DNA of 64,000 nucleotides, taken from assembly GCF_030818015.1 (NCBI RefSeq), contig NZ_JAUSZX010000001.1, positions 4,464,001 through 4,528,000 on the forward strand, given 5' to 3'. Below the pieces are notes generated by a model. It had not been told where the DNA came from. It saw only the letters and a program-made list of their open reading frames with translations, and searched no databases. Source of the stretch: Arthrobacter globiformis (GTDB lineage Bacteria; Actinomycetota; Actinomycetes; Actinomycetales; Micrococcaceae). The first letter of the stretch is position 1. The number at the start of each line of letters is the position of its first letter. Position numbers and translations under genes: made by a program. This document shows, one piece after another, positions 1 to 64,000 of the stretch.

Positions 1-734
1 GCATGGTCCTGGCCGACACCGCCGAATCCTCCACCCGGGAGCGTGACCACCTGGCTGCCTTCGCCACCGGGGTGGACGGCATCATCCTCTGCTCCCCGCG
101 GCTTCCGTCGGACCAGATCCACAACCTGGCCGGCAACGTGCCGCTCGTCGTGATCAACGGCGAGGCAGACCAGGCCGCCCGTGTGCTGATGGAGGCCGGC
201 GAGGGGATCCGGCAGGCCGTCGAACACCTCCACGCCCTCGGCCACCGCAAGCTCGCCTACATTCCCGGACCGGCCTCCTCATGGGCCAACGGCCAGCGGC
301 TCGCGGCCATCACCCGCCTCTGCGGAGAGTGGGGCATCGAGCTGGTCACCGTGGGCAACCAGAACGCCACGGTCGACGGCGGCCTGGCCGCCGCCGCTTC
401 GGTGGTCGCCAGCGGCGCCACCGCCGTCATCGCCTACAACGACCTCGTCGCCATCGGCATGCTCGCCGGTGCGCGGACGCTCGGCTACCACTGCCCCGAA
501 GACATCAGCGTGGTAGGCATCGACGACCTCGACATCGCCGCCGCCGCCGAACCCGGACTCACTTCCGTCCGCGTTCCCATCAGCCGCAGCGGCTCCCTCG
601 CCCTCGAACTCCTCCTCGAACAGATCGCCGGCAAACCCACCGCCACCGAAGCCGTCCACCTCAACTCCCAGCTCATCGTGCGTGGCTCCACCTTCGCCGC
701 CCGCACCGCCGACCAGGCCCTCCAGGGAAAGTAA
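1..734 (+). CDS. LacI-family transcriptional regulator, 3' part
   Basis: This is the C-terminal ligand-binding part of a LacI/GalR repressor; the DNA-binding helix-turn-helix lies outside the window. About 243 residues are visible. The type-I periplasmic-binding-protein fold shows in the GHRKLAYIPGP segment near the first third, the VIAYNDLVAIGML segment and the GIDDLDIAAAAEPGLTSVR segment, all standard for the family. The stop is two bases before the start of the next gene, so it probably leads the sugar-acid operon that follows and senses one of its intermediates. The ligand cannot be read from the sequence. Confidence 0.88.
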   Translation, partial: MVLADTAESSTRERDHLAAFATGVDGIILCSPRLPSDQIHNLAGNVPLVVINGEADQAARVLMEAGEGIRQAVEHLHALGHRKLAYIPGPASSWANGQRLAAITRLCGEWGIELVTVGNQNATVDGGLAAAASVVASGATAVIAYNDLVAIGMLAGARTLGYHCPEDISVVGIDDLDIAAAAEPGLTSVRVPISRSGSLALELLLEQIAGKPTATEAVHLNSQLIVRGSTFAARTADQALQGK

Positions 735-736
735 CC

Positions 737-1717
737 ATGAGAATCGTCATCGCAGACTCCAACCTGATGCCCCAGCGCGCCACCTTCGAAGCGGCGCTGC
801 CGGAAGGCACCGTCACGTCCTGGCACGACAGCTGGAACGAACACTCCGTCCTGACCGACCTCAAGGACGCCGACGTCTACGTCGGACCCAAGTTCACCGC
901 GGCCATGGGCGCCGAGGCACGGAACCTCCGGCTGGTGCACGTTGCCGGGGCCGGCTACGACGGCATCGACGCGGACGCCCTGCCCACCGGAGCCGTCTGC
1001 GCCAACACCTTCCACCATGAAGGTTCCATCGCCGAACACATCGCCGCCGTGCTGGTGGCCCTCCGCCGCAACCTGCTGGGCCAGGACGCCGCCCTGCGCA
1101 CCGGCGTGTGGTCTTCCTCGGTCTACTCGCCCGAGATCCGCCAGCCGGAAACACTGCGCGGCGCCGTGGTGACCTTCCTCGGTTTCGGCCATATCGGCAG
1201 CGCCGCCTGGAAACTGCTGCAGGCCTTCGGCGCGGAAGGCGTTGCCATCACCCGCAGCGGATCCGTCAATGCCGAAGTTCACTCCCTGCGGTGGACCGGG
1301 ACCACGGACCGTCTGGGCGAGGCCCTCAGCGAGTCCGACGTGCTGGTGGTCAGCATCCCGCTCGACGCAGGGACCACCTCCCTGATCGGTGCAGCCGAAC
1401 TGGACAACCTCGGCCCCGACGGACAGGTCGTCAACGTTGCCCGCGGCCCGGTCGTCGACGAAACCGCACTCTACGAGGCCCTGAAGGACCGGCGAATCGC
1501 CGGCGCTGCCATCGACGTCTGGTACCAGTACCCGGGCACCGACGGCCGCGGCGAACCGTCTGCCCTGCCGTTCGGCCGGCTCGACAACGTCATCATGACC
1601 CCGCACTCCTCCGGCGTCACCGCCGAAACCTTCCGCGGCCGCGCCCGCGAGATCGCCGAAAACATCACCCGTCTGTCCGCGAACCAGCCCCTGAAGAATG
1701 TAGTGATTTCCCGATGA
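737..1717 (+). CDS. D-isomer-specific 2-hydroxyacid dehydrogenase
   Basis: A 326-residue cytosolic NAD(P)-dependent oxidoreductase that interconverts a 2-keto acid and a D-2-hydroxy acid. The nucleotide-binding motif GFGHIG is at residues 149-154, the substrate-binding arginine sits in NVARGP (R236), and the catalytic histidine in TPHSSG (H290). The start lies two bases after the preceding regulator's stop, and the stop overlaps the next start as ATGA, so it is translationally coupled in the operon. In this setting it may reduce a keto-sugar acid or glyoxylate-like side product. The exact substrate is an open inference. Confidence 0.88.
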
Positions 1718-2931
1718 CCCGAAAAATCGTCGACGTCGACGTCCTGGTTACCAGCCCGAGCCGCAACTTCGTCACCCTGAAGATCACCACCGACGACGGC
1801 ATCGTCGGTTGGGGTGACGCCACCCTGAACGGACGCGAACTGTCCGTGGCCAGCTACCTCCGCGACCACCTCGCCCCTGCCCTGCTCGGCCGGGACGCGG
1901 ACCGGATCGAAGACAGCTGGCAGTACTTCTACCGTGGCGCCTACTGGCGGCGCGGGCCGGTGACCATGGCCGCCATCGGCGCCATCGACCTGGCCCTGTG
2001 GGACATCAAGGGCAAGGCCCTGGACGTCCCCGTCTACCAGCTCCTCGGCGGCGCCGCCCGGGACAAGATCCTCACCTACACCCATGCCACCGGCTGGGAC
2101 CTGCCCGAACTCCTCGACTCCGTGGACCGCCGCCGGGAACAGGGCTTCCGCGCCGTCCGCGCCCAGTCCGGGGTCCCGGGCCTAAACAAGGTCTACGGCG
2201 TCACCAAGGGCGCCGCGAGCTACGAACCGGCGGGCCGCGGCGCCGGACCCGTCGAAGAGGATTGGGACACCTCCGCCTACCTCCGCCACGCCCCGAAGGT
2301 CCTGGCCGCGGTCCGCGAGCACGTGGGCCCGGAGCTCAAGCTCCTGCACGACGTCCACCACCGGCTCAACCCCACCGAAGCCGCCCGCCTGGCCAAGTCG
2401 CTGGAGGACGTGGATCTGTTCTGGCTGGAGGACGTCACCCCGGCGGAAAACCAGCGGCTCCTGCGCACCCTCCGCCAGCAGACCACCATCCCGCTGGCCA
2501 TCGGAGAGGTCTTCAACACCGTCTGGGACTGCGAGCAGCTCATCACCGAACGCCTTATCGACTTCGTCCGTACCGCCGTCGTCCACGCCGGAGGCATCTC
2601 CCACGTCCGCAAGATCCTCGCCCTGGCCGAGGTCTACCAGATCAAGGGCGCGCCGCACGGACCCTCCGACGTCTCACCGATCAACCTCTCGGCCTCGCTG
2701 CACCTGGGCCTAGCCACGAGCAACTTCGCCATCCAGGAATACATGGGCTACGACCCCCTGGTGTCCGAGGTCTTCCGGTCGAGCTTCCGCTTCGAGGACG
2801 GCTACCTCCACCCCGGCGACGAGCCCGGCCTCGGCGTGCACGTGGACGAGGACGCCGCCGCCCGGTTCCCCTACAAGCAGGCCTACCTGCCCATCGCCCG
2901 TGAGCTCGACGGCTCCATGAAGGACTGGTGA
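1714..2931 (+). CDS. manD: D-mannonate dehydratase of the enolase superfamily (ManD/RspA type)
   Basis: A 405-residue enolase-superfamily dehydratase, predicted to convert D-mannonate (or a related aldonate) to 2-keto-3-deoxygluconate. Metal ligands expected for ManD are visible as D213 (HDVHH), E239 (WLED) and E265 (IGEVF), with catalytic H215 and H315 (APHGPSD) and Y161 in the loop GLNKVYG. These positions match characterised ManD proteins closely. It overlaps the upstream gene as ATGA. Some ManD-fold proteins have little or no mannonate activity, so the substrate may be another acid sugar. The presence of KDG kinase and KDPG aldolase downstream supports a dehydration to KDG. Confidence 0.88.
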
Positions 2932-2933
2932 CC

Positions 2934-4457
2934 ATGACCTCCCCCTCCGCTCCCCCGCTGTCCGCGGCCATCCCCGGGATCCTGCGGCGGGCCGCAGCGC
3001 CGGCCGCAGGGATAGTGCACCTCGGACTGGGCAACTTCCACCGCGCACACCAGGCCGTCTACACCGACGCCGCCGTCACCGCCCACGGCGGCGACTGGGG
3101 CATCATCGGCGTCTCCAGCCGCTCCTCCGCCATCCCGGACGCCCTGCACGCCCAGGACATGCTCTACACCGTCGTGCAAATATCGCCCGAAGGCTCAAAG
3201 TTCTCCGTTCCCCGGGTCCACACGGACGCGTTCACGGCCGCCGGCAACCCGGGCCGGGTGATCAAGGCGATCGGCGACGCAGCCACCCGCATTGTGTCCC
3301 TGACGGTCACGGAGAACGGCTACAACTACACCCCCGCCACCGGCTCGCTGAACCTGCAGGACCCGGGCATCCGGCACGACCTCGCCCACCCCGGCTCGCC
3401 CCAGACCCCGATCGGTCAGATCGTCCGCGGCCTGCAGCACCGGGCCCGGACCCACGCAGAACCCGTCACCGTCCTCAGCTGCGACAACCTCGCCGACAAC
3501 GGCCACCACACACAGCGGCTGGTCCGCGAATTCGCCTCCCTGCTCCCGCCCGCCGAAGCCGCCGCAGCCCTGGCCTTCATCGACACCCGCACCAGCTTCC
3601 CCTCCTCCATGGTGGACCGGATCGTGCCGGCCACCACGGACCACTACCGCAGCCTGGTCGCATCCCAGCGCGGCTACAGTGACCGGATCCCCGTCCCGGC
3701 CGAACCATTCACCATGTGGATCGTCGAGGACAACTTCATCGCCGGACGCCCCACCTGGGAAGACGGCGGTGCAGTGTTCTCCGACGAGGTGGCCGGCTAC
3801 GAGCAACTGAAGGTCCGCCTGCTCAACGGCACGCACTCCCTCATCGCCTACCTCGGAGCCCTCACCGGCGCCGTCACCATCCCCGAATCCGTGTCGCACC
3901 CGACCATCGAACTGGCCGCCCGCTCCGTGCTGCGCAACGAGTACCTGCCCAGCGTCTCGGTGCCAGGCGGCGTGGACGTCGACGCCTACGAGGAACAGCT
4001 CTTCTCCCGCTGGCGCAACACGGCCCTGGGCCACCGCACCAGCCAGGTGGGCTCCGACGGGTCCGTCAAACTCCGCCAGCGAATCCCGCTCCCGGCACTG
4101 CAGATGCTCGACGACGGCCGGATGCCGCAACTGCTGGCCCTCACCACCGCCGCGTATCTCGCCTGCATCGCCCCACTGCCCGGGTTCGATCCGGGACCCC
4201 AGGCCCACGCCATGGAGGACCCGGCCCGCGGGCTGCTGGCCGGACTGTCCGCAGGCTCCCCGTCTGGCCAGGACCTCGCCCGGAAGGTCCTCGGCGACCA
4301 CCATCTCCTCGGCGAAGAGCTGGCCGAACGCGACGGGTTCATCGGGCGCACCGGCGAGTTCATCGACATCATCCACTCAGCGGGCCCGTTGGCCGCCATC
4401 GCAGAAGCCAGCACCGCCTCCGCCCTAACTCCCGCCACCGTTCGGAGCACGCCATGA
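2934..4457 (+). CDS. Mannitol dehydrogenase family oxidoreductase (fructuronate reductase-like)
   Basis: A 507-residue long-chain polyol/aldonate dehydrogenase. The N-terminal Rossmann region carries GLGNFHRAHQ near residue 30, and the C-terminal half carries the family's catalytic Lys...Asn...His set in the LKVRLLNGTHS segment. The family includes fructuronate reductase (UxuB), tagaturonate reductase and mannitol dehydrogenase. Placed directly after ManD it most likely makes D-mannonate from fructuronate, which feeds the dehydratase. ATG 2934 is preferred over GTG 2928 because an AAGGA element lies about ten bases upstream of the ATG; the GTG would be too close to it. Confidence 0.85.
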   Translation: MTSPSAPPLSAAIPGILRRAAAPAAGIVHLGLGNFHRAHQAVYTDAAVTAHGGDWGIIGVSSRSSAIPDALHAQDMLYTVVQISPEGSKFSVPRVHTDAFTAAGNPGRVIKAIGDAATRIVSLTVTENGYNYTPATGSLNLQDPGIRHDLAHPGSPQTPIGQIVRGLQHRARTHAEPVTVLSCDNLADNGHHTQRLVREFASLLPPAEAAAALAFIDTRTSFPSSMVDRIVPATTDHYRSLVASQRGYSDRIPVPAEPFTMWIVEDNFIAGRPTWEDGGAVFSDEVAGYEQLKVRLLNGTHSLIAYLGALTGAVTIPESVSHPTIELAARSVLRNEYLPSVSVPGGVDVDAYEEQLFSRWRNTALGHRTSQVGSDGSVKLRQRIPLPALQMLDDGRMPQLLALTTAAYLACIAPLPGFDPGPQAHAMEDPARGLLAGLSAGSPSGQDLARKVLGDHHLLGEELAERDGFIGRTGEFIDIIHSAGPLAAIAEASTASALTPATVRSTP

Positions 4458-5506
4458 CCACGCAAGCCATCCCCGAAACACATACGGCCGGGCTTCCCTC
4501 CGGCACCCAGGCCGCGGTGCTGCACGGCGCCCGCGACCTGCGCATCGAGCACAGGCCACTGCCCGCCCTCGGCCCGCACGATCTGCTGGTCGAAATGCGG
4601 TCCGGCGGGGTCTGCGGCTCGGACATGCACTACTTCGCCGACGGTCGCAACGGCACCAATGTGCTGCGCCAGCCCACCGTCCTGGGCCACGAGGGCGCCG
4701 GCGTGGTCATCGCTGCCGGACCGCGGGCCAGCGTCGCCGCGGGCACCGCCGTCGTAATTGAACCGGCCCTGCCCTGCCGGGAATGCCCCACGTGCCGCTC
4801 CGGGCGCTACAACCTGTGCCCTGCCGGAACCTGTTTCGGCTCCCCGCCCACGGATGGGCTGTTCGCCCGCCACGTCGTAGTGCCCGAAGCCGCCGTCCAC
4901 CGGCTGCCGGACGCCATCCCCGCGGAAATCGGGGCAGCGATCGAACCGCTCGCCGTCGCCGTCTGGGCCGTGGAACGGGCGCAGGTCCAGAAAGGCCACC
5001 GCGTGCTGATCACCGGCGCCGGGCCCATCGGCCTGCTGGTTGCCCAGGTCGCGGCAGCCCAGGGCGCCGCCGAGATCGTGGTGACGGACGTGAACGACGA
5101 CCGCCTCGCCGTCGCCGCGAAGTTCGGCGCCACCCGAACCATCAACACCGCAACCATGCCGCTGGACCTGAACAACATGGACCGGCTCATCGAATGCTCC
5201 GGCAACACCCGGGCCCTGGCCGACGGGATCCAGACCCTTGCCCCGGCAGCCCGCGCGACAGTTGTCGGCCAGGCCAAGCCCACGGTGGACGGCATCCCCC
5301 TCGGGTACCTCCAGCGCTACGAAATCGACCTCGTCACAGCGTTCCGATACGCAAACGCGTTCCCGACGGCGATCGACCTCGCCTCCTCCGATGTGGTGGA
5401 CCTGCAGTCCATCATCACCAGCACGTTCCCGCTCGAAGACGCCGCGGCCGCCCTCACGGCACCGGTGACTGACCCCACCAACCTCAAAGTACTCATCACC
5501 TACTGA
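4454..5506 (+). CDS. Zinc-dependent medium-chain dehydrogenase (idonate/sorbitol dehydrogenase type)
   Basis: A 350-residue MDR-family dehydrogenase. Catalytic zinc ligands are C54 (GVCGSD) with H79-E80 (LGHEGAG). The structural zinc lobe is complete with C108, C111, C114 and C122. The coenzyme motif GAGPIG follows near residue 186. The family oxidises secondary alcohols of polyols and aldonates such as L-idonate or sorbitol. The start overlaps the preceding stop as ATGA, and the next gene is a sugar-acid transporter, so it very likely oxidises an incoming aldonate to a ketoaldonate for this pathway. Compare the dehydrogenase at 19866-20939, which has lost this structural zinc set. Confidence 0.87.
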   Translation: MTTQAIPETHTAGLPSGTQAAVLHGARDLRIEHRPLPALGPHDLLVEMRSGGVCGSDMHYFADGRNGTNVLRQPTVLGHEGAGVVIAAGPRASVAAGTAVVIEPALPCRECPTCRSGRYNLCPAGTCFGSPPTDGLFARHVVVPEAAVHRLPDAIPAEIGAAIEPLAVAVWAVERAQVQKGHRVLITGAGPIGLLVAQVAAAQGAAEIVVTDVNDDRLAVAAKFGATRTINTATMPLDLNNMDRLIECSGNTRALADGIQTLAPAARATVVGQAKPTVDGIPLGYLQRYEIDLVTAFRYANAFPTAIDLASSDVVDLQSIITSTFPLEDAAAALTAPVTDPTNLKVLITY

Positions 5507-5525
5507 CTGCCGCACCAGACCCGCT

Positions 5526-5544
5526 GGTTGAGCTCGTCGAAACC
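5526..5544. repeat. Possible intergenic repeat unit GGTTGAGCTCGTCGAAACC
   Basis: A 19-bp imperfect dyad between the zinc dehydrogenase and the MFS gene. Related GGTTGAG...CGAAACC elements are, to my knowledge, scattered in many Micrococcales genomes. Only this one clear copy is in the window, so the repeat status is recalled rather than shown here. Confidence 0.35.
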
Positions 5545-5573
5545 ACAGGACATCCATTCAAAGGAGTTTGGAA

Positions 5574-6965
5574 ATGACCACAGCAGCGCACCTCCCCCCG
5601 GGGGAAGTCGATCAGAGCAAAGTCCGGAAGGCCGCCGTCGCCGGCCTCATCGGCACCACCCTCGAACTGTATGACTTCGTCATCTACGGCACCGCCTCCG
5701 CGCTTGTCTTCAGCAAACTGTTCTTCCCCAACGTCTCCCCCGCAGCTGCGCTGATCGCCAGCTTCACCACCTTCGCCGTCGGCTTCCTGTTCCGTCCGCT
5801 GGGCGGGATCTTCTTCTCCCACTTCGGCGACCGCCTCGGCCGAAAGTGGATCCTCGTGGTCACGCTGCTCCTGATGGGCGGCGCCACGCTGGCCATCGGC
5901 CTGCTTCCCACCTTCGACCAGATCGGCCTGTTCGCCCCGGTCCTGCTGTGCGTGTGCCGCGCAGCCCAGGGCTTCGGCGCCGGAGCCGAACAGTCCGGCG
6001 GCGCAACGCTGCTCACCGAATCCGCGGCTCCCGGCACCCGGGGCAAGCTGGCCTCGTTGATCATGGTCGGCGCCGCCGCCGGCACCGCCCTGGGCGCACT
6101 GGTGTGGATCGCCGCCCAGTCGCTGGCTCCGAACGACATGCTGACCTGGGGCTGGCGGCTCGTCTTCCTCTCCAGCATCTTCGTCACCGTCGCCGCCCTC
6201 ATCATTCGGCGCAAGCTCGATGAATCCCCCGTGTTTGAGGAGATCAAGCAGGCCCGCACCGAACCGCCCGCGCCGCTCAAGGAAGTCGCCAAGCATGGCA
6301 AGGCCAACGTCCTCCGCGTCATCCTCATGAACTTCGGCGTCAGCACGCAGTCGTACACCATCCAGGTGTTCATGGCCTCGTACCTGATCACCGTCGTGGG
6401 AACCGATCCCAAGTTCATTCCACCGGTCCTCCTCATCGGCGCACTCTGCGGCGGCGTCGCCGCCGTGTCCTTCGGAATCCTGTCGGACAAGATCGGCCGC
6501 CGACGCGTTGTCTCCCTCATCACCGGGGCGCTGATTCTCTTCCCGGCACCGGCCTTCATGCTCCTGACCACCGGTTCCCCCGTGGCCATCGTGCTGGTGA
6601 TCATCGTGGGCTTCATGCTGGCCTGCCAAGGCGTGGTGGGTGTGCACATGAGCTACTTCCCGGAGATCTTCGGCAGCCGCTACCGGTACGCCGGCGTTAC
6701 CCTGGGCCGCGAGTTCTCCTCAATCATTGGCGGCGGCATCGCGCCGATGGTCTGCGCCGGACTGCTGGGCCTCTTCAGCAACTCCTGGATCCCGGTGGCC
6801 ATCTACATGTCGCTGACCATGCTCGTCAGCTTCATCGCCACACGGCTCTCACCGGAGACCGTCAACCGCGACCTGACCGATCCCGAGGACGCCCGCCCCA
6901 ACGGCGGCGTGGTCACCACCCCTACCGTGGCGGCTGAGCTGGCCGCCGCCCGCGCCGTCAAGTAA
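5574..6965 (+). CDS. MHS-family MFS metabolite:H+ symporter
   Basis: A roughly 463-residue, 12-segment inner-membrane transporter of the metabolite:H+ symporter (MHS, ShiA/ProP/KgtP-like) subfamily. Visible family marks are the GTTLELYDFVIYG start of TM1, FFSHFGDRLGRKW between TM2 and TM3, and SDKIGRRR in the middle loop. It sits among sugar-acid catabolic genes and is the obvious importer for the pathway substrate. ATG 5574 is chosen over an in-frame TTG at 5568 because AAGGAG at 5561-5566 is seven bases upstream of the ATG. It is separated from the next gene by a hairpin at 6994-7018. Confidence 0.88.
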   Translation: MTTAAHLPPGEVDQSKVRKAAVAGLIGTTLELYDFVIYGTASALVFSKLFFPNVSPAAALIASFTTFAVGFLFRPLGGIFFSHFGDRLGRKWILVVTLLLMGGATLAIGLLPTFDQIGLFAPVLLCVCRAAQGFGAGAEQSGGATLLTESAAPGTRGKLASLIMVGAAAGTALGALVWIAAQSLAPNDMLTWGWRLVFLSSIFVTVAALIIRRKLDESPVFEEIKQARTEPPAPLKEVAKHGKANVLRVILMNFGVSTQSYTIQVFMASYLITVVGTDPKFIPPVLLIGALCGGVAAVSFGILSDKIGRRRVVSLITGALILFPAPAFMLLTTGSPVAIVLVIIVGFMLACQGVVGVHMSYFPEIFGSRYRYAGVTLGREFSSIIGGGIAPMVCAGLLGLFSNSWIPVAIYMSLTMLVSFIATRLSPETVNRDLTDPEDARPNGGVVTTPTVAAELAAARAVK

Positions 6966-6993
6966 TCCCGGCACCGTCCGTAGGTTCCAGTGC

Positions 6994-7018
6994 ACGACGG
7001 CGGCACGGCCGCCGTCGT
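6994..7018. terminator. Intercistronic hairpin, ACGACGGCGG family
   Basis: A perfect 10-bp stem, ACGACGGCGG at 6994-7003 and its complement at 7009-7018, with a 5-nt loop. No T-tract follows. It lies between the transporter and the KDPG aldolase gene, so it may attenuate transcription or protect the upstream message rather than end the operon. It is one of five relatives in this window. Confidence 0.7.
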
Positions 7019-7064
7019 CCACTGTCAGTCCCGCTTTACAGCACTTCCACCGCAAAGGAATCCC

Positions 7065-7751
7065 ATGCTCCGCCTCGAAAAACCCGGCACGGCGTCCCGG
7101 CCGGCACCCTCCGAGCTCCTCCGCGAGACCCGTGCTGTAGCTGTCCTCCGGGCCAGGCACGCCTCGGACTACGCGCCGGTCATCGATGCCCTGCAGCGGG
7201 GCGGCATGCTCAGCATCGAACTCACGCTCAGCACGCCCGGCGTCTGGGAGGAGCTTCCGCTACTCCGGGAGCGGTTCGGTGACTCCCTCGAGATCGGCGT
7301 CGGGACGATCACCGAAGCAGCGGACGCCGAGACGGCCCTCGACCTGGGCGCGGCCTACATCGTCACTCCCGTCACGGATCCAAGCGTCATAGAAGCGTGC
7401 GTCCGGCGCGGCGTTCCGGTCTACCCCGGCGGCATGACCCCCACCGAACTGCACACCGGCTGGAAACTGGGCGCCACCGCCGTCAAGATCTTCCCAGCCT
7501 CCACAGTCGGCGCCGGCTACGTTTCACAACTGCGCGGCCCGTTCCCGGACATCGAGGTGATCCCGTCCGGCGGCGTCAACATTGACGACGTACCGGACTG
7601 GATCAGGGCCGGCGCCCTAGCCGTCAGCCTCGGCGGCCCGCTGCTGGGTGACGCGTTCAAGGGCGGCGACCTGCAGGACCTAACGGCCAGGGCACGGCGT
7701 GTGCGCGAGCTGATCGACCAGACCGCCGAGCAACTGGGGGCTACCAAGTGA
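7065..7751 (+). CDS. eda: 2-keto-3-deoxy-6-phosphogluconate (KDPG) aldolase
   Basis: A 228-residue class I aldolase that splits KDPG into pyruvate and glyceraldehyde 3-phosphate. The catalytic glutamate is E52 (SIELTLSTPG), the Schiff-base lysine is K141 (AVKIFPAS), and the phosphate-binding IPSGGVN segment follows. ATG 7065 has AAAGGAA five bases upstream, which is why it is preferred over longer upstream frames. The stop overlaps the KDG kinase start as GTGA. Together the two genes complete the lower branch from 2-keto-3-deoxygluconate. Confidence 0.92.
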   Translation: MLRLEKPGTASRPAPSELLRETRAVAVLRARHASDYAPVIDALQRGGMLSIELTLSTPGVWEELPLLRERFGDSLEIGVGTITEAADAETALDLGAAYIVTPVTDPSVIEACVRRGVPVYPGGMTPTELHTGWKLGATAVKIFPASTVGAGYVSQLRGPFPDIEVIPSGGVNIDDVPDWIRAGALAVSLGGPLLGDAFKGGDLQDLTARARRVRELIDQTAEQLGATK

Positions 7752-8698
7752 GCCCGGCACCGTACGTCCTCACGTTCGGCGAGACCATGGCGCTGATGCG
7801 CGCCGACCAGGTCGGGCCACTCGCGCACGCCTCCACCATGAGCCTGGGCATCGGTGGCTCCGAGTCGAACGTCGCCATCGGCCTCCGCCGCCTCGGCGTG
7901 CAGGCGGTCTGGTGCGGCCGGGTCGGTGCGGATTCCTTGGGTCAGCTCGTTGAGCGCGAAATCCGCGCCGAAGGGGTGGACGTCCGCATCGCTGTCGATC
8001 CTTCCGCCCCCACCGGCCTGATGATCAAAGAACGCCGGACACCTGACGCGCAGCGTGTCAGCTACTACCGCGCGGGAAGCGCCGGGTCCCGGATTGCACC
8101 GGAGGATATCGACGACCGGCTCGTTTCCGGGGCCAGGCTGCTGCACGTCAGCGGTATCACCCCGGCGCTGTCAGCCCAGGCGGCGGAAACGTTCCGACAC
8201 GCCATCGGTGTGGCCAGGGACGCCGGCGTTCTAGTGTCCTTTGACCTGAACTTCCGCGGCAACCTCTGGTCAAGGGAGGGCGCCGGCAACGTCTACCGCG
8301 ACTTGATCCCGCTGATGGACATCGTGTTCGCAGGCGAGGACGAGGCAGCCATCGCCGTCGGCGCCGGTGAACCACAGGAGCTGGCCCGAAGAATCGCTAC
8401 CCTGGGGCCCAGCCAGGCCGTCATCAAGCTCGGCGCCGACGGTGCCCTCGCCATCGCCGACGGTGAGATGTACCATCAGGCGGCAATTGCCGTCTCGGTG
8501 GTGGACACTGTCGGCGCCGGCGACGCCTTCGTGGCCGGTTACCTAGCCGAACTCATGGAAGGCCGCGCCCCCGAGGAGCGCCTCCGTACGGCCGTCGCCA
8601 CGGGTGCTTTCGCCTGCCTGGTCCCCGGCGACTGGGAAGGCTTCCCTCGCCGCCACGAACTCGTACTCCTGGAAGCGAAGGAACCGGTCTCCCGCTAG
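7748..8698 (+). CDS. kdgK: 2-keto-3-deoxygluconate kinase (PfkB family)
   Basis: A 316-residue ribokinase/PfkB sugar kinase, predicted to phosphorylate 2-keto-3-deoxygluconate to KDPG with ATP. The N-terminal GGSESNVAIGLRRLG and the C-terminal signature DTVGAGDAFVAGY with its catalytic Asp are both present. The GTG start overlaps the aldolase stop as GTGA, and pairing with an Eda-type aldolase is the main reason for the KDG assignment over other PfkB substrates. It is the last gene of the operon, and two hairpins follow at 8708 and 8834. Confidence 0.88.
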   Translation: MSPAPYVLTFGETMALMRADQVGPLAHASTMSLGIGGSESNVAIGLRRLGVQAVWCGRVGADSLGQLVEREIRAEGVDVRIAVDPSAPTGLMIKERRTPDAQRVSYYRAGSAGSRIAPEDIDDRLVSGARLLHVSGITPALSAQAAETFRHAIGVARDAGVLVSFDLNFRGNLWSREGAGNVYRDLIPLMDIVFAGEDEAAIAVGAGEPQELARRIATLGPSQAVIKLGADGALAIADGEMYHQAAIAVSVVDTVGAGDAFVAGYLAELMEGRAPEERLRTAVATGAFACLVPGDWEGFPRRHELVLLEAKEPVSR

Positions 8699-8707
8699 CA
8701 GCGAGCT

Positions 8708-8732
8708 ACTCCAAGAGATCGTTGGAGTTTTT
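8708..8732 (+). terminator. Rho-independent terminator after kdgK
   Basis: A 7-bp stem ACTCCAA (8708-8714) and TTGGAGT (8722-8728) with a 7-nt loop, running straight into TTTTT. This is a conventional intrinsic terminator ten bases after the kdgK stop. Confidence 0.85.
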
Positions 8733-8833
8733 GTACACTTTTCGCGGCTTTAAGGGCGTTTAGCGCCGATTATCTATCCAAAAATCCCTGGACATAGATG
8801 GCACTCCGTCCGTCAGACCGTAACGAATGTGTC

Positions 8834-8863
8834 GGACGACGGCGGAACCTCCCGCCGTCGTCC
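8834..8863. terminator. Second terminator hairpin, ACGACGGCGG family
   Basis: A perfect 12-bp stem, GGACGACGGCGG (8834-8845) and its complement (8852-8863), with loop AACCTC and TTCTT after it. It lies between the convergent kdgK and DM13 genes and could stop transcription from both sides. Confidence 0.8.
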
Positions 8864-8883
8864 TTCTTGCGTTAAAGGATGGC

Positions 8884-9456
8884 TCATTTGGCAAGCTGGG
8901 CCGCTCCGAAAGAAACACTGAACTGGACGCACCACAGGTCCACGGACCTGTACTTGGCCAGGTCAACGTCCTCCGGGATCGCGTACACCTGGTTGCCCAG
9001 GTTCCCCTTAATCATGCCCAGGTCAAAGTGTGCGGCGGAACCGGCCGTGAACCATCCGGCCGTTCCCTCGACTACGTCCGCGGCGCTGAGCCAGACGTGT
9101 ACATCCGGGCCGTTGGAGGTGTCCAGGTTCTCCAGTGTCAGGACGAGTTTCCCGCCGGGTTGCTGAATAATCCGGACGATTCATGTTGTGGCGTGTTCGT
9201 GGCTGATCAGGGAGCCCTCGGCTAGCTGAATCGGAACCTCGGGCACGTTTGTGATGGTTCCGGAGGGCGGGTTCGAGCTGGCGGAGGGGGATGGCGGTGC
9301 CTGCCCCGCTGAGGTTGCGATGGTGCGCAACTGCTCATCCACCCGCACATCGACAAACAACAGCCACGGCTTGAACAGCACTAGGCCCAGCGCCAGCAGT
9401 GCGGCACCCACAGCGGCGGCGATCACCCAGCGGCGCTTGCGTTTGCGGGCCTGCAT
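8884..9456 (-). pseudogene. DM13-domain secreted/anchored protein, interrupted by one in-frame TGA
   Basis: Read from ATG 9456, the frame gives a basic N-terminus, one membrane segment (AAAVGAALLALGLVLFKPW), a Ser/Pro-rich linker and the DM13 opening ending HEHATT. A TGA then lies at 9183-9181. The same frame continues without a shift to a stop at 8884-8886 and encodes the rest of a DM13 domain (ENLDTSNGPDVHVWLS, KGNLGNQVY, and VDLWCVQFSVSFG with the conserved Cys). Whole length would be 190 residues. The TGA falls where relatives have glycine, so GGA to TGA is the simplest lesion. Either a recent nonsense mutation or a sequencing error fits. Confidence 0.82.
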
Positions 9457-9494
9457 GCTGCAAATCTACACCCGTCATCTCAGCCGGAGGTGGA

Positions 9495-12008
9495 TCAGCC
9501 GACCCGGGGCAGCGACTTCCCCGCGGACATCCCCGCGGCAGCCTGCGCGGCGGAAATCGCGGCCGGGAGCCTGGCCGGGTGGGACTTTAGCCAGGCCGGG
9601 ATCCGTTCCGCCGGCAGGGGCTTGCTCCACAGGTACCCCTGCGCCAGGCGTACGCCCAACCGGCGGAGTTCGCTGAGCTGGACGGCGGTCTCGACGCCTT
9701 CGGCCACGACATCAAGCCGCAGACTCTCCGCCATGCCCAGGACGAGTTCGATGATGGTTGCACCGTGCGGATCGGTTCCCAGCTCCTCGACGAAGGTGCG
9801 GTCGATTTTAAGCGTGCGGGCCGAGAGCCACTTGAGGTAGCTCAGTGAGGAGTATCCGGTTCCGAAGTCGTCGATGGACAGGCCCACGCCCAGGCGGGCC
9901 AGCCGCTGCAGGGTTTCCTTGGGCAGGTCCGGCTGATCCATGAGCACGGTTTCGGTGATTTCCAGGTGGACGACGGCAGGGTCGATGCCGGTGTCACGGA
10001 TGGCAGCCTCCACCACGTCGGGAAAGTCGCCTGTCACGAGCTGCCGTCCGGAGATGTTCACCGCCGCAGTGAAGTTCTGTGCCCCCGGGACCTGCGTGCG
10101 CCATTCCTGCACCTGCCGCAGTGCCTCGCGGAGCACCCATGTGCCGATCGGAAGGATCAGGCCCGTCTCCTCGGCAATGGGGATGAAGGCGTCCGGCATG
10201 ATCGGGCCGTGCTCATGGTGGTGCCATCGCAGCAGCGCCTCAAAGCCGACAGTGTCCTCCGTGGTGACGTCAATGATCGGCTGGTAGTTGAGGGAAAGCT
10301 CGTTGCGTTCCAGCGCCAGCCGCAGATCGGACTCGAGGTCCAGGCGCCCCGTGGCCCGCCCGGTCATGCGCACATCATAAATTGCTGACGAATCCCCGCC
10401 CGCTGACTTGGCCCGGTACATGGCGGCGTCCGCGCCCTGCAGCATCGACTCGGCCGTGTCCTCCCGGTCCGCGAGGGCGATGCCCACGCTGACATTGAGG
10501 TAGATCTGCCGGCCGTCCACGTCAAACGGCTGCCGGGTCGCTTCCTTGATCCGTTCAGCCAGGTCCTGGGCTCCGCACATCAGCAGGTTCTCGCAGATCA
10601 CCACGAATTCGTCGCCGCCGAACCGGCCCACGGTGTCGCCGTCCCTGACAGCGGCCTTCAGCCGCTCGCCGAGCAGCACCAGAATGGTGTCGCCGGCACC
10701 ATGGCCGATGCCATCATTGATCAGTTTGAAGCGGTCGACGTCGACGAACATCACCACGGGCCGCGCGGACCGGTCCAGGAAGCCCTGCAGGACCTCGGTG
10801 ACCATGTACCTGTTCGGCAGGCCGGTCAGTGCGTCGTGGCGCGCCTGCCACTCCAGGATCTGTTCCGCGTTCTTCCGATCGGTGATGTCCAGGACGGTGT
10901 CCAGGAACCGCACAGGCTTGCCGTCTGCGCTGTTCATGCTCCGGATCCGTGAGTGCAGCCACCGCTGTTCGCCGGTGGGCCGGATGATCCGGTATTCAAA
11001 GTCGGCGAATCCGAGGCCGTTGTCCAGGCTCTGCCAGACTTGGCGGACGCGCTCCCGGTCCTCGGGGTGCGTGCGCGCGAGGATGGCTTCGCGGTCTTTG
11101 CGGTCCCCGGCGGACATTCCCAGGATCCGGTCGAATTCCTCCGAGTGCCATGTCTCCGCCGTGGCAACCGTGTGTTCGACGCTTCCCACGTGGGCCATCT
11201 CTTGGGCAGCCAGGAGCCGCTCGCGCTCCGCCTCAGCGGCGGCCTTGAGCCGCTGGATCTCCGTGATGTCCCTGGCAATGGCGGACGCCCCCACCCGTAC
11301 ACCGTCTTGGTCGTAGACGGGAGACACGGTCAGTTCGACGTCGATCACCGACCCGTCCTTGCAGCGCCACCGGGCCTCCACACCGGTAACGAACGCCCCA
11401 CTCCCCGTGCCGGCGGTGACTTCCGTGCCGAAGTACTCCCCGTCGTCGGCCGTCAGCAGCCCGTGACTTTGCCCCACAGCTTCCCAGGAGCTCCAGCCGA
11501 GCATCCTCGCCGCCCCGGCATTCCAACTAGTGATCTTCCCGGCGAGGTCAGCACCGATGATGGCATCGCCGGAGGACTCGACCATGGCCGAGAGCCTGCG
11601 CAGGATGGCCTCGGTGTGCTTTCGGTCGGTGATGTCCTTCGAAATCGCCACGACCGCCACGGGTACGGTGTGCCGGCCCCTGATCCGGCTGACGGTCGCG
11701 TGGACGGGAAATTCCCGGCCGGTGCTGTGGCGCACCCATAGTTCGCCGGCCCAGTCCCCGCCGCCCGCGAGTCTGTGCGCTATTTCCCTGTTGGTGGCAC
11801 CCTCGCCCCGCGCCTCGGCGCCGCCTACAATTCCCAAATCCGTGATCTTGCGGCCCAGAGCCTTGTCCGGGCCAAACCCGTACAAACGCTCCGACGCGCG
11901 GTTCCAGTACGTGATGCGCCAGTCGCCGTCCATGCCGATCACCGATTGGCCGATCTCGTCCAGCAGCAGCGACTGCATCACCAAATCGTCGCGATGTTCC
12001 CCAGCCAT
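9495..12008 (-). CDS. PAS-PAS-PAS-GGDEF-EAL cyclic-di-GMP turnover protein
   Basis: An 837-residue cytoplasmic signalling protein with no obvious membrane segment. Three PAS/PAC sensor units cover roughly residues 10-130, 135-255 and 270-385. A diguanylate cyclase domain follows with an intact GGDEF (464-468) and an RxxD inhibitory site (R455-D458). The EAL phosphodiesterase domain has EAL at 590-592 plus the later NISGRQL, EITETVLM, DDFGTGYSSLSYL and AEGVET motifs. Both catalytic domains therefore look competent, and the PAS units probably choose the direction. It is transcribed alone, and no cofactor ligand for the PAS units can be read. Confidence 0.93.
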   Translation of the reverse strand: MAGEHRDDLVMQSLLLDEIGQSVIGMDGDWRITYWNRASERLYGFGPDKALGRKITDLGIVGGAEARGEGATNREIAHRLAGGGDWAGELWVRHSTGREFPVHATVSRIRGRHTVPVAVVAISKDITDRKHTEAILRRLSAMVESSGDAIIGADLAGKITSWNAGAARMLGWSSWEAVGQSHGLLTADDGEYFGTEVTAGTGSGAFVTGVEARWRCKDGSVIDVELTVSPVYDQDGVRVGASAIARDITEIQRLKAAAEAERERLLAAQEMAHVGSVEHTVATAETWHSEEFDRILGMSAGDRKDREAILARTHPEDRERVRQVWQSLDNGLGFADFEYRIIRPTGEQRWLHSRIRSMNSADGKPVRFLDTVLDITDRKNAEQILEWQARHDALTGLPNRYMVTEVLQGFLDRSARPVVMFVDVDRFKLINDGIGHGAGDTILVLLGERLKAAVRDGDTVGRFGGDEFVVICENLLMCGAQDLAERIKEATRQPFDVDGRQIYLNVSVGIALADREDTAESMLQGADAAMYRAKSAGGDSSAIYDVRMTGRATGRLDLESDLRLALERNELSLNYQPIIDVTTEDTVGFEALLRWHHHEHGPIMPDAFIPIAEETGLILPIGTWVLREALRQVQEWRTQVPGAQNFTAAVNISGRQLVTGDFPDVVEAAIRDTGIDPAVVHLEITETVLMDQPDLPKETLQRLARLGVGLSIDDFGTGYSSLSYLKWLSARTLKIDRTFVEELGTDPHGATIIELVLGMAESLRLDVVAEGVETAVQLSELRRLGVRLAQGYLWSKPLPAERIPAWLKSHPARLPAAISAAQAAAGMSAGKSLPRVG

Positions 12009-12122
12009 AACCCCTCCGACAGGTGCTCCCCCGATGGCAACGCGCTACGCACTCGGACCCGTTTGCTTAAGGAGCCGTGCTGGCAGTAAATCAGCAGCCT
12101 GAGTTTCCTGCAAGAGTGTCGG

Positions 12123-12761
12123 CTACGTGGCGGCTTCCGCTTCCGCGAGCCGGATCATGCGAAGCTCATCCCGCACCGCACGGGAAGGCCAATGGTCACC
12201 GGCCAATTCCCTGATCCGGGCGGGACCGGCCCCCGGGAAAAGCTTGTCCATCAGCCCCGCCGCGTGCAGCAGGCCAATCAGCGCGGCGGTTCTGGCGTCC
12301 GACGGCGATCCGCTGAGTATGCTTTCGATCCTCGCCAGAAGTGCCGCCTCCGGAGCGTGGTCCTTCTCCGGGTAGCGTGTGGTCCTGAAGACGCCAAGAT
12401 GCTTTTCGCCCACACGGGTCACGACGCCGAGAGCCGCCATCCCCTCATAGACGCGGTGCAGTTCGGCGCGGCTTTCCAGCATGGCAACCCACCGCCGCGG
12501 GCTGTGCGGCCGGGACTTGTCGTGGATCAGCTCCCACTGGTGCTGGAAGTCAGATTGCGGAGGCGCTCCGGTGGCCCTGACGTATTTCCCCTGCAGCTGG
12601 ATTGCGCCCAGCAGGTCCAGCTCGGCCAGGATTGCGCCGGACAGGGCCGCCTTGAGCACGCTCTGCGGCACCTCCGGCTCGCCGTCCTTGTCATTCGTCG
12701 CCAGAAGAAGGAACGCCTGCGGCAGGTTCAGCTCCGCTGCGCCGGGTATTTCGGTGCTCAT
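12123..12761 (-). CDS. GPP34/GOLPH3-like phosphoprotein family protein
   Basis: A 212-residue soluble, mostly helical protein of the family related to eukaryotic GOLPH3/Vps74, which is common in actinobacteria and of unclear bacterial function. Family signs are the NLPQAFLLLATNDKDG opening, the LKAALSGAILAELDLLGAI helix and a C-terminal RIRELAGDHWPSRAVRDELR segment. ATG 12761 is chosen because a GGGGG element lies just upstream and the protein begins where the family begins. The longer frame upstream has no family similarity. It is divergent from the RpiR regulator. Confidence 0.8.
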   Translation of the reverse strand: MSTEIPGAAELNLPQAFLLLATNDKDGEPEVPQSVLKAALSGAILAELDLLGAIQLQGKYVRATGAPPQSDFQHQWELIHDKSRPHSPRRWVAMLESRAELHRVYEGMAALGVVTRVGEKHLGVFRTTRYPEKDHAPEAALLARIESILSGSPSDARTAALIGLLHAAGLMDKLFPGAGPARIRELAGDHWPSRAVRDELRMIRLAEAEAAT

Positions 12762-12853
12762 ACCCCCATGGTGGCGCGGACCGGCCACCGCTGCAATGGA
12801 CGAGCAGAGCGGATCAGAGGCCGGTTCCCCAAAAGCACTTTTCGCAAACGAAA

Positions 12854-12887
12854 TTGCAGAGTACATTTATTGCAATCAGTCTTGCAA
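12854..12887 (+). promoter_or_regulatory. TTGCA-repeat region upstream of the RpiR gene
   Basis: Three TTGCA cores at 12854, 12870 and 12882 in the AT-rich gap between the divergent GPP34 and RpiR genes. Such spaced repeats suit a regulator binding site, most simply autoregulation by the RpiR protein. This is inference from position and repetition. Confidence 0.4.
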
Positions 12888-12951
12888 GGTGATCTGAGTT
12901 ACAGATCCCGTGCGCACGCCACAATTTCCTGTCCAGAGAAAGAGGCCTGAC

Positions 12952-13845
12952 TTGAACGCCAACACCGCCGGCCTGGAAGCCAGCACAGGAACCGGCGCGG
13001 GCCCCGCCTCCCATGCATGGCTCGGCGACGCGCTTCCGGACGTTCCGCTGTCCAAGGCCCAAAGCCGCGTGGTCGACGTCATTGCGCGCAACCCGCAGCT
13101 TTCCTCATATGCAGACATCGCGGAGATCGCCCAGCGGGCCGACGTCAACAATTCGACAGTGGTCCGCGCGGCCCAGCACCTGGGCTACCGGGGCTGGCCG
13201 GACCTCCAGCGGGAACTGCGGTCCCGCTACCTGGTGACGATCTCCACCGAGGACACCCTGACCGAGCACGGGGAGCACCGCAGTCCCCTGCATGACGCGC
13301 TCAACCACGACATCGAGAACCTGCGCCTGACCCTGGACTCCAATACGGCCGACGACGCCGAAGCGGCCATCGCCACCATGGCGGCGGCCAAGTCCATCAT
13401 CGTTCTGGGGCTGGGCTCGTTCGCCGGCCCCGCCACCGTGATGGCCCATCTGGGCTCGACCATGGGATACCCCATCACCCTCGAGAACCGCGGCGCGGTC
13501 CACCTCGCCTCCAGTGCCAACGCCTTGGGGCCCGGGGATGTCCTGGTGGTCATCAACATGTGGCGCTCGATGCGGCAGATCATCGTCACCGCCGAAGCCG
13601 CGAAACAGGCGGGCGCCAAGGTCATCGCCATCAGCGATATGCGCCGCGGCCGCCTGGCGGCCGTCGCCGACCACCTCCTGGTGGTGGCATCGGAGGGCAT
13701 CTCCTTCTTCCAGTCCGTCACCGCCGCAAACTCACTGGTCTACGGCCTCCTCGCGGGCATGGAGGCCGCGCACCCCGAGCGCAGCCGTGCAGCCATCCGC
13801 CGCACCCAACAGCTGTGGAAAGACCTCGACATCTACCTCGACTGA
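12952..13845 (+). CDS. MurR/RpiR-family transcriptional regulator
   Basis: A 297-residue regulator with an N-terminal RpiR helix-turn-helix (SYADIAEIAQRADVNNSTVVRA, about residues 47-70) and a C-terminal SIS sugar-isomerase fold (IIVLGLGSFAGPATVMAHLG). SIS domains of this family usually bind phosphosugars, but members also govern other catabolic operons. TTG 12952 is favoured over GTG 12910 because AAAGAGG lies six bases upstream. It leads the dehydrogenase, aldehyde dehydrogenase, M20 and DUF3100 genes on the same strand and is their likely regulator. Confidence 0.85.
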   Translation: MNANTAGLEASTGTGAGPASHAWLGDALPDVPLSKAQSRVVDVIARNPQLSSYADIAEIAQRADVNNSTVVRAAQHLGYRGWPDLQRELRSRYLVTISTEDTLTEHGEHRSPLHDALNHDIENLRLTLDSNTADDAEAAIATMAAAKSIIVLGLGSFAGPATVMAHLGSTMGYPITLENRGAVHLASSANALGPGDVLVVINMWRSMRQIIVTAEAAKQAGAKVIAISDMRRGRLAAVADHLLVVASEGISFFQSVTAANSLVYGLLAGMEAAHPERSRAAIRRTQQLWKDLDIYLD

Positions 13846-13896
13846 CCTGCAGCTCCCTCAACTGCACCCCACATACCTTCGTCCAGGAGCACATTC

Positions 13897-14820
13897 ATGA
13901 ACACCAGCACCGAACACCGCATCGCCGTCATCGGCCTCGGCTCCATGGGCGGAGCGATGGCAGCCACGCTCCACAACGCCGGCTGGGCGGTCACCGGCTT
14001 CGACCCCTCGGAGGCAGCACGGACCGCCGCGTCCCACGCCGGCATCGCCACCACCGCCAGCGTCGAAGATCTCGCCGGCACCCCCTATGCGGTGCTCTCG
14101 CTGCCCGCGGCCAGCGTCGTCGAGTCCACGGTGCCGCAGCTCCTGGCGTCACCGGGAACCGTCGCGATCATTGACACCACCACCTCCGAACCGGCAACGA
14201 GCAAGCGGATGGCCGAACTCGCCGAAGCGCAAGGCGGAGCGTTCGTCGATGCCCCCGTCTCCGGCGGCCGCGACGGCGCATCCACCGGAACGTTGAGCGC
14301 CTTCGTCGGGGCAACCGATGCGGCCCTTGCCGCCGCCGAACCCGTCCTGCTGGCACTCACCGGCGGCAAGTACAACCACGTCGGCGGACCCGGCAGCGGC
14401 AACGTCGTCAAGCTCCTCAACAACGTCCTGGCCGCGGCCAACCTGGTCTCGGTCGGCGAGGCACTGGGTATCGCCAAGGCCTACGGCATCGATCCGGCCA
14501 AGGCGGCGGCAAGCATCAGCGAAGCCTCCGGAGGCAGCAAAGTCTCCGCGAACATGTATCCCAACTGGGTGCTCTCCGGAACCCACGATTCCGGTTTTTC
14601 GCTGGGGCTCATGGCACGCGACGCCGCACTCGCCGTCGACGTCGCCGCCCGGATCGGCGAAAACCCGGCGCTGCTGGCCGCCGTCGCCGGCCAATGGCAG
14701 GAAGCGCTGGCCGCCCTCGGACCGCGCGCGGATTTCACCGAGATCGCGCGGACCGTCGCCCCGGCCATCACCCCGGCCGGCGCCCCCGGCACTACAAACG
14801 ACACCACCGCGGTCGTCTGA
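13897..14820 (+). CDS. NAD(P)-dependent 3-hydroxyacid dehydrogenase (HIBADH/GarR family)
   Basis: A 307-residue beta-hydroxyacid dehydrogenase of the 3-hydroxyisobutyrate/tartronate-semialdehyde reductase family. The N-terminal IGLGSMGGAMA is the nucleotide-binding motif, DAPVSGG near residue 125 is the substrate-binding signature, and GNVVKLLNN carries the catalytic lysine. CAGGAG stands before the ATG. It oxidises a hydroxyacid to a semialdehyde or the reverse, and the aldehyde dehydrogenase immediately downstream would take the semialdehyde on. The true substrate is unknown. Confidence 0.87.
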   Translation: MNTSTEHRIAVIGLGSMGGAMAATLHNAGWAVTGFDPSEAARTAASHAGIATTASVEDLAGTPYAVLSLPAASVVESTVPQLLASPGTVAIIDTTTSEPATSKRMAELAEAQGGAFVDAPVSGGRDGASTGTLSAFVGATDAALAAAEPVLLALTGGKYNHVGGPGSGNVVKLLNNVLAAANLVSVGEALGIAKAYGIDPAKAAASISEASGGSKVSANMYPNWVLSGTHDSGFSLGLMARDAALAVDVAARIGENPALLAAVAGQWQEALAALGPRADFTEIARTVAPAITPAGAPGTTNDTTAVV

Positions 14821-14870
14821 CGGCCCCCTGAACAAGACGACGTCTTCCCCAAACAAAGAGGATCACCACA

Positions 14871-16418
14871 TTGAGCACCACCACAGCACCCACGTCCTCG
14901 TCAGCGGCCACCGCCCGGGCCGTCCTGGACGCAGCGTTCCCGGCCGGCCTCGGGGCATTCCTTGACGGCAGGACTGTCCCCGGCAGCGGCGAGAGCATCA
15001 CCCTCATCGTCGCGGCAACGGGCGAACCGTTCGCCACCTACGCCGACCCCGGCACCGAGAGCGCCAACGCCATCCTGGAAAGCTCAGTCGCCGGGGCGAA
15101 AACCTGGGGCGAAATGAACGGGTTCGAAAGGGCGGCTATCCTGCGCAACGTCAGCCGCACCGTGGAAGCGCACGCGGAGGAACTGGCCATCCTCGAGTCA
15201 GCCACCACCGGAAAGCCCATCCGCGATGCCAGGGTGGAAGCCGCCAAGGTCGCCGAGATGTTCGGCTACTACGCGGGCTGGGCGGACAAGCTGACCGGCC
15301 AGACCATCCCCGTTCCCGGCCCCTGGCACACCTACACCGAACGCGTCCCCTGGGGCGTCGTCGTCGCCATCACGCCGTGGAACGCGCCGCTGTTCACCGC
15401 CGGCTGGAACTCGGCCGCTCCGCTGGCCGCGGGCAACGCCGTGATCATCAAGCCCAGCGAATTCACGCCGGCCTCCAGCATCCGCCTCGCCCAGCTGGCG
15501 CACGAGGCCGGCCTGCCGGACGGCGTGTTCAACGTGGCTGCGGGGCTGGGCCAGACCGTGGGCGCGGCCCTCACCGGCGACCGGCGCGTCGGCAAGGTCA
15601 GCTTCATCGGTTCCGTCCCCACCGGACGCCGGGTGGCCGTCGCGGCCGCGCAGGCCGGCATTCCCGCGCTGCTGGAGCTCGGCGGCAAGAGCGCAAACAT
15701 CGTCTTCGCGGACGCGGACCTGGAACGGGCCGCCGACGGCGCCATCGCGGCGATCTTCTCCGGTGCCGGGCAGTCCTGCGTGGCCGGGTCGCGGCTCCTG
15801 GTGGAGCGCAGCGTGCACGCCGGGTTCGTGGAGCTGGTCGCGCAAAAAGCCGCGCGGCTGCGCGTCGGCGACCCGCTGAGTGCGGACACCGAGGTGGGCC
15901 CCATCATCACGGCGCAGCAGTTCGCCACCGTCACCTCGCTCATCGAGGCTGGAATGAACGACGGCGGACGCCGGGTCACGAGCGGCACGCTTCCCGACGC
16001 TCTGGCAGGGTCGTCGCTGGCCGGAGGCCACTGGGTGATGCCCACCCTGCTCGACGGCGTGACGCCCCAGAACCGCCTGGAAACCACGGAAGTCTTCGGA
16101 CCCGTCGTCGGGGCCGACGCCTTCGACACGGAGGCCGAGGCCATTGCCCGGGCAAACAACACAAACTTCGGCCTGGCGGGCGCGGTGTGGACCTCGGACG
16201 TTTCCCGCGCCCACCACGTGGCACGCCAGGTGAAGGCCGGCACATTCTGGATCAACTCCTACAAAACCATCCACGTGGCCGTTCCGTTCGGCGGCTTCGG
16301 GGATTCAGGCCACGGCCGCTCCTCCGGTCCCGGCGTCCTGGACGAGTACACGCAGACCAAAGCCATCTGGGTGCCGACCCGTGCAGCAGGCGCCCCCTTC
16401 CCGTCCCTCTCCTACTAG
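14871..16418 (+). CDS. NAD(P)-dependent aldehyde dehydrogenase
   Basis: A 515-residue ALDH-superfamily enzyme with the oxyanion asparagine N171 (TPWNAP), general-base E269 (LELGGKSA) and nucleophile C303 (GAGQSCVAGSR). All are in their expected places, so it should be active. The TTG start at 14871 follows AAAGAGG by about ten bases, and no better start is close. Context suggests it oxidises the semialdehyde produced by the preceding dehydrogenase to an acid. Substrate class cannot be set from these motifs alone. Confidence 0.9.
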   Translation: MSTTTAPTSSSAATARAVLDAAFPAGLGAFLDGRTVPGSGESITLIVAATGEPFATYADPGTESANAILESSVAGAKTWGEMNGFERAAILRNVSRTVEAHAEELAILESATTGKPIRDARVEAAKVAEMFGYYAGWADKLTGQTIPVPGPWHTYTERVPWGVVVAITPWNAPLFTAGWNSAAPLAAGNAVIIKPSEFTPASSIRLAQLAHEAGLPDGVFNVAAGLGQTVGAALTGDRRVGKVSFIGSVPTGRRVAVAAAQAGIPALLELGGKSANIVFADADLERAADGAIAAIFSGAGQSCVAGSRLLVERSVHAGFVELVAQKAARLRVGDPLSADTEVGPIITAQQFATVTSLIEAGMNDGGRRVTSGTLPDALAGSSLAGGHWVMPTLLDGVTPQNRLETTEVFGPVVGADAFDTEAEAIARANNTNFGLAGAVWTSDVSRAHHVARQVKAGTFWINSYKTIHVAVPFGGFGDSGHGRSSGPGVLDEYTQTKAIWVPTRAAGAPFPSLSY

Positions 16419-16431
16419 GGCAGGCGCGCTT

Positions 16432-17646
16432 ATGGAACTGACAGAAGCATCGGCCCTCCGCACTGCCCTTGCCGAGGGCGTCAGCAGGTGGAAACCGCGG
16501 GTGCAGGATATGGCACACCAGATCCATGCCCACAAGGAGGTGTCCTTCGAGGAGGTGCTCTCGGCCGGGGCCGCAGCAGACCTGCTGGCCGAGGGCGGCT
16601 TCGAGGTGGAACGCGGCACCGGCGGCCTCCCCACGGCCTTCACCGCCACCGCCGGCAGCGGCGAACTGACGGTGGCCCTCTGCGTGGAATACGACGCGCT
16701 GCCCGACATCGGACACGCATGCGGGCACAACCTGATCGCGGGCGCCTCCGTCGCCGCCGCCCTGGCGCTGCGGCCCTTCGTCGGAGAGCTGGGCGTCACC
16801 CTGAAAGCCATCGGAACGCCCGCCGAGGAACATGGCGGCGGCAAGGCGCTCCTGCTGGAACGCGGCGCGTTCGACGGCGTCAGCCTCGCCCTGATGGTCC
16901 ATCCCGTCCAGGACGGCGTGACCTACAACCCGGCAGGCACCAGCGCGCAGGCGGTTGGCCGGTACCGGGCGACGTTCACCGGTCAGGCCGCCCACGCGGC
17001 GGCCGCCCCGCACCAGGGTGTGAACGCCGCGGACGCCGCCGTGCTCAGCCAGGTGGCCGTCGGCCTGCTGCGCCAGCAGATCCCCGGCGACCACCGCATC
17101 GCGATGTATGTCGCAGAGGCCGGCCACGTCACCAACATCATTCCGGAACGGGCGGTGGTGGAGTTTGAATGCCGGGCCTTCACCCTGAACGAATACGAAG
17201 CGCTGCTCGAGCGCGTCCGCCGCTGCTTTGAAGGGGCCGCCATTGCCACCGGGACGACGCTGGCCATCGAGGACACGGAACCGGTCTACGAACCCCTGGT
17301 CCAGGACGACGCCCTGGCGGCTCACTGGACCGAGGCCATGGATATTTTTGGGAAGGACACCTCGCCTTCGGCCGGCATCAGCGGCGGCTCCACTGACATG
17401 GGAAACATCTCCCAGGTCATCCCGAGCCTGCATCCCTGGCTCAGCATTCCCGGTGCTGACGTGCCGATCCACTCCCACAGCTTCGCAGCACTTGCAGACT
17501 CCCCCGCGGCATATGCCGTGATGTTCGAGGCAGCCACCGCGCTGGCCTGGACAGTCGCCGCCGCGGCCACCACCCCCACCGAAAGGGCACGCCTGATCAA
17601 AGCGGCCTACCGCCGTCAGACGGTCACACAGGAAGGCACATCATGA
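16432..17646 (+). CDS. M20-family amidohydrolase (AbgB-like)
   Basis: A 404-residue M20 metallo-amidohydrolase, cytosolic by absence of a signal peptide. The metal-binding block EYDALPDIGHACGHN begins near residue 87, followed by GTPAEEHGGGK with the catalytic/metal glutamates, and a C-terminal HSHSF histidine. Family members hydrolyse N-acyl or aminobenzoyl-glutamate amides. ATG 16432 is chosen over GTG 16381, which would overlap the ALDH gene. The stop overlaps the DUF3100 start as ATGA, so hydrolase and membrane protein are probably made in equal amounts. Confidence 0.87.
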   Translation: MELTEASALRTALAEGVSRWKPRVQDMAHQIHAHKEVSFEEVLSAGAAADLLAEGGFEVERGTGGLPTAFTATAGSGELTVALCVEYDALPDIGHACGHNLIAGASVAAALALRPFVGELGVTLKAIGTPAEEHGGGKALLLERGAFDGVSLALMVHPVQDGVTYNPAGTSAQAVGRYRATFTGQAAHAAAAPHQGVNAADAAVLSQVAVGLLRQQIPGDHRIAMYVAEAGHVTNIIPERAVVEFECRAFTLNEYEALLERVRRCFEGAAIATGTTLAIEDTEPVYEPLVQDDALAAHWTEAMDIFGKDTSPSAGISGGSTDMGNISQVIPSLHPWLSIPGADVPIHSHSFAALADSPAAYAVMFEAATALAWTVAAAATTPTERARLIKAAYRRQTVTQEGTS

Positions 17647-19070
17647 GCACCAGCACAACACCCGCGCGGACAGACAGGGCCGGTGCCCGGCTGACGCTTC
17701 CCATCGCCGCACTGGCCTTTGTCATTGCACTGGCGGTCCAGCTGATCGGCCAGGCCAAGATCGACGTCGGCATCGGCGCCATCGTCATCTTCCCCATGGT
17801 GTGGGGCCTCATCCTCGGCCTGCTGGTCTCGGTCCAAAGGTTCAAGCCGCTGGGACTGGACCTGCAGCGGGTCGCCGCCGCCCTGGTCGGTGTTGCCGTG
17901 CTGCTTCTGGTGGCCAGGCTGGCGTTCAACATCGGGCCCAGCCTTCCCACCCTGCTCAAGGCAGGCCCGGCGCTGCTGCTGCAGGAGGTGGGCCACCTGC
18001 TGGGCACCATTGCGCTGGCCCTCCCGCTGGCCGTGTTGCTCCGGATGGGCAAGGCGACGGTCGGAGCCACGTTCTCCCTTGACCGCGAACCATCCTTCGC
18101 CATGGTCTCCGAAAAGTACGGCCCCGACTCCGACCAGTACCGCGGCGTCCTGGCCATGTACGTTTTCGGCACCCTGTTCGGCGCCGTGTACATCACGCTG
18201 CTGACCTCGCTAGTGTCCAACTGGAAGATCTTCGACCCCCTGGCCCTGGCCATGGGAGCAGGCGTCGGGTCCGGGTCCATGATGGCGGCGTCCTCCGCCA
18301 GCATCATCGCCGCCTACCCCGGCGACCAGGAGGCAATCCTGGGCATGGCGGCCATCTCCAACCTGATTACCACCATCCTGGGCGTCTACGTCGGCATCTA
18401 CCTCGCCCTGCCGCTGGCGGACCGTTTCTACCGGGTCCTCACCCGCAGGCAGACCCGGGAAGAGGCTGCAGTCACGGCCGGCGCCCCGGCACAGCATGCG
18501 GACACCCAGCGCCGCGCCGTAGGCCCGAACGGCGGCCCCGACACGGAGCCAGATGGCGCGGATTCCGCCAGGGAAGCAGCCCAGGCGGAGGAAAACCGCC
18601 GCTTCCGCGAACGGGTTGCCGAATCGTCGGCGGCCATGCACCTGCCGCTGTGGCTGTCCCTCTCGGTCCTCACCGTCCTCGGCATCGGCACGGCCTCGAT
18701 CGCGGCCAAGGGATTCAGCCTGACCATCGTCGCCGGGTACGCGATCATGCTGGCCCTCGTTCTGGTCAGCATTGCCCTGGCCAAGCTCACCAAGAAGATC
18801 TCGGCCATCGTCTACATCACCACCATCGGCGCCTACATCTCCAGCCCCTGGTTCTTCGGCGCCGCGGCGATGAACGGCCCCATCAAGTCGGTGGACTTCC
18901 TGTCGATCGCCACAGTCATGCTGACGCTCGCCGGCCTGTCCCTGGGCAAGGACATTCCGCTGCTGAAAAACATCGGCTGGAAGATCATCCCGGTGGGCCT
19001 GTTGGCCGTCACCGCATCGTTCCTGCTGTCCACCGTGATTGCGGAGTTCGCCCTCGGGCTGTGGCATTAA
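17643..19070 (+). CDS. DUF3100-family integral membrane protein, likely transporter
   Basis: A 475-residue polytopic inner-membrane protein of the DUF3100 family. About ten hydrophobic segments lie in two halves, around residues 15-265 and 335-475, separated by a hydrophilic Ala/Glu/Arg-rich loop of some 70 residues. Gly-rich runs such as ALAMGAGVGSGSMMAAS in the first half look like transport motifs. No function is established for the family. Its ATGA overlap with an M20 hydrolase, which would need an amide substrate delivered, points to an importer. A very strong hairpin follows. Confidence 0.82.
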   Translation: MSTSTTPARTDRAGARLTLPIAALAFVIALAVQLIGQAKIDVGIGAIVIFPMVWGLILGLLVSVQRFKPLGLDLQRVAAALVGVAVLLLVARLAFNIGPSLPTLLKAGPALLLQEVGHLLGTIALALPLAVLLRMGKATVGATFSLDREPSFAMVSEKYGPDSDQYRGVLAMYVFGTLFGAVYITLLTSLVSNWKIFDPLALAMGAGVGSGSMMAASSASIIAAYPGDQEAILGMAAISNLITTILGVYVGIYLALPLADRFYRVLTRRQTREEAAVTAGAPAQHADTQRRAVGPNGGPDTEPDGADSAREAAQAEENRRFRERVAESSAAMHLPLWLSLSVLTVLGIGTASIAAKGFSLTIVAGYAIMLALVLVSIALAKLTKKISAIVYITTIGAYISSPWFFGAAAMNGPIKSVDFLSIATVMLTLAGLSLGKDIPLLKNIGWKIIPVGLLAVTASFLLSTVIAEFALGLWH

Positions 19071-19123
19071 GCCTCTGGCACTAACGCCCTGACGTTTAAA
19101 AAGGGGAGAGGACGACTAAAAGC

Positions 19124-19163
19124 GAAGCGGACGACGGCGGGACCTCCCGCCGTCGTCCGCTTC
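19124..19163. terminator. Strong terminator, ACGACGGCGG family
   Basis: An 18-bp perfect stem (19124-19141 with 19146-19163) around a 4-nt loop ACCT, followed by CCTTTTC. It closes the DUF3100 operon. The core of the stem is the same ACGACGGCGGG as the other four hairpins. The rest of the gap up to 19407 holds only a weak 7-bp CATCCGG dyad (19215-19241) and no convincing gene. Confidence 0.88.
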
Positions 19164-19407
19164 CCTTTTCATTTGGCTCTTGTCAGCGCAACCGGTCCAT
19201 GAGTATGGTTCGGCCATCCGGACTTCCGGCTGCGCCGGATGTTTGGCAGTTCAGCGCGGCACCCAACGGCGCCGCCGTCAGGGGCACATGACCCTTACAA
19301 GCATGGCCCCGTAAATCCAGGCGCCCGGTCACCGCGCTGGCACGGCCACAGGCGACGCGGGACGCCACGCTTCCATTCACGCCCACCTTTATCCAAGGAA
19401 AAACCTG

Positions 19408-19860
19408 ATGTTAGGCACCAAAAGCCGCCTCGCCGCCGTCGCACTCGCCGCCGGCCTCATGGGCATCGCCGCACCCGCCCACGCAGCCCCCTCGACGCTC
19501 GTGAGCGCGGGGCCCGGAATCCTCGTCGCCGACGGCGCCGCCGTCGATATTCCGATCACCTTCGTCTGCGACACCGACCCCACCCTGCTCATCGCTGTGC
19601 CCGTCATCCAGCTCACCCAAAGGGTCAGCGACGGACGGATCGCCGGTGGCCTCGGAAACGAACAGCTCAGTTGCACCCGACAGGCCCAAACCGTCACCAT
19701 TCGGGTGGTTCCCAACGTGATGGCGTTCAACGAGGGCACGGCCGCAGCTACCGTCGTTCTGCAAAGCTGCAACGCGCAGTTCCAGTGCTCCGCCGAAATC
19801 GTCAACACCGAACTGAAACTCGCCAAGGGCGCGGGCAACGGGATCCAGCCCCAGAGGTAG
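19408..19860 (+). CDS. Secreted hypothetical protein
   Basis: A 150-residue protein with a clear Sec signal peptide (basic start, LAAVALAAGLMGIAAPAHA, cleavage expected near residue 27). The mature part is mainly beta-strand with three cysteines (FVCDTD, LSCTR, QSCNAQFQCS gives further ones), compatible with an Ig-like extracellular domain. AAGGAA lies seven to eight bases before the ATG. It stands alone between the DUF3100 terminator and a convergent dehydrogenase operon. I do not recognise the family, so no function is proposed. Confidence 0.72.
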   Translation: MLGTKSRLAAVALAAGLMGIAAPAHAAPSTLVSAGPGILVADGAAVDIPITFVCDTDPTLLIAVPVIQLTQRVSDGRIAGGLGNEQLSCTRQAQTVTIRVVPNVMAFNEGTAAATVVLQSCNAQFQCSAEIVNTELKLAKGAGNGIQPQR

Positions 19861-19865
19861 GGCTA

Positions 19866-20939
19866 CTAGCCGGCGAAGTTGAGGAGGACTTTGCCGGATT
19901 GGGCGGAGTTGCGGGCGGTGTCGAACGCGTTGAGGGCGTCGGTGACGGGGTAGTCGTGGGTGATGACCGGGCCGATGCTGAGGGTGCCGTCGGCCAGGGC
20001 GGTGATGACCTCGTCGATTTCGTCGTTGAACCGGAACGAGCCTTTGAGGTCCAGTTCCCGGGTGATGGCCAGCGAGATTAGGACCGGCTGCGGGCCGGTG
20101 GGCAGCAGCCCGACCATGACCACGGTCCCGCCGCGGGCCGCGCCCTGGATCGCGGAGGCCAGGCCGTGGTGGTTCCCGGAGGACTCGATCACGACGTCGG
20201 CCTGGACCGCGGCGATCGCCTCCGCGTCGGTGGCGTGCAGGACCTCGTCCGCGCCCACCGCCGCGGCGATCTCCAACGGCCTGGCGTGCATGTCCACCGC
20301 GACGATCCGGGCCGCGCCGGCGCGTTTGAGGACAGCGACCGCCAACGCCCCGATCGGCCCGGACCCGATGACCAGGGCGGTTTTGCCGGCCACGTCCCCG
20401 GCCCGGGACACCGCATGCCAGGCCACCGACGCCGGTTCGATCAGCGCCGCCGTCCGCAGGTCAATGCTGTCCGGAAGGGTCCGGAGCATCCGGACCGGCA
20501 GGTTCACGTACCGGCTGAACGCCCCGTCCGTGTGCGGATACCTCGCCGCGGAACCCAGGTACGTGCAGCCCGGGGACAGGTTCGGCCGCTCCGCCGGATA
20601 CCGCGGCGCATCAGGCCCCTCACCCGGTCCCGGGGTGGCCGGATGCACCGCCACCGGCGTCCCCGCCACCGGGCCGGTCCCGTCCCCCGCCGCCCGGACC
20701 ACGCGCCCGGAGATCTCGTGCCCCAGCACCAACGGCGCCCTCAGGATCGACTCGCCCGCCGCACCGTGCAGCCAGTAATGCAGGTCCGACCCGCAAATCC
20801 CCCCATACAGCACCTCGACCACCGCCTCATCCGGCCCCGGTGCCTTCAGCGGGACCTCCTCGATCCGCAAGTCACCCTTCGCGTGCGCCACGACCGCCGG
20901 CCCCGACACCGGCAAACCAGCCTCCGTTGTGTGTCTCAT
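19866..20939 (-). CDS. L-idonate 5-dehydrogenase-like MDR dehydrogenase lacking the structural zinc cysteines
   Basis: A 357-residue medium-chain dehydrogenase with the catalytic zinc set (GICGSDLHYW and LGHEISG) and a GSGPIGA coenzyme motif. It resembles L-idonate 5-dehydrogenases (IdnD), which make 5-ketogluconate. The segment that normally holds four structural-zinc cysteines is instead Pro/Gly-rich (PGPGEGPDAPRYPAERPNLS) and keeps only one Cys. Its start abuts the upstream SDR's stop, as the last gene of the minus-strand operon. The pairing with a gluconate 5-dehydrogenase-type SDR is the classic idn pair. Confidence 0.86.
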   Translation of the reverse strand: MRHTTEAGLPVSGPAVVAHAKGDLRIEEVPLKAPGPDEAVVEVLYGGICGSDLHYWLHGAAGESILRAPLVLGHEISGRVVRAAGDGTGPVAGTPVAVHPATPGPGEGPDAPRYPAERPNLSPGCTYLGSAARYPHTDGAFSRYVNLPVRMLRTLPDSIDLRTAALIEPASVAWHAVSRAGDVAGKTALVIGSGPIGALAVAVLKRAGAARIVAVDMHARPLEIAAAVGADEVLHATDAEAIAAVQADVVIESSGNHHGLASAIQGAARGGTVVMVGLLPTGPQPVLISLAITRELDLKGSFRFNDEIDEVITALADGTLSIGPVITHDYPVTDALNAFDTARNSAQSGKVLLNFAG

Positions 20940-21709
20940 CAGACCACCACCGTCATTCCGCCGTCGATAAAGATCGTCTGCCCGTTCACGAAATCAGACC
21001 CGGCGGAGGCCAGCCACACCGCCGGACCGGCCAGGTCCTGCACCGTGCCCCACCGCGCCGCCGGGGTCCGGCCCAGGATCCAGGCATTAAACTGCTCATC
21101 ATCGACCAGGTTCTGCGTCATCTCGGTATGGATATACCCCGGCGCGATCCCGTTAATCTGCAACCCCGACCCCGCCCACTCAGCCGTCATCGCCCGGGTC
21201 AGGTTCCGCAACCCGCCCTTCGCCGCGACATACGGCGCGATCGTGGGCCGGGCCAGGTCCGTCTGCACCGAACAGATGTTAATGATCTTCCCGTGACCGC
21301 GCGGAATCATGTGCCGGGCCGCCTCCCGGCCCACCAGGAACGCGCTGGTCAGATCCGTGGAAATCACCCGCTCCCAATCCTTCACATCCAACTCCAGCAT
21401 CGGCACCCGGTGCTGGATCCCGGCATTATTCACCAGGACCTCCAACGGGCCCACATGCTCCTCAACCCAGGCCACACCGGCCGCGGCCGCCGCGTCATCC
21501 GTGACATCAAACGCCACACCGTGCACCCGTCCCGGCGCGTACCCAGCCGCCATCACCGCCTCCGCAGCCTTCAACCGCTCAGCATCCACACCGTTCAGCA
21601 CCACCGTCGCACCCGCATCAGCCAACGCCCGCGCCAACGCATTACCAATCCCCCGGCTCGAACCAGTCACCAACGCAACCCGCCCGGCCAAGTCAAACAG
21701 TGAAGTCAT
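20939..21709 (-). CDS. SDR oxidoreductase, gluconate 5-dehydrogenase (IdnO/KduD) type
   Basis: A 256-residue classical short-chain dehydrogenase with TGSSRGIGNALA (cofactor), NNAGIQHR, and the YVAAK catalytic pair. The HEHVGP and NAGIQHR region resembles gluconate 5-dehydrogenases, which reduce 5-ketogluconate to gluconate. ATG 21709 overlaps the stop of the upstream 2-hydroxyacid dehydrogenase as ATGA and begins exactly at the family's N-terminus (MTSLFDLAGR); a long upstream extension in the same frame is not family sequence. Together with the next gene it would link L-idonate to gluconate. Confidence 0.88.
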   Translation of the reverse strand: MTSLFDLAGRVALVTGSSRGIGNALARALADAGATVVLNGVDAERLKAAEAVMAAGYAPGRVHGVAFDVTDDAAAAAGVAWVEEHVGPLEVLVNNAGIQHRVPMLELDVKDWERVISTDLTSAFLVGREAARHMIPRGHGKIINICSVQTDLARPTIAPYVAAKGGLRNLTRAMTAEWAGSGLQINGIAPGYIHTEMTQNLVDDEQFNAWILGRTPAARWGTVQDLAGPAVWLASAGSDFVNGQTIFIDGGMTVVV

Positions 21710-22650
21710 GCGAAGGGGCCCTTCTGCACCAGGTTGGCCGGAGCCTGTCCCGCGGCCAGTGCTTCGAGCTGCTTCCGCAGGAGCTTCAGGATCCGCGGCT
21801 GGAAGGCGGACGCGTTGCCGCCAACGTGGGGTGTGATCAGGGCGTTGGGCGTGGACCACAGCGGGTGGTCCTGCGGCAGCGGTTCCGGATCGACGACGTC
21901 GAGTGCACACTGCAGGCGGCCGGACAGGACTTCCTTGGTCAGTGCTGCCGTGTCCACCACAGGGCCGCGGCCTACGTTCACCACGAGGGCGCCGTCGGGC
22001 AGGGCGGCGAGGACTTCCTCGCCGATCAGGTGGTGGGTGTGGTCGTTCAGCGGCAGCACCGAGACCAGGATGTCGTGCGTGGCGGCCAGCGCGGCCAAGT
22101 CCGTGGACGCGTGGACCTCGCCGTGCTCGTCGGTACGCGCAGCGCTTCCCACCCGGGTGACCGTGACCTCGAAGGGCTCCAGCCGGCGGGCGATCTCGTG
22201 TCCGATCCCGCCGACGCCCACCAGCAGCACGCGGCGGTCCGCGAGGGACTGGCGCCGCTCCGGCCGCCAGAGGCCGTACTGCTGGTCGCGGACGGCCTGG
22301 TCGATGCCACGCAGTTTGGCGAGGATCAAACCCACCGCCAGTTCCGCCGTCGCCGCTGCATGAACGCCGGAGGCGTTGGCGACGCCGGCCGCCGGACCGG
22401 AGGCCTCAATGACGCCGTCGTACCCGGTGGACTGCGTCTGGACGAACTTCAGTTCGTCCACCTGGGCGAGCGATCCCAGAACCGCGCCGGCGTTGATGTA
22501 GGGGAGGATGACGCCGTCGATCTCTCCCAGCGTCGCGCCTTCGGGATCCGACTTCATGTCCCAGACAACACCTCTCAGCCCCTCAGGAAGGGGTGCGAGA
22601 TCGGCGAGCAGTTGCCGGTCGGGGAAGCTGACTGTGCGTACTGGTTGCAT
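21706..22650 (-). CDS. D-isomer-specific 2-hydroxyacid dehydrogenase
   Basis: A 314-residue NAD(P)-dependent reductase. The coenzyme motif LLVGVGGIGHE is in the middle, VNVGRGPVVD carries the substrate arginine, and TPHVGGNA the catalytic histidine. In an operon with ketogluconate enzymes, 2-ketogluconate or glyoxylate/hydroxypyruvate reduction is the likely role, but the sequence does not decide. It is translationally coupled to the downstream SDR. Confidence 0.85.
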   Translation of the reverse strand: MQPVRTVSFPDRQLLADLAPLPEGLRGVVWDMKSDPEGATLGEIDGVILPYINAGAVLGSLAQVDELKFVQTQSTGYDGVIEASGPAAGVANASGVHAAATAELAVGLILAKLRGIDQAVRDQQYGLWRPERRQSLADRRVLLVGVGGIGHEIARRLEPFEVTVTRVGSAARTDEHGEVHASTDLAALAATHDILVSVLPLNDHTHHLIGEEVLAALPDGALVVNVGRGPVVDTAALTKEVLSGRLQCALDVVDPEPLPQDHPLWSTPNALITPHVGGNASAFQPRILKLLRKQLEALAAGQAPANLVQKGPFA

Positions 22651-22697
22651 CGGAAACCTGTTTCTGTGGATCTGGGGCGGATTAGACGGGCGGGCGG

Positions 22698-23447
22698 CTA
22701 GCGCCGGTCGAACGTGAGCCCGCCGGGGACCTGGAAGGTGGGCATGAGTTCCAGCATGCCAACGTTCACGTGGCGCGGTGTTTCGATGGCGTAATCCATG
22801 GCATTGACGATGTCGTCGGTGGTCAGGGATTCGTAGCCCTCGTAGTACGTCTTCCAGGCCTCTTCCATGGCCTCAGGCGTGCCGCCCATGTTGCGGCCGA
22901 AAATCTCCGTCTCGACGCGTCCCGGGCAGATCTCGGTGACACGGATGCGCTTGCCCACGGTGTCGTTGCGCAGCTGGCGCGAGACCTGGTGCACGGCGGC
23001 CTTGGTGGCGTGGTAGACCGTGTGGCCGTAGAAGTTGTACAGGCCGGCGATGGAGCTGATGTTGATGACATGGCCGCGGTCGCGTTCCACCATGCCCGGC
23101 AAGACCAGCCGGGTGAGCTGGAGCAGGCCGCGAAGGTTGACGTCAATGAGTTCATCGATGTCGCCCTCCGAGGAGTCCAGGATGTTGCCGGGCCGGGACA
23201 CGCCGGCGCAGTTCACCAGGACATCGATTTCGAGATTTCCGACGGCGGCCGCCAGGGCCGCGGTGTCGGTCAGGTCGACGACGTGGGGAATAGCGCCGGT
23301 CTTGTCGGCCAGGTCGTTCAGGCGTTCCTCGTTGCGGGCCACGGCGTGGACGGTGAGTCCGCGCTTGGCCAGGCGCTCGGCGATCGCGGCACCCATCCCG
23401 GTTGAGGCGCCGGTGACGAGGGCGATTGAGTAGTCTGAAAACGGCAT
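22698..23447 (-). CDS. Short-chain dehydrogenase/reductase
   Basis: A 249-residue classical SDR, with TGASTGMGAAIA (NADP-type glycine motif), NCAGVSRPG, ISSIAG and the YHATK catalytic pair. The C-terminal half resembles the serine/3-hydroxypropionate dehydrogenase (YdfG-like) branch (ICPGRVETEIFGRN). It lies between the transporter and the 2-hydroxyacid dehydrogenase in the same operon. The substrate is probably a hydroxyacid or sugar acid and cannot be named. Confidence 0.83.
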   Translation of the reverse strand: MPFSDYSIALVTGASTGMGAAIAERLAKRGLTVHAVARNEERLNDLADKTGAIPHVVDLTDTAALAAAVGNLEIDVLVNCAGVSRPGNILDSSEGDIDELIDVNLRGLLQLTRLVLPGMVERDRGHVINISSIAGLYNFYGHTVYHATKAAVHQVSRQLRNDTVGKRIRVTEICPGRVETEIFGRNMGGTPEAMEEAWKTYYEGYESLTTDDIVNAMDYAIETPRHVNVGMLELMPTFQVPGGLTFDRR

Positions 23448-23477
23448 GTAAATCTCCTGGTTGTGCAGTAGTAAGTG

Positions 23478-24818
23478 TTAGGCGTCGCGCAGCGGAAGGT
23501 GCGCGCGGTCCTTGACGGTGCTGACGGCCGCCAGCGTGCCCAGCGCGGTGATGACGGCGTAGAAGGCGGGCATGTAGATGTTGCCGGTAGACGAGATCAG
23601 CCAGGTCATCAGCAGCGGGGCAGTTCCGCCGAAGAGTGCCGAGGAGATGTTGTAGCCCAGACCGTAGGCCGAGTACCGGACGCGGGTTGGGAACAGTTCC
23701 ACGATCAGGATGTGGATCACTGCGGTGTGCCCGGCGAAGACAACTGCCATGAGGCAGGCACCCAGGATGGCCAGGGCCATGTTGCCCGTGGCGATGAGTG
23801 CGTAGGAGGGGATGCCGAGGACAGCCATGGCGATGGCCGATCCGGCGATGACCTTCTTGCGTCCGATGCGGTCCGAGAGGGCGCCCATGAACGGGATGGC
23901 GACGCAGATGACCACGAGGCTGCAGGCGGTAACGAGGAGGGCCTCACCGATGGTGAAGTTGAGCTGCTTGCCCTTAAGGAATGTGGGCATGTAGGAGAAC
24001 AGGACGTAGTAGCCGGAGCCGTTCATGAGCGGGATGAACAGGGCCAGGAGCATGGCGCGGCGGTGTTCGGCGGAGGCGAAGGCTTCCTTAAGGGGGTTCT
24101 TGGACAGGCCGCCCTCTTCCTTGAGCTTCACGAAGTTGGGGGTGTCCGCGATGGCCTTGCGGATGTACCAGCCGATGACGCCCATGGGGATGGCGACGAG
24201 GAACGGGATGCGCCATGCGAACGAGCCGAAGCCGCCGCCGTTGATTGCTGCTGCGGTAAGCCACGGGGACATCGAGAAGGCAACCAGGGTACCCGTGAGG
24301 AGAGCCGCGAAGGAGGCGATCTGGGCGTAGGAGGTGATGATGCCGCGCTTGCCTTCAGGGGCGTGCTCGGCGAGGAAGGTCATGGCGCCGGCAGCCTCGC
24401 CGCCGACGGAGAAGCCCTGCAGCATCCGGAGCAGCACGAGTAGCACAGGCGCTGCGATGCCGATGGCCGAGTAGGCGGGCAGGAGCCCGATGCCGGCGGT
24501 GGCGATGCTGATCAGCAGGATGACGAAGACCAGGAGTTTTTGTCGCCCGATCTTGTCCCCCAGGATGCCGCAGACCACGGCTCCGAGGGGGCGGACGAAG
24601 AAGGACACGGCGTAGCCGGCGAAGACGAACAGCAGGGCGTTATCCGGGTTGCCTGGTGCCAGGAACACGAGGGCAAGCGTTCCGGCCATGAAGGCGAAAA
24701 TGCCGTTGTCGTAAAGCTCCACAAAGATTCCGACGCACCCGGCAGTTACTACTTTCCGGGTCTGCCTCGCATCGAGGCGGTCATGCTGCGGGGCACCCGC
24801 ATGCGTTGATACAGACAT
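23478..24818 (-). CDS. MHS-family MFS transporter
   Basis: A 446-residue 12-segment transporter of the metabolite:H+ symporter subfamily, like ShiA/ProP. The marks are CVGIFVELYDNGIF at TM1, GILGDKIGRQK and GALSDRIGRKK at the two loop motifs, and VELFPTRVRYS near the C-terminus. ATG 24818 is chosen because AGGA lies six bases upstream; the upstream ATG codons at 24824 and 24857 lack a good site. It sits between pxpC and the dehydrogenases, so it may import oxoproline, a related lactam, or a sugar acid. Which one is open. Confidence 0.87.
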   Translation of the reverse strand: MSVSTHAGAPQHDRLDARQTRKVVTAGCVGIFVELYDNGIFAFMAGTLALVFLAPGNPDNALLFVFAGYAVSFFVRPLGAVVCGILGDKIGRQKLLVFVILLISIATAGIGLLPAYSAIGIAAPVLLVLLRMLQGFSVGGEAAGAMTFLAEHAPEGKRGIITSYAQIASFAALLTGTLVAFSMSPWLTAAAINGGGFGSFAWRIPFLVAIPMGVIGWYIRKAIADTPNFVKLKEEGGLSKNPLKEAFASAEHRRAMLLALFIPLMNGSGYYVLFSYMPTFLKGKQLNFTIGEALLVTACSLVVICVAIPFMGALSDRIGRKKVIAGSAIAMAVLGIPSYALIATGNMALAILGACLMAVVFAGHTAVIHILIVELFPTRVRYSAYGLGYNISSALFGGTAPLLMTWLISSTGNIYMPAFYAVITALGTLAAVSTVKDRAHLPLRDA

Positions 24819-24866
24819 TTTCATTCCTAACTTGGACTTAGTTCGAGGGGAGGTCATCGGGGATCC

Positions 24867-25880
24867 TTAGCTGCCGGCTGCCGGCACGAGTTCCGGCCAG
24901 CCGGGATCCTTGCCGATACCAAGGAGGGCGAAGACGGTGCTGACGCGGGAACGGAGGTTTTCCAGTTCCCGTATTGCCGCCCGATGCTTTGCTGTGGCTT
25001 CGGGAACGGTGGTCTTGCGGAAGGTGATGGTGTGCCCGGGCCGGGCCTGGGCGAGGGTGTCGAGCGAGCGGCTGGTGACCACTGCCAGGACGGGATAGCC
25101 AGCGGTGACTCCGCGTCCCCGGTGCAGCACCAGCAGCTCTTCCCTGGAGGGAACCTCTATGGCTCCCACCGGAACGCCGCGCGAGAGCACTTCGGCTGTC
25201 GATTGGCGTTCGGGAAGCGCCCCGCCGAGGCGCAGCCCGATGTGGTTGCTCCGGGCACTGACGGTGTATTCGGTGTTGAACAGCAGCTCTGCTGTGTTGC
25301 CGAATTCTTCAACGTCCGGACCGTCCGTGACGTCAATGACCGTCCGGCTGCCGAACTCTGGCCGGGTCAGCCCCAGCCGGAACAGCGGAAGGTCAAAGTA
25401 TGGCTGCCGGATTGGTCCGACGCTCCTGGAGGTCTTCAGCTCGGTACCCTCGGAGAGCCTAAGGCCGAAGCCGATGACCGTGTCGGGGGCACAGCTTCCC
25501 AGCAGCGCCGGCGCCTCGACGGAACCGTGGACGGCAAGGTAGGCGCGGAGGCCGCCGGTGATGCGGCGCACCGCCACGGTCTCCCCCGCACGCACGGATA
25601 CGGGTTCCCACTGCGGGCATTCGCGCCCGCCGACCGTGAGGGTCAGCGGTGCGCCGGTGACGGCGATGAGGAGATCCGTGGTGGCCTGCATCCGGAAGTC
25701 CAAGGCCGTTATTTCCAGAAGCGGGGCGTTGTCGGCATTGGCCGCGAGGATATTTGCCGCCCGTGCCGAGAACTGGTCGAGTGCCCCGTTGACGGGAAGC
25801 CCGAACCGGGGTCCGCGGAAGCGGCCCAGGTCTGTGACCACGGAGTTGCCGGGCTGCTGGATGATCAGTGATCCGCTCAT
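24867..25880 (-). CDS. pxpC: 5-oxoprolinase subunit C / biotin-dependent carboxyltransferase-family protein
   Basis: A 337-residue cyclophilin-like-domain protein of the KipA/PxpC (allophanate hydrolase subunit 2) family. Visible family segments are TDLGRFRGPRFGLPVNGALDQFSA at the N-terminus (NGA-D motif) and the central DGPDVEEF and SNHIGLRL segments. With PxpA and PxpB it forms the ATP-dependent enzyme that opens 5-oxoproline to glutamate. The start overlaps the pxpB stop by four bases. Relatives can act on other lactams or ureido compounds. Confidence 0.88.
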   Translation of the reverse strand: MSGSLIIQQPGNSVVTDLGRFRGPRFGLPVNGALDQFSARAANILAANADNAPLLEITALDFRMQATTDLLIAVTGAPLTLTVGGRECPQWEPVSVRAGETVAVRRITGGLRAYLAVHGSVEAPALLGSCAPDTVIGFGLRLSEGTELKTSRSVGPIRQPYFDLPLFRLGLTRPEFGSRTVIDVTDGPDVEEFGNTAELLFNTEYTVSARSNHIGLRLGGALPERQSTAEVLSRGVPVGAIEVPSREELLVLHRGRGVTAGYPVLAVVTSRSLDTLAQARPGHTITFRKTTVPEATAKHRAAIRELENLRSRVSTVFALLGIGKDPGWPELVPAAGS

Positions 25881-26602
25881 CGTGCTGCCTCCAATTTCCG
25901 GCCCGCGTAGTCTGCGAACTCTTCCGGCTGGATCTGGCGGAACTTCAGGAGGTCGCCGGGCAGATAGGGAACCAGCGGCTCGCTGGCGGCGTCAAGGACG
26001 GTGAGCGGGGTCTGGCCGATGACGCACCATCCGCCGGGTGCCACCGCTGGGGCGATGACTGCCTGCCGGCCGGCGACGGCCACGGCCCCTGCCGGAACGG
26101 ACAGCCGGGGGTCCTTCAGCCGCGGAACCGGGAGCGGAAAATCGGGGCCGTCCATCATTGGAGAACCCGCAGGGGCGCCGAGGCAACGGATGACGTAGGA
26201 CTTCGCAGTGTGCAGTGCGATGATCTCCTCCACGGAGAGCTGCTCGTGCTCGGCGACGCGCGCCAGGTCCGGGCCGTACTCGCCGCCGTAAACCACCGGA
26301 ACGCTGAACTCGCGGGGCGTGCGGGCTGGTGCTCCTACATGCTCAAGCTGGCGCAGGCCAAGGAGGACAAATGCCCGGACCTGGCGCGCCGAAGTGACCC
26401 CGGGGTCAAATTCCACGAGCAGGGAGTCGTACGTCGGCACTGCGCCGTGTACGCCGTCGGCCCCTGCAGTTTCAAGCCACTGCGCGAGGGAATGGACGGT
26501 GCTCCAGTTGGCCTCCGCGTCAGCGGAGGAGGCGACGACCCGCAGGGCCGAATCCCCGGACTCGAAGATCTCCACGGGAGTTGGATTTGGGGTGGCAGCC
26601 AT
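25877..26602 (-). CDS. pxpB: 5-oxoprolinase subunit B / allophanate hydrolase subunit 1 family
   Basis: A 241-residue KipI/PxpB-family protein, the partner of PxpC. The typical segments are VPTYDSLLVEFDP, PVVYGGEYGPDLARVAEH, YVIRCLGAPAGSPMM and the strongly conserved PGGWCVIGQTPLTVLDA near the C-terminus. The gene lies between pxpA and pxpC with one-base and overlapping junctions, the normal order of the three. In Bacillus the pair was first described as sporulation-kinase inhibitor genes. Here, with PxpA, an enzymatic role is much more likely. Confidence 0.88.
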   Translation of the reverse strand: MAATPNPTPVEIFESGDSALRVVASSADAEANWSTVHSLAQWLETAGADGVHGAVPTYDSLLVEFDPGVTSARQVRAFVLLGLRQLEHVGAPARTPREFSVPVVYGGEYGPDLARVAEHEQLSVEEIIALHTAKSYVIRCLGAPAGSPMMDGPDFPLPVPRLKDPRLSVPAGAVAVAGRQAVIAPAVAPGGWCVIGQTPLTVLDAASEPLVPYLPGDLLKFRQIQPEEFADYAGRKLEAAR

Positions 26603-26603
26603 G

Positions 26604-27392
26604 TCAGGCGACCTTCTCTTTGGCGGCCAGAACCTGGGCGAGCGGGGCGATGGTCACGCCGGCGTTCTCCAGTTCGGCGCGGACCTGGCGGGCCAGCTGC
26701 ACGGCGCCGGGCGTGTCACCGTGCAGGAGCACGGTGTCGGCAACAATCGGCAGGTCCGTGCCGGCGACGGTCTCGATGAGCCCTTCGCACACCATCCGCA
26801 CGGTGCGCTCCACGATGGCGGCAGGATCGTGGATCACGGCGCCGGGGCGGCCGCGGGGCACCAGGGTGCCGTTGGCTTCGTAGGCGCGGTCGGCGATGCC
26901 GACGATGCCCACCGGGAGCTGCCGTTCGGCAGCGGCGGAGGCCAGTTCGCCGTCCTGTGCCAGGACGATGAGGCCGGGATTCAGGCGGGCGGCGGCGTCG
27001 GCCACAGCCGCTGCGTAGTCGGGGCGGGTGGCAACGAGGTTGCCCAGGCGGCCGTGCGGCGCAATGTGTGCGACGCTGGTGCCGTGGTAAGCGGCGAAAG
27101 CGCTCAGCGCGCCGAACTGGTACAGGACGTCGTTGCGGACCTCGTCCGCCGTCAGGTCCATGGCGCGCCGGCCAAAGCCCCGCAGGTCCGGGAAGCTCGG
27201 GTGTGCCCCGATGCTGACCCCGCGGCGGACACATTCAGCGACCGTGGCGTGCATGATGTCGGGGTCACCGGCGTGGAAGCCGCAGGCGATGTTGGCACTG
27301 GAAACCACCTCGAGCAAGGCCGCGTCGTCGCCCATCGAGTAGGCGCCGAAGCCTTCTCCAAGATCTGCGACGAGATCAACTGTGGGTCCCAT
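26604..27392 (-). CDS. pxpA: 5-oxoprolinase subunit A (LamB/YcsF family)
   Basis: A 262-residue TIM-barrel protein of the LamB/YcsF family, first gene of the minus-strand operon. It begins MGPTVDLVADLGEGFGAYSMGDD, with the family's conserved early DLGEGFG and later NIACGFHAGDPDIM and HPSFPDLRGFGRR segments. ATG 27392 has AGGAAGG upstream and is the family start; the frame extends upstream without similarity. It should open 5-oxoproline with PxpB and PxpC. The operon also carries sugar-acid dehydrogenases, which is unusual for a plain oxoprolinase set. Confidence 0.9.
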   Translation of the reverse strand: MGPTVDLVADLGEGFGAYSMGDDAALLEVVSSANIACGFHAGDPDIMHATVAECVRRGVSIGAHPSFPDLRGFGRRAMDLTADEVRNDVLYQFGALSAFAAYHGTSVAHIAPHGRLGNLVATRPDYAAAVADAAARLNPGLIVLAQDGELASAAAERQLPVGIVGIADRAYEANGTLVPRGRPGAVIHDPAAIVERTVRMVCEGLIETVAGTDLPIVADTVLLHGDTPGAVQLARQVRAELENAGVTIAPLAQVLAAKEKVA

Positions 27393-27939
27393 TATCTGCC
27401 TTCCTGGGTGGTTAGCAGCGGCCCTGCCCGCCGGGGCAAAGGGATCAGCTGCGCTGGTGATGAAGTGTGTCCGAACTGGCCCTGTGGAGGTTTCCCGGTT
27501 CGGCGCTGCCGGGCTACCGGCTTCTGCAAAAAAGTCTGACACCGGGATTTGGCTCACACAAAGACGTAATCGGTGTCACGGGATAGGTGGTGGTTATGAC
27601 CACCTCCGCAGTGGAGCCCATGATCGTCTCCTTCCCACTAAGGAGGGTTCGGCCTTGGCGGCCCGCCCTCGTTGAATTGAAGATATGGAGCGTTTATTTC
27701 GTGAATGTAAAAGCAACCGGCGATTTCGGTAAAAGCGATTAGGATGCAAAATGCATCTGACCCCATCAGGAATTTGCATGTCACCGGAGGGGATAGAATG
27801 TAGGCTTAATGAAATAGCGTTCTGGGTTCAACCTAGTGTCAGCGATGTGGATCACACAAAGACCTATTGCGTATCCCTCCATAGCAACCCGTTATGACCT
27901 TCTGTGGGGTTCAGGACGCCGCGAAGAGAGAGGGCGGCC
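27393..27939. promoter_or_regulatory. 547-bp divergent regulatory region, pxpA and LysR genes
   Basis: No credible gene lies here. The half nearer the LysR gene is AT-richer than its neighbours. A perfect dyad GATGCA-AAA-TGCATC lies at 27743-27757, and a 12-bp direct repeat TCACACAAAGAC occurs at 27554-27565 and 27852-27863. The dyad is a reasonable LysR site. The direct repeats may mark duplicated promoter or activator DNA. Both are inference from pattern. Confidence 0.55.
27743..27757. promoter_or_regulatory. GATGCA-AAA-TGCATC operator-like dyad
   Basis: A perfect 6-bp inverted repeat with a 3-base centre, the short dyad form often bound by LysR-type proteins. It lies about 180 bases upstream of the LysR start and 350 from pxpA. 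Confidence 0.5.
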
Positions 27940-28860
27940 GTGGATACCAGGAAACTTGCGTACTTCGTGCAGATCGTGGACTCGGGGAGCATCACCAAGG
28001 CGGCGGCCGCACTTCACGTGGCACAGCCGGCCCTGAGCCAGCAGGTTTCGGCGCTGGAGACTGAACTGAAGCAGCGGCTGCTGATCCGCAGCAAGCAGGG
28101 CGTGCAGCCAACGGCCGCCGGGCACACGCTGTACCGCCACGCCCAGTCCATCCTTCGGCTCGTCGCGCAGGCCCGGCAGGACGTTGCCAAGTCCGGGGCC
28201 GCGCCGTCAGGCAGGGTGTCCATCGCCATTGCGCCCTACAGCATGGCCTCGAGCCTGACACCCCAGATCATCAGCGAAGTGGCCCGTCGGTACCCGGATA
28301 TCGTCCTGCACGTCACGGAAATCTATGGCGGCGTCCTGAGCGAAGCCATCAAGAACGGCCGGCTGGACATGGCCCTCATCTACGAGCCGGGCCCCATCCG
28401 CGGTGTCCTCTTCACCACGATGATCGTCGAGGACCTGCACCTGGTGGTCAACGCCGCCAGAACGGATGTTAACGCGGAGAACGGCGAGATCACGCTGGAG
28501 GAGGTGGCTCGCCTGGGGCTCTTCCTCCCCGAGAAGATCCACACCCTCCGGCAAGCAGTGGAGAAGGGATTCGACAGCAAGGGGCTGAAGCTCCAACTCG
28601 TGGGCGAGGTGGAGTCGGTGCCGTCCATTGCCCGTCTCCTGCGGGCGGATCTGGGGGCCACCATCATGCCCAAGTCTGCGGCGGATGCCCTGTTCCACGA
28701 GGAGGACTTCCACGTCCTGCGGATCGTGGACCCCGCGCTGCAGTGCAAAATCGCGCTGTGCACCCCCGACCACGATCCCCTCTCGGAGGCGGCATCGGCT
28801 GTACTCCTGGTGCTGAAGGAAATGCTGCAGGAAATGCTCAGCAATAAGTATGGCCGCTAG
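27940..28860 (+). CDS. LysR-family transcriptional regulator
   Basis: A 306-residue LTTR with the N-terminal winged helix-turn-helix (SITKAAAALHVAQPALSQQVSALETEL, about residues 18-45) and a substrate-binding C-terminal half. It is divergent from pxpA and therefore the likely activator of that operon. GTG 27940 is chosen because the protein then starts at the usual LTTR position (VDTRKLAYFV) and GAGAGAGGG lies just upstream. The N-terminus resembles the Nac/CbnR branch. The co-inducer is unknown. Confidence 0.87.
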   Translation: MDTRKLAYFVQIVDSGSITKAAAALHVAQPALSQQVSALETELKQRLLIRSKQGVQPTAAGHTLYRHAQSILRLVAQARQDVAKSGAAPSGRVSIAIAPYSMASSLTPQIISEVARRYPDIVLHVTEIYGGVLSEAIKNGRLDMALIYEPGPIRGVLFTTMIVEDLHLVVNAARTDVNAENGEITLEEVARLGLFLPEKIHTLRQAVEKGFDSKGLKLQLVGEVESVPSIARLLRADLGATIMPKSAADALFHEEDFHVLRIVDPALQCKIALCTPDHDPLSEAASAVLLVLKEMLQEMLSNKYGR

Positions 28861-28949
28861 GGGTTCATAGGTTCCGCTTATCGGGGCACTTATCATTTGT
28901 CTTAGTAACTGGCACCCCGGGATTCTAATATTGGCAGCAAGCCAAGAAT

Positions 28950-28972
28950 TTGTGGAAAAGCATTTTCCACAA
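28950..28972. promoter_or_regulatory. TTGTGGAAAA-GCA-TTTTCCACAA operator-like dyad
   Basis: A perfect 10-bp inverted repeat with a 3-base centre, placed 22 bases upstream of the 77-residue gene. Its length, AT-rich core and position suit a metalloregulator or other repressor site. Each arm also reads as TTTTCCACA, close to a DnaA box, but one dyad alone does not make an origin. Confidence 0.55.
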
Positions 28973-28994
28973 TCAGAATCAACGGGAGCCTGCC

Positions 28995-29228
28995 ATGAAA
29001 AAGCTCAGCACCATCAGGAGAACTACCGACCCGAGTCTGGGACTTATGGCGAAAACCGGGTCCCACTGCCCCACCAATGGTTTTTGGCGACCGGAGGACC
29101 GGTCCGCAGCTCCAGTCTTCGTGTTCGAGGGGAGCATCATGCCGGTCAGCGGCGGCGGCTCGACGGTCTGGTACCTGGAGGATGCCGTCGTAGGCGCCCC
29201 CGCCTACCAGGTTCCCCACCGCGTCTAA
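28995..29228 (+). CDS. Small cysteine-containing hypothetical protein (GxxCPxxGxW family)
   Basis: A 77-residue protein with no signal peptide. After about 18 basic residues it has the pattern TGSHCPTNGFWRPED, then FVFEGSIMPVSGGGSTVWYL. The combination G-x-x-CP-x-x-G-x-W followed by a MP-x-x-GG-x-x-x-W/Y strand recurs in small bacterial proteins I know only as uncharacterised. GGGAG lies before the ATG. The dyad immediately upstream suggests tight repression. Only one cysteine is present, so it is not a rubredoxin. Function unknown. Confidence 0.62.
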   Translation: MKKLSTIRRTTDPSLGLMAKTGSHCPTNGFWRPEDRSAAPVFVFEGSIMPVSGGGSTVWYLEDAVVGAPAYQVPHRV

Positions 29229-29408
29229 CCGGTCCTCCCCTGCCAGCTTCCCAACTGTGTGGCGGCACAGGGCGTTCCCAAGGCTGGGAAGGCCCTGAGC
29301 TGCTACTTAGTTTTCGTTCTCGGGTGGATTCAAGAAACTTTTGGATCACGACCTCAGCTGGAGCCGGATCAGCGCTTTAATGTCGTACCCCCTTGGCAGA
29401 CTGTGTTC

Positions 29409-31142
29409 ATGGAAGGCAGCGGGAATTCAGCACTGACTGCAGGAGCGCCGTACGGTGACACCCTGCACACTGCCGCGGTTCCCGACGCCCTTTTTCCGGA
29501 CGCAGTTTTTCCCCTTGACGCGATTCCCCACGGTTGGTTCACGGACGAGGCTATTCCCTTCGACGAATTCGCAGATGACGAGTTCCTGGAGGACGGAGCT
29601 CCATACGACGATGACCTCGACGCCGCGTTCCCGGCATCTATTCCGGAGGACCCGTTTCCCGAGGCCCTGTTTGCCAATGTCCTGTTCGCCGGCGGCGGTG
29701 CCTCCAATGCCTGTACGCCGTGGCTGGGCGTGGCGGACCGGGTCGCTGCGGCAAGGGTCCTTTTGCGGGCGGACCTCAGCGCCGACGGGGCGGGTTTGAT
29801 CGACCAGATGCAGGCATGGGAGAAGATCAAGTGCCTGATTGCCGGGCAACAGGCGAGGCTTGCCGTCGCCTTCGAGATCCGGCACCGCCAGGAACACGCC
29901 GAACACGGGGCGCAGACCAACCTCACCCCTCTGTCGGTCGAGGACCTGGGCAAGAAACGCCCCAAAGACCACAGCATGGGCGCAGCCGAGCAGATCGCCC
30001 TGGCCCGCGGCGAGTCCCCGCACCGCGGCGGCCGGCTGCTCGGCATATCGAAAGCACTGGTCACCGAGATGCCCCACACCCTGGGCGCTCTGGACACCGG
30101 CCAACTGAACGAAGAGCGCGTCATGCACGTCGTGAAAGAGACAGCCTGCCTGTCGGTGGATGACCGGATGGCCGTCGACGAGGAGCTCGCCGCAGACACC
30201 GGAACCTTCACGGGCGCCGGAACCCGGGCCGTCATCGCCGCTGTGAAGGCCGCCGCTATCCGGCGGGACTCCCGCTCGGTCACCCAGCGTCCCAGCCATG
30301 CCGCGTCCGAGCGGTCCGTGAGCCTGCGCCCGGCCCCCGACTGCATGACCTACCTGACGGCGCTGCTGCCCGCCCATCAGGGAGTCGCCGTCTGGGCAGC
30401 ACTGACCCGGCACGCCGACACCCTCCACGCCGCCGGCGACCCGCGCAGCCTGGGGCAGATCAAAGCCGACACCCTGGTCCAATGGACCACCGGCACCCCC
30501 GGCGGCGTCACCGGCATCGAGATCAACCTCGTCATGACCGACCGCACCCTCCTCCAAGCCGACAGCGAACCCGCCCGCCTCGCAGGCTACGGTGTTGTCC
30601 CCGCTGCCTGGGCACGGACGCTGTTAACGCAGGGTCAGGGATCGGCTGAACGCCACGAATCCGGCTCGCCGGATCGCCTTCAGCCCGCGGCGAGCGGCGG
30701 TTCACCGACCGGCCAGAACGAGCTCAAGATCTGGCTCCGGCGGCTCTACACCGCCCCCGGGACCGGCGACCTGGTGGCCATGGACTCGCGACGGCGCCTC
30801 TTCCCGGCACCGTTGCGCCGCTTTATCCAAATCCGCGACGACACCTGCCGCACACCCTACTGCGACGCACCCATCCGCCACCACGACCACATCATCCCCT
30901 GGCACGACGACGGCCCAACATCCCTCACCAACGGCGCCGGACTCTGCGAAGCCTGCAACGACACCAAAGAAAACCCCGGCTGGAAAGCCCAACCCAGACC
31001 CGGCCCACGGCACACCATAGAGATCATCACGCCCACCGGCCACACTTACCGCTCAAGCGCAGCCCCGTTACCAGGAACTGGACTGACCGGAACCTGGTTG
31101 CGCGAAATGCACCAATCCGAACAGCCCGGCCCTGCGCCGTAA
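29409..31142 (+). CDS. DUF222/13E12-type HNH endonuclease protein with acidic pentapeptide-like N-terminus
   Basis: A 577-residue protein. Residues about 20-100 form an acidic stretch with a five-residue period, for example PDALF, PDAVF, TDEAI, PFDEF, ADDEF, EALFA. A DUF222 helical domain follows (about 115-450), then a C-terminal HNH nuclease motif with zinc cysteines, CRTPYC...HHDHIIPW...NGAGLCEACN. Such proteins are abundant in actinobacteria and some occur in repeated families. ATG 29409 is the chosen start because upstream sequence is not coding-like. The nuclease target is unknown and no transposon ends are seen. Confidence 0.85.
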   Translation: MEGSGNSALTAGAPYGDTLHTAAVPDALFPDAVFPLDAIPHGWFTDEAIPFDEFADDEFLEDGAPYDDDLDAAFPASIPEDPFPEALFANVLFAGGGASNACTPWLGVADRVAAARVLLRADLSADGAGLIDQMQAWEKIKCLIAGQQARLAVAFEIRHRQEHAEHGAQTNLTPLSVEDLGKKRPKDHSMGAAEQIALARGESPHRGGRLLGISKALVTEMPHTLGALDTGQLNEERVMHVVKETACLSVDDRMAVDEELAADTGTFTGAGTRAVIAAVKAAAIRRDSRSVTQRPSHAASERSVSLRPAPDCMTYLTALLPAHQGVAVWAALTRHADTLHAAGDPRSLGQIKADTLVQWTTGTPGGVTGIEINLVMTDRTLLQADSEPARLAGYGVVPAAWARTLLTQGQGSAERHESGSPDRLQPAASGGSPTGQNELKIWLRRLYTAPGTGDLVAMDSRRRLFPAPLRRFIQIRDDTCRTPYCDAPIRHHDHIIPWHDDGPTSLTNGAGLCEACNDTKENPGWKAQPRPGPRHTIEIITPTGHTYRSSAAPLPGTGLTGTWLREMHQSEQPGPAP

Positions 31143-31213
31143 CAGGCGAGGCCGCGGGAAGCGAGGCGCGCGGAGCCGTAAGCGCCGGGAGCTAAATTCC
31201 GGCAGCATTACTA

Positions 31214-31252
31214 CACCTCAGGCGGGACAGTAGTTCTGCCCCGCCTGAGGTG
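31214..31252. terminator. Long hairpin between convergent HNH and RraA-like genes
   Basis: A perfect 13-bp stem CACCTCAGGCGGG and its complement, with a 13-base loop that can itself pair CAG with CTG. No T-tract follows. It lies between convergent genes and probably ends both transcripts. Confidence 0.72.
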
Positions 31253-31297
31253 ATGCCAGCGCCGGGCTAGGCAGTCAACCCACCCAGCGCTACCTAA

Positions 31298-31975
31298 CTA
31301 CGCGTGTTCGACCAGCAGCCCCTTGGCCTTCAGGACCTCGGTCAGGTTGCACAGCTCGATGGTGGTTCCGCCTGCCTTGTAGAGGCCGATGAGCTCGCGC
31401 TCAGCGTCGTCACGTTCCTGGGAGAGGCGGATGACTTCCTCGATCTCGTCCTTCCGGACCACAACAACACCGTCGGCGTCGCCGCGCAGGACGTCGCCTG
31501 GGTAGATGATCTCGTCACCGAAAACCACAGGGTGGTTGATGGGGCCGATGGTTTCCTTAACAGTGCCTTTGATGGAGACACTGCCGGAGAACACGGGCAG
31601 GCCCAGTTCGATGAGGTCCTGGGTGTCGCGGACGCCTGAGTCCGTTACCAGGCCTGCGAGGCCTTTGGCCTTCATGGCATTGCCGAGGACGTCGCCGAAC
31701 GTGCCGGCTTCCTCGTACTCCCCGGCCGCGGCCAGGACAACGTCCCCAGCCTCGGCGTAGTGGATGGCCACCTGCAGCATGAGGTTGTCCCGCGGCGCGC
31801 AGCGGACAGTGGTGGCAGGGCCGCAAAAGGACATGCTGCGGTCGATCGGCTTGATCTTGGAGCTGAGCGCTCCCTTGCGGCCCTGTGCCTCGTGGATCGT
31901 GGCCGAGGAGAACTGCGCCAGGCGACGGACGGCGTCGGCGTCGGGTCGTTCGATGTTGGTCATTACGTGGATCAC
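31298..31975 (-). CDS. RraA-like / 4-carboxy-4-hydroxy-2-oxoadipate aldolase-family protein
   Basis: A roughly 225-residue RraA-fold protein. The family motif GLVTDSGVRD is near residue 115, and the metal/substrate region has GEYEEAGTFGDVL and DADGVVVV. Full-length relatives are either RNase E regulators or class II aldolases/oxaloacetate decarboxylases. The charged C-terminal helix and 225-230 residue length fit the aldolase/decarboxylase branch. GTG 31975 has AAGGA seven bases upstream; the ATG at 31990 has no good site but would add five residues. It follows an aminotransferase and may act with it. Confidence 0.8.
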   Translation of the reverse strand: MIHVMTNIERPDADAVRRLAQFSSATIHEAQGRKGALSSKIKPIDRSMSFCGPATTVRCAPRDNLMLQVAIHYAEAGDVVLAAAGEYEEAGTFGDVLGNAMKAKGLAGLVTDSGVRDTQDLIELGLPVFSGSVSIKGTVKETIGPINHPVVFGDEIIYPGDVLRGDADGVVVVRKDEIEEVIRLSQERDDAERELIGLYKAGGTTIELCNLTEVLKAKGLLVEHA

Positions 31976-31990
31976 GGAATTTTCCTTCAT

Positions 31991-32040
31991 TTGATGGGGG
32001 TTAGCTGAGGGCCCGCTTGATGGGGTTAGCTGAGGGCCCG
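31991..32040. repeat. 25-bp tandem duplication spanning the aminotransferase stop
   Basis: TTGATGGGGGTTAGCTGAGG-CCCG occurs at 31991-32015 and again, with one G fewer, at 32017-32040. On the minus strand each copy encodes ALS-stop, so the last codons and stop of the aminotransferase are duplicated into the intergenic gap. Confidence 0.9.
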
Positions 32041-33234
32041 GAAGGCCTTGTCGATGGCGGCTATGGACTCTTCAATGACGTCGAGGCTGGTGGCGTAGGA
32101 GATGCGGAAGTACGGGCCCAGTCCGTAGGCCGATCCCTGGATGACGGCGACTGAGGCTGCCTCAAGAAGGTAGAGCGTGAAGTCCTCGTCATTGGCGATG
32201 ACCTTCCCCTCCGGGGTGGTCTTGCCGATGGCGCCGCCGCAGTTGACGTACGCGTAAAAGGCGCCTTCCGGCGTCGCGCATGAAAGACCGTCGACGGCGT
32301 TCAGCGCGGCTACCGCTGCGTTGCGGCGGCTGCGGTAGACCTCCACACTCTCCCGCACGAAGGTCTGCTCGCCTGTGAGCGCGGCGGCGCTGGCGGCCTG
32401 GCTCACGGAGGACGGGCAGGAGGAGATCTGCGACTGGAGCTTGTTGATCGCTGCGATCAGTGGCGCCGGACCGGCGGCGTAACCCAGCCGCCAGCCGGTC
32501 ATGGCGTACGCCTTCGAAACGCCGTTGACGGCGAGAACGCGGTCCTTCAGCTCCGGAGCAACCTCCACCAGGCTCGAAATCCGGCCGGAACCGAAGTAGA
32601 TCTGGTCGTAGATCTCGTCCGTCAGGACGTAGACGTTCGGGAAGTTCGCCAAGACATCCGCCAGGGCCCGTAGTTCCGCCCGGGAGTACACGGCGCCCGT
32701 CGGGTTTGACGGGGTGTTCAGGATGACCCATTTGGTCCGCTCATTCAGCGCCCCGGCCAGGGCTTCGGGGGTCAGCTTGAAGCCGGACTCCTCGCCGCAG
32801 GTGACAACCACCGGGGTGCCCTCGTTCGCGAGCACCATGTCCGGGTAGGAAACCCAGTACGGGGCGGGCACCACAACCTCGTCGCCGGCGTCCAGCGAAG
32901 CCATGAACGCCGTGAAGATCACCTGCTTGGCGCCACCGCCGATGGTGATCTCAGCCGGGGTGTAGTGGATGCCGCTGCGCAGCTCTTTGGTCTGGAGGAT
33001 CGCCTTCTGCAGTGCCGGCGTGCCGGTGACCGAGGTGTACTTCGTCTCGCCCTTGCTGATCGCCTCAACCGCTGCCGCCTTGATGTGCTCAGGGGTATCG
33101 AAGTCCGGTTCACCGACTGTCAGGTCCAGGATCCGGCGCCCTTCTGCCTTCAGCTCACGCACGCGGGCCGCTGCGGCCACGCTGGCAGAAGACTTGATGC
33201 GGGACACTCGCGATGCAGGTTCAAATTCAGACAT
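32026..33234 (-). CDS. Pyridoxal-phosphate aspartate/aromatic aminotransferase (class I)
   Basis: A 402-residue fold-type I aminotransferase. The PLP lysine lies in NGVSKAYAMTGWRLGY near residue 245, NTPSNPTGAVYS carries the asparagine, and the C-terminal arginine sits in YFRISYATS. The N-terminal VAAAARVRELKAEGRRILDLTVGEPDFDTPEHI is typical of AspC/AatB. It transfers an amino group between aspartate or a similar amino acid and 2-oxoglutarate. It is cotranscribed with the RraA-like gene. Two small tandem duplications flank the gene, one at each end. Confidence 0.88.
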   Translation of the reverse strand: MSEFEPASRVSRIKSSASVAAAARVRELKAEGRRILDLTVGEPDFDTPEHIKAAAVEAISKGETKYTSVTGTPALQKAILQTKELRSGIHYTPAEITIGGGAKQVIFTAFMASLDAGDEVVVPAPYWVSYPDMVLANEGTPVVVTCGEESGFKLTPEALAGALNERTKWVILNTPSNPTGAVYSRAELRALADVLANFPNVYVLTDEIYDQIYFGSGRISSLVEVAPELKDRVLAVNGVSKAYAMTGWRLGYAAGPAPLIAAINKLQSQISSCPSSVSQAASAAALTGEQTFVRESVEVYRSRRNAAVAALNAVDGLSCATPEGAFYAYVNCGGAIGKTTPEGKVIANDEDFTLYLLEAASVAVIQGSAYGLGPYFRISYATSLDVIEESIAAIDKAFRALS

Positions 33235-33547
33235 GGTCTCTTCCTAGGGAGTCAGGAGGGAGCGATACTCGTTCCTTCGACACTAGGGAATCCCGGCCGG
33301 TATGGATAAGACCTAATCTGCGTGGGCGGATAAGCGTCTCTTATGGACCGCCGTTATGGACCGCCGTCGAACGTCCCACAGAAGAACACTGACCAAACTT
33401 TTTGGTTATGGCTCCACGCACTATAGGTATTTCCGCCGCACCGTCCGGTCTGCCTAGCCTTCTACATAAGTCGGGCCGGCTTGGCGGGCGCCATTTGGCC
33501 GGCCCAAGCCGGCGCCGTCCGATGTAAATCCGAACCGAGGAGTGCTC
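33235..33547. promoter_or_regulatory. 313-bp divergent regulatory region with a 13-bp tandem repeat and a 10-bp dyad
   Basis: No gene is evident. It contains TTATGGACCGCCG twice in direct succession (33341-33353 and 33354-33366). It also contains a hairpin-forming dyad, GCCGGCTTGG (33475-33484) with CCAAGCCGGC (33504-33513), which would lie in the leader of the HTH gene on the plus strand. Promoters for both genes should be here, but no clear -35/-10 pair stands out. Confidence 0.6.
33341..33366. repeat. 13-bp perfect tandem duplication
   Basis: TTATGGACCGCCG is present twice without spacing, upstream of the aminotransferase start. It resembles a replication-slippage product, like the duplication at 31991-32040. 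Confidence 0.85.
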
Positions 33548-34075
33548 TTGGCTGTTCTGCACCGCGACGACCGCGTGGTGGGCTACTACCGCTATCGGGG
33601 GACGGCGAAACCAGACACTGCCACTGTCCAGGCGGAAAAGACACGCAAGCTGCTCAGGGACAGCAGGCAGCGGATTTCCTTCAATGCCACCAGCATGCGC
33701 GCCCTCTCCGTCCGGCTGAACCAGCAGATCGCCCAGGCGCTTTGCGACGGCATGAAAGTCACCCGCCTCGCCGAGGCCGCGAAGCTCTCCCGCTGGACGG
33801 TCCGCACCGTGGGCCTGTCGTCCGACGACCTGCTCCCGTCGGGGCTGCCGGCTGAGCAGCATCTTGCGGTGATCCGCCAGCTCAAGTCGGAGCTGGCTGA
33901 ACTTGAGGAGTCCAAGACCGCTCTGGAAGACCGCCGCCTGAGCCTCCTGGCAGCAGCACGACGGCGGGGGGTTCTGGATGACTATGATCTCGCCGCCCTC
34001 AGCGGCTTGCAGCGCGAAACCATCCGGAAAATGACCTGGGGCGTCCAGCCGGAATCCGGCGCCATCCCGGCGTAA
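33548..34075 (+). CDS. Hypothetical helix-turn-helix protein
   Basis: A 175-residue soluble protein. The middle holds a helix-turn-helix-like segment, CDGMKVTRLAEAAKLSRWTVRTVG (about residues 60-85), and the C-terminal half is a charged helix (LKSELAELEESKTALEDRRLSLLAAARRRG) followed by a second LAALSGLQRETIRKMT helix pair. It looks like a small DNA-binding protein with two HTH-like units joined by a coiled coil. TTG 33548 is chosen as GAGGAG lies five bases upstream. Divergent from the aminotransferase, it might regulate it. The family is not recognised. Confidence 0.68.
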   Translation: MAVLHRDDRVVGYYRYRGTAKPDTATVQAEKTRKLLRDSRQRISFNATSMRALSVRLNQQIAQALCDGMKVTRLAEAAKLSRWTVRTVGLSSDDLLPSGLPAEQHLAVIRQLKSELAELEESKTALEDRRLSLLAAARRRGVLDDYDLAALSGLQRETIRKMTWGVQPESGAIPA

Positions 34076-34230
34076 TCCGCACGGCGTCGTCGTACGCGTC
34101 AAGGCCCTAGCGTCAAGACCTAGCTAGGCAGAGCGAGCAAGCGTAGCGTCGTTCGGAGGAACGGCGGTGTCGGCAGCGGCAGGCCTACGGGTGACTGCGT
34201 GCTGTTGCTGGTTACTCGGAGGTGGCCGCG

Positions 34231-36407
34231 ATGGCCGGATGGAATGCTGATACGGCGGCGGGCCCGTTGGGTGCCGGGACAGTCACCTTGGTCGAGGGAT
34301 CGTCCTTCTGTATTTCCTTGCCAAACGGGGACATCAGTACCGACCACCCGCATGGCCTTTTCGTGCGGGACGCCCGCATCCTCTCGGGCTGGAGCCTGAC
34401 GGTTGATGGCCTGGCGCTCGAGCCGCTGGCGGCCGAGACGAAGGAGCCGTACCGGGCACTGTTCGTCGGCCGGGTTCCCCGCTCCGACGGCTACGCAGAC
34501 AGCCCGCTGATCGTGGAGCGGCTGCGGGAAGTGGGGGCCGGCATCCAGGAACAGGTCACCGTCCGGAACTTCTCCCTCGAGCCGGTCGACTGCGTCATCG
34601 CACTGAAAATCGGGGCGGACTTCGCGGACCTCTTCGAGGTGAAAGAGGCGCGGATCCTGCGGCGCTGGGACGAGAAACGGCAGGCCGACGGCGGCGCGCT
34701 CACCATCCGGGCGGCGTGGCAGGACATCCGGAAGGGCGTGGTGGTCCAGGCCCCGGGTGCGGACGTTTCGGCGGACGCGGTGACGTACCGGGCTACGGTT
34801 CCGGCGCATGGTCACTGGACCACAGTCCTGACCGTGCTGCCCAGCACCGAGGGGGCCGATCGGCAATGGCTTTTGTCCATTCCGAGGGGGACGGTCTGTC
34901 GCCTCGGGACCGCCGCCGGCGGGAGTGGGTGGCGAAGATCCCGGTCCTGCAGATGGGCAACCGCTCTGTTGAACGGACCCTGCGCCGCAGCTACGACGAT
35001 CTGGGCGCCCTTCGGATTGAGGACCCCGACCACCCTGAACGTGTCGTGGTGGCCGCCGGGGCGCCCTGGTTCATGACCTTGTTCGGCCGGGACTCGCTGT
35101 GGGCTTCAGTCATGGCGATGCCGGTGGACCCGTCCCTGGCGCTGGGCACCCTGCAGACCTTGGCGGACCGCCAGGGATCCGTGGTGGACCCCATGACAGA
35201 GGAGGAACCGGGCAAGATCCTCCATGAGGTCCGGCTCGACGTTTCCAGTGGGCTGTCCCTGGGCGGCAAGTCAAACTACTACGGCAGCGTCGATGCCACG
35301 CCCCTGTTCCTGATGGTGCTCGGCGCGGTCAGCCGCTGGGGCTTCGCCGCGGATACTATCGCCGCGTTGCTCCCTCATGCGGACCGGGCCCTTGAGTGGA
35401 TCATGAAATCCGGGGACAAGGACGGCGACGGCTTCGTCGAGTACGAGCGTCTCAATGACCAGGGGCTGATCAACCAGGGCTGGAAGGACTCCTGGGATGG
35501 AATCAACTTCGCCAACGGCAAACTGGCCGAACCGCCGATCGCACTCTGCGAGGTCCAGGCCTACGTCTACGTCGCCTATCTGTCGCGGGCGTGGCTGGCA
35601 TACGACGCCGGGGACACAGCCCTTGGCAACGAACTCTCCGATCGGGCGGCCCGGTTGAAGAAACAGTTCAACGAGCAGTTCTGGATCCCTGAGCGCGGGT
35701 ACTACGCCATCGCCCTCGACGGCAAGAAACGGCAGGTCGACGCGTGCGCCTCCAACATGGGGCACTGCCTGCTGCAGGGCCTCATTGACGAGGACAAGGC
35801 TCCCCAGGTGGCCGAACGGCTGATGTCCGCGGAAATGTTCAGCGGCTGGGGCGTGCGCACCCTGGCCAGCGACATGGGCGCCTACAACCCGGCCAGCTAC
35901 CACAACGGATCGGTCTGGCCTCACGACAACGCGATCGTCGCCGCCGGGCTGCTCCGCTACGGCTTCGTGGCCGAGGCGCAGCGGATCGCCACCGGCATGA
36001 TGGACGCCGCCGAGCACTCCGACGGCCGGCTGCCGGAGCTGTTCTGCGGTTTCAGCCGGGAGCAGCTCGCCGTCCCCGTCCCATATCCGACGGCGTGCTC
36101 TCCGCAGGCCTGGGCAGCCACCGCGCCGATCCAGCTGGTGACGAGCCTGATGCGGTATGACCCGGTAGTTTCCGCCGGAGGAGTATGGATGGATCCCGTT
36201 CTTCCGAAGTCCTTTGGGGACCTCCACATCACCAACGCGCCACTGGGCGGTGGCCGCATCACCATCGACATTGCCAATTCCGTCCCCTCAGTCCAGGGGC
36301 TGCCTGACGGGATGACGTTCCGCCAGGGGCACCGTCCGTGGATGATCGAACTGGTCGAGCAGGCGCATCGCCGCCGAAGGGAGCGGTTCGAAAGCCGGGG
36401 CTCGTAG
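34231..36407 (+). pseudogene. Amylo-alpha-1,6-glucosidase / glycogen-debranching protein, frameshifted
   Basis: Two reading frames together encode one debranching-type protein. From ATG 34231 (CGGAGG eight bases upstream) the first frame gives the N-terminal GDE_N_bis domain (LVEGSSFCISLPNGDI...HGLFVRDARILSGW) to about 34850. The other frame then carries SPRDRRRREWVAKIPVLQMGNRSVERTLRRSYDDLGAL and the whole (alpha/alpha)6 catalytic part to 36407. One extra G in the GGGGG run at 34851-34855 would join the frames, so a one-base loss there is the simplest explanation. Either a real lesion or a homopolymer read error is possible. An intact product would be about 725 residues. Confidence 0.85.
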
Positions 36408-36418
36408 CGGCGAGCCCC
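36397..36418. terminator. Hairpin over the stop codon of the debranching gene
   Basis: GGGGCTCG (36397-36404) and CGAGCCCC (36411-36418) with a 6-base loop that includes the TAG stop at 36405-36407. Only TC follows, so termination would not depend on a U-tract. It also faces the convergent small gene. Confidence 0.6.
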
Positions 36419-36455
36419 TCGGACCGCCAGCACATGCCGGCCGGGAATGGGCTGC

Positions 36456-36605
36456 TCAGCTGCCGCGTGTACTCGTGCGCGGTGTTCCCCGGGATCTCCG
36501 CACTGGTCCCGAGCTCCACGAGCCGGTCAGCAGCGGCAGAGCTGCCCACACACCGCCCGCCGCGAGGAAAGCAATGAAGGCCGCGGACAGCAGGAGGGCG
36601 CTCAT
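36456..36605 (-). CDS. Small single-membrane-span protein, coupled to the preceding gene
   Basis: A 49-residue peptide with one hydrophobic segment, LLLSAAFIAFLAAGGVWAAL, then a basic Ser/Arg-rich tail. Its ATG overlaps the TGA of the gene before it (ATGA at 36605-36602), which is the main support for it being real. It is below the length at which coding can be trusted on its own. Function unknown. It ends the flavin reductase operon. Confidence 0.48.
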   Translation of the reverse strand: MSALLLSAAFIAFLAAGGVWAALPLLTGSWSSGPVRRSRGTPRTSTRGS

Positions 36606-36883
36606 TCCCGCCTGCCTGATGCCGGCCGGAGGCGGACTCCGTCGCGGTTGCCGTACATCTGGCGGCCCTGCCCGGCGGAACTGATGATCCACACCAGGCC
36701 GGAGTCCCGCGTTTTGGAGTCGATGTGGCCAGTGTACGAGTGCCCGGCGGGAAGCGTGACTTCAACTGTGGCCCCCACCTCGATGGCCTCCCAGTCCTCC
36801 GCAGGCTGCCACACGTCGTCGCTTATTTCCGGCTGCGCGTGCCGGCGGCCACGCCGCCGTGACGTGGCCTTGACCCGTGTCAT
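36602..36883 (-). CDS. Small basic hypothetical protein
   Basis: A 93-residue protein with a highly basic N-terminus (TRVKATSRRRGRRHAQ) and a beta-rich core, GATVEVTLPAGHSYTGHIDS, then RQMYGNRDGVRLR. The core looks like a small SH3/Sm-like barrel. It overlaps both neighbours as ATGA, so it is expressed with the flavin reductase. The basic tail suggests nucleic-acid or membrane contact, which is inference. The family is not recognised. Confidence 0.62.
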   Translation of the reverse strand: MTRVKATSRRRGRRHAQPEISDDVWQPAEDWEAIEVGATVEVTLPAGHSYTGHIDSKTRDSGLVWIISSAGQGRQMYGNRDGVRLRPASGRRE

Positions 36884-37395
36884 GCGACGCCCTCCAGGAT
36901 CTTGGCCCGTGGCTGCACGGAGACGTAGTCGCCCTTGAAGAAGAGGAGGGGATCGACGTCGGAACGGGCGCTCAGCGCGTGGACCGCGGCCACCACAATG
37001 GTGTGGTCGCCGCCGTCATACTCCTGGTGCAGCTCGCAGTCCACCCAGGCCAGGGCGCCGTCGAGGACAGGGTTGCCGAGAGGCGACGGCGAGTGGTCAA
37101 CGCCGGCGAACTTGTCCGCTCCGGACCGGGCGAACTGGGCCGCGAGGTGCTGGTGGTCAGCGGGGAGGATGTTGACGGTGAAGCGGCCCGCCTGGCGCAG
37201 CTGCGGCCAGGTGCTGGAGGTCCGCGCCGGGCTGAAGGTCACCAGCGCCGGTTCCAGCGAGAGGGATGCAAAGGACTGGCACGTGAACCCGGCAGGGCCG
37301 TTCTCGGTGGCCGCGGTGATCACGGTCAGGCCCGTTGCGAAGTGGCCCAGCACGTTGCGGATCCGGCGCGGGCTGAGGTCTGAGAGTTCCGTCAT
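36880..37395 (-). CDS. Flavin reductase family protein (FMN-binding split barrel)
   Basis: A 171-residue flavin reductase-like domain protein. The N-terminal VLGHFATGLTVITA and GFTCQSFASLSLEPALVTFSPA are the flavin-binding family motifs, and the HxYDGGDHTIVVAAV region comes late. Members give reduced flavin to two-component monooxygenases. No monooxygenase partner is adjacent, only two small genes downstream, so its partner is elsewhere or absent. ATG 37395 has AAAGGA seven bases upstream. Confidence 0.87.
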   Translation of the reverse strand: MTELSDLSPRRIRNVLGHFATGLTVITAATENGPAGFTCQSFASLSLEPALVTFSPARTSSTWPQLRQAGRFTVNILPADHQHLAAQFARSGADKFAGVDHSPSPLGNPVLDGALAWVDCELHQEYDGGDHTIVVAAVHALSARSDVDPLLFFKGDYVSVQPRAKILEGVA

Positions 37396-37618
37396 GGCGA
37401 GTCCTTTCGAAGCATGTACACCCAATCAAGCACCTCGCTGCCGGCTTCCCAACCCCGGCTGCAACGAACTGACGCGCATGGAAACGCAGCTTCACCGGCC
37501 GAAGCGGGGCGTAACAGAACAAGCCAAAATGCGTGCAGTGGGTGACGAAGAACGCAACGTGACGACGGAGTTCTACACACAGGAGACTCCGGGCCAGAGC
37601 TTGCCTAGGCTACGGGTA

Positions 37619-37689
37619 CGTGGTGTGCCCGAGAGGTCAGGGAGCGGTCTGCAAAACCGTTTACGCGGGTTCGAATCCCGCCATCACGT
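37619..37689 (+). tRNA. tRNA-Cys (GCA)
   Basis: A 71-nt cloverleaf. The acceptor stem is CGTGGTG with CATCACG (one G-U pair), the D stem CCC/GGG, and the anticodon arm GCGGT-CTGCAAA-ACCGT with anticodon GCA. The T arm is GCGGG-TTCGAAT-CCCGC. The discriminator base is T, which is the known identity base for cysteine tRNA. The CCA end is not encoded. It stands between the flavin reductase and the molybdate regulator. Confidence 0.95.
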
Positions 37690-37733
37690 CAGGTTTCGGC
37701 CTCCCAGCGAGCAGAATCAGCAGCCATATTCGG

Positions 37734-37768
37734 ATTTGCGGTAAAATACTGCCGAAACAACCGCAAAT
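37734..37768 (+). promoter_or_regulatory. ATTTGCGG / CCGCAAAT operator flanking a -10-like element
   Basis: An 8-bp inverted repeat (37734-37741 and 37761-37768) 16 bases before the HTH-TOBE start. TAAAAT at 37742-37747, right after the first arm, could be a -10. A repressor on these arms would block the promoter. Autoregulation of the molybdate locus by the adjacent HTH-TOBE protein is the natural reading. Confidence 0.6.
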
Positions 37769-37784
37769 AGTGGAATATGGTGAC

Positions 37785-38195
37785 ATGCCGAAAATCCGCA
37801 TCTCCGAAGCAGCGCGCTTCCTGGGCGTCAGCGACGACACCGTCCGCCGCTGGACCGAGAACGGGACCCTGACCCCGGTGAAGGACGCCTCCGGCCGGCT
37901 GGCCGTCGAGGGACTTGAACTCGCGCATCTCGCCCGCGAGCAGGCGCAGCTGCCCGAGGACCCCACCCGCGTGGGCAGCTCTGCACGCAACCGGTTCGTT
38001 GGCCTGGTCACGGGCATCACTGCGGACAAGGTCATGGCCCAGGTGGAGCTGCAGTGCGGCCCGTTCCGCGTCGTCTCCCTGATGAGCAGCGAAGCCGTCA
38101 GGGAGCTCGGCCTTGAACTCGGCTCCGTGGCCACCGCCGTCGTCAAAGCCACCACGGTCATCATCGAGACACCCCAGGGAAAGAGCATCATATGA
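37785..38195 (+). CDS. Molybdate-type regulator: MerR-like HTH plus TOBE (molbindin) domain
   Basis: A 136-residue protein with an N-terminal excisionase/MerR-like helix-turn-helix (RISEAARFLGVSDDTVRRWTENGTL, residues 3-28) and a C-terminal molbindin/TOBE domain of about 65 residues (SARNRFVGLVTGITADKVMAQVEL). The TOBE part should bind molybdate or tungstate. The stop overlaps modA as ATGA. It is a compact functional analogue of ModE. The dyad just upstream is its likely target. No strong Shine-Dalgarno is visible before ATG 37785. Confidence 0.85.
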   Translation: MPKIRISEAARFLGVSDDTVRRWTENGTLTPVKDASGRLAVEGLELAHLAREQAQLPEDPTRVGSSARNRFVGLVTGITADKVMAQVELQCGPFRVVSLMSSEAVRELGLELGSVATAVVKATTVIIETPQGKSII

Positions 38196-39001
38196 GCATC
38201 ACCAGCGTGCGCATCAGCGCCCTGCTGGCTGCCGGCGTCCTTGCCGCCGGGCTGTCCGGCTGCGCTGCTTCCAATACCGCGGCCAGCAGCTCGACGGCGG
38301 CCGGCACCAGCGGCGCCCAGAAGCTGTCCGGCACCGTAACCGTGTTTGCCGCCGCGTCGCTGAAGGCGAGCTTCACCAAAATCGCCTCCGAATTCGAAGC
38401 CGCGAACCCGGGCACAAAGGTCACGCTCAACTTTGCCGGGTCCTCGGACCTGGTCACCCAGATCACCCAGGGTGCTCCGGCGGACGTGTTCGCTTCCGCC
38501 GACACCAAGAACATGGCCAAGCTCTCCGATGCCAAGCTCATCGACGGAACGGCGAGCAACTTCGCCACCAACGTCCTGGAGATCGCGGTTCCGCAGGCCA
38601 ACCCGGCGTCGATCAGTTCCTTCGCCGACCTGGCGAAGCCGGGCGTCAAGGTGGTGGTCTGCGCGCCGCAGGTGCCCTGCGGCTCCGCCACGGAGACGGT
38701 GGAAAAGGCCACCGGAACCACCCTGAAACCCGTCAGCGAGGAATCATCCGTCACCGATGTCCTGGGCAAGGTCACCTCCGGGGAAGCCGACGCCGGCCTG
38801 GTCTACGTCACCGACGTCAGGAACGCAGGCGGCAAGGTCAAGGGCATCACGTTCAGCGAGTCGGACCATGCCGTGAACACCTGCCCGATCGCCACTGTGG
38901 GCAGCAGCAAGAACAAGGAACTGGCCGAGGCCTTCATCGCCATGGTCACGGGCAGCGAAGGCAGGAAGGTCCTCAGTGACGCCGGTTTCGGCACCCCGTA
39001 G
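38192..39001 (+). CDS. modA: Molybdate ABC transporter substrate-binding lipoprotein
   Basis: A 269-residue extracellular binding protein. The lipoprotein signal ends in LSGC at residue 24. The mature part begins [21 protein letters not shown], a ModA hallmark, followed by [11 protein letters not shown], the oxyanion-binding [11 protein letters not shown] and a late AGLVYVTDV segment. It captures molybdate and hands it to ModBC. Translation is coupled to the regulator upstream and overlaps modB. Confidence 0.92.
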
Positions 39002-39842
39002 CAAGGCTTGGACGGTCCGCAAAACAAACAGGCGGGACACCGGATACACCGGTGTCCCGCCGTGGGTGTTCGCCCTCGCGGCGGCAGGGGCTCTGTTTGT
39101 CCTGCTGCCGCTGGCCGCCATGGTGGCCAAGGTGAACTGGGGGCAGTTCATCCCGCTCATCACCTCGGAGTCCTCCCTCACCGCGCTAGGCCTGAGCCTG
39201 CGGACCTCGGCCGCCAGTACCCTGCTGTGCATCGTGCTGGGCGTGCCCCTGGCACTCGTCCTGGCCCGGGCCAGGTTCCCGGGCCAGCGGCTGCTGCGGG
39301 CCTTCGTGCTTCTCCCCCTGGTCCTGCCGCCCGTCGTCGGCGGCATCGCCCTGCTCTACACGTTCGGCCGGCAGGGCCTGCTCGGGCGGAGCCTGGAGCT
39401 GGCGGGGATCCAGATCGCCTTCTCCACTACCGCCGTCGTTCTCGCGCAGACATTCGTGGCGCTGCCGTTCCTGGTGGTCAGCCTGGAGGGGGCACTCAGG
39501 ACGGCCGGAACCAAGTACGAAGCCGTCGCGGCGACCCTTGGCGCGCGCCCCACCACGGTACTGCGCCGCGTCAGTATCCCGCTGGTGCTTCCGGGACTGG
39601 CTTCCGGCGCCGTGCTGTCCTTCGCGCGCTGCCTTGGGGAGTTCGGCGCCACCCTGACCTTCGCCGGCAGCCTGCAGGGGGTCACACGCACCCTGCCCCT
39701 GGAGATCTACCTGCAGCGGGAAACCGACGCCGATGCCGCCGTCGCGCTCTCACTGGTGCTGGTCGCGGTGGCCGTTGCCGTCGTCGGACTTTCCTACCGG
39801 CGTCCCCGGGCGCTGGCGGCAGAGGCAGGACCAACAGCATGA
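38976..39842 (+). CDS. modB: Molybdate ABC transporter permease
   Basis: A 288-residue permease with five to six membrane segments and the EAA-loop sequence [24 protein letters not shown] that contacts the ATPase. [19 protein letters not shown] is the typical ModB/CysT-type C-terminal motif. GTG 38976 has AGGAAGG upstream and overlaps the modA end by 26 bases. The modC start overlaps its stop as ATGA. Confidence 0.9.
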
Positions 39843-40888
39843 CCTTCACACTCAACGCTGCGCTGCACGCGCGCAACTTCGACGTCGGGCTCACGCTCGG
39901 GCGCGCTGAAACCGTCGCCGTGCTGGGGCCCAACGGAGCCGGCAAGTCGACGCTGCTGGGGATCATCGCCGGGCTCCTCCGCCCGGACTGCGGGCACGCA
40001 GTGCTCGGAGAGCAGACGCTGTTCAACCTCGACGGCGGGAACAGCCACTTTCTGCCGCCGCACGCCCGGGGAACGGCACTGCTCGCGCAGGAGCCGCTGC
40101 TGTTTCCGCACATGAGCGTGCTGGAGAACGTCGCCTTCGGACCGCGGGCGGCCGGCGCGAACCGGGCCAGTGCGATGCAGACGGCGCGGCACTGGCTGGC
40201 TGAAGTGGAGGCCGCGGAGTTCGCGGACCGGCGCCCCGGCCACCTCTCGGGCGGACAGGCACAGCGCGTCGCCATCGCCCGCGCGCTGGCCACGGACCCC
40301 GAGCTGCTGCTCCTCGACGAACCCATGGCTGCCCTCGACATCCATGCGGCCCCCATGCTGCGCAGGCTCCTCAAACGCGTCCTCGCCAACCGCCGGGCCA
40401 TCATCATCACACACGACGTCCTGGACGCCCTCATGCTTGCCGATCGGGCCATCGTCGTCGAAGGAGGGCGGATCACCGAGGAAGGACCCACCCGCGGCGT
40501 CCTGGAAAAACCGCGCAGCAAGTTCGCTGCCGGTTTGGCGGGCATGAACCTCCTCCCCGGAACCATCACAGGCCACGGGCTCTCGTCCGACGGCGGACTG
40601 GACATCACCGCGCACCCCGAGGACGGTGCCGTCCCCGGCCAGGACGGCGTCGCCGTCTTTTCGCCGACGGCGGTCTCGGTCTTCCTGGGCGCTGAACACG
40701 GCAGCCCGCGGAACTCGTTCGCCGTCACCATCACAGACCTGGAACCCCACGGCGACCAGATCCGCGTCCACGCCGGCGGACTGTCCGCGGACATCACCCC
40801 GGCAGCCTCGGCAGACCTCGGACTCACACCCGGGATGACCGTCTACTTCGTCATCAAAGCCACCGCCATCGCCGTCTATCCCGCGTAG
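39839..40888 (+). CDS. modC: Molybdate ABC transporter ATP-binding protein
   Basis: A 349-residue ABC ATPase. Walker A is GPNGAGKST (about residues 30-38), the signature [15 protein letters not shown], and Walker [13 protein letters not shown]. The C-terminal 90 residues form a TOBE domain ([17 protein letters not shown]). It powers molybdate uptake with ModB. It ends the locus and is followed by a family terminator. The C-terminal TOBE should sense molybdate and can inhibit transport in relatives. Confidence 0.9.
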
Positions 40889-40908
40889 CACGCAAGTGCA
40901 AGGGACGT

Positions 40909-40935
40909 ACGACGGCGGGACCTTCCCGCCGTCGT
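40909..40935. terminator. Bidirectional terminator, ACGACGGCGG family
   Basis: A 12-bp stem ACGACGGCGGGA (40909-40920) with its complement (40924-40935) and a 3-base loop; CGTCTTGCCTTT follows. It separates the convergent modC and GH51 genes. Confidence 0.85.
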
Positions 40936-40945
40936 CGTCTTGCCT

Positions 40946-42484
40946 TTAGTTCTTGACCACGTCCAGCTCGACGACGGCCCAGGACAGCGCCGGGAGGGTC
41001 AGCCGGAGCTCGGAGCCGCTTGCCTTCGCCCCGTCGAGCGGCTTCAGGCCCACGCGGTCCGGGATGCCCTGGGTGTTGATCGTGAAACGGTCCCCGCCCT
41101 CCGGGATTTCCAGGACCTCGGCACGGAGCACCTGGCGGGCATCGAAGCCACGCAGGGCCACCTCGACTTCGGCTGCTTCCTCCAGGCCGCGGTTCGCGAA
41201 GAACAGCGCCACCCTGCCGGTTTCCTCGTTCCAGGTCGCGCTGACGTCGACGAGGTCGGTGTCACCGAACCGGGCATTCCCGTACTTGTCAGAGTCGACG
41301 GACAGGCGCAGGATCTGGCCCGTCGCGAGCTCGGCCATCCGGGCGAAGGGGTGGAAGATGGTCTGGCGCCAGGCCGGGCCGTTCTCCTCGCTGAAGATCG
41401 GCGCAATCACGTTGACCAGCTGCGCCTGGTTGGCGATCTTGACCCGGTCGCCGTGCCGGAGCAGCGAGTTGAGCAGGGTGCCGACGACGACGGCGTCCGT
41501 CACGTTGTACTTGTCCTCAATGACCCGGGGGTGCTCGCGCCAGCCCGCCTTGGAGACGTTGTGCGGCTGGTCCTCGGTGTCGAGGCCCCTCTGGTACCAG
41601 ACGTTCCACTCGTCGAAGGACAGGTTGATGTGCTTCTTGTGCTTGCCTTTTGCGCGGACGGCGTCTGCGGTGGCAATCACCGATTCGATGAAGTAGTCGG
41701 TGTCGACGGCGCTGGCGAGGAAGCTGCCGACGTCGCCGTCGTGCTCCTGGTAGTAGGCGTGCAGCGAGACGTAGTCCACCTCCTCGTAGGCGTGGGCCAG
41801 CACGGTCTGCTCCCAGGCGCCGAACGTCGGCATGCCAGAGTTGGAGCTGCCGCAGGCCACCAGTTCGATGTCCGGGTCCACGAACCGCATTGCCTTTGCG
41901 GCTTCCTGGGCCAGCCGGCCGTATTCTTCGGCGGTCTTGTGGCCGATCTGCCAGGGCCCGTCCATCTCGTTGCCGAGGCACCACAGCTTGATGTTGAACG
42001 GGTCCTTGTGCCCGTTCTTGGCGCGCAGGTCGGACAGGTAGGTGCCGCCCGGGTGGTTGGCGTACTCCACGATTTCGCGGGCCGCGTCCACTCCCCTGGT
42101 GCCCAGGTTGATGGCTTCCATGATTTCGGTGCCCGCCTGCCGGGACCAGTCCACGAACTCGTGCAGGCCGAAGGCGTTGGTCTCGAGGGTGTGCCAGGCG
42201 CCGTCGAGCCGGCGGGGGCGGTTTTCCCGGGGGCCGATGCCGTCTTCCCAGTTGTAGCCGGAGACGAAGTTGCCGCCGGGGTAGCGGATGACGGTGGCGC
42301 CGAGCTCCTTGACGAGCTTGAGTACGTCCTGCCGGAAGCCGTTTTCGTCGGCCTCCGGGTGGCCGGGCTCGTAGATGCCGGTGTAGACGCAGCGGCCCAT
42401 GTGCTCAACGAAGGAGCCGAAAAGGCGGCGGGGTACTTCCCCGATGGTGAAGTCGCGGTCGAGGGTGATCCTTGCGCGGGACAT
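40946..42484 (-). CDS. abfA: Intracellular alpha-L-arabinofuranosidase, GH51
   Basis: A 512-residue GH51 arabinofuranosidase without signal peptide, so it acts on arabino-oligosaccharides after import. The acid/base Glu is in LGNEMDGPW (about residue 173) and the nucleophile Glu in LSFDEWNVWY (about 295). The N-terminal RRLFGSFVEHMGRCVYTGIYEPGHP is a GH51 hallmark. It releases L-arabinose from arabinan or arabinoxylan fragments and is last in the transport operon. Confidence 0.93.
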   Translation of the reverse strand: MSRARITLDRDFTIGEVPRRLFGSFVEHMGRCVYTGIYEPGHPEADENGFRQDVLKLVKELGATVIRYPGGNFVSGYNWEDGIGPRENRPRRLDGAWHTLETNAFGLHEFVDWSRQAGTEIMEAINLGTRGVDAAREIVEYANHPGGTYLSDLRAKNGHKDPFNIKLWCLGNEMDGPWQIGHKTAEEYGRLAQEAAKAMRFVDPDIELVACGSSNSGMPTFGAWEQTVLAHAYEEVDYVSLHAYYQEHDGDVGSFLASAVDTDYFIESVIATADAVRAKGKHKKHINLSFDEWNVWYQRGLDTEDQPHNVSKAGWREHPRVIEDKYNVTDAVVVGTLLNSLLRHGDRVKIANQAQLVNVIAPIFSEENGPAWRQTIFHPFARMAELATGQILRLSVDSDKYGNARFGDTDLVDVSATWNEETGRVALFFANRGLEEAAEVEVALRGFDARQVLRAEVLEIPEGGDRFTINTQGIPDRVGLKPLDGAKASGSELRLTLPALSWAVVELDVVKN

Positions 42485-42549
42485 GTGGGGTATCTCCTTG
42501 GTTGTGGAACAGGTTCGTTGATGGTCAGTGGACAGCGAAGGGGCTTAGG

Positions 42550-43446
42550 TCAGGTGCCGGCGAGTCCCGTCGTCGCAACGCCCTTGATGATCTGGCGCTG
42601 GAAGAACAGGAAGACCAGGATGAGCGGCAGCGCCGCGAGCAGCGCGGATGCCATGTTCTGTGCGTACTGGATGCCGTAGGCGCTCTTGATGGTCTGCAGC
42701 CCCACCGGCAGGGTCAGGATTGACCCGTCGTTGGTGGAGATGAAGGGCCAGAGGAAGTTGTTCCAGGCGCTGATGAAGACGAAGATCGCCACGGCGGCCA
42801 GGATGGGGCGTGAGAGCGGCAGGATGATCTGAGTGAAGATCCGCATCCGGCTGGCGCCGTCCATCACTGCGGCCTCCTCGAGCTCACGCGGGATCTGGTC
42901 GAAGAACTTCTTGAGCACGAACACCATGGCGGGGTGGATGACCTGCGGCAGGATGATGGCCCACGACGTGTCGATCATGTGCAGCGCCACCATCTGGTAG
43001 AACAGCGGGATGATCAGCACCGGCGGCGGGATGATGATGGAGGCGATGATCACGGTCATCAGCACCTTCTTGCCGCGGAAGTCGATGCGGGACAGGGCAT
43101 AGGCCACCAGTGCGGAGATGGCCAGCGTGATCACGGTGATGGCGGCGGAGGTGTAGAGGGAGTTCCACGTCCACAGCGGGATGTTCCCGTCCTGGAACAC
43201 CTTGACGAACGCGTCGGCCGTAAAGCCCGACGGCGGGATCCAGCTTACTTTCGGCGCCGCGGCGTCCGTTTCGCTCTTGAAGGCGGTGACGGTTGCCCAG
43301 GCGAAGGGAACAAGCCAGAGGACGGCCAGGATTGCGGCGACCGCCAGGACGGCGGCCCTGCCCGCTGTCATCTTCTTGCGGGGCTGGCGGAGTTGTGTGG
43401 CGGACACGCTGCGGGCGGCGGGTCGGGTGAGGGTCTGGGTTGCCAT
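42550..43446 (-). CDS. Carbohydrate ABC transporter permease (MalG type)
   Basis: A 298-residue permease with six membrane segments. The EAA motif PRELEEAAVMDGASRMRIFTQIILP, which docks on the ATPase, lies near residue 200. It is the second permease of the arabinoside importer. ATG 43446 is chosen because sequence further upstream belongs to the other permease in another frame. No ATPase gene is in the operon, so a shared MsiK-like ATPase encoded elsewhere is expected, as is usual in actinobacteria. Confidence 0.9.
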   Translation of the reverse strand: MATQTLTRPAARSVSATQLRQPRKKMTAGRAAVLAVAAILAVLWLVPFAWATVTAFKSETDAAAPKVSWIPPSGFTADAFVKVFQDGNIPLWTWNSLYTSAAITVITLAISALVAYALSRIDFRGKKVLMTVIIASIIIPPPVLIIPLFYQMVALHMIDTSWAIILPQVIHPAMVFVLKKFFDQIPRELEEAAVMDGASRMRIFTQIILPLSRPILAAVAIFVFISAWNNFLWPFISTNDGSILTLPVGLQTIKSAYGIQYAQNMASALLAALPLILVFLFFQRQIIKGVATTGLAGT

Positions 43447-43448
43447 GG

Positions 43449-44429
43449 TTATGCACTCCTGCGGCGAGTGATGAAGAACTGCATGACCGAGACGGCCACG
43501 ATCAGCCCGAAGAAGATGTAGGAGATGGCTGCGGAGTAGCCCAGCCGGTAGCCGGTGAAGCCGGTTTCGAAGATGTACTCCACCACGGGCCGGGTGGAAC
43601 CCGACGGGCCGCCAGCCGTCATCTGGTACACCTGGTCGAAGATTTTCAGCGAGGCCAGGACCTGCAGGAGCACGATCATCACGGTGGTCGGGGTGAGCTG
43701 CGGCAGGGTGATGGCGAAGAACTGCCGCCAGGCACCGGCCCCGTCCAGCGACGCGGCCTCGTAGTGCTGCGCGGGAATGTTCTGCATGGCCGCCAGGTAG
43801 AGCAGGAAATTGAAGCCCACCGTCCACCAGAGGGTGGCGATGACGATGGCCCACATCGCCACATTCGGGTCGTTCAGCCAGGCCACCTTGGGCAGCCCGA
43901 TTTTCGCCAGGGAGTCGTTGATGAGGCCCAGTTGCGGGTTGTACATCCAGGAGAAGAAGAGGGAGACCACAGTGGAGGCAAGCAGGTAAGGGGCAAAGTA
44001 GGAGAGCCGCCACAGCCACTGCGCCGGCAGCCCGACGTTCACCAGTGCGGCCATGACGAGGGCAACGAGCACCAGGGGGACCGTGCTGATCACCGTGAAG
44101 TAAAGCGTGTTGCCGAGGGAATGCCACATGTCGGCGTCGGCCAGGGCTTCGGCGTAGTTGGCCAGGCCGATCAGGCTGTCGTTGGCGCCGGTGAGGGACT
44201 TGCCGGTGAGGCTCATGTACAGGCCGTACAGAAGCGGCCAGACGAGGAACACCAGGAAGAACGCCAGGAACGGGGCGGCAAAGCCCCAGCCGTTGAGGTT
44301 GTCCCGGGTCCGGCGGGGACTGGAGGTTTCTGAACCGGACGCGTTGTTACGGGACGGGCTTCTGCGTGGCTGGCTAGGTAGGGACGACGCCTCACGCTCG
44401 GCGTCTTGGGATGTTGCTAAGGAACTCAT
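43449..44429 (-). CDS. Carbohydrate ABC transporter permease (MalF type)
   Basis: A 326-residue permease. A hydrophilic Ser/Arg-rich start of about 45 residues is followed by six membrane segments. The EAA loop is HYEAASLDGAGAWRQFFAITLPQL, and TAGGPSGSTRPVVEYIFETGF is a typical late loop. It forms the channel with the MalG-type partner whose gene starts two bases after its stop. Confidence 0.9.
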   Translation of the reverse strand: MSSLATSQDAEREASSLPSQPRRSPSRNNASGSETSSPRRTRDNLNGWGFAAPFLAFFLVFLVWPLLYGLYMSLTGKSLTGANDSLIGLANYAEALADADMWHSLGNTLYFTVISTVPLVLVALVMAALVNVGLPAQWLWRLSYFAPYLLASTVVSLFFSWMYNPQLGLINDSLAKIGLPKVAWLNDPNVAMWAIVIATLWWTVGFNFLLYLAAMQNIPAQHYEAASLDGAGAWRQFFAITLPQLTPTTVMIVLLQVLASLKIFDQVYQMTAGGPSGSTRPVVEYIFETGFTGYRLGYSAAISYIFFGLIVAVSVMQFFITRRRSA

Positions 44430-44470
44430 CGGGGACTCCTTTGTCGCTCAGTGTTTCTCGCCCAGTGGCC

Positions 44471-45820
44471 TCAGACCGGGTTGGGCCGGGAAAGAAGGGT
44501 GTTGGTGCGCCGCACAAAGGCGTCCCAGCCATCGGCTGCCTTGTCGCGGCCGAGGAGTACGTTCTGCACGTTTTCCGCAAAGTAGGTCTGCCAGTCCGAG
44601 CCCGAGCCGCTGAACCAGGCCTCGGGATCGTAGGCGATGATGTCCGCGGCGTTGGCGTAGTGGATCTGGGGCGTGAGTTCCTTGTAAGCCTGCGACTGCA
44701 CAATCGGCTGGTAAGCCGGAATGTGGCCGGCCTCGGCCCAGGACAGCGACCCCTTGAGGATGTCGCTAACGAACTTGTACACGTCGCGCCGCTTCTCCTC
44801 GTCGACGTTCAGCTGCCGGGGCAGGACGAAGGAATGCGAGTCCGCGTAGGACGCCGGCGTCCCGTAGAGCGTGGGGATGGTGGCGGCATCGACGGGCAGG
44901 CCTGCCTTCTTGAAGGTGGGAAGTTCCCAGACGCCGCTGAACAGCATCCCCGAACCGCCGCGGGCAAATTCGGCGATACCCGTCCCAATGTCCCCGCTCT
45001 TGGCGGCGACGGTGTCATCGAACAGCGAGGCCATGAACTCCAGGGACTCGACGGCGGCATCCCGGTCGGCCTTCATCGGCTGGCCCGGAGTGAGTGCCAT
45101 GTCCGCCCCATGCTGCTTGTAGAGCGTGTAGAACAGGCGCCACATCTGGGATCCGCTGCCGAGGTAGCCGAAGGACAGGCCGTGCGCCTGCGTCACCTTC
45201 TGCATCTCGCGGGCCACCGCAAGGAAGTCCTGCGGAGAAGTCACCTCCTGCAACTGCCCGTTGGCGGCGAGTACCCCTGCCTTGCCAGCGACGTCGGTGT
45301 TGTAGAACATCACGAAGGGATGGGAGTCCAGGGCAATGGAAAAAACCTGGCCGTTCTGTTGGCTCTTGTCCCAGATCCTCGGTGCGAAGCTCTCGGCCGT
45401 CACACCGTGTTCAGCCAGCAAGGACATGTCCCATGGGTCGATGAGTCCGCCCGGCGCATAGCCGGGGACACGGCTGGCGTGCATGATGGCAAGCTCCGGG
45501 GGGCGGCCGCCGGCTGACGCCATAGCCAGCTTGGTGTAGTACGGCGGACCCCACGCGAGGACCGTCGGATGAACCTTGAAGCCGGGATTGGCCCCGTTCG
45601 CCGCGCTGATCATGGCCTGCATCTTGATGCCGTCGCCGCCGGACAGCAGATGCCAGAACGCAATGTCCCGGACGGCCGCCGCCGAGGCGGTTCCGCCGCA
45701 GCCCGTGAGTCCGGCCGCGGCCAACACACTGCCCAGAGCCGCGGTTCCCGCCAGCAACTGCCGCCGGGACACCTGTTTGCCGGGCAACTGTTTCCCGGCG
45801 AAAAAATCAAACTGCTTCAC
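44471..45820 (-). CDS. Sugar ABC transporter substrate-binding lipoprotein
   Basis: A 449-residue binding protein. The N-terminus has a twin-arginine stretch (SRRQLLAGTAALG) and a lipobox LTGC at about residue 41, so it is exported folded and lipid-anchored, if the Tat motif is genuine. The mature part resembles cluster B sugar-binding proteins (IAFWHLLSGGDG, SGVWELPTFKKAG, AEAGHIPAYQPI). With the two permeases and GH51 gene it should bind arabino-oligosaccharides. First gene of the operon. Confidence 0.9.
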   Translation of the reverse strand: MKQFDFFAGKQLPGKQVSRRQLLAGTAALGSVLAAAGLTGCGGTASAAAVRDIAFWHLLSGGDGIKMQAMISAANGANPGFKVHPTVLAWGPPYYTKLAMASAGGRPPELAIMHASRVPGYAPGGLIDPWDMSLLAEHGVTAESFAPRIWDKSQQNGQVFSIALDSHPFVMFYNTDVAGKAGVLAANGQLQEVTSPQDFLAVAREMQKVTQAHGLSFGYLGSGSQMWRLFYTLYKQHGADMALTPGQPMKADRDAAVESLEFMASLFDDTVAAKSGDIGTGIAEFARGGSGMLFSGVWELPTFKKAGLPVDAATIPTLYGTPASYADSHSFVLPRQLNVDEEKRRDVYKFVSDILKGSLSWAEAGHIPAYQPIVQSQAYKELTPQIHYANAADIIAYDPEAWFSGSGSDWQTYFAENVQNVLLGRDKAADGWDAFVRRTNTLLSRPNPV

Positions 45821-45931
45821 CCGTCACTCCTTTGGATGGGTCCGCTGAAAGTAATCCTTGTGGCACCACGCCAGCCGCTCCGATCCGCTGCATCCCGGAT
45901 CCGGTGAGGACTGGCGTGTGACGCAGACCTC

Positions 45932-45960
45932 ACATTACATCGTTGTAAAAGCTAGCACAA
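45932..45960 (-). promoter_or_regulatory. Promoter of the arabinoside ABC operon
   Basis: On the minus strand TTGTGC (45960-45955) and TAATGT (45937-45932) are separated by 17 bases, close to the vegetative consensus. A second dyad, TTACA-TCGT-TGTAA at 45935-45948, overlaps the spacer and -10. Confidence 0.6.
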
Positions 45961-45966
45961 GGAAAA

Positions 45967-45984
45967 ATTGTTAGCGCCAACAAT
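45967..45984. promoter_or_regulatory. LacI-type operator ATTGTTAGCGCCAACAAT
   Basis: An 18-bp palindrome with one mismatch pair and a central GCGC, the standard shape for LacI-family operators. It lies just upstream of the -35 of the ABC operon and 19 bases past the LacI gene's stop. The LacI regulator at 46003-47004 is the likely ligand. Confidence 0.72.
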
Positions 45985-46002
45985 GCGAGGGCACGGTCTT
46001 GT

Positions 46003-47004
46003 TTAGCTGCGGGTACTCTCCCGCTCCACGATGCTGTAGTCGACGGTGACCACCCGCTGCTCTCCGGACCTGTCGGCCATCCGCTCGGTGAGGAGGCGGA
46101 GGGCCTCGCTGGCCACGCGGCGCTTGTCGAAGGAGACGGTGGTGAGCGACGGAACGGCATATTGGCCATCGGCGATGTCGTCAAAGCCAGCCACGGCCAC
46201 GTCGTCCGGGACCTTGATTCCCCGCTTCCACAGCACGCTGAGCGCGCCAATGGCCATGGAGTCGGTGAAGCAGAACAGAGCGTCCGGGAGCGGGTGCGAA
46301 TCCAGATAGGAGGCGAGCGCACCCGCAGCAGTCTGGGGCGTCCACTTCTCGCAGGGGATCAACAGCGAGCCGTCCGGGTCAATGCCGAGTTCCCCAAGCG
46401 CGGCCTGGTAGCCGCGGGTGCGCAGAACTGCCGCTGCCGAGTGCCGTCCTTCGGCAGTCCCCAGCACGGCGATGCGGCGCCGGCCCGCCCGGGCCAGCAC
46501 GAGGGTCATGTCCCGGGCGGCGGCAACACTGTCCACCCAAACTCGGTCGGCGAGCTGCTGTGACACCTCGCCCAGCAGGACCACCGGGGGCAGGGAGACG
46601 CCCACCTTGACGGCGCTCTCGTCCAGCACTACGGGGTTGAGGATCAGGCCGTCAATGAGGTTGGACCGCGCCCGGGACATCAGTTCGTATTCGCGGCGGG
46701 GATCGGACCCTGTTTCCTCGATCTGGACGCTCCACCCCTGTTCGTGGGCGACCTCCACCACGTGGTGCGCGATCTCTGCGGAGTACGGCGTGGCCAGGTC
46801 CGGCAGGGCAAGGGCGATGACGCCCGACCTGCCGTTGCGCAGGCCGCGGGCGGAGAGGTTGGGCACATAGTCGAGTTCGAGGATGGCCTGCTCCACCTTA
46901 AGCCTGGTGGCTCCGCTGACCGGCACCACGCCGTTCATCACATTCGAGACAGTCTTGGGTGAAACCCCGGCACGGCGCGCGACGTCTTTGACTGTTGCGC
47001 GCAC
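46003..47004 (-). CDS. LacI-family regulator of the arabinoside locus
   Basis: A 333-residue full-length LacI protein. The helix-turn-helix is TVKDVARRAGVSPKTVSNVMNG (4-25), with a hinge helix near NLSARGLRNGRSG and a ligand domain including FTDSMAIGALSVLWKRG and GFDDIADGQYAVPSLTTV. It is directly upstream of the ABC operon on the same strand, and a matching operator lies between them. Arabinose or an oligosaccharide is the likely inducer. Confidence 0.9.
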   Translation of the reverse strand: MRATVKDVARRAGVSPKTVSNVMNGVVPVSGATRLKVEQAILELDYVPNLSARGLRNGRSGVIALALPDLATPYSAEIAHHVVEVAHEQGWSVQIEETGSDPRREYELMSRARSNLIDGLILNPVVLDESAVKVGVSLPPVVLLGEVSQQLADRVWVDSVAAARDMTLVLARAGRRRIAVLGTAEGRHSAAAVLRTRGYQAALGELGIDPDGSLLIPCEKWTPQTAAGALASYLDSHPLPDALFCFTDSMAIGALSVLWKRGIKVPDDVAVAGFDDIADGQYAVPSLTTVSFDKRRVASEALRLLTERMADRSGEQRVVTVDYSIVERESTRS

Positions 47005-47046
47005 TGGTCCCCTTTCAAATACGGATGTGGACGATGTTACAGCCCG

Positions 47047-48261
47047 CTAGTCCGCCCGGCTGGTGCCGGCGGCCAGCCCCGCCTTCCGGCGTCGGCCATT
47101 CACCAGAATCCAAACAGCGACGCCGACGACGACTGCCGCGACCCCGCCAGCCACGGCTGGCAGGGCGTTCCAGGAACCGCCGGATGGTTGTGCCGCCGCT
47201 TCCGGAGCGGTTTCGGCCGGTGCAGCCGCCGTCGGCGCCCCGGACGCAGCCGGCGTCGAGCCTTGCGACGCCGCTACCAGGGCCGCCGCGGAGTACCGGA
47301 CCACCGCGCCGTCGCCCGGCGACGTACCCGGGCTGATCACGATGACCGAACCGTCAGGGGCCACCGCCAGGTGACCGGGGCCGGCGTCGGTGGGGATGGA
47401 GCCTCCCGCTTCCTTCGCGTGCGGACGGATCACGGACAGCTTCTGGGTCAGCAGGCTCGTCACGTACACTGAGCCGTCCCGTGCAACGGCCACATCCTGG
47501 GGCCCGCCCTCGACGTAGATCCGGTCAGCCACGGCGTCGGCGCCGGGTTTGATGACGGCGATGTCATTTGACGCGATGTTGGCTACGTAGACGGTTCCGT
47601 CTGGTCCGGCAGCGATCCCGTGCGGCTGCTCCGATGTTCCGGTGTCCGAGACCAGCTCGATGGTCTTCGAGACGGCATCCGCCCCTGCCGGGATCACGGA
47701 GACCGAGCCGGCGGTCTGGTTGGTCACGAACGCCGTTCCGTCCTTGGTGGTCACCGCGATTTCCGCCGGTCCCGCCCCGACTGCGATGGTCCGATCCACC
47801 GCTGTCCCGTTCGGCGCAATGACGGAGACGGTGTTTCCCGCGGGGTTGGCGACGTACACCGTTCCGTCCGGTCCGGCGGCGAGCGCGTGCAGCCCGGGGG
47901 AAATGGGAATGGTCCGTTCCACGTTCGCCGCCCCGGCCGGAATGACGCCGAGGGCGCTCTGGTCCCCCTCCGCCGTCGCCACGTAGAGGGTGCCGTCCGG
48001 GCCGAGCGCGAGCCCGGTGGTGACGTGGCCTCCGGTGCTGATGGTTCGGGACGGTGTGGTGGCCCCGGAAGGAACCACAAAGATGCCGCCGCCCTGGCCG
48101 TAATTGCCGAGGTAGGCCGTGCCGTCTGCCGCAATGGCCACCCGCACGGGTGTGCCGTAGACGTCGATTGTTCCTTCGTCAGGTGCCGCGCCAGCCGCTG
48201 CCGCCCCCAGGCACAGGATGGTTCCGAGAACGGCAGTGAACGTGGCCCAGCTGTACTTCAT
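47047..48261 (-). CDS. Secreted, membrane-anchored beta-propeller (YncE/NHL-like) protein
   Basis: A 404-residue protein with a Sec signal peptide (residues 1-25), seven or so repeats built on PDGTVYVAN or DGTAYLGN units of about 45 residues, a Pro/Ala-rich linker and a C-terminal membrane segment (GGVAAVVVGVAVWILV) with a basic tail. It is thus a propeller held on the outer face of the membrane. No catalytic motif is seen, and binding is the likely role. ATG 48261 has GGGAG eight bases upstream. Confidence 0.82.
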   Translation of the reverse strand: MKYSWATFTAVLGTILCLGAAAAGAAPDEGTIDVYGTPVRVAIAADGTAYLGNYGQGGGIFVVPSGATTPSRTISTGGHVTTGLALGPDGTLYVATAEGDQSALGVIPAGAANVERTIPISPGLHALAAGPDGTVYVANPAGNTVSVIAPNGTAVDRTIAVGAGPAEIAVTTKDGTAFVTNQTAGSVSVIPAGADAVSKTIELVSDTGTSEQPHGIAAGPDGTVYVANIASNDIAVIKPGADAVADRIYVEGGPQDVAVARDGSVYVTSLLTQKLSVIRPHAKEAGGSIPTDAGPGHLAVAPDGSVIVISPGTSPGDGAVVRYSAAALVAASQGSTPAASGAPTAAAPAETAPEAAAQPSGGSWNALPAVAGGVAAVVVGVAVWILVNGRRRKAGLAAGTSRAD

Positions 48262-48298
48262 GAAATTTCTCCCGAAAGATTGCCAATAGTGCTTTGGC

Positions 48299-49009
48299 GT
48301 GAAGCCAACCGAAAAGAAGCCTACTAGCTGCCAGGACGGCCCCATTGACCGCCGGCGCGGGAGTCCGGCAACAGCGATTTCCGATGCAGACTTCTCATCC
48401 GCCGAGGGCGTCGCGGAGTGGCGCGTGCTCTTCTGGGGCGCGAAAACCCTCTACGAGACCGGGAGCTTCGGCACCGGCGCCAGGCTTGTTGCCGCGATCG
48501 CGGAGGCCGCAGAGGAGCTCGGCCACGCCCCGCTGGTGGATCTCAGGCCGGACACCGTCACCGTCCAGGTCATCACTCCGGGTGTGGGTCTGAGCGACCG
48601 CGACCTCGAGCTTGCCCGCAGCATCTCACGCATTGCCGCCCGGCTGGGGCTGAAGCCGGATCCTTCGGCGGTGCAGCACGTCCAGCTGGCGTTCGACGCC
48701 GCGGATCGGCCGGCCGTGATGGAGTTCTGGCGGGCGGCGCTGGGCTACATCGCCGTCGGGGACGAGGACCTGATCGAACCGAACCTTATCGGCCCACCGG
48801 CGTGGTTCCAGGACAAGGAGTTCGTTCCGCCGCGCAACCGCATCCACATGGTCGTCTCGGTCCCGCACGACCAGGCGCAGGCGCGCATCGACGCGGTCCT
48901 GGCCGCCGGCGGACGGGTCCTTGGTGACCGCTATGCACCTGCGTGGGTCTCCCTCATCGATCCTGAGGGCAATGTGGTTGACATCTGCACCTGGCAGGGA
49001 CGCGACTGA
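48299..49009 (+). CDS. Pterin-4a-carbinolamine-dehydratase-like domain fused to a VOC domain
   Basis: A 236-residue fusion. Residues about 30-118 resemble the dehydratase (PCD) family, ending LSDRDLELARSISRIAARLGL, but the usual catalytic HHP is HAP here. Residues 125-236 form a glyoxalase/VOC domain (VQHVQLAFDAADRP...VSLIDPEGNVVDICTW). Such fusions are common in actinobacteria and their reaction is unclear. GTG 48299 is the only start codon before the first conserved region, and its ribosome site is weak, so the true start is uncertain. Confidence 0.75.
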   Translation: MKPTEKKPTSCQDGPIDRRRGSPATAISDADFSSAEGVAEWRVLFWGAKTLYETGSFGTGARLVAAIAEAAEELGHAPLVDLRPDTVTVQVITPGVGLSDRDLELARSISRIAARLGLKPDPSAVQHVQLAFDAADRPAVMEFWRAALGYIAVGDEDLIEPNLIGPPAWFQDKEFVPPRNRIHMVVSVPHDQAQARIDAVLAAGGRVLGDRYAPAWVSLIDPEGNVVDICTWQGRD

Positions 49010-49045
49010 CGTTCCACCAGTCCATCAAACAGTGAGGAAAACACC

Positions 49046-49096
49046 ATGAGCAACGAAGGCCCTGTACTCGTGGGCGGCACCGGCCTACTCGGTTCC
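49046..49096 (+). pseudogene. 5' remnant of a nucleotide-binding (NmrA/SDR-like) gene
   Basis: After GTGAGGAAAACACC, an ATG opens MSNEGPVLVGGTGLLGS, which looks like the start of an NmrA- or atypical-SDR-type protein with the GGTGxLGS dinucleotide loop. Around position 49097 the sequence passes straight into the 3' end of the opposite-strand hydrolase. The remaining plus-strand frame is only its antisense. A deletion that fused the two genes is the simplest reading. Confidence 0.5.
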
Positions 49097-49882
49097 CTAC
49101 GAATCGAGGAAGCGCCGAAGGTGCGGAAGGGTCGCGCGCATGGCCTGCAGGTCGCCGTCGCTGGCGGCGAGTTCGCCGAGGTAGTCGCCGTGGCCGCCGG
49201 GCACAATCAGGAGCCGGGCTCTGGGGATGGCGCGGGACATCCGCACGGCGTGCTCGGGACCCATGACGTCCTGGTCGGCGCAAAGTACCAGGGTTGGCGC
49301 GGTGATCCTGCCGAGATCCTGTTCGGACCAGCCGGGGAAGCCGACAATCCGTTGCCGGTCAAGCTCGAAAAGCCGCTCGAGGTGCCCTGGGTCTGGATTG
49401 AGGCTGCGGTCGGCGTCCTTGTAGGCGGCCGGCATGTTGTCCAGCGTGGCAGTTTTCATGCCCTCCCAGAATTCGCCGGGCAATGCGTCCCGGCTGAAGA
49501 ATGTGGAGGCGGCGATGAGGCGGCGCACCCTGGCCGGGTGCTGCATCGCAAGCGAAAGGGCAGTGTGGCCGCCGGCACTGAAACCGAGCACGTCCACCGA
49601 GTCCAGCTGCAGCTGGTCGAGGACCGCCAGGACGTCCCCGGCCGAGTTTTCGGCGGTGAGCGGCCGGCCGGTCGCCGCGGTTCGTCCGTGGCCCTCCTCG
49701 TCAACTGCGATCACCTGCCGCTGGGCGGACAGCAGCGGGATGATGCTGGCGAAGTTCGTCTGGATGGTGGAGCCACCGCCGGGAATGAGGAGCAGCGGCG
49801 GTTTGTCGGTTGCCGACTGGCCGTGCACCTCGTAGTACATCCGCAGGTCGCCGTTAGCCGCGTATCCATGGGTGAAAGTCAC
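49097..49882 (-). CDS. Alpha/beta-fold hydrolase
   Basis: A 261-residue hydrolase. The oxyanion region is LLLIPGGGSTIQTNF, the nucleophile elbow GFSAGGH (Ser near residue 102), the acid Asp in LCADQDVMGPEH and the His in VPGGHGDYLG, so the triad is complete. It resembles 2-hydroxymuconate-type and lactonase-type hydrolases, without a clear substrate. It overlaps the remnant at 49046-49096 tail to tail. Confidence 0.85.
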   Translation of the reverse strand: MTFTHGYAANGDLRMYYEVHGQSATDKPPLLLIPGGGSTIQTNFASIIPLLSAQRQVIAVDEEGHGRTAATGRPLTAENSAGDVLAVLDQLQLDSVDVLGFSAGGHTALSLAMQHPARVRRLIAASTFFSRDALPGEFWEGMKTATLDNMPAAYKDADRSLNPDPGHLERLFELDRQRIVGFPGWSEQDLGRITAPTLVLCADQDVMGPEHAVRMSRAIPRARLLIVPGGHGDYLGELAASDGDLQAMRATLPHLRRFLDS

Positions 49883-49933
49883 ACGGCATCCTAACGCCGG
49901 ATGGTTTTCAGTGGTAGAGCCTCGGTCTCAGGC

Positions 49934-50191
49934 CTAGCTGGAGGACGGACGCGCCGGCGGCTTCGACTCGGAGTGCCGCCTGGCAAGCTTGAATCCACGC
50001 TTGCGGGCCAGAACAGCGCGCTTTGGGACGTGGTTCTTGTGGCTCTGGCGCTCCTTCATTCGCAGCGCCTTCCGCTGCTGCCTCATAGCCTGCCGCTCAT
50101 CCCGATTGATTCTCGAAAGCAGCAGCACCGGAACAATGAGCCAAAGCAGCGCCACCGCAAACACCAACGCGATTGACACCAGCGGTTCCAT
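49934..50191 (-). CDS. Small membrane protein with basic tail
   Basis: An 85-residue protein. One membrane segment (LVSIALVFAVALLWLIVPVLLL) is followed by a strongly basic, coiled-coil-prone stretch (RINRDERQAMRQQRKALRMKERQSHK) and a Ser/Pro tail. The topology would place the tail in the cytoplasm. No family recognised. The composition is coding-like and distinct from chance frames. Confidence 0.6.
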   Translation of the reverse strand: MEPLVSIALVFAVALLWLIVPVLLLSRINRDERQAMRQQRKALRMKERQSHKNHVPKRAVLARKRGFKLARRHSESKPPARPSSS

Positions 50192-50243
50192 GGACCAAGT
50201 TTATTGAGCTCCGCGGGAAATGATAAGCACCCTTATGAAGTCG

Positions 50244-50648
50244 TTATGAAACGACGGGGTCCAGGTGCGCGTTCTTAACCTCCCGGGGCGTTGCGCCCTG
50301 GATGACCCAGCGGTTGCCGTCCGGGTCGCTGAGGAAGGCGAACAGCACGCCGCCCATGTCCTGGATCTCGCTGATGCCGGCTCCACGCTCCTGCAACTCC
50401 GCGCGGACGGCGTCAATGTCGGGCACCACGAGCTGCAGACCCTCCAGGCTCCCCGGTGGCATGCTGGTCATGCCCGTGCCGATGACGATCGAAGCAGCAG
50501 AACCGGGCGGCGTCAGCTGCACCACCCTCATGCCGGGGATGTGCTCCACGTCGTGGTCCAGGACGAAGCCCAGCTTCTCCACGTAGAACGACTTGGCGGC
50601 GTCCACGTCGGCCACCGGCACTTGCACAACTTCAAGGCGCATCTCCAT
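50244..50648 (-). CDS. VOC-family (glyoxalase/bleomycin-resistance type) protein
   Basis: A 134-residue VOC protein with VPVADVDAAKSFYVEKLGF at the start and FAFLSDPDGNRWVIQ at the end, the paired beta-alpha-beta-beta-beta units of the fold. Both usual metal-ligand regions are recognisable, but the ligand set is not certain. ATG 50648 follows a GGGTGGGG stretch. GTG 50657 or ATG 50642 remain possible. It may detoxify or modify a small molecule, and the sequence does not say which. Confidence 0.82.
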   Translation of the reverse strand: MEMRLEVVQVPVADVDAAKSFYVEKLGFVLDHDVEHIPGMRVVQLTPPGSAASIVIGTGMTSMPPGSLEGLQLVVPDIDAVRAELQERGAGISEIQDMGGVLFAFLSDPDGNRWVIQGATPREVKNAHLDPVVS

Positions 50649-50688
50649 GCGCCCCACCCTACCGCCCCGGCCCGCGCAAAACGCCGGC

Positions 50689-51573
50689 TCAGCCCGCCAG
50701 GACCTGCCTGATCCCGAACTCCCCCACGGAGAACATCCGCGGATTGTCGTCGGAGTTGCTCAGCATTGCGGTGGACAGGACGAGTGCCCAGCCACGGGCT
50801 CGCGTCCAGGTGTCCCCGTCCACTGAGGCGCCAAAGGCGCCGATGAAGCGCTGGCGGGCGCCGGCGTCGAACATTAACCATCCCACCGCAAGATCAACGG
50901 CGGGATCCCCGGCCCCCACATCGCCGAAGTCGATCACGCCGGCGAGGGACCCGTCGGCCCCCAAAAGAATGTTGGCTGGATGCAGGTCCCCGTGGAGCAT
51001 CATCGCCGGACCAGCCCATACGTCAGCGGCACAGGCCTCTACCCACAGCGCTCCCAACTTCGCCGTCTGTGGGTAGCGCTCCCGGTCCCCGAGCCTTTCC
51101 CGAACCGCCGCGTCGCGGTCAACCAGCGGCACCCCGCGGACGGGATTCACCGGGACTCCTGCATCCGCGGGCACATGGATGGAAGCTAGAAAGGCAGCGA
51201 GGCCTTCAGCGGCCGGCCCGCGGTCCGCGGGCCGCGCGTCGACCGCCGGTGCGCCGGGAATCCACCGCACGATGCTCCAGGGCCAGGGAAAGTCCGACGC
51301 CGGCTGCCCGGCATGGACGGGGACGGGCACCGGAACCGGGGACCGGCTGGCGATACCGGGAAGATGCTGCTGCTCATGCAGGATCAGCGGCACGGCTTCG
51401 GCCCGGCGCGGCAGTCGGACCGCCAGATCGCTACCGAGCCGGAAGGTCGCGTTGTCCCAGCCATTGGCCACCCGCACCAGGGAGCGGGCGGCAAGGTCCG
51501 GGCGCTGGTCCCGGATGAGGGCATGGACGACGGCGTCACTCACCTCAATGGTGGCCGGCGGCATCTGTGCCAT
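50689..51573 (-). CDS. Aminoglycoside-phosphotransferase-fold kinase
   Basis: A 294-residue APH-family protein. The catalytic loop is LHGDLHPANILLG (HxDxxxxN) near residue 195 and the metal-binding DFGDVGAGDPAVDLA follows. The N-terminus has WDNATFRLGSDLAVRLPRR, which carries the ATP-site lysine equivalent region. It phosphorylates a small molecule, not necessarily an antibiotic. Chromosomal relatives often act on sugars or metabolites. Confidence 0.85.
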   Translation of the reverse strand: MAQMPPATIEVSDAVVHALIRDQRPDLAARSLVRVANGWDNATFRLGSDLAVRLPRRAEAVPLILHEQQHLPGIASRSPVPVPVPVHAGQPASDFPWPWSIVRWIPGAPAVDARPADRGPAAEGLAAFLASIHVPADAGVPVNPVRGVPLVDRDAAVRERLGDRERYPQTAKLGALWVEACAADVWAGPAMMLHGDLHPANILLGADGSLAGVIDFGDVGAGDPAVDLAVGWLMFDAGARQRFIGAFGASVDGDTWTRARGWALVLSTAMLSNSDDNPRMFSVGEFGIRQVLAG

Positions 51574-51590
51574 TCAGAGACCCGCTTTCC

Positions 51591-51791
51591 TCAGTAGACG
51601 GCGCCATCCAGCAGTTCAGCGAGCCGGTTGGCAGCGCGCCGCAGTTCGGGGACACCCGCCTTCAGCCCCTCCTCGGCCCGCTCAGCCGGCACATGAAAAC
51701 CACAGGCAGCTGGGACGCTTTCGTCACGATCAAGCCGCTGAACATCACGGGAGCCACGGGTTCCCCGGCCAACGCGACGGCAGTGACCTAG
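51591..51791. other. Patch of two gene fragments
   Basis: Minus-strand 51690-51591 reads in coding style (RAEEGLKAGVPELRRAANRL, ending DGAVY-stop). Plus-strand 51692-51791 reads MKTTGSWDAFVTIKPLNITG then a short tail and stop, which recalls the TGSWD segment of carbohydrate-binding module family 6. Neither has the rest of a gene. The patch lies between two real minus-strand genes and looks like recombination debris. Confidence 0.45.
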
Positions 51792-52147
51792 GGCAGCTCC
51801 GCGCGCCTCTGGCGGCGCCAAAGGGAGATCCACAGGAGTTCAGCCGCAGCATCCAGCAGGTACATCCTGCTGAGGGTGCCGTTCCCCACGTAGATGAAAT
51901 CGGCGGCAGCGAGCGTTGCAGCAGTGCCAATGCCGAGCTGCCTGGCGTGTTGTACGTCCCCGGGGCTGCTGCCGGCCCGAAGCTGGGCCAGTCCGTTGGT
52001 CAGAAGAAGACCCCCTACCGTCCGGACCAGCCATTTGTCGGTCTTCGGCCCGAAGACAGCCTCAAAGCTGGGCATATGAACAAGCGGCCAAAGGCCGTTC
52101 ACCACCAGAAACGCTCCCTGCAGACGTCCAATCGCAACAGCAGACAT
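51788..52147 (-). CDS. Small multi-span membrane protein
   Basis: A 119-residue protein with about four hydrophobic segments (GAFLVVNGLWPLVHM, VGGLLLTNGLAQL, IGTAATLAAADFIYV and LLDAAAELLWISLW). The conserved-looking EAVFGPKTDKWLVRTVG in the first loop is polar. It resembles a DoxX-like small membrane family in size only. I do not recognise it. It borders the fragment patch at 51591-51791. Confidence 0.65.
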   Translation of the reverse strand: MSAVAIGRLQGAFLVVNGLWPLVHMPSFEAVFGPKTDKWLVRTVGGLLLTNGLAQLRAGSSPGDVQHARQLGIGTAATLAAADFIYVGNGTLSRMYLLDAAAELLWISLWRRQRRAELP

Positions 52148-52231
52148 CGAAGCTCCTTCGAATGATCAGCCCGGCAAGTCCTTACTACTGCGCCGAATGC
52201 CTCAGCCGGGCGGGGACGGGTCAGCCTGAAC

Positions 52232-52260
52232 TTGTAACGCAGCTCACATTCCCCTATCGT
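52232..52260 (+). promoter_or_regulatory. Promoter upstream of the 109-residue gene
   Basis: TTGTAA (52232-52237) and TATCGT (52255-52260) with a 17-base spacer. A GGGCCAC/GTGGCCC hairpin lies in the leader between it and the gene. Confidence 0.6.
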
Positions 52261-52310
52261 AGTCGGGGGCCACAGCGTGGTGGCCCTTTCTAAATTGGGG
52301 AGACAACTTA

Positions 52311-52640
52311 GTGAATGAGAAGCTGCGGGTGCTGGTCAGCGTTGACCTCGACGGCGCCAAAGCCCAGGTCAAGACGCAGGGTCATGTGACTGTCCAGAGC
52401 ATTCAGGGCCTGTACGACGTCATGAAGCGCACCGACTCGCTGGTCCCGGGGCTGGCACTGGAACTGGATATGACCCTTGCCAGTGTGGAACCCCAGGCGA
52501 TGGAGGAGCTCCGCGGCTGCGCCCGCTCCCACCACCTTCCGCTGCAGGTCGATCCGCTCCAGCGCGACTACCGGTTCAGCATTCTGGCGCCGACGCTTGT
52601 AGCTCTCCCGCGCGCCGCACCTGTGCTGGCAGCCGCCTGA
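52311..52640 (+). CDS. Hypothetical STAS-like small protein
   Basis: A 109-residue protein of alternating strands and helices (LRVLVSVDLDGAKAQVKTQG, then VQSIQGLYDVMKRTDSLV, then LALELDMTLASVEP). The order and the V-x-G-x-V-T turn recall anti-sigma-antagonist STAS proteins, but the phosphorylated Ser motif is not obvious. GTG 52311 follows GGGGAG at ten bases. Its stop is two bases from that of the convergent VWA gene. Function unknown. Confidence 0.6.
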   Translation: MNEKLRVLVSVDLDGAKAQVKTQGHVTVQSIQGLYDVMKRTDSLVPGLALELDMTLASVEPQAMEELRGCARSHHLPLQVDPLQRDYRFSILAPTLVALPRAAPVLAAA

Positions 52641-52642
52641 CC

Positions 52643-54649
52643 TCAAATCCCGGCGGCCCAGTCGTCATCGTAATAGCGGCCGCGGAAGTGGGCGCGAAGG
52701 TACTCCCCCACAACGGCGGCGCCGAGGTCCCCGGTGTCGGGTGCCACCACCCGGCCGTCGATCCGGCGGGCCAGCCGCCTCACGAACCGTTCAAGCCCCG
52801 GGTCATCGCCGAGCCTGAAGAACGTGGCCTGCGTGCCGGCACGCGCCAGCCGGTCCAGCTCAGCGACCGTGACGCGGATGGTCTCCGGGTCCGGCGGCCA
52901 GCAGAACCACGACTCGCCATCGGCCAGCAGGTGGGCGGTGGGCTCGCCGTCGGTCACCACGAGCAGGACAGGCTGCATCGACGGGTGCTGGCGGAAGAAT
53001 CGTCCGGCCAGCAGCAGACCGTGGTGCAGGTTGGTTCCCTGTTCCCGCAGGGCCGGCAGGGCCGTGAGCTCGCCGATGTCCATGGACTGCGCATAACGCC
53101 CGAACGTGACCAGCTGCAGCCGGTCGCCGCGGAACCGGGTCGAGACGAGGTGGTGCAGGGCGAGCGCCGTGCGTTTCATCGGCACCCACCGCCCCTCTGC
53201 CGCCATCGAGAATGACACGTCGGCAAGGAGGACGACGGCGGCCTGGGTCCGGGCCTCCGTCTCCGTCACCTCGATATCGCCGACGGCGAGGTGCAGTCCC
53301 CGGCCCGGATCACCGCCCTCGGCCATGGTGCGCCGGATGGCGTTGGTCATGGTGCGGGTGACGTCCCACGGCTCGGCGTCCCCGAACTCCCACTGCCGGC
53401 TGGAGCCGGTCTGCTCGCCCGCCGCCCCGGCGACGCGTGTGTCCCGCCCGCCCTGCCGGCCGGACAGTTGCTTGGCGGTGTCCCGCAGCAGCGATTTCCC
53501 GAGCCGCCGCATGGCCTGGGGTGACAGCCTGAGGTCACCGTCGGCCCCGCGCCGCAGGTAGCCGCCGTCCTGCATGGCCCGCTCGATCTCTGCGAGGGTG
53601 CGGGCCGTCACGGCGGCGTTCTGCCCGAGCTGGCGGGCCAGGGCATCCAGGTCCAGGTCGTCGAGGGTGGACCCGTTGTAGTGCTGGGAGAGCTGTTCGG
53701 ACAGCTCGTCGAGCTCCGCGATGTCCTGCAGCACGCCGGTGCCATCGCCCAAGCCAAGTCCTTCCTGGCCCCCGAAGCGCTCGGAGCCGTTCCAGTCCTC
53801 GCCGGGGCGCAGCGCGCGCAGGCTGTCGTCGAGCTGATTGAGCTGGGCCATGAGTTCGGCCGAGCCGAACGCCTGGGCGGATAGCCGCATCAGCTCCTCG
53901 CGCTGTTCGGCGGACATCGATTGCAGGAGCCGCTGGGCTGCGGCCGCGCGCTTGGCGAGGGCGTCCACCAGTTCCTCGACGGACTGCGGATTCTCCGGGA
54001 AGAAGCCACCGTGCTTGGCCATGAACTCGCGGAAATCCGCGTCGGTATCCTCGCCGCGTCGGTGCTTGCCGAGCAGTTCGTTGAGGTCGCGCAGCATCTC
54101 GCTGACGGCTTCGCGGTCTTCGTCGGTTGCGTTTTCGAGCGCCTGCTTCATACCGGCAAACCGCTGGTCAAGGACTTCACGGCCCAGCAGGTCCTTGATC
54201 CTGTCATAGGCTTCCCGGGCGCTGCTCGACTGCCAGTCGTAGGAGGCCAGTTCGTTGACCGCCGCCGCCGTGGATTGGGGCAGGTTCTGCAGCTGCATCT
54301 CGCGGAAGGCGCGCTCGGTGTTGTCCATCATGGCGTCGCGGGCGAGCTGCTTGCGCTCTTCCAGCACCGCGGCGTCGAGCAGCTTCTTGACCTCGTTGAG
54401 GGTGCCGTCCAGCCGGTGCCGGCCCAGCAGTTCACTCCGTCGCTGCTGGACGCGCCGGGCCAGGTTGTCGAGCCCTTCGCGGTCCCGGCCGCCGCGCCGC
54501 AGGAACTCCTGCAGGGCGTGCCGGGGTGAGTAGCCTGCCATGACGTCTTCGGCGATCGCGTCAAGCGCCTCTGCCAGGTCCAGCGGCGGGGCAAGCGGGT
54601 CCGGACCACCGGCGTACCGGCCGTACCTGGACCGGTTGTGCAGGGTCAT
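52643..54649 (-). CDS. VWA-domain (CoxE-like) partner of a MoxR-type ATPase
   Basis: A protein of 668 residues. A long helical, charged N-terminal region of about 460 residues is followed by a C-terminal von Willebrand A domain whose metal site is DVSFS (about residues 477-481) with TNLHHGLLLA and VTDGEPTAH as the other loops. Its gene follows the AAA ATPase gene by 30 bases. Such pairs insert metal ions or remodel target complexes. The target is not visible here. ATG 54649 gives better spacing from GGAGG than the ATG one codon earlier. Confidence 0.88.
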   Translation of the reverse strand: MTLHNRSRYGRYAGGPDPLAPPLDLAEALDAIAEDVMAGYSPRHALQEFLRRGGRDREGLDNLARRVQQRRSELLGRHRLDGTLNEVKKLLDAAVLEERKQLARDAMMDNTERAFREMQLQNLPQSTAAAVNELASYDWQSSSAREAYDRIKDLLGREVLDQRFAGMKQALENATDEDREAVSEMLRDLNELLGKHRRGEDTDADFREFMAKHGGFFPENPQSVEELVDALAKRAAAAQRLLQSMSAEQREELMRLSAQAFGSAELMAQLNQLDDSLRALRPGEDWNGSERFGGQEGLGLGDGTGVLQDIAELDELSEQLSQHYNGSTLDDLDLDALARQLGQNAAVTARTLAEIERAMQDGGYLRRGADGDLRLSPQAMRRLGKSLLRDTAKQLSGRQGGRDTRVAGAAGEQTGSSRQWEFGDAEPWDVTRTMTNAIRRTMAEGGDPGRGLHLAVGDIEVTETEARTQAAVVLLADVSFSMAAEGRWVPMKRTALALHHLVSTRFRGDRLQLVTFGRYAQSMDIGELTALPALREQGTNLHHGLLLAGRFFRQHPSMQPVLLVVTDGEPTAHLLADGESWFCWPPDPETIRVTVAELDRLARAGTQATFFRLGDDPGLERFVRRLARRIDGRVVAPDTGDLGAAVVGEYLRAHFRGRYYDDDWAAGI

Positions 54650-54679
54650 CATGCCTCCTGTACCGAGCAGAAACTGTGC

Positions 54680-56068
54680 CTAGCCGTACACCGTTTCCTC
54701 GTCGTCGGACTCCTTGGAGATCCGCCGGGCGAGGTAGAGGCCCTCCAGCGCAAGTTCGACGGCGGCGGCGCGCTGACCGTCGTTTTTCGCGCCCAGGCGC
54801 TCACCGATTTTGTCGTAGAGGCTTGATCCGTTGAGGGACGGAAGGTTCTCGAGGAACTCCCGCGCCGTGACCTGGTCCCCGGTGGTCACGGTGGTGTGGC
54901 CGTCGAGGGCGGCCACGAGCGGGCCCATGTCGAGGCCCTGGAAGTGTGCCCGGACGGCTTCTGCTGTGGCCGTGCGCAGCAGGTGGTCCAGGACCCCCTG
55001 CTCGCGCCCTTCCTCACCCGACTCAAACTCGATCTTTCCCGTGAGGACCTCCACCGCGGTCTCCAGGTCGATGATGCGGGCCACGGCCGGGTCCTCCCCG
55101 CGCACGCTGGCCCGGCGCAGGGCAGCCGCGGCGACGGTTTCGGCACCGGCGATGGCGAACCGTGCGGACACCCCGGAGGTCTGGTTGATGGCCGGCGACT
55201 GCCGCAGGGCCCGGGTGTAGCGGGCCAGGATCTCGAGGATGACTGGCGGGACGTCGGCCACCAGCTTCCCCTCCTGCCGGATGACGGAGACCTCGTCATC
55301 CAGCTCGATCGGGTAGTGGGTGCGGATCTCGGCGCCGAAGCGGTCCTTCAGGGGCGTGATGATCCGGCCGCGGTTGGTGTAGTCCTCCGGGTTGGCGGAC
55401 GCGACGACGAGCACGTCGAGCGGCAGCCGCAGCACGTAGCCGCGGATCTGGATGTCGCGTTCCTCCATCACGTTGAGCATCGACACTTGGATCCGCTCGG
55501 CGAGGTCCGGCAGCTCGTTGATGGCGATGATGCCGCGGTTTGAGCGCGGGACGAGGCCGTAATGGATGGTTTCGGGGTCCCCGAGCCGGCGGCCTTCGGC
55601 CACGCGCATCGGGTCGACGTCCCCGATGAGGTCGGCGACGGAGGTGTCCGGCGTCGCAAGCTTTTCGACGTACCGTTCCGAGCGGTGGCGCCATGCCACC
55701 CGCATCCGGTCCCCCTCGGTGAGGGCACGGGCACGGGACTGCTCGGTGATCGGTTCGTACGGGTGCTCGTTGAGTTCCGACTCCTCGATCACCGGCGACC
55801 ACTCGTCCAGCAGCCCGGCCAAGGTGCGGAGCAGCCGGGTCTTGCCCTGCCCGCGTTCGCCGAGCAGGACGACGTCGTGGCCGGCGATCAGGGCACGCTC
55901 AAGCTGCGGCAGGACGGTCCGGCTGAATCCGAACAACCCGGGCCACGGATCGCGCCGGGCGGCGAGCGCCGCGATCAGGTTGTCGCGGATCTCGTGGCGC
56001 AGGTCCTTGTGGACATGGCCGGCTGCACGCAGTTCGCCAACGGTGAAGATATCGGGACGATCACTCAC
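54680..56068 (-). CDS. AAA+ ATPase of the MoxR/magnesium-chelatase (BchI) type
   Basis: A 462-residue AAA+ ATPase. Walker A is LLGERGQGKTRLL near residue 70, a Walker B-type IIAINELPDL follows, then the sensor-1 segment VVASANPEDYTNRGRI and a helical lid. It likely forms a ring that acts on or through the VWA partner downstream. GTG 56068 with AGAGGGG just before it gives the natural N-terminus (VSDRPDIFTVGELRAAGH). The AAA-then-VWA order is standard for this pair. Confidence 0.9.
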   Translation of the reverse strand: MSDRPDIFTVGELRAAGHVHKDLRHEIRDNLIAALAARRDPWPGLFGFSRTVLPQLERALIAGHDVVLLGERGQGKTRLLRTLAGLLDEWSPVIEESELNEHPYEPITEQSRARALTEGDRMRVAWRHRSERYVEKLATPDTSVADLIGDVDPMRVAEGRRLGDPETIHYGLVPRSNRGIIAINELPDLAERIQVSMLNVMEERDIQIRGYVLRLPLDVLVVASANPEDYTNRGRIITPLKDRFGAEIRTHYPIELDDEVSVIRQEGKLVADVPPVILEILARYTRALRQSPAINQTSGVSARFAIAGAETVAAAALRRASVRGEDPAVARIIDLETAVEVLTGKIEFESGEEGREQGVLDHLLRTATAEAVRAHFQGLDMGPLVAALDGHTTVTTGDQVTAREFLENLPSLNGSSLYDKIGERLGAKNDGQRAAAVELALEGLYLARRISKESDDEETVYG

Positions 56069-56185
56069 CCCTCTACCGTAGTCCTCGACGGTGCGCTGAA
56101 TCGAGCACTTTCCTCCGATTCCCGCACCGCGGCTCCCCCTTCCCTCGCAAGCTCGGGCGGGGCCCCTGCCGCTACGCTTATTGCT

Positions 56186-56854
56186 GTGACTGCAGCAACG
56201 CCGCCGGCGCCGTCCGCACCGCCGTCGAAACCGGAGAGCACGCTCCTCCTTCTGGTGCGCCACGGGGAGACGCCCACCACGGGCATGGTGCTGCCGGGAC
56301 GGGCACCGGGACTGCACCTGTCCGACCGTGGCCGGGCCCAGGCCGAGCGGGTGGCGGAACGGCTGGCGGGCCTGCCGGTCGACGCTGTCTACTCTTCCCC
56401 GCTGGAGCGAACGTGCGAGACGGCGGAGCCCACGGCAACGAGCACAGGACTTGAGGTGCGGGAGGAGGCCGGCCTGATCGAATGCGACTTCGGTGAGTGG
56501 ACCGGCGTCGCACTCTCCGAACTGGCCGGCCTGCCGGAATGGCAGACCGTGCAGCGCAACCCGGCGGCCTTCCGCTTTCCCAACGGCGAGAGCTTCACGC
56601 AGATGCAGGCGCGGATCGTCGGAGCGCTCGAGGTGCTAGGCACGGTGCACGCCGGGGGCGTCGTCGTCTGCTTTTCCCATGCCGACCCGATCAAGGCGGC
56701 CGTCGCCCACGCCCTGGGCACGCACCTGGACCTCTTCCAGAGGATCGTCATCAGCCCGGGGTCGGTCTCGGCCATCTCCTATTCGGACGGTCAGGATCCC
56801 TCCGTGCTCATGGTGAATTCGACGTCGGAACCGCTGAGCGGGCTGCGGGCGTGA
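56186..56854 (+). CDS. Histidine phosphatase family protein (MSMEG_4193 type)
   Basis: A 222-residue phosphoglycerate-mutase-fold phosphatase. The phospho-histidine motif is LVRHGET, with later ECDFGEWTG and the second catalytic histidine in CFSHADPIKA. Actinobacterial members of this type usually neighbour an SCO1664-type kinase, as here. GTG 56186 is the chosen start and the frame extends further upstream without similarity. The physiological substrate is not known. Confidence 0.85.
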   Translation: MTAATPPAPSAPPSKPESTLLLLVRHGETPTTGMVLPGRAPGLHLSDRGRAQAERVAERLAGLPVDAVYSSPLERTCETAEPTATSTGLEVREEAGLIECDFGEWTGVALSELAGLPEWQTVQRNPAAFRFPNGESFTQMQARIVGALEVLGTVHAGGVVVCFSHADPIKAAVAHALGTHLDLFQRIVISPGSVSAISYSDGQDPSVLMVNSTSEPLSGLRA

Positions 56855-56872
56855 AGGTCAAGGTGCCGTGAC

Positions 56873-57586
56873 ATGAGACAGCCGGTGTCCGGACGGGAAC
56901 TGGCCCTCCTCGCCGAGGGCCAGGTTGAGCTGCTCGGGCGCATCCCGCGCAGCAGCAACGAGACGTTCCTGGTGGAGGTCTCCTCTGGGGACGACTCTTC
57001 TTATGCCGTGTATAAGCCGGAGGCCGGAGAGCGCCCGCTGTCCGACTTCGAGCCCGGGCTGTACCGGCGGGAGCGCGCGGCATACCTGCTCAGCGAGTCC
57101 TTGGGCTGGGGAATCGTGCCGACGACGGTGATCCGCGAGGAGGCGCCGTTGGGGATCGGTTCGCTGCAGTGGTTCATCGACTGCGACTTCAGCGAGCATT
57201 ACTTCACCCTGTACGCTGACGTCCCGGAGACGCACCGCGACCTGGCGCGGATCGCCCTGTTCGATTACGTCGCCAACAACACGGACCGCAAGAGCGGGCA
57301 CGTGCTGCACGGTGACGACGGGCGGGTGTGGGGCATCGACCACGGGCTGTGCTTCTCGGCAATCTTCAAACTGCGCACCGTGATCTGGGACTTCGCGGGT
57401 GAACCCATCCCGGAGGCCCTGCTCGACGACATCGCTCCGCTCGCCGACGCCGTGCCCGCCGACGTGGCCGAACTCCTCGACGGTTCGGAGGTCACCGCCC
57501 TACAGCGGCGGGTGCGGCGCCTGCTGCACGAACCGGTGCTGCCGGTGGACCGCACCGGCATGCGTTACCCGTGGCCGCTGGTGTAG
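56873..57586 (+). CDS. SCO1664-family protein (PI3/PI4-kinase-like fold)
   Basis: A 237-residue protein of the actinobacterial SCO1664 family. The N-terminal SNETFLVEVSSGDDSSYAVYKP is the nucleotide loop with its lysine. IALFDYVANNTDRKSGHVL and IDHGLCFS are the HxN/D-type catalytic and metal segments of phosphatidylinositol-kinase-like enzymes. The substrate is unknown. It starts 18 bases after the phosphatase stop. A DUF3090 gene, which I recall as the usual third member of this set, is not seen. Confidence 0.84.
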   Translation: MRQPVSGRELALLAEGQVELLGRIPRSSNETFLVEVSSGDDSSYAVYKPEAGERPLSDFEPGLYRRERAAYLLSESLGWGIVPTTVIREEAPLGIGSLQWFIDCDFSEHYFTLYADVPETHRDLARIALFDYVANNTDRKSGHVLHGDDGRVWGIDHGLCFSAIFKLRTVIWDFAGEPIPEALLDDIAPLADAVPADVAELLDGSEVTALQRRVRRLLHEPVLPVDRTGMRYPWPLV

Positions 57587-57596
57587 CTGACTTCTT

Positions 57597-57656
57597 AGCG
57601 CGAACGGACACTTGTGGCCCCTGCAGTGGCGGCCACAAGTGTTCGTCCGTTGCGCT
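57597..57656. repeat. Composite intergenic hairpin with ACACTTGTGGCC arms
   Basis: ACACTTGTGGCC (57608-57619) and its complement (57631-57642) form a 12-bp stem. After a 3-base bulge AACGGA pairs with TCCGTT, and AGCGC pairs with GCGCT outermost. The total span is about 60 bases. This looks like a mobile intergenic repeat or complex terminator. Confidence 0.65.
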
Positions 57657-57668
57657 TAAGGGAAGCGG

Positions 57669-57694
57669 ACGACGGCGGGACGTCCCGCCGTCGT
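57669..57694. terminator. 26-bp perfect palindrome, ACGACGGCGG family
   Basis: ACGACGGCGGGAC and its exact complement with no spacer. It lies twelve bases after the composite hairpin and before the MFS gene. No T-tract follows. Confidence 0.78.
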
Positions 57695-57745
57695 TGCGCT
57701 TAAGTGCCGTATCCGTGCCCGTCAGCTGTCAGTACACTGGGACGC

Positions 57746-59176
57746 ATGACCGAGCAGGAACCGGCCCCGGTCCAGGACGCCGAGGCTCCCCGTCTGACCG
57801 ATCCCGATGCCGTCGACACTTCCCTGCGCAGTCCGGCAGAGCGGTCCCGCACCTTCGCCGGAGTCCTGGTGAACACCGCGCTGGCCAACGTCACCACCAG
57901 CTACCTCTGGTTCGCCCTGACGTTCTGGGTGTACCTGGAGACGCGCAACGTGATCGCCACCGGGGTGGTCGGCGGCGTATACATGCTGCTGATCGCCCTT
58001 TCCAGCATCAGCTTCGGCACCTTCGTGGACCGCTACCGCAAGCTGGCCGTAATGCGCTTCGCTGCCGGCTTCACCCTGGTGATGTTCGTGCTGTCCGGAG
58101 TCATGTTCCTCCTGACGCCCGCCGCCCGGATCCTGGACCTGGCCCAGCCCTGGTTCTGGATCTTTACGCTGATCATCCTGGTCGGCGCGGTGGTGGAAAA
58201 CATGCGCAACATCGCGCTGTCCACCACGGTCACCATCCTTATCGAGCCGGACCGGAGGGCCAACGCCAACGGGCTCGTGGGCATGGTGCAGGGACTGATG
58301 TTCATCGTCACCTCGCTGCTCTCCGGGCTGTCCGTCGGGCTGCTGGGCATGGGGTGGACGATCGTCGTCGCCCTGGTGCTCACCGCGTTGGCCTTCGCGC
58401 ACCTGCTCACCCTGCGCATGCCCGAGGAAGTGCGCGCTGCCGCCACAGATGCGCAAGGTGGATTCGATCTGCGCGGTTCACTCGCTGCCGTGCTTGCCAT
58501 AGCCGGATTGTTCGCGCTCATCCTGTTTTCCACGTTCAACAACTTCATCGGCGGCGTCTACATGGCGCTGATGGATCCGTATGGACTGGAGATGTTCTCT
58601 GTGGAGATGTGGGGGGCCGTCTTTGCTCTCGGTTCCACCGGGTTCATCGTGGGCGGCGCACTGATCGGCAAATTCGGGCTCGGCGCCAACCCGCTGCGCA
58701 CCATGCTCATCGCCGTGGCTGTGATGGGTCTCCTCGGTGCGGTGTTCACGCTGCGGGAGTGGGCCTGGCTGTACGTCGCGGGCATCTGGCTGTATCTGGT
58801 CCTGATACCTTTCGTGGAGGCCGCCGAGCAGACTGTCATCCAGCAGGTGGTGCCCCTGCCCCGCCAAGGCCGCGTATTCGGATTCGCCATGGCATTCGAG
58901 TCCGCCGCGGCGCCGGTCACCGCATTCCTCATTGCCCCCATCGCCCAGTTCTGGATCATCCCGTATGCGCGGTCCGCCGACGGCGCCGCCCAGCTGGCCC
59001 CGCTCCTGGGCGAGGGCACCTCCCGCGGCATCGCCCTGGTGTTCCTGGTTGCCGGAGTCATCATGATCGCGGCCGCCTTAGTGGCCTTTCTGACGCCGGT
59101 CTACCGCAGGGTCTCGGCATCGTATGCGCGGGCGGCTGCAGACGCCCCGGGGACGGCGACAACGCCTTCTGGTTGA
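57746..59176 (+). CDS. MFS-family transporter, multidrug type
   Basis: A 476-residue 12-segment MFS protein. A 40-residue acidic N-terminus precedes TM1. The loop motif between TM2 and TM3 is the GTFVDRYRKLAVMR segment (a degenerate GxxxDRxxR), and the final loop shows VVPLPRQGRVFGFAMA. It resembles exporters of drugs or metabolites more than sugar porters. ATG 57746 is chosen because the sequence upstream is the intergenic repeat region. Confidence 0.85.
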   Translation: MTEQEPAPVQDAEAPRLTDPDAVDTSLRSPAERSRTFAGVLVNTALANVTTSYLWFALTFWVYLETRNVIATGVVGGVYMLLIALSSISFGTFVDRYRKLAVMRFAAGFTLVMFVLSGVMFLLTPAARILDLAQPWFWIFTLIILVGAVVENMRNIALSTTVTILIEPDRRANANGLVGMVQGLMFIVTSLLSGLSVGLLGMGWTIVVALVLTALAFAHLLTLRMPEEVRAAATDAQGGFDLRGSLAAVLAIAGLFALILFSTFNNFIGGVYMALMDPYGLEMFSVEMWGAVFALGSTGFIVGGALIGKFGLGANPLRTMLIAVAVMGLLGAVFTLREWAWLYVAGIWLYLVLIPFVEAAEQTVIQQVVPLPRQGRVFGFAMAFESAAAPVTAFLIAPIAQFWIIPYARSADGAAQLAPLLGEGTSRGIALVFLVAGVIMIAAALVAFLTPVYRRVSASYARAAADAPGTATTPSG

Positions 59177-59188
59177 GTAGCGGCGCCC

Positions 59189-59614
59189 TTACCGCAGGCT
59201 GCCGCCACCGGTCCCGCGCGCTTCTGGACCGCGGGCTTCTGGACCGCGCGCTTCTGGACCGCGCGCTTCTGGACCGCGCGCTTCTGGACCGCGGGCGGCT
59301 GACCGGCTGATGAGGACGATTCGGACAGTCACGCCCGCCAAGACCAGAACGACGGCCAGCGCAATCAGGATCCAAGTAGGAACGGCGGCCGCCCCGATGG
59401 CGCGGTAGCAGGCGGCGGCTGCTTCGGCGCCGCGGTGGAGCGCGTCGAATGCCTCAGCGGCGCGGCTGTCCGGAATCAGCGGGCTGCCACACAACGGACC
59501 GGTCTTCTGCAGGCCGAACACGATGCCGACGAGCAACACAGCGAATCCGGCACCAATGAGCCAGAGCCATGCCTGCCACGCGGCGGAATTCCGCCGGACC
59601 GTTGTACCTCGCAC
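59189..59614 (-). CDS. Two-span membrane protein with (ARGPE)5 tail
   Basis: A 141-residue protein with two membrane segments (AWLWLIGAGFAVLLVGIVF and WILIALAVVLVLAGVTVRIVL) around an external loop of about 40 residues holding two cysteines. The C-terminus is five exact ARGPE units encoded by a 15-bp tandem repeat. GTG 59614 has AGGGAG four to five bases upstream; ATG 59647 would add eleven residues. The loop cysteines may pair. Function unknown. Confidence 0.65.
   Translation of the reverse strand: MRGTTVRRNSAAWQAWLWLIGAGFAVLLVGIVFGLQKTGPLCGSPLIPDSRAAEAFDALHRGAEAAAACYRAIGAAAVPTWILIALAVVLVLAGVTVRIVLISRSAARGPEARGPEARGPEARGPEARGPEARGTGGGSLR
59216..59290. repeat. Five-unit 15-bp tandem repeat (minisatellite)
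   Basis: Five copies of GCGCGCTTCTGGACC (one with GCGGGC) in direct succession, in frame with the C-terminus of the gene above. Copy number probably varies by slippage. Confidence 0.93.
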
Positions 59615-59698
59615 GTCACTCCCTAAAAACGGCGGTACAAAAATCATAACGGGCGACTGGTGGCGGCTCCTCGGGCTTGTCGGTGAGCCCCGGTCGGG

Positions 59699-60178
59699 CT
59701 ACCGGTACCAGCCCACGGAGCGGTCGTAGCTGCACTCCAGCGCGCCCGTACCTGGGTCAGCGCCTCCTCCGGCCGGGAAGTAGATGGCGCCAAAGTTAGC
59801 GCCGTCCGCTTCGATCCGTGCCTGAGCCCAGATCTGCGCTGCCTCCAGGTCGGTTTCAGGGATGGGTTCCCGGGTGGTGCGGCCCGTCTCGTGATGGATG
59901 TCCAGTTGGTACTCCCCGGGCTGGGATGTCCCGGGATAATTGCCGGGGTCATGCTCGTCCCGCCGGCTTATGAGCACCTGGGCGGCCGCATGGAGAGTGG
60001 ACTGGTTGCTCGGTGCGTTGCCTTGCTGCTGCTGTTGAATTCGGAGGCCCGATGCCGCGCTTTCAACGGTGTCCTCTGGCTTGACGAGGTAGTTTGAGCC
60101 GCTAACGTCAGATTCGGAGCCGCCGACGCTTTTCAGATGCTGCCCGAAGTGATCGGAGCTGGACTGGATGGGGTTCAT
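59699..60178 (-). CDS. Hypothetical soluble protein
   Basis: A 159-residue hydrophilic protein, rich in Ser, Gln and Gly in the first half (including Q5). The second half has more regular structure (GEYQLDIHHETGRTTREPI, AQIWAQARIEADGANF). There is no signal peptide or membrane segment. ATG 60178 has a strong GGAGGG site. No family recognised. One cysteine lies near the C-terminus. Confidence 0.6.
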   Translation of the reverse strand: MNPIQSSSDHFGQHLKSVGGSESDVSGSNYLVKPEDTVESAASGLRIQQQQQGNAPSNQSTLHAAAQVLISRRDEHDPGNYPGTSQPGEYQLDIHHETGRTTREPIPETDLEAAQIWAQARIEADGANFGAIYFPAGGGADPGTGALECSYDRSVGWYR

Positions 60179-60355
60179 GCACCCTCCTTGAGGGTATTCG
60201 CGGCGAATGCCGACAGTTCCCACCGTAGACCTATCTCCCGGCTTTCGGGTCCTGTGCCGGTGATAATAATGTTCCGGCGGGCCGCTTGTAACGTCACAGG
60301 GCCTCGCGGGTGGCAGGTGCGACGGCTCCAAAGAATCTTCGCCGGTGTGCTCGGG

Positions 60356-60700
60356 CTATGCGCAGCGAGGTGCCCGGGGCGCGTCAACAATGGCCAGTTG
60401 GCCGGTTTCGGGGACACCGGGAAATTGCACCTGCGGAGGCTCAACAGCGGCCACCGGCGGCTCCTGCGCGGAGCGCATCCGAAGAAGCGCCACCGCGGAA
60501 ATGAGGAACCAGGCGACATTCGTGACCACGGACGGCCATGCTTCGTGGAATGCGCCATTGATAATGAAGGCACAGGAACCGAGGAGATTCGCGGTCTGGA
60601 AGCCCTTGCCGGCCTTCAGCCAACCCATGGACACAGCCAGGTACGCACTGAGTATCGCAACCGCGCCTGCCCAGCCGGAGATTTCCCACAGCAGTTCCAT
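60356..60700 (-). CDS. Three-span membrane protein, CBU_0592-like
   Basis: A 114-residue protein. Three membrane segments (EISGWAGAVAILSAYLAVS, FQTANLLGSCAFIINGAF and WPSVVTNVAWFLISAVALL) are followed by a Pro-rich cytoplasmic tail of about 35 residues. The order and the HEAWPSVVTNVAWFLI segment match the small CBU_0592-type family of unknown function. AAAGGA lies six bases before the ATG. Confidence 0.72.
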   Translation of the reverse strand: MELLWEISGWAGAVAILSAYLAVSMGWLKAGKGFQTANLLGSCAFIINGAFHEAWPSVVTNVAWFLISAVALLRMRSAQEPPVAAVEPPQVQFPGVPETGQLAIVDAPRAPRCA

Positions 60701-60966
60701 GATGTCCTTTCAGGGTTGACGCCCGGCTACCATTCGCTGGGCGGAGGGAAGATGACGGGCGATATGTTTTTGTTTCGGTAGAGGCGCCGTGGCCGGAGGG
60801 ATCAGGCATCGCTGGAACAGTGTTTTCCCAGCCGTCCGGGCGGGGGCCTCATTGGCTGGACGGCCCGGCCTTCATCCCTTGTCTGTACTTTTAACAGCAA
60901 TTATGAGGACGGAACAGCTTTAGATCAATTGCATTCCGCTGAAGACATGGTTTAGAACTACTTAAC

Positions 60967-61890
60967 ATGGATATCGATCCGCGCCGGCTGCGAGTTCTTC
61001 TTGCGGTTGCCCGCACAGGCGGAGTGCTCGCCGCGGCGGACGAGCTGGGGATTACGCCGTCTGCCGTGTCCCAGCAGCTCAACAAATTAGAGGACGAGAC
61101 GGGGCACGCTTTGGTGGTGCGCACACCCAAAGGCTCGGTTTTGACACCTGCCGGCCTAGCCATAGCAGAAGCAGGCGAGGAGATAGAACGCGCACTCAGC
61201 GTGGCCCGCGCCCGGATAGAAGGCGGCGCCAAGATCGCAGGAGTCGTGCGGGTGGGCGGATTCACCAGCTTTGTTCGCACGGTGGTGATCCCGCGCCTGC
61301 CCGAGTGGCGCACCCAGTACCCGCAATTACAGATCCGGATGATTGAGGACGACTTCCCCGCACTGATGCGGCTGCTCCGCCAGCGGCAGCTCGACGCCGT
61401 CGTGGTGGAGCTCGATTCGACGACGGCCGGTCAGCGTTCGCTCTCCGCCGGAATGACCGAGGAGCCCCTACTGGACGAGCCCTGGAAACTGGTCGTACCC
61501 GCGGGTGCCCTACTCACCACCGAGAACATCGACCTTGGCCGGCTGCCACTACCGTGGCTCGGCGTCGAGTCCTCAGCCGCCAACGCTTCGGTGCTCGGTC
61601 GGCTCCGCGAGTCAACGGGTGCCCAGATGGAGACTGTGCACCAGTACCAGGACACGCTGACCGCTCTGGCGCTGGTCGCCGCGGGCGAGGGTGTCGCCAT
61701 TGTGCCCACCTTGGCGCTGACCGGAGTCGTCCAGGACGGCGTGGACATCCTGGACGTCCCCGGGCTGGGTACGCGACGCATCGTTCTGTGGCGGTTCGAC
61801 CGGCGACGGTCAGCCAGCATGCCTGTGGACACAGTCGCGCGCCTTCTACGGGAATCGGCTGCGGCATTCGACACGCGCTCGACATCCTGA
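60967..61890 (+). CDS. LysR-family transcriptional regulator
   Basis: A 307-residue LTTR. The winged helix is GGVLAAADELGITPSAVSQQLNKLEDETGH (about residues 18-47), followed by the linker helix and an effector domain (RVGGFTSFVRTVVIPRLPEW). It is divergent from the CBU_0592-like gene, with about 266 bases between. That gap shows no gene and no clear dyad. A near-perfect 30-bp palindrome follows the stop. The target is unknown. Confidence 0.87.
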   Translation: MDIDPRRLRVLLAVARTGGVLAAADELGITPSAVSQQLNKLEDETGHALVVRTPKGSVLTPAGLAIAEAGEEIERALSVARARIEGGAKIAGVVRVGGFTSFVRTVVIPRLPEWRTQYPQLQIRMIEDDFPALMRLLRQRQLDAVVVELDSTTAGQRSLSAGMTEEPLLDEPWKLVVPAGALLTTENIDLGRLPLPWLGVESSAANASVLGRLRESTGAQMETVHQYQDTLTALALVAAGEGVAIVPTLALTGVVQDGVDILDVPGLGTRRIVLWRFDRRRSASMPVDTVARLLRESAAAFDTRSTS

Positions 61891-61909
61891 CCGGCCCCCG
61901 TCCCCGTCT

Positions 61910-61939
61910 CTAATTGTCCAGAGCTCTCTGGACAATTAG
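61910..61939. terminator. 30-bp palindrome after the LysR gene
   Basis: CTAATTGTCCAGAG (61910-61923) and its exact complement (61926-61939) with only CT between. It begins 20 bases after the LysR stop. No T-tract follows, and the AT-rich outer arms and GAGCTC core would also fit a protein-binding site. Confidence 0.6.
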
Positions 61940-62023
61940 GTGAGGTCTGGCTATTTCCGGCAACCTGATCCGGGAATAGGCTAATAAACACCACAGCTCC
62001 GCGAATAAACGAAGGAGACTCTC

Positions 62024-62173
62024 ATGTTGCTTTGGATAGCCATCATCATCGCAGTTCTCTGGCTTCTCGGTCTGCTCGGCAACATCGGCGGCGGGTTAAT
62101 TCACCTGCTTCTGGTTATCGCCGTGGTCGTCCTGATCTTCCACTTCGTCCGCGGCAGGTCCTCCCGGGTGTAG
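62024..62173 (+). CDS. Lmo0937-family small membrane peptide
   Basis: A 49-residue peptide, MLLWIAIIIAVLWLLGLLGN... with a second hydrophobic stretch (LLLVIAVVVLIFHFV) and a basic end (RGRSSRV). This matches the small Lmo0937-type membrane family (two short spans with a GG turn). GAAGGAG lies eight bases before the ATG, which supports translation. It is too short to be found by a length cutoff. Function unknown; relatives are often linked to stress. Confidence 0.78.
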   Translation: MLLWIAIIIAVLWLLGLLGNIGGGLIHLLLVIAVVVLIFHFVRGRSSRV

Positions 62174-62320
62174 TACGAAACTTGGTTCTGCCGTCGCGGT
62201 GGCCTGCTTTACAGCGCCGACAGGCCGCCGTCGGACGCGAGGCCGCGATTTATTGGAGAACTAACGTCACACAACGCGACGGCATCCGGATCCGGACAAG
62301 CCACGCCCTACCCTTGAAGC

Positions 62321-62878
62321 GTGACTTTGACTAAGATCCGCACCGCCGCCGCGAGTTCCCTCGCCGCCGCAGGTCTCCTGTTTGCCCTCGCCGCCTGTTC
62401 CACACCGGCCGCCACCCAGCCCACTACCTCTGCCGCGGCGCCTACGTCAACGGCTTCATCCAGCGCCGCCTCCGAGCCCTGCGCCGGTGTGAAGGTCATC
62501 GTCGATTCAGGCGCCCTGAAGCAGGCTGCCGCTGACACGTCCGTTTGCGTGCCCGTGGACGCGCCGACTCCAGCGTCCAAGGTGCTCGACGAGGCAAAGG
62601 TGAAGACCGAGGGCACGGCCGAATATCCCAAGGAACTGGTGTGCCGTGTGAACGGTGTGCCCGCCGCTGACCTCGACATCGCGCACAAGGGCGGCACGTA
62701 CCGGGAAAAATGCAGCAAGATGCCCGCTGCCTTTGCCTACTGGGCGCTCTGGGTTAAGCCGGCCTCCGGTGACTGGGCCTACGCGCAGGAAGGCCTCTCC
62801 ACCCTGAAAGTGAGCCCGGGACAGAGCCTCGAACTGCTCTACACGGTCGACGGCGCACCGGCCGCACCCGCGGCATGA
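62321..62878 (+). CDS. Lipoprotein associated with the ECF transporter locus
   Basis: A 185-residue lipoprotein with a signal ending in LAAC at about residue 26, then a Thr/Ser/Ala-rich tether of about 25 residues. The body has three cysteines beyond the anchor (SEPCAGVK, DTSVCVPV, LVCRVNG; KCSKM gives a fourth). The C-terminal YWALWVKPASGDWAYAQEG resembles SCO2322-type proteins that neighbour ECF transporters. GTG 62321 is the start. Its stop overlaps the EcfT-EcfA start as ATGA. Confidence 0.72.
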   Translation: MTLTKIRTAAASSLAAAGLLFALAACSTPAATQPTTSAAAPTSTASSSAASEPCAGVKVIVDSGALKQAAADTSVCVPVDAPTPASKVLDEAKVKTEGTAEYPKELVCRVNGVPAADLDIAHKGGTYREKCSKMPAAFAYWALWVKPASGDWAYAQEGLSTLKVSPGQSLELLYTVDGAPAAPAA

Positions 62879-64000
62879 CCTTTCGGCCCGCGCCGCTACG
62901 CGCCGGGGCGGGCCTCGCCGTCATATTCATCGCGGCGCGGGTCATCTACCGCATCCTTTTCAACGGAGCGGGCATTGGTGACACGGTCCTGCTCAACCTG
63001 CCGGCGGTGCCGCTGCCTGCCCCGTACGCCCATGTGGTCCTCCTCGGCCCGATAACGGCGCCTGGCATGTTGGAGGCGGTCCTGTCCGCCCTGCCGATTG
63101 CCGGTATGATCCTCGGTTTCGGCCTGCTCAACGCGTTTGTGGACGTGGCGCGCGGCTTCGTTCACCTGGCCCGCGGCGGCCCCCTGCAGGGCTTGGCCCG
63201 GACGCTTGTGGTCGCCTGGGCAGCGCTCCCGGCCCTCGCCGACGCCGTGACCTCCGTACGCCTGGCGTTCCGGTTGCGGGGCGAACGCTTCGGAGCCCGC
63301 GCCCTGGTGCCCGTGCTCGAGCGCACCCTTGAGCATGCGAGCCGGGTTGCCGCGGCCCTGGAGCTGCGCGGCTTCGGGAGCCGGGCAGCACACCAACCCG
63401 GCCAACACAGCGAAGCACCGATCCTCGTCCGGGACGCGCAGTTCCGCATTGGTGACGCCCAGGTACGCGTCGCAGCGTTCGCGCCGTCGAGCGGGTCCAT
63501 AACCGTCATTACCGGGCCAACAGGCTCCGGCAAGTCCACGATCCTGCGAGGGATCGCTGGCCTCCTCTCACACGTTGACGGCGGAGAAATTTCCGGCACC
63601 GTGCGCATCGCCGGTACGGACCGTGCCACCACGCCGCCTCGCGATACCGCCCGCCTCGTCGGCGTCGTCCTGCAAAATCCCCGCGCCGCATTCGCCTCTA
63701 CCCGGGTCCGGGACGAAATCGCCCTCGCACTTGAGCTGCGCGGCATGGCATCAGCCACCGCCAAAGCCCGGGTGCTGGAGGTCGCGGAGCGTATCGGTGT
63801 GTCGGCGCTGCTGGACCGGAATGTCAGCACCCTCTCGGCGGGTGAGGCAACGCTCGTAGCCATCGCCGCCGCGGTGGTGGAGCATCCGGGCCTGCTCCTG
63901 GTTGATGAGCCCCTGGCCGACCTTGACACCGCAGCACGCGAACACGTCATCGCCGTGCTCAACGCCCTCGCCCGCGATGCCGGTGTCTGCGTCATCGTGG
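62875..64000 (+). CDS. EcfT-EcfA fusion of an energy-coupling-factor transporter (3' end outside the window)
   Basis: About 375 residues are visible, open at the window end. Residues 1-185 form a compact transmembrane EcfT-like part with the two coupling helices FRLRGERF and LELRGFGS (the family's Ala-Arg-Gly motif). Residues 185 onward form an EcfA ATPase with Walker A GPTGSGKST (214-222), a Q-loop at Q267, a C-loop LSAGE (320-324) in place of LSGGQ, and Walker B LLLVDEP. Fused T and A units occur in actinobacterial ECF loci. The substrate-binding S component is not in view, so the vitamin or metal is unknown. Confidence 0.85.
   Translation, partial: MTFRPAPLRAGAGLAVIFIAARVIYRILFNGAGIGDTVLLNLPAVPLPAPYAHVVLLGPITAPGMLEAVLSALPIAGMILGFGLLNAFVDVARGFVHLARGGPLQGLARTLVVAWAALPALADAVTSVRLAFRLRGERFGARALVPVLERTLEHASRVAAALELRGFGSRAAHQPGQHSEAPILVRDAQFRIGDAQVRVAAFAPSSGSITVITGPTGSGKSTILRGIAGLLSHVDGGEISGTVRIAGTDRATTPPRDTARLVGVVLQNPRAAFASTRVRDEIALALELRGMASATAKARVLEVAERIGVSALLDRNVSTLSAGEATLVAIAAAVVEHPGLLLVDEPLADLDTAAREHVIAVLNALARDAGVCVIV

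Follow-up and report, generated by a model that had tools for sequence, protein, structure and literature searches.

Hairpins at gene ends normally have sequences unrelated to one another. DNA uptake sequences are spread over the whole chromosome, and matS and parS are palindromes confined to one chromosomal region. In Neisseria and the Pasteurellaceae, a genome contains about 1,000 or more uptake words, and such words pair into terminators, according to PMC1852404. For the REPs of E. coli, PMC12306157 reports no clustering.

We analysed a window of 64,000 nucleotides from Arthrobacter globiformis, in which intergenic hairpins share their arms. Like intrinsic (Rho-independent, bidirectional) terminators, they are strong GC-rich hairpins that begin 10-60 bp behind a stop codon and in many cases separate genes that converge; they differ in that their U-rich tail is weak, in the reuse of the same stem letters and in their limitation to one region. 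Other gene-end hairpins of this genome, in the 1.25 Mb sampled, rarely share arms, unlike these. As with the uptake sequences described in PMC1852404, a short word and its complement build hairpins behind genes, but here the hairpins crowd in one region. Integron attC sites are also palindromic, stand at gene 3' ends and occupy a region of changing gene content; here, in contrast, the blocks are whole operons, the spacer and the outer parts vary, and no integron integrase of this genome exceeds the cut-off.

No published description of such a palindrome family was found in a partial coverage of the literature that included PMC12306157, PMC2267715 and PMC1852404. As far as titles and the beginnings of abstracts tell, the arm letters match no work on bacterial gene ends, the hits being probably primers and the like. 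The strict regional confinement and the link with rearrangement are new here.

Five hairpins and one palindrome family

The preliminary description of the window had located five hairpins built on the arm ACGACGGCGG and its complement, and all five are found at the positions it gave. Folded as RNA, each stretch is better than 200 of 200 dinucleotide-preserving shuffles, with z from -4.25 to -7.34. The features are the following.

Genome 4419054-4521694 (1..57694 in the window, the remainder to its left), unstranded: 103-kb cluster of copies
5568..6965, plus strand: MFS / sugar transporter gene that precedes hairpin 6994
6994..7018, unstranded: hairpin of another subtype, arm GTGCACGACGGCGGC, 3-base loop, inside an apparent operon between the transporter gene and the next gene
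7748..8698, plus strand: PfkB-type sugar kinase gene that precedes hairpin 8834
8834..8863, unstranded: family hairpin, right border of a 9.3-kb block absent from genome G002
17643..19070, plus strand: DUF3100 gene, upstream of hairpin 19124
19124..19163, unstranded: hairpin, fullest form of the family, 54 bp 3' of the DUF3100 gene
40909..40935, unstranded: family hairpin that takes up a 57-bp gap, with convergent genes on either side
40946..42484, minus strand: alpha-L-arabinofuranosidase-like gene, 3' end towards hairpin 40909
57669..57694, unstranded: family hairpin between two same-direction genes

Four of the five hairpins form one palindrome family, with the half-site consensus aAgaAGCGG|ACGACGGCGGG, a palindromic unit of roughly 40-46 bases and a spacer between the arms that varies among copies. 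Hairpin 19124-19163 has a perfect 19-bp stem; the arm around it spans 25 bases, with 96% complementarity. Copy 6994-7018 belongs to another subtype, with an inner C for G and an outer GTGC for CGG.

The five had been taken for copies of one terminator or mRNA-stabilising cassette, as opposed to independent hairpins. This is supported in part: four of them are not independent, being members of a repeated cassette that resembles a terminator and has many copies besides, and that may end or stabilise transcripts; it does not extend to 6994. The placement was roughly as described, with 40909 in a convergent gap, 8834 and 19124 after genes and 57669 between same-direction genes; 6994 is flanked by two same-direction genes that resemble one operon. 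What had been overlooked is the restriction of the copies to a single chromosomal region and almost to a single genus, and their frequent position at indel breakpoints.

Terminator-like hairpins at gene ends

In six genomes, 63 of 72 copies lie in gaps between genes. A gene precedes 56 of these 63, and in 47 of the 56 the copy sits 10-60 bp past the stop codon. Convergent gaps hold 29 of the 63 gap copies, against 10.5 expected from gap lengths, and divergent gaps hold 7, against 18.6. The outer stem pairs co-vary across copies, and the stem differences between orthologous copies are compensating. Downstream of the stem, U occupies 3.52 of 10 positions at 79 family gene ends, 2.86 at 58 other hairpins and 2.05 at 428 random sites; five or more U of 10 occur in only 22 of the 79 family gene ends.

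The best reading of the copies is that of bidirectional terminator-like hairpins, which placement, covariation and the weak U tail would suit. An RNA hairpin would form just past a gene's stop codon, or past the stop codons of both genes where these converge, and would probably end or protect the transcript. The hairpin is absent in 47 of 105 ortholog comparisons, and another strong hairpin stands in its place in only 6 of 28 de-duplicated orthologs that are without it. It is therefore not indispensable as a terminator.

Gene blocks that come and go

Besides resembling transcription stop signals, the family palindromes look like frequent marks of joints where gene blocks came and went. Among five close species, an indel breakpoint falls in 33 of 48 gaps with a family hairpin, in 5 of 22 with another hairpin (p 0.0006) and in 73 of 271 with none, in counts where genome pairs have events in common and which are not corrected for gap length. 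Split by genome, the link gives p values of 0.017, 0.12, 0.0036, 0.70 and 0.0068. In six more distant genomes, broken adjacencies amount to 109 of 126 for the family versus 67 of 89 for other hairpins (p 0.047); we did not retain the hairpins as special breakpoints across these genomes, the excess being only marginal.

Deletion from hairpin to hairpin is seen directly once. In G443, two hairpins are fused into a hybrid and the intervening gene is gone; at the same site G000, G002 and G458 have hairpin, gene and hairpin. The 9.3-kb block that ends at 8834 is flanked by hairpins on both sides in G000, G443, G458 and G155. In G002 both the block and its hairpins are absent, a state that a simple hairpin-to-hairpin deletion would not produce. 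A repeat that stands to the left of each of the block's two hairpins was considered as a scar of the upstream gene, a reading dropped because that stretch is another intergenic repeat.

The other sites of the window also vary. The gap of hairpin 40909 measures 2.6 kb in G002 and holds no family hairpin there; the place of hairpin 57669 is adjoined by a block of 12.4 kb in G002 and of 10.0 kb in G155. Hairpin 19124 is retained 3' of the DUF3100 ortholog in G002, G020 and G006. Several large regional indels end without a family hairpin, for example at genome 4440030-4447666 and 4483865-4500879.

We give about an even chance to the following explanation: a genus-typical family of bidirectional terminator-like palindromes, bound to one region, whose copies are exchanged along with the insertion, deletion and swapping of gene blocks. 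Through this exchange the family would multiply and persist within a single changeable region, some 0.4-0.76 Mb from dnaA. As the copies are mutual short repeats in both orientations, recombination between two of them could remove or join whole operons and leave a working stop signal behind. If so, one stop-signal-like sequence, in dozens of species and one plastic region, would tie transcript ends to genome plasticity. The family would offer a testable model for the exchange of catabolic operons that stay insulated, and also natural terminators, probably active in both directions, for use in these soil bacteria.

The copies may instead be ordinary terminators only, which owe their shared letters to an old local amplification and whose palindrome plays no part in recombination; breakpoints would then gather at hairpins because operon ends tolerate insertions. 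The placement at gene ends agrees with this, as does the high share of adjacencies broken at other hairpins too in the distant genomes, where convergent gaps are broken as often with other hairpins (16 of 18) as with the family (50 of 60). It fits poorly with the breakpoint counts of the close species and with the hybrid of G443, and the 1.25 Mb sampled hold no second hairpin family so regionally shared. We consider this account possible, if on the unlikely side.

The preferred explanation has a more far-reaching relative, which we find doubtful: a region-wide exchange of modules, with identical palindromic stop signals as recombination joints, so that operons are added, removed or swapped with the transcription of their neighbours undisturbed. 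Some factor acting on the palindrome would perhaps retain it in the region.

One region of one genus

A search of the whole genome and of relatives for the arm, proposed in the preliminary description, does yield further copies. The pattern ACGACGGCGGN{0,10}CCGCCGTCGT occurs at 23 places in the genome, and its reversed form, the control, at 0. Ten of the 23 core copies fall inside 102,641 bp (103 kb of 5.09 Mb), for a Poisson expectation of 0.46 (P ~8e-11), and the density in this cluster is 37 times that elsewhere in the genome. The nearest cluster copy left of the window, at genome 4463577, is 398 bases away from it. The 1.25 Mb sampled gave no sign that hairpins of this genome generally share arms by region: in a motif-free search, 51 of 58 pairs of intergenic hairpins at most 200 kb apart with at least 8 arm bases in common belong to the family.

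The strict form is present in 88 of 150 genomes of the same genus and in 1 of 271 from the other genera of the bacterial family, with 0 for the reversed-pattern controls. The cluster lies within 200 kb of metH in 16 of the 19 genomes having copies and metH on one contig. A bond to metH itself is weakened by G006, G011 and G430, since these keep the distance to dnaA with metH about 300 kb off. In 8 genomes the family lies 0.48-0.76 Mb from dnaA, always to the same side of it; in G110 it lies to the other side, at 0.41-0.71 Mb.

The arm word counts 173 copies in the 1.25 Mb, ranks 1 of 2,520 words of the same composition and stands 143 times outside hairpins. Genes contain 127 copies, against 35.6 after synonymous shuffling, with a Markov expectation of 148 and 73-129 for one-mismatch neighbours. 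A DNA uptake sequence is conceivable but not supported: the word is over-represented, also within genes, yet its neighbours are nearly as frequent. The integron idea was set aside: TIGR02249 (integron integrase) matches 6 places in this genome, all under the cut-off, as are 14 of 14 controls.

A transposable palindrome of REP or MITE kind, inserting behind genes and limited to one region by insertion or retention, would account for the unit of roughly 40-46 bases and for the presence or absence of copies at orthologous gaps, gained and lost between close species. REP and BIME elements are also multicopy short intergenic palindromes, but the family, unlike those with a REP-associated transposase, is regional, and PF01797 (REP-associated Y1 transposase) has 0 matches in this genome, where the REP-transposase idea was set aside on that ground; the control gives matches in 5 of 14 genomes. 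The one-region confinement speaks against transposition, as do the junctions examined, which present no consistent target duplication. Viral contigs and phage and plasmid records gave no match, which also led us to reject carriage on phages or plasmids. Altogether, we judge transposition very unlikely.

Equally improbable is a binding site for a protein marking or organising a single chromosomal domain in the manner of matS or parS, likewise limited to one region: the single palindrome, its one region and its fairly constant distance to dnaA, held even in the three genomes with a remote metH, would suit such a site, but the copies favour gene 3' ends and are few between divergent genes, their inter-arm spacer varies, their outer stem pairs co-vary instead of keeping one sequence, close species gain and lose them, and the cluster is neither at dnaA nor opposite.

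Among 30 loci of the module, sought elsewhere in other genomes, which extend only about 1.5 kb past the match and leave their borders mostly outside view, 5 (this genome included) carry a hairpin at no more than 2 mismatches, all of the 6994 subtype. Hairpin 6994 and its operon travel together, the same transporter gene preceding the hairpin in 4 of the relatives fetched.

Hairpins and their copies in the genome of origin

The preliminary description proposed five intergenic hairpins, all of which are present where it placed them, and their RNA folds are far better than those of shuffled sequences. Four of the five belong to one palindrome family; the hairpin at 6994 is of another subtype.

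Window: 4464001-4528000, forward strand, of contig C1 (4.94 Mb; genome 5.09 Mb)
6994-7018: hairpin of another subtype
8834-8863: family hairpin
19124-19163: family hairpin
40909-40935: family hairpin
57669-57694: family hairpin

The genome-wide search suggested at that stage bore out the existence of further copies: ACGACGGCGGN{0,10}CCGCCGTCGT matches 23 places in the whole genome, versus none for the reversed control pattern. Ten of them fall inside 4419054-4521694, at 37 times the density elsewhere (Poisson P ~8e-11). With up to two mismatches allowed in the 22 arm bases this cluster grows to 13; of these, one sits inside a gene and another, 6994, represents the other subtype. Outside it, 11 of 13 copies were examined: 8 are intergenic and 3 were called inside genes. 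One of these 3, at 4249767, is intergenic in another gene call.

A motif-free comparison over 1.25 Mb paired intergenic hairpins that lie under 200 kb from each other. Of the 978 pairs, 58 share at least 8 arm bases, and 51 of these are the family. The largest repeat group among 697 intergenic gaps (21 gaps) unites it with a second palindrome family, also intergenic and built on AGCGCGAACGGACACTTGTGGCC and its complement, which stands at window 57595-57657, immediately left of hairpin 57669. This second family is scattered in our sample of the genome and present in the relatives G443, G458 and G155, with almost none in stretches of four others (G020, G021, G011, G006). In a separate test for an uptake word, ACGACGGCGG ranks top of 2,520 words of equal composition in the 1.25-Mb sample, with 173 copies; genes hold 127, versus 35.6 after synonymous shuffles, although near neighbours are frequent too.

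Structure and placement at gene ends

From 72 copies (144 half-sites) we derived the half-site consensus aAgaAGCGG|ACGACGGCGGG, whose core constancy comes partly from the search itself (at most 2 mismatches, 2-7 bases between arms). Outer stem pairing exceeds the expectation from column make-up over 70 intergenic copies, shared ancestry not being controlled (e.g. 53 versus 38.4 and 44 versus 30.6); the excess fades more than 10 bases out. Orthologous copies carry compensating differences around an unchanged core, such as AAGCGG/CCGCTT and GAACGG/CCGTTC.

Called gaps hold 63 of the 72 copies: 29 convergent, 27 co-directional and 7 divergent, versus about 10.5 convergent and 18.6 divergent expected from gap lengths. 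The other 9 lie outside called gaps, some owing to doubtful gene calls. Fifty-six copies are 3' of a gene, 47 of them 10-60 bp past the stop. The tail is weak: the 10 bases 3' of the stem contain 3.52 U on average, versus 2.86 for other hairpins and 2.05 at random. The family hairpin resembles an intrinsic terminator, and probably ends transcription in both directions. Like uptake-sequence terminators, the family reuses one word.

Distribution and chromosomal position in relatives

Among the 80 matches listed in a pattern scan, 62 come from Arthrobacter, Pseudarthrobacter and Paenarthrobacter, 13 from Sinomonas, 1 from Micrococcaceae and 4 from other families. The genome of origin probably belongs to the first of these groups. 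Of 150 genus genomes, 88 contain the strict form ACGACGGCGGGANNTCCCGCCGTCGT, the highest count being 18 copies, and it was not found in the remaining 62; in a family-wide draw it occurs in 17 of 24 genus genomes versus 1 of 271 others (control 0 in both).

Clustering recurs in part of the positive genomes, among the places listed.

Clusters in genomes of relatives
ACGACGGCGGGN{2,6}CCCGCCGTCGT: G020, 16/21 copies within 114 kb; G021, 6/7 within 75 kb; G011, 4/9 within 59 kb; G006, 4/9 within 45 kb
ACGACGGCGGGANNTCCCGCCGTCGT: G056, 17/18 in 162 kb; G158, 13/13 in 138 kb; G073, 11/11 in 118 kb; G115, 10/10 in 96 kb; G112, 7/7; G130, 9/12 on one contig

We detected metH in 23 of 28 genomes searched, with no match at 1e-100 in G135, G147, G103, G108 and G110. 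Its distance was computed for 19 (in the other 4, positions were not listed or on different contigs): the cluster is within 200 kb in 16 and about 300 kb away in G006, G011 and G430. In G156 (C1:4894480-4898126) metH is split into two overlapping pieces and contains one internal stop, reflecting either gene disruption or an error in the sequence. The distance of the cluster to dnaA, computed for nine genomes, is 0.48-0.76 Mb on the same side in eight; in G110 it is 0.41-0.71 Mb on the other side.

Pfam matches among twenty proteins of the region include transporters, a PfkB kinase, an arabinofuranosidase-like enzyme, an aldehyde dehydrogenase, regulators and metH. Relatives have some backbone genes in common but diverge strongly in gene content; the labels 'plastic' and 'catabolic' rest on sampled proteins and relatives, without a matched control region of the relatives. 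A tRNA-Cys gene lies at window 37619-37690.

Turnover and proposed gene-block exchange

Copies were also compared between genomes, by ortholog. Of 105 comparisons, each direction being counted, 58 retain the hairpin and 47 do not; in 40 of the 58 the neighbour is a different one. Of 28 de-duplicated orthologs that lack a family hairpin, 6 carry another strong one, versus 93 of 364 control genes. Two of these six hairpins are the same palindrome with a core change matched on the opposite arm.

Ten pairs of five close species yielded 101 indels of at least 300 bp. Of 48 family gaps, 33 contain a breakpoint; the figures are 5 of 22 for gaps holding another hairpin (p 0.0006) and 73 of 271 for gaps without hairpin. 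The size of this effect is uncertain, since some events are common to several pairs and differences in gap length are not corrected for. Genome by genome, in 3'-end gaps, p is 0.017, 0.12, 0.0036, 0.70 and 0.0068; across six more distant genomes the excess is marginal. Several large indels among the close species end at places without a family hairpin.

In G000 (the genome of origin), G002 and G458, two hairpins flank a single gene; in G443 the gene is gone and one hybrid hairpin is left, where the alignment blocks share 32 bases, and G155 has the corresponding gene with the left hairpin only. A 9.3-kb block of G000 has two near-identical hairpins at its borders, as in G443, G458 and G155. Because G002 has neither block nor hairpins, gain and loss are both possible.

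The data are explained most simply by a terminator-like palindrome tied to one plastic region and copied there during gene-block exchange, in which palindromes may occasionally serve as joints. The family may be kept in the region by a factor binding the palindrome or by a region-bound exchange system. Tests in the genome of origin supported neither REP elements with a Y1 transposase nor an integron, and we found no description of this palindrome family in the literature searched.

A third repeat, likewise intergenic and ending in GGAGTTTTTGTCC and GGACAAAAACTCC, lies left of the hairpins bordering the 9.3-kb block (left flanks of genome 4463577 and 4472836, the latter window 8836), also in G458 and G155. 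A similar repeat links the gaps at 616273 and 4215065.
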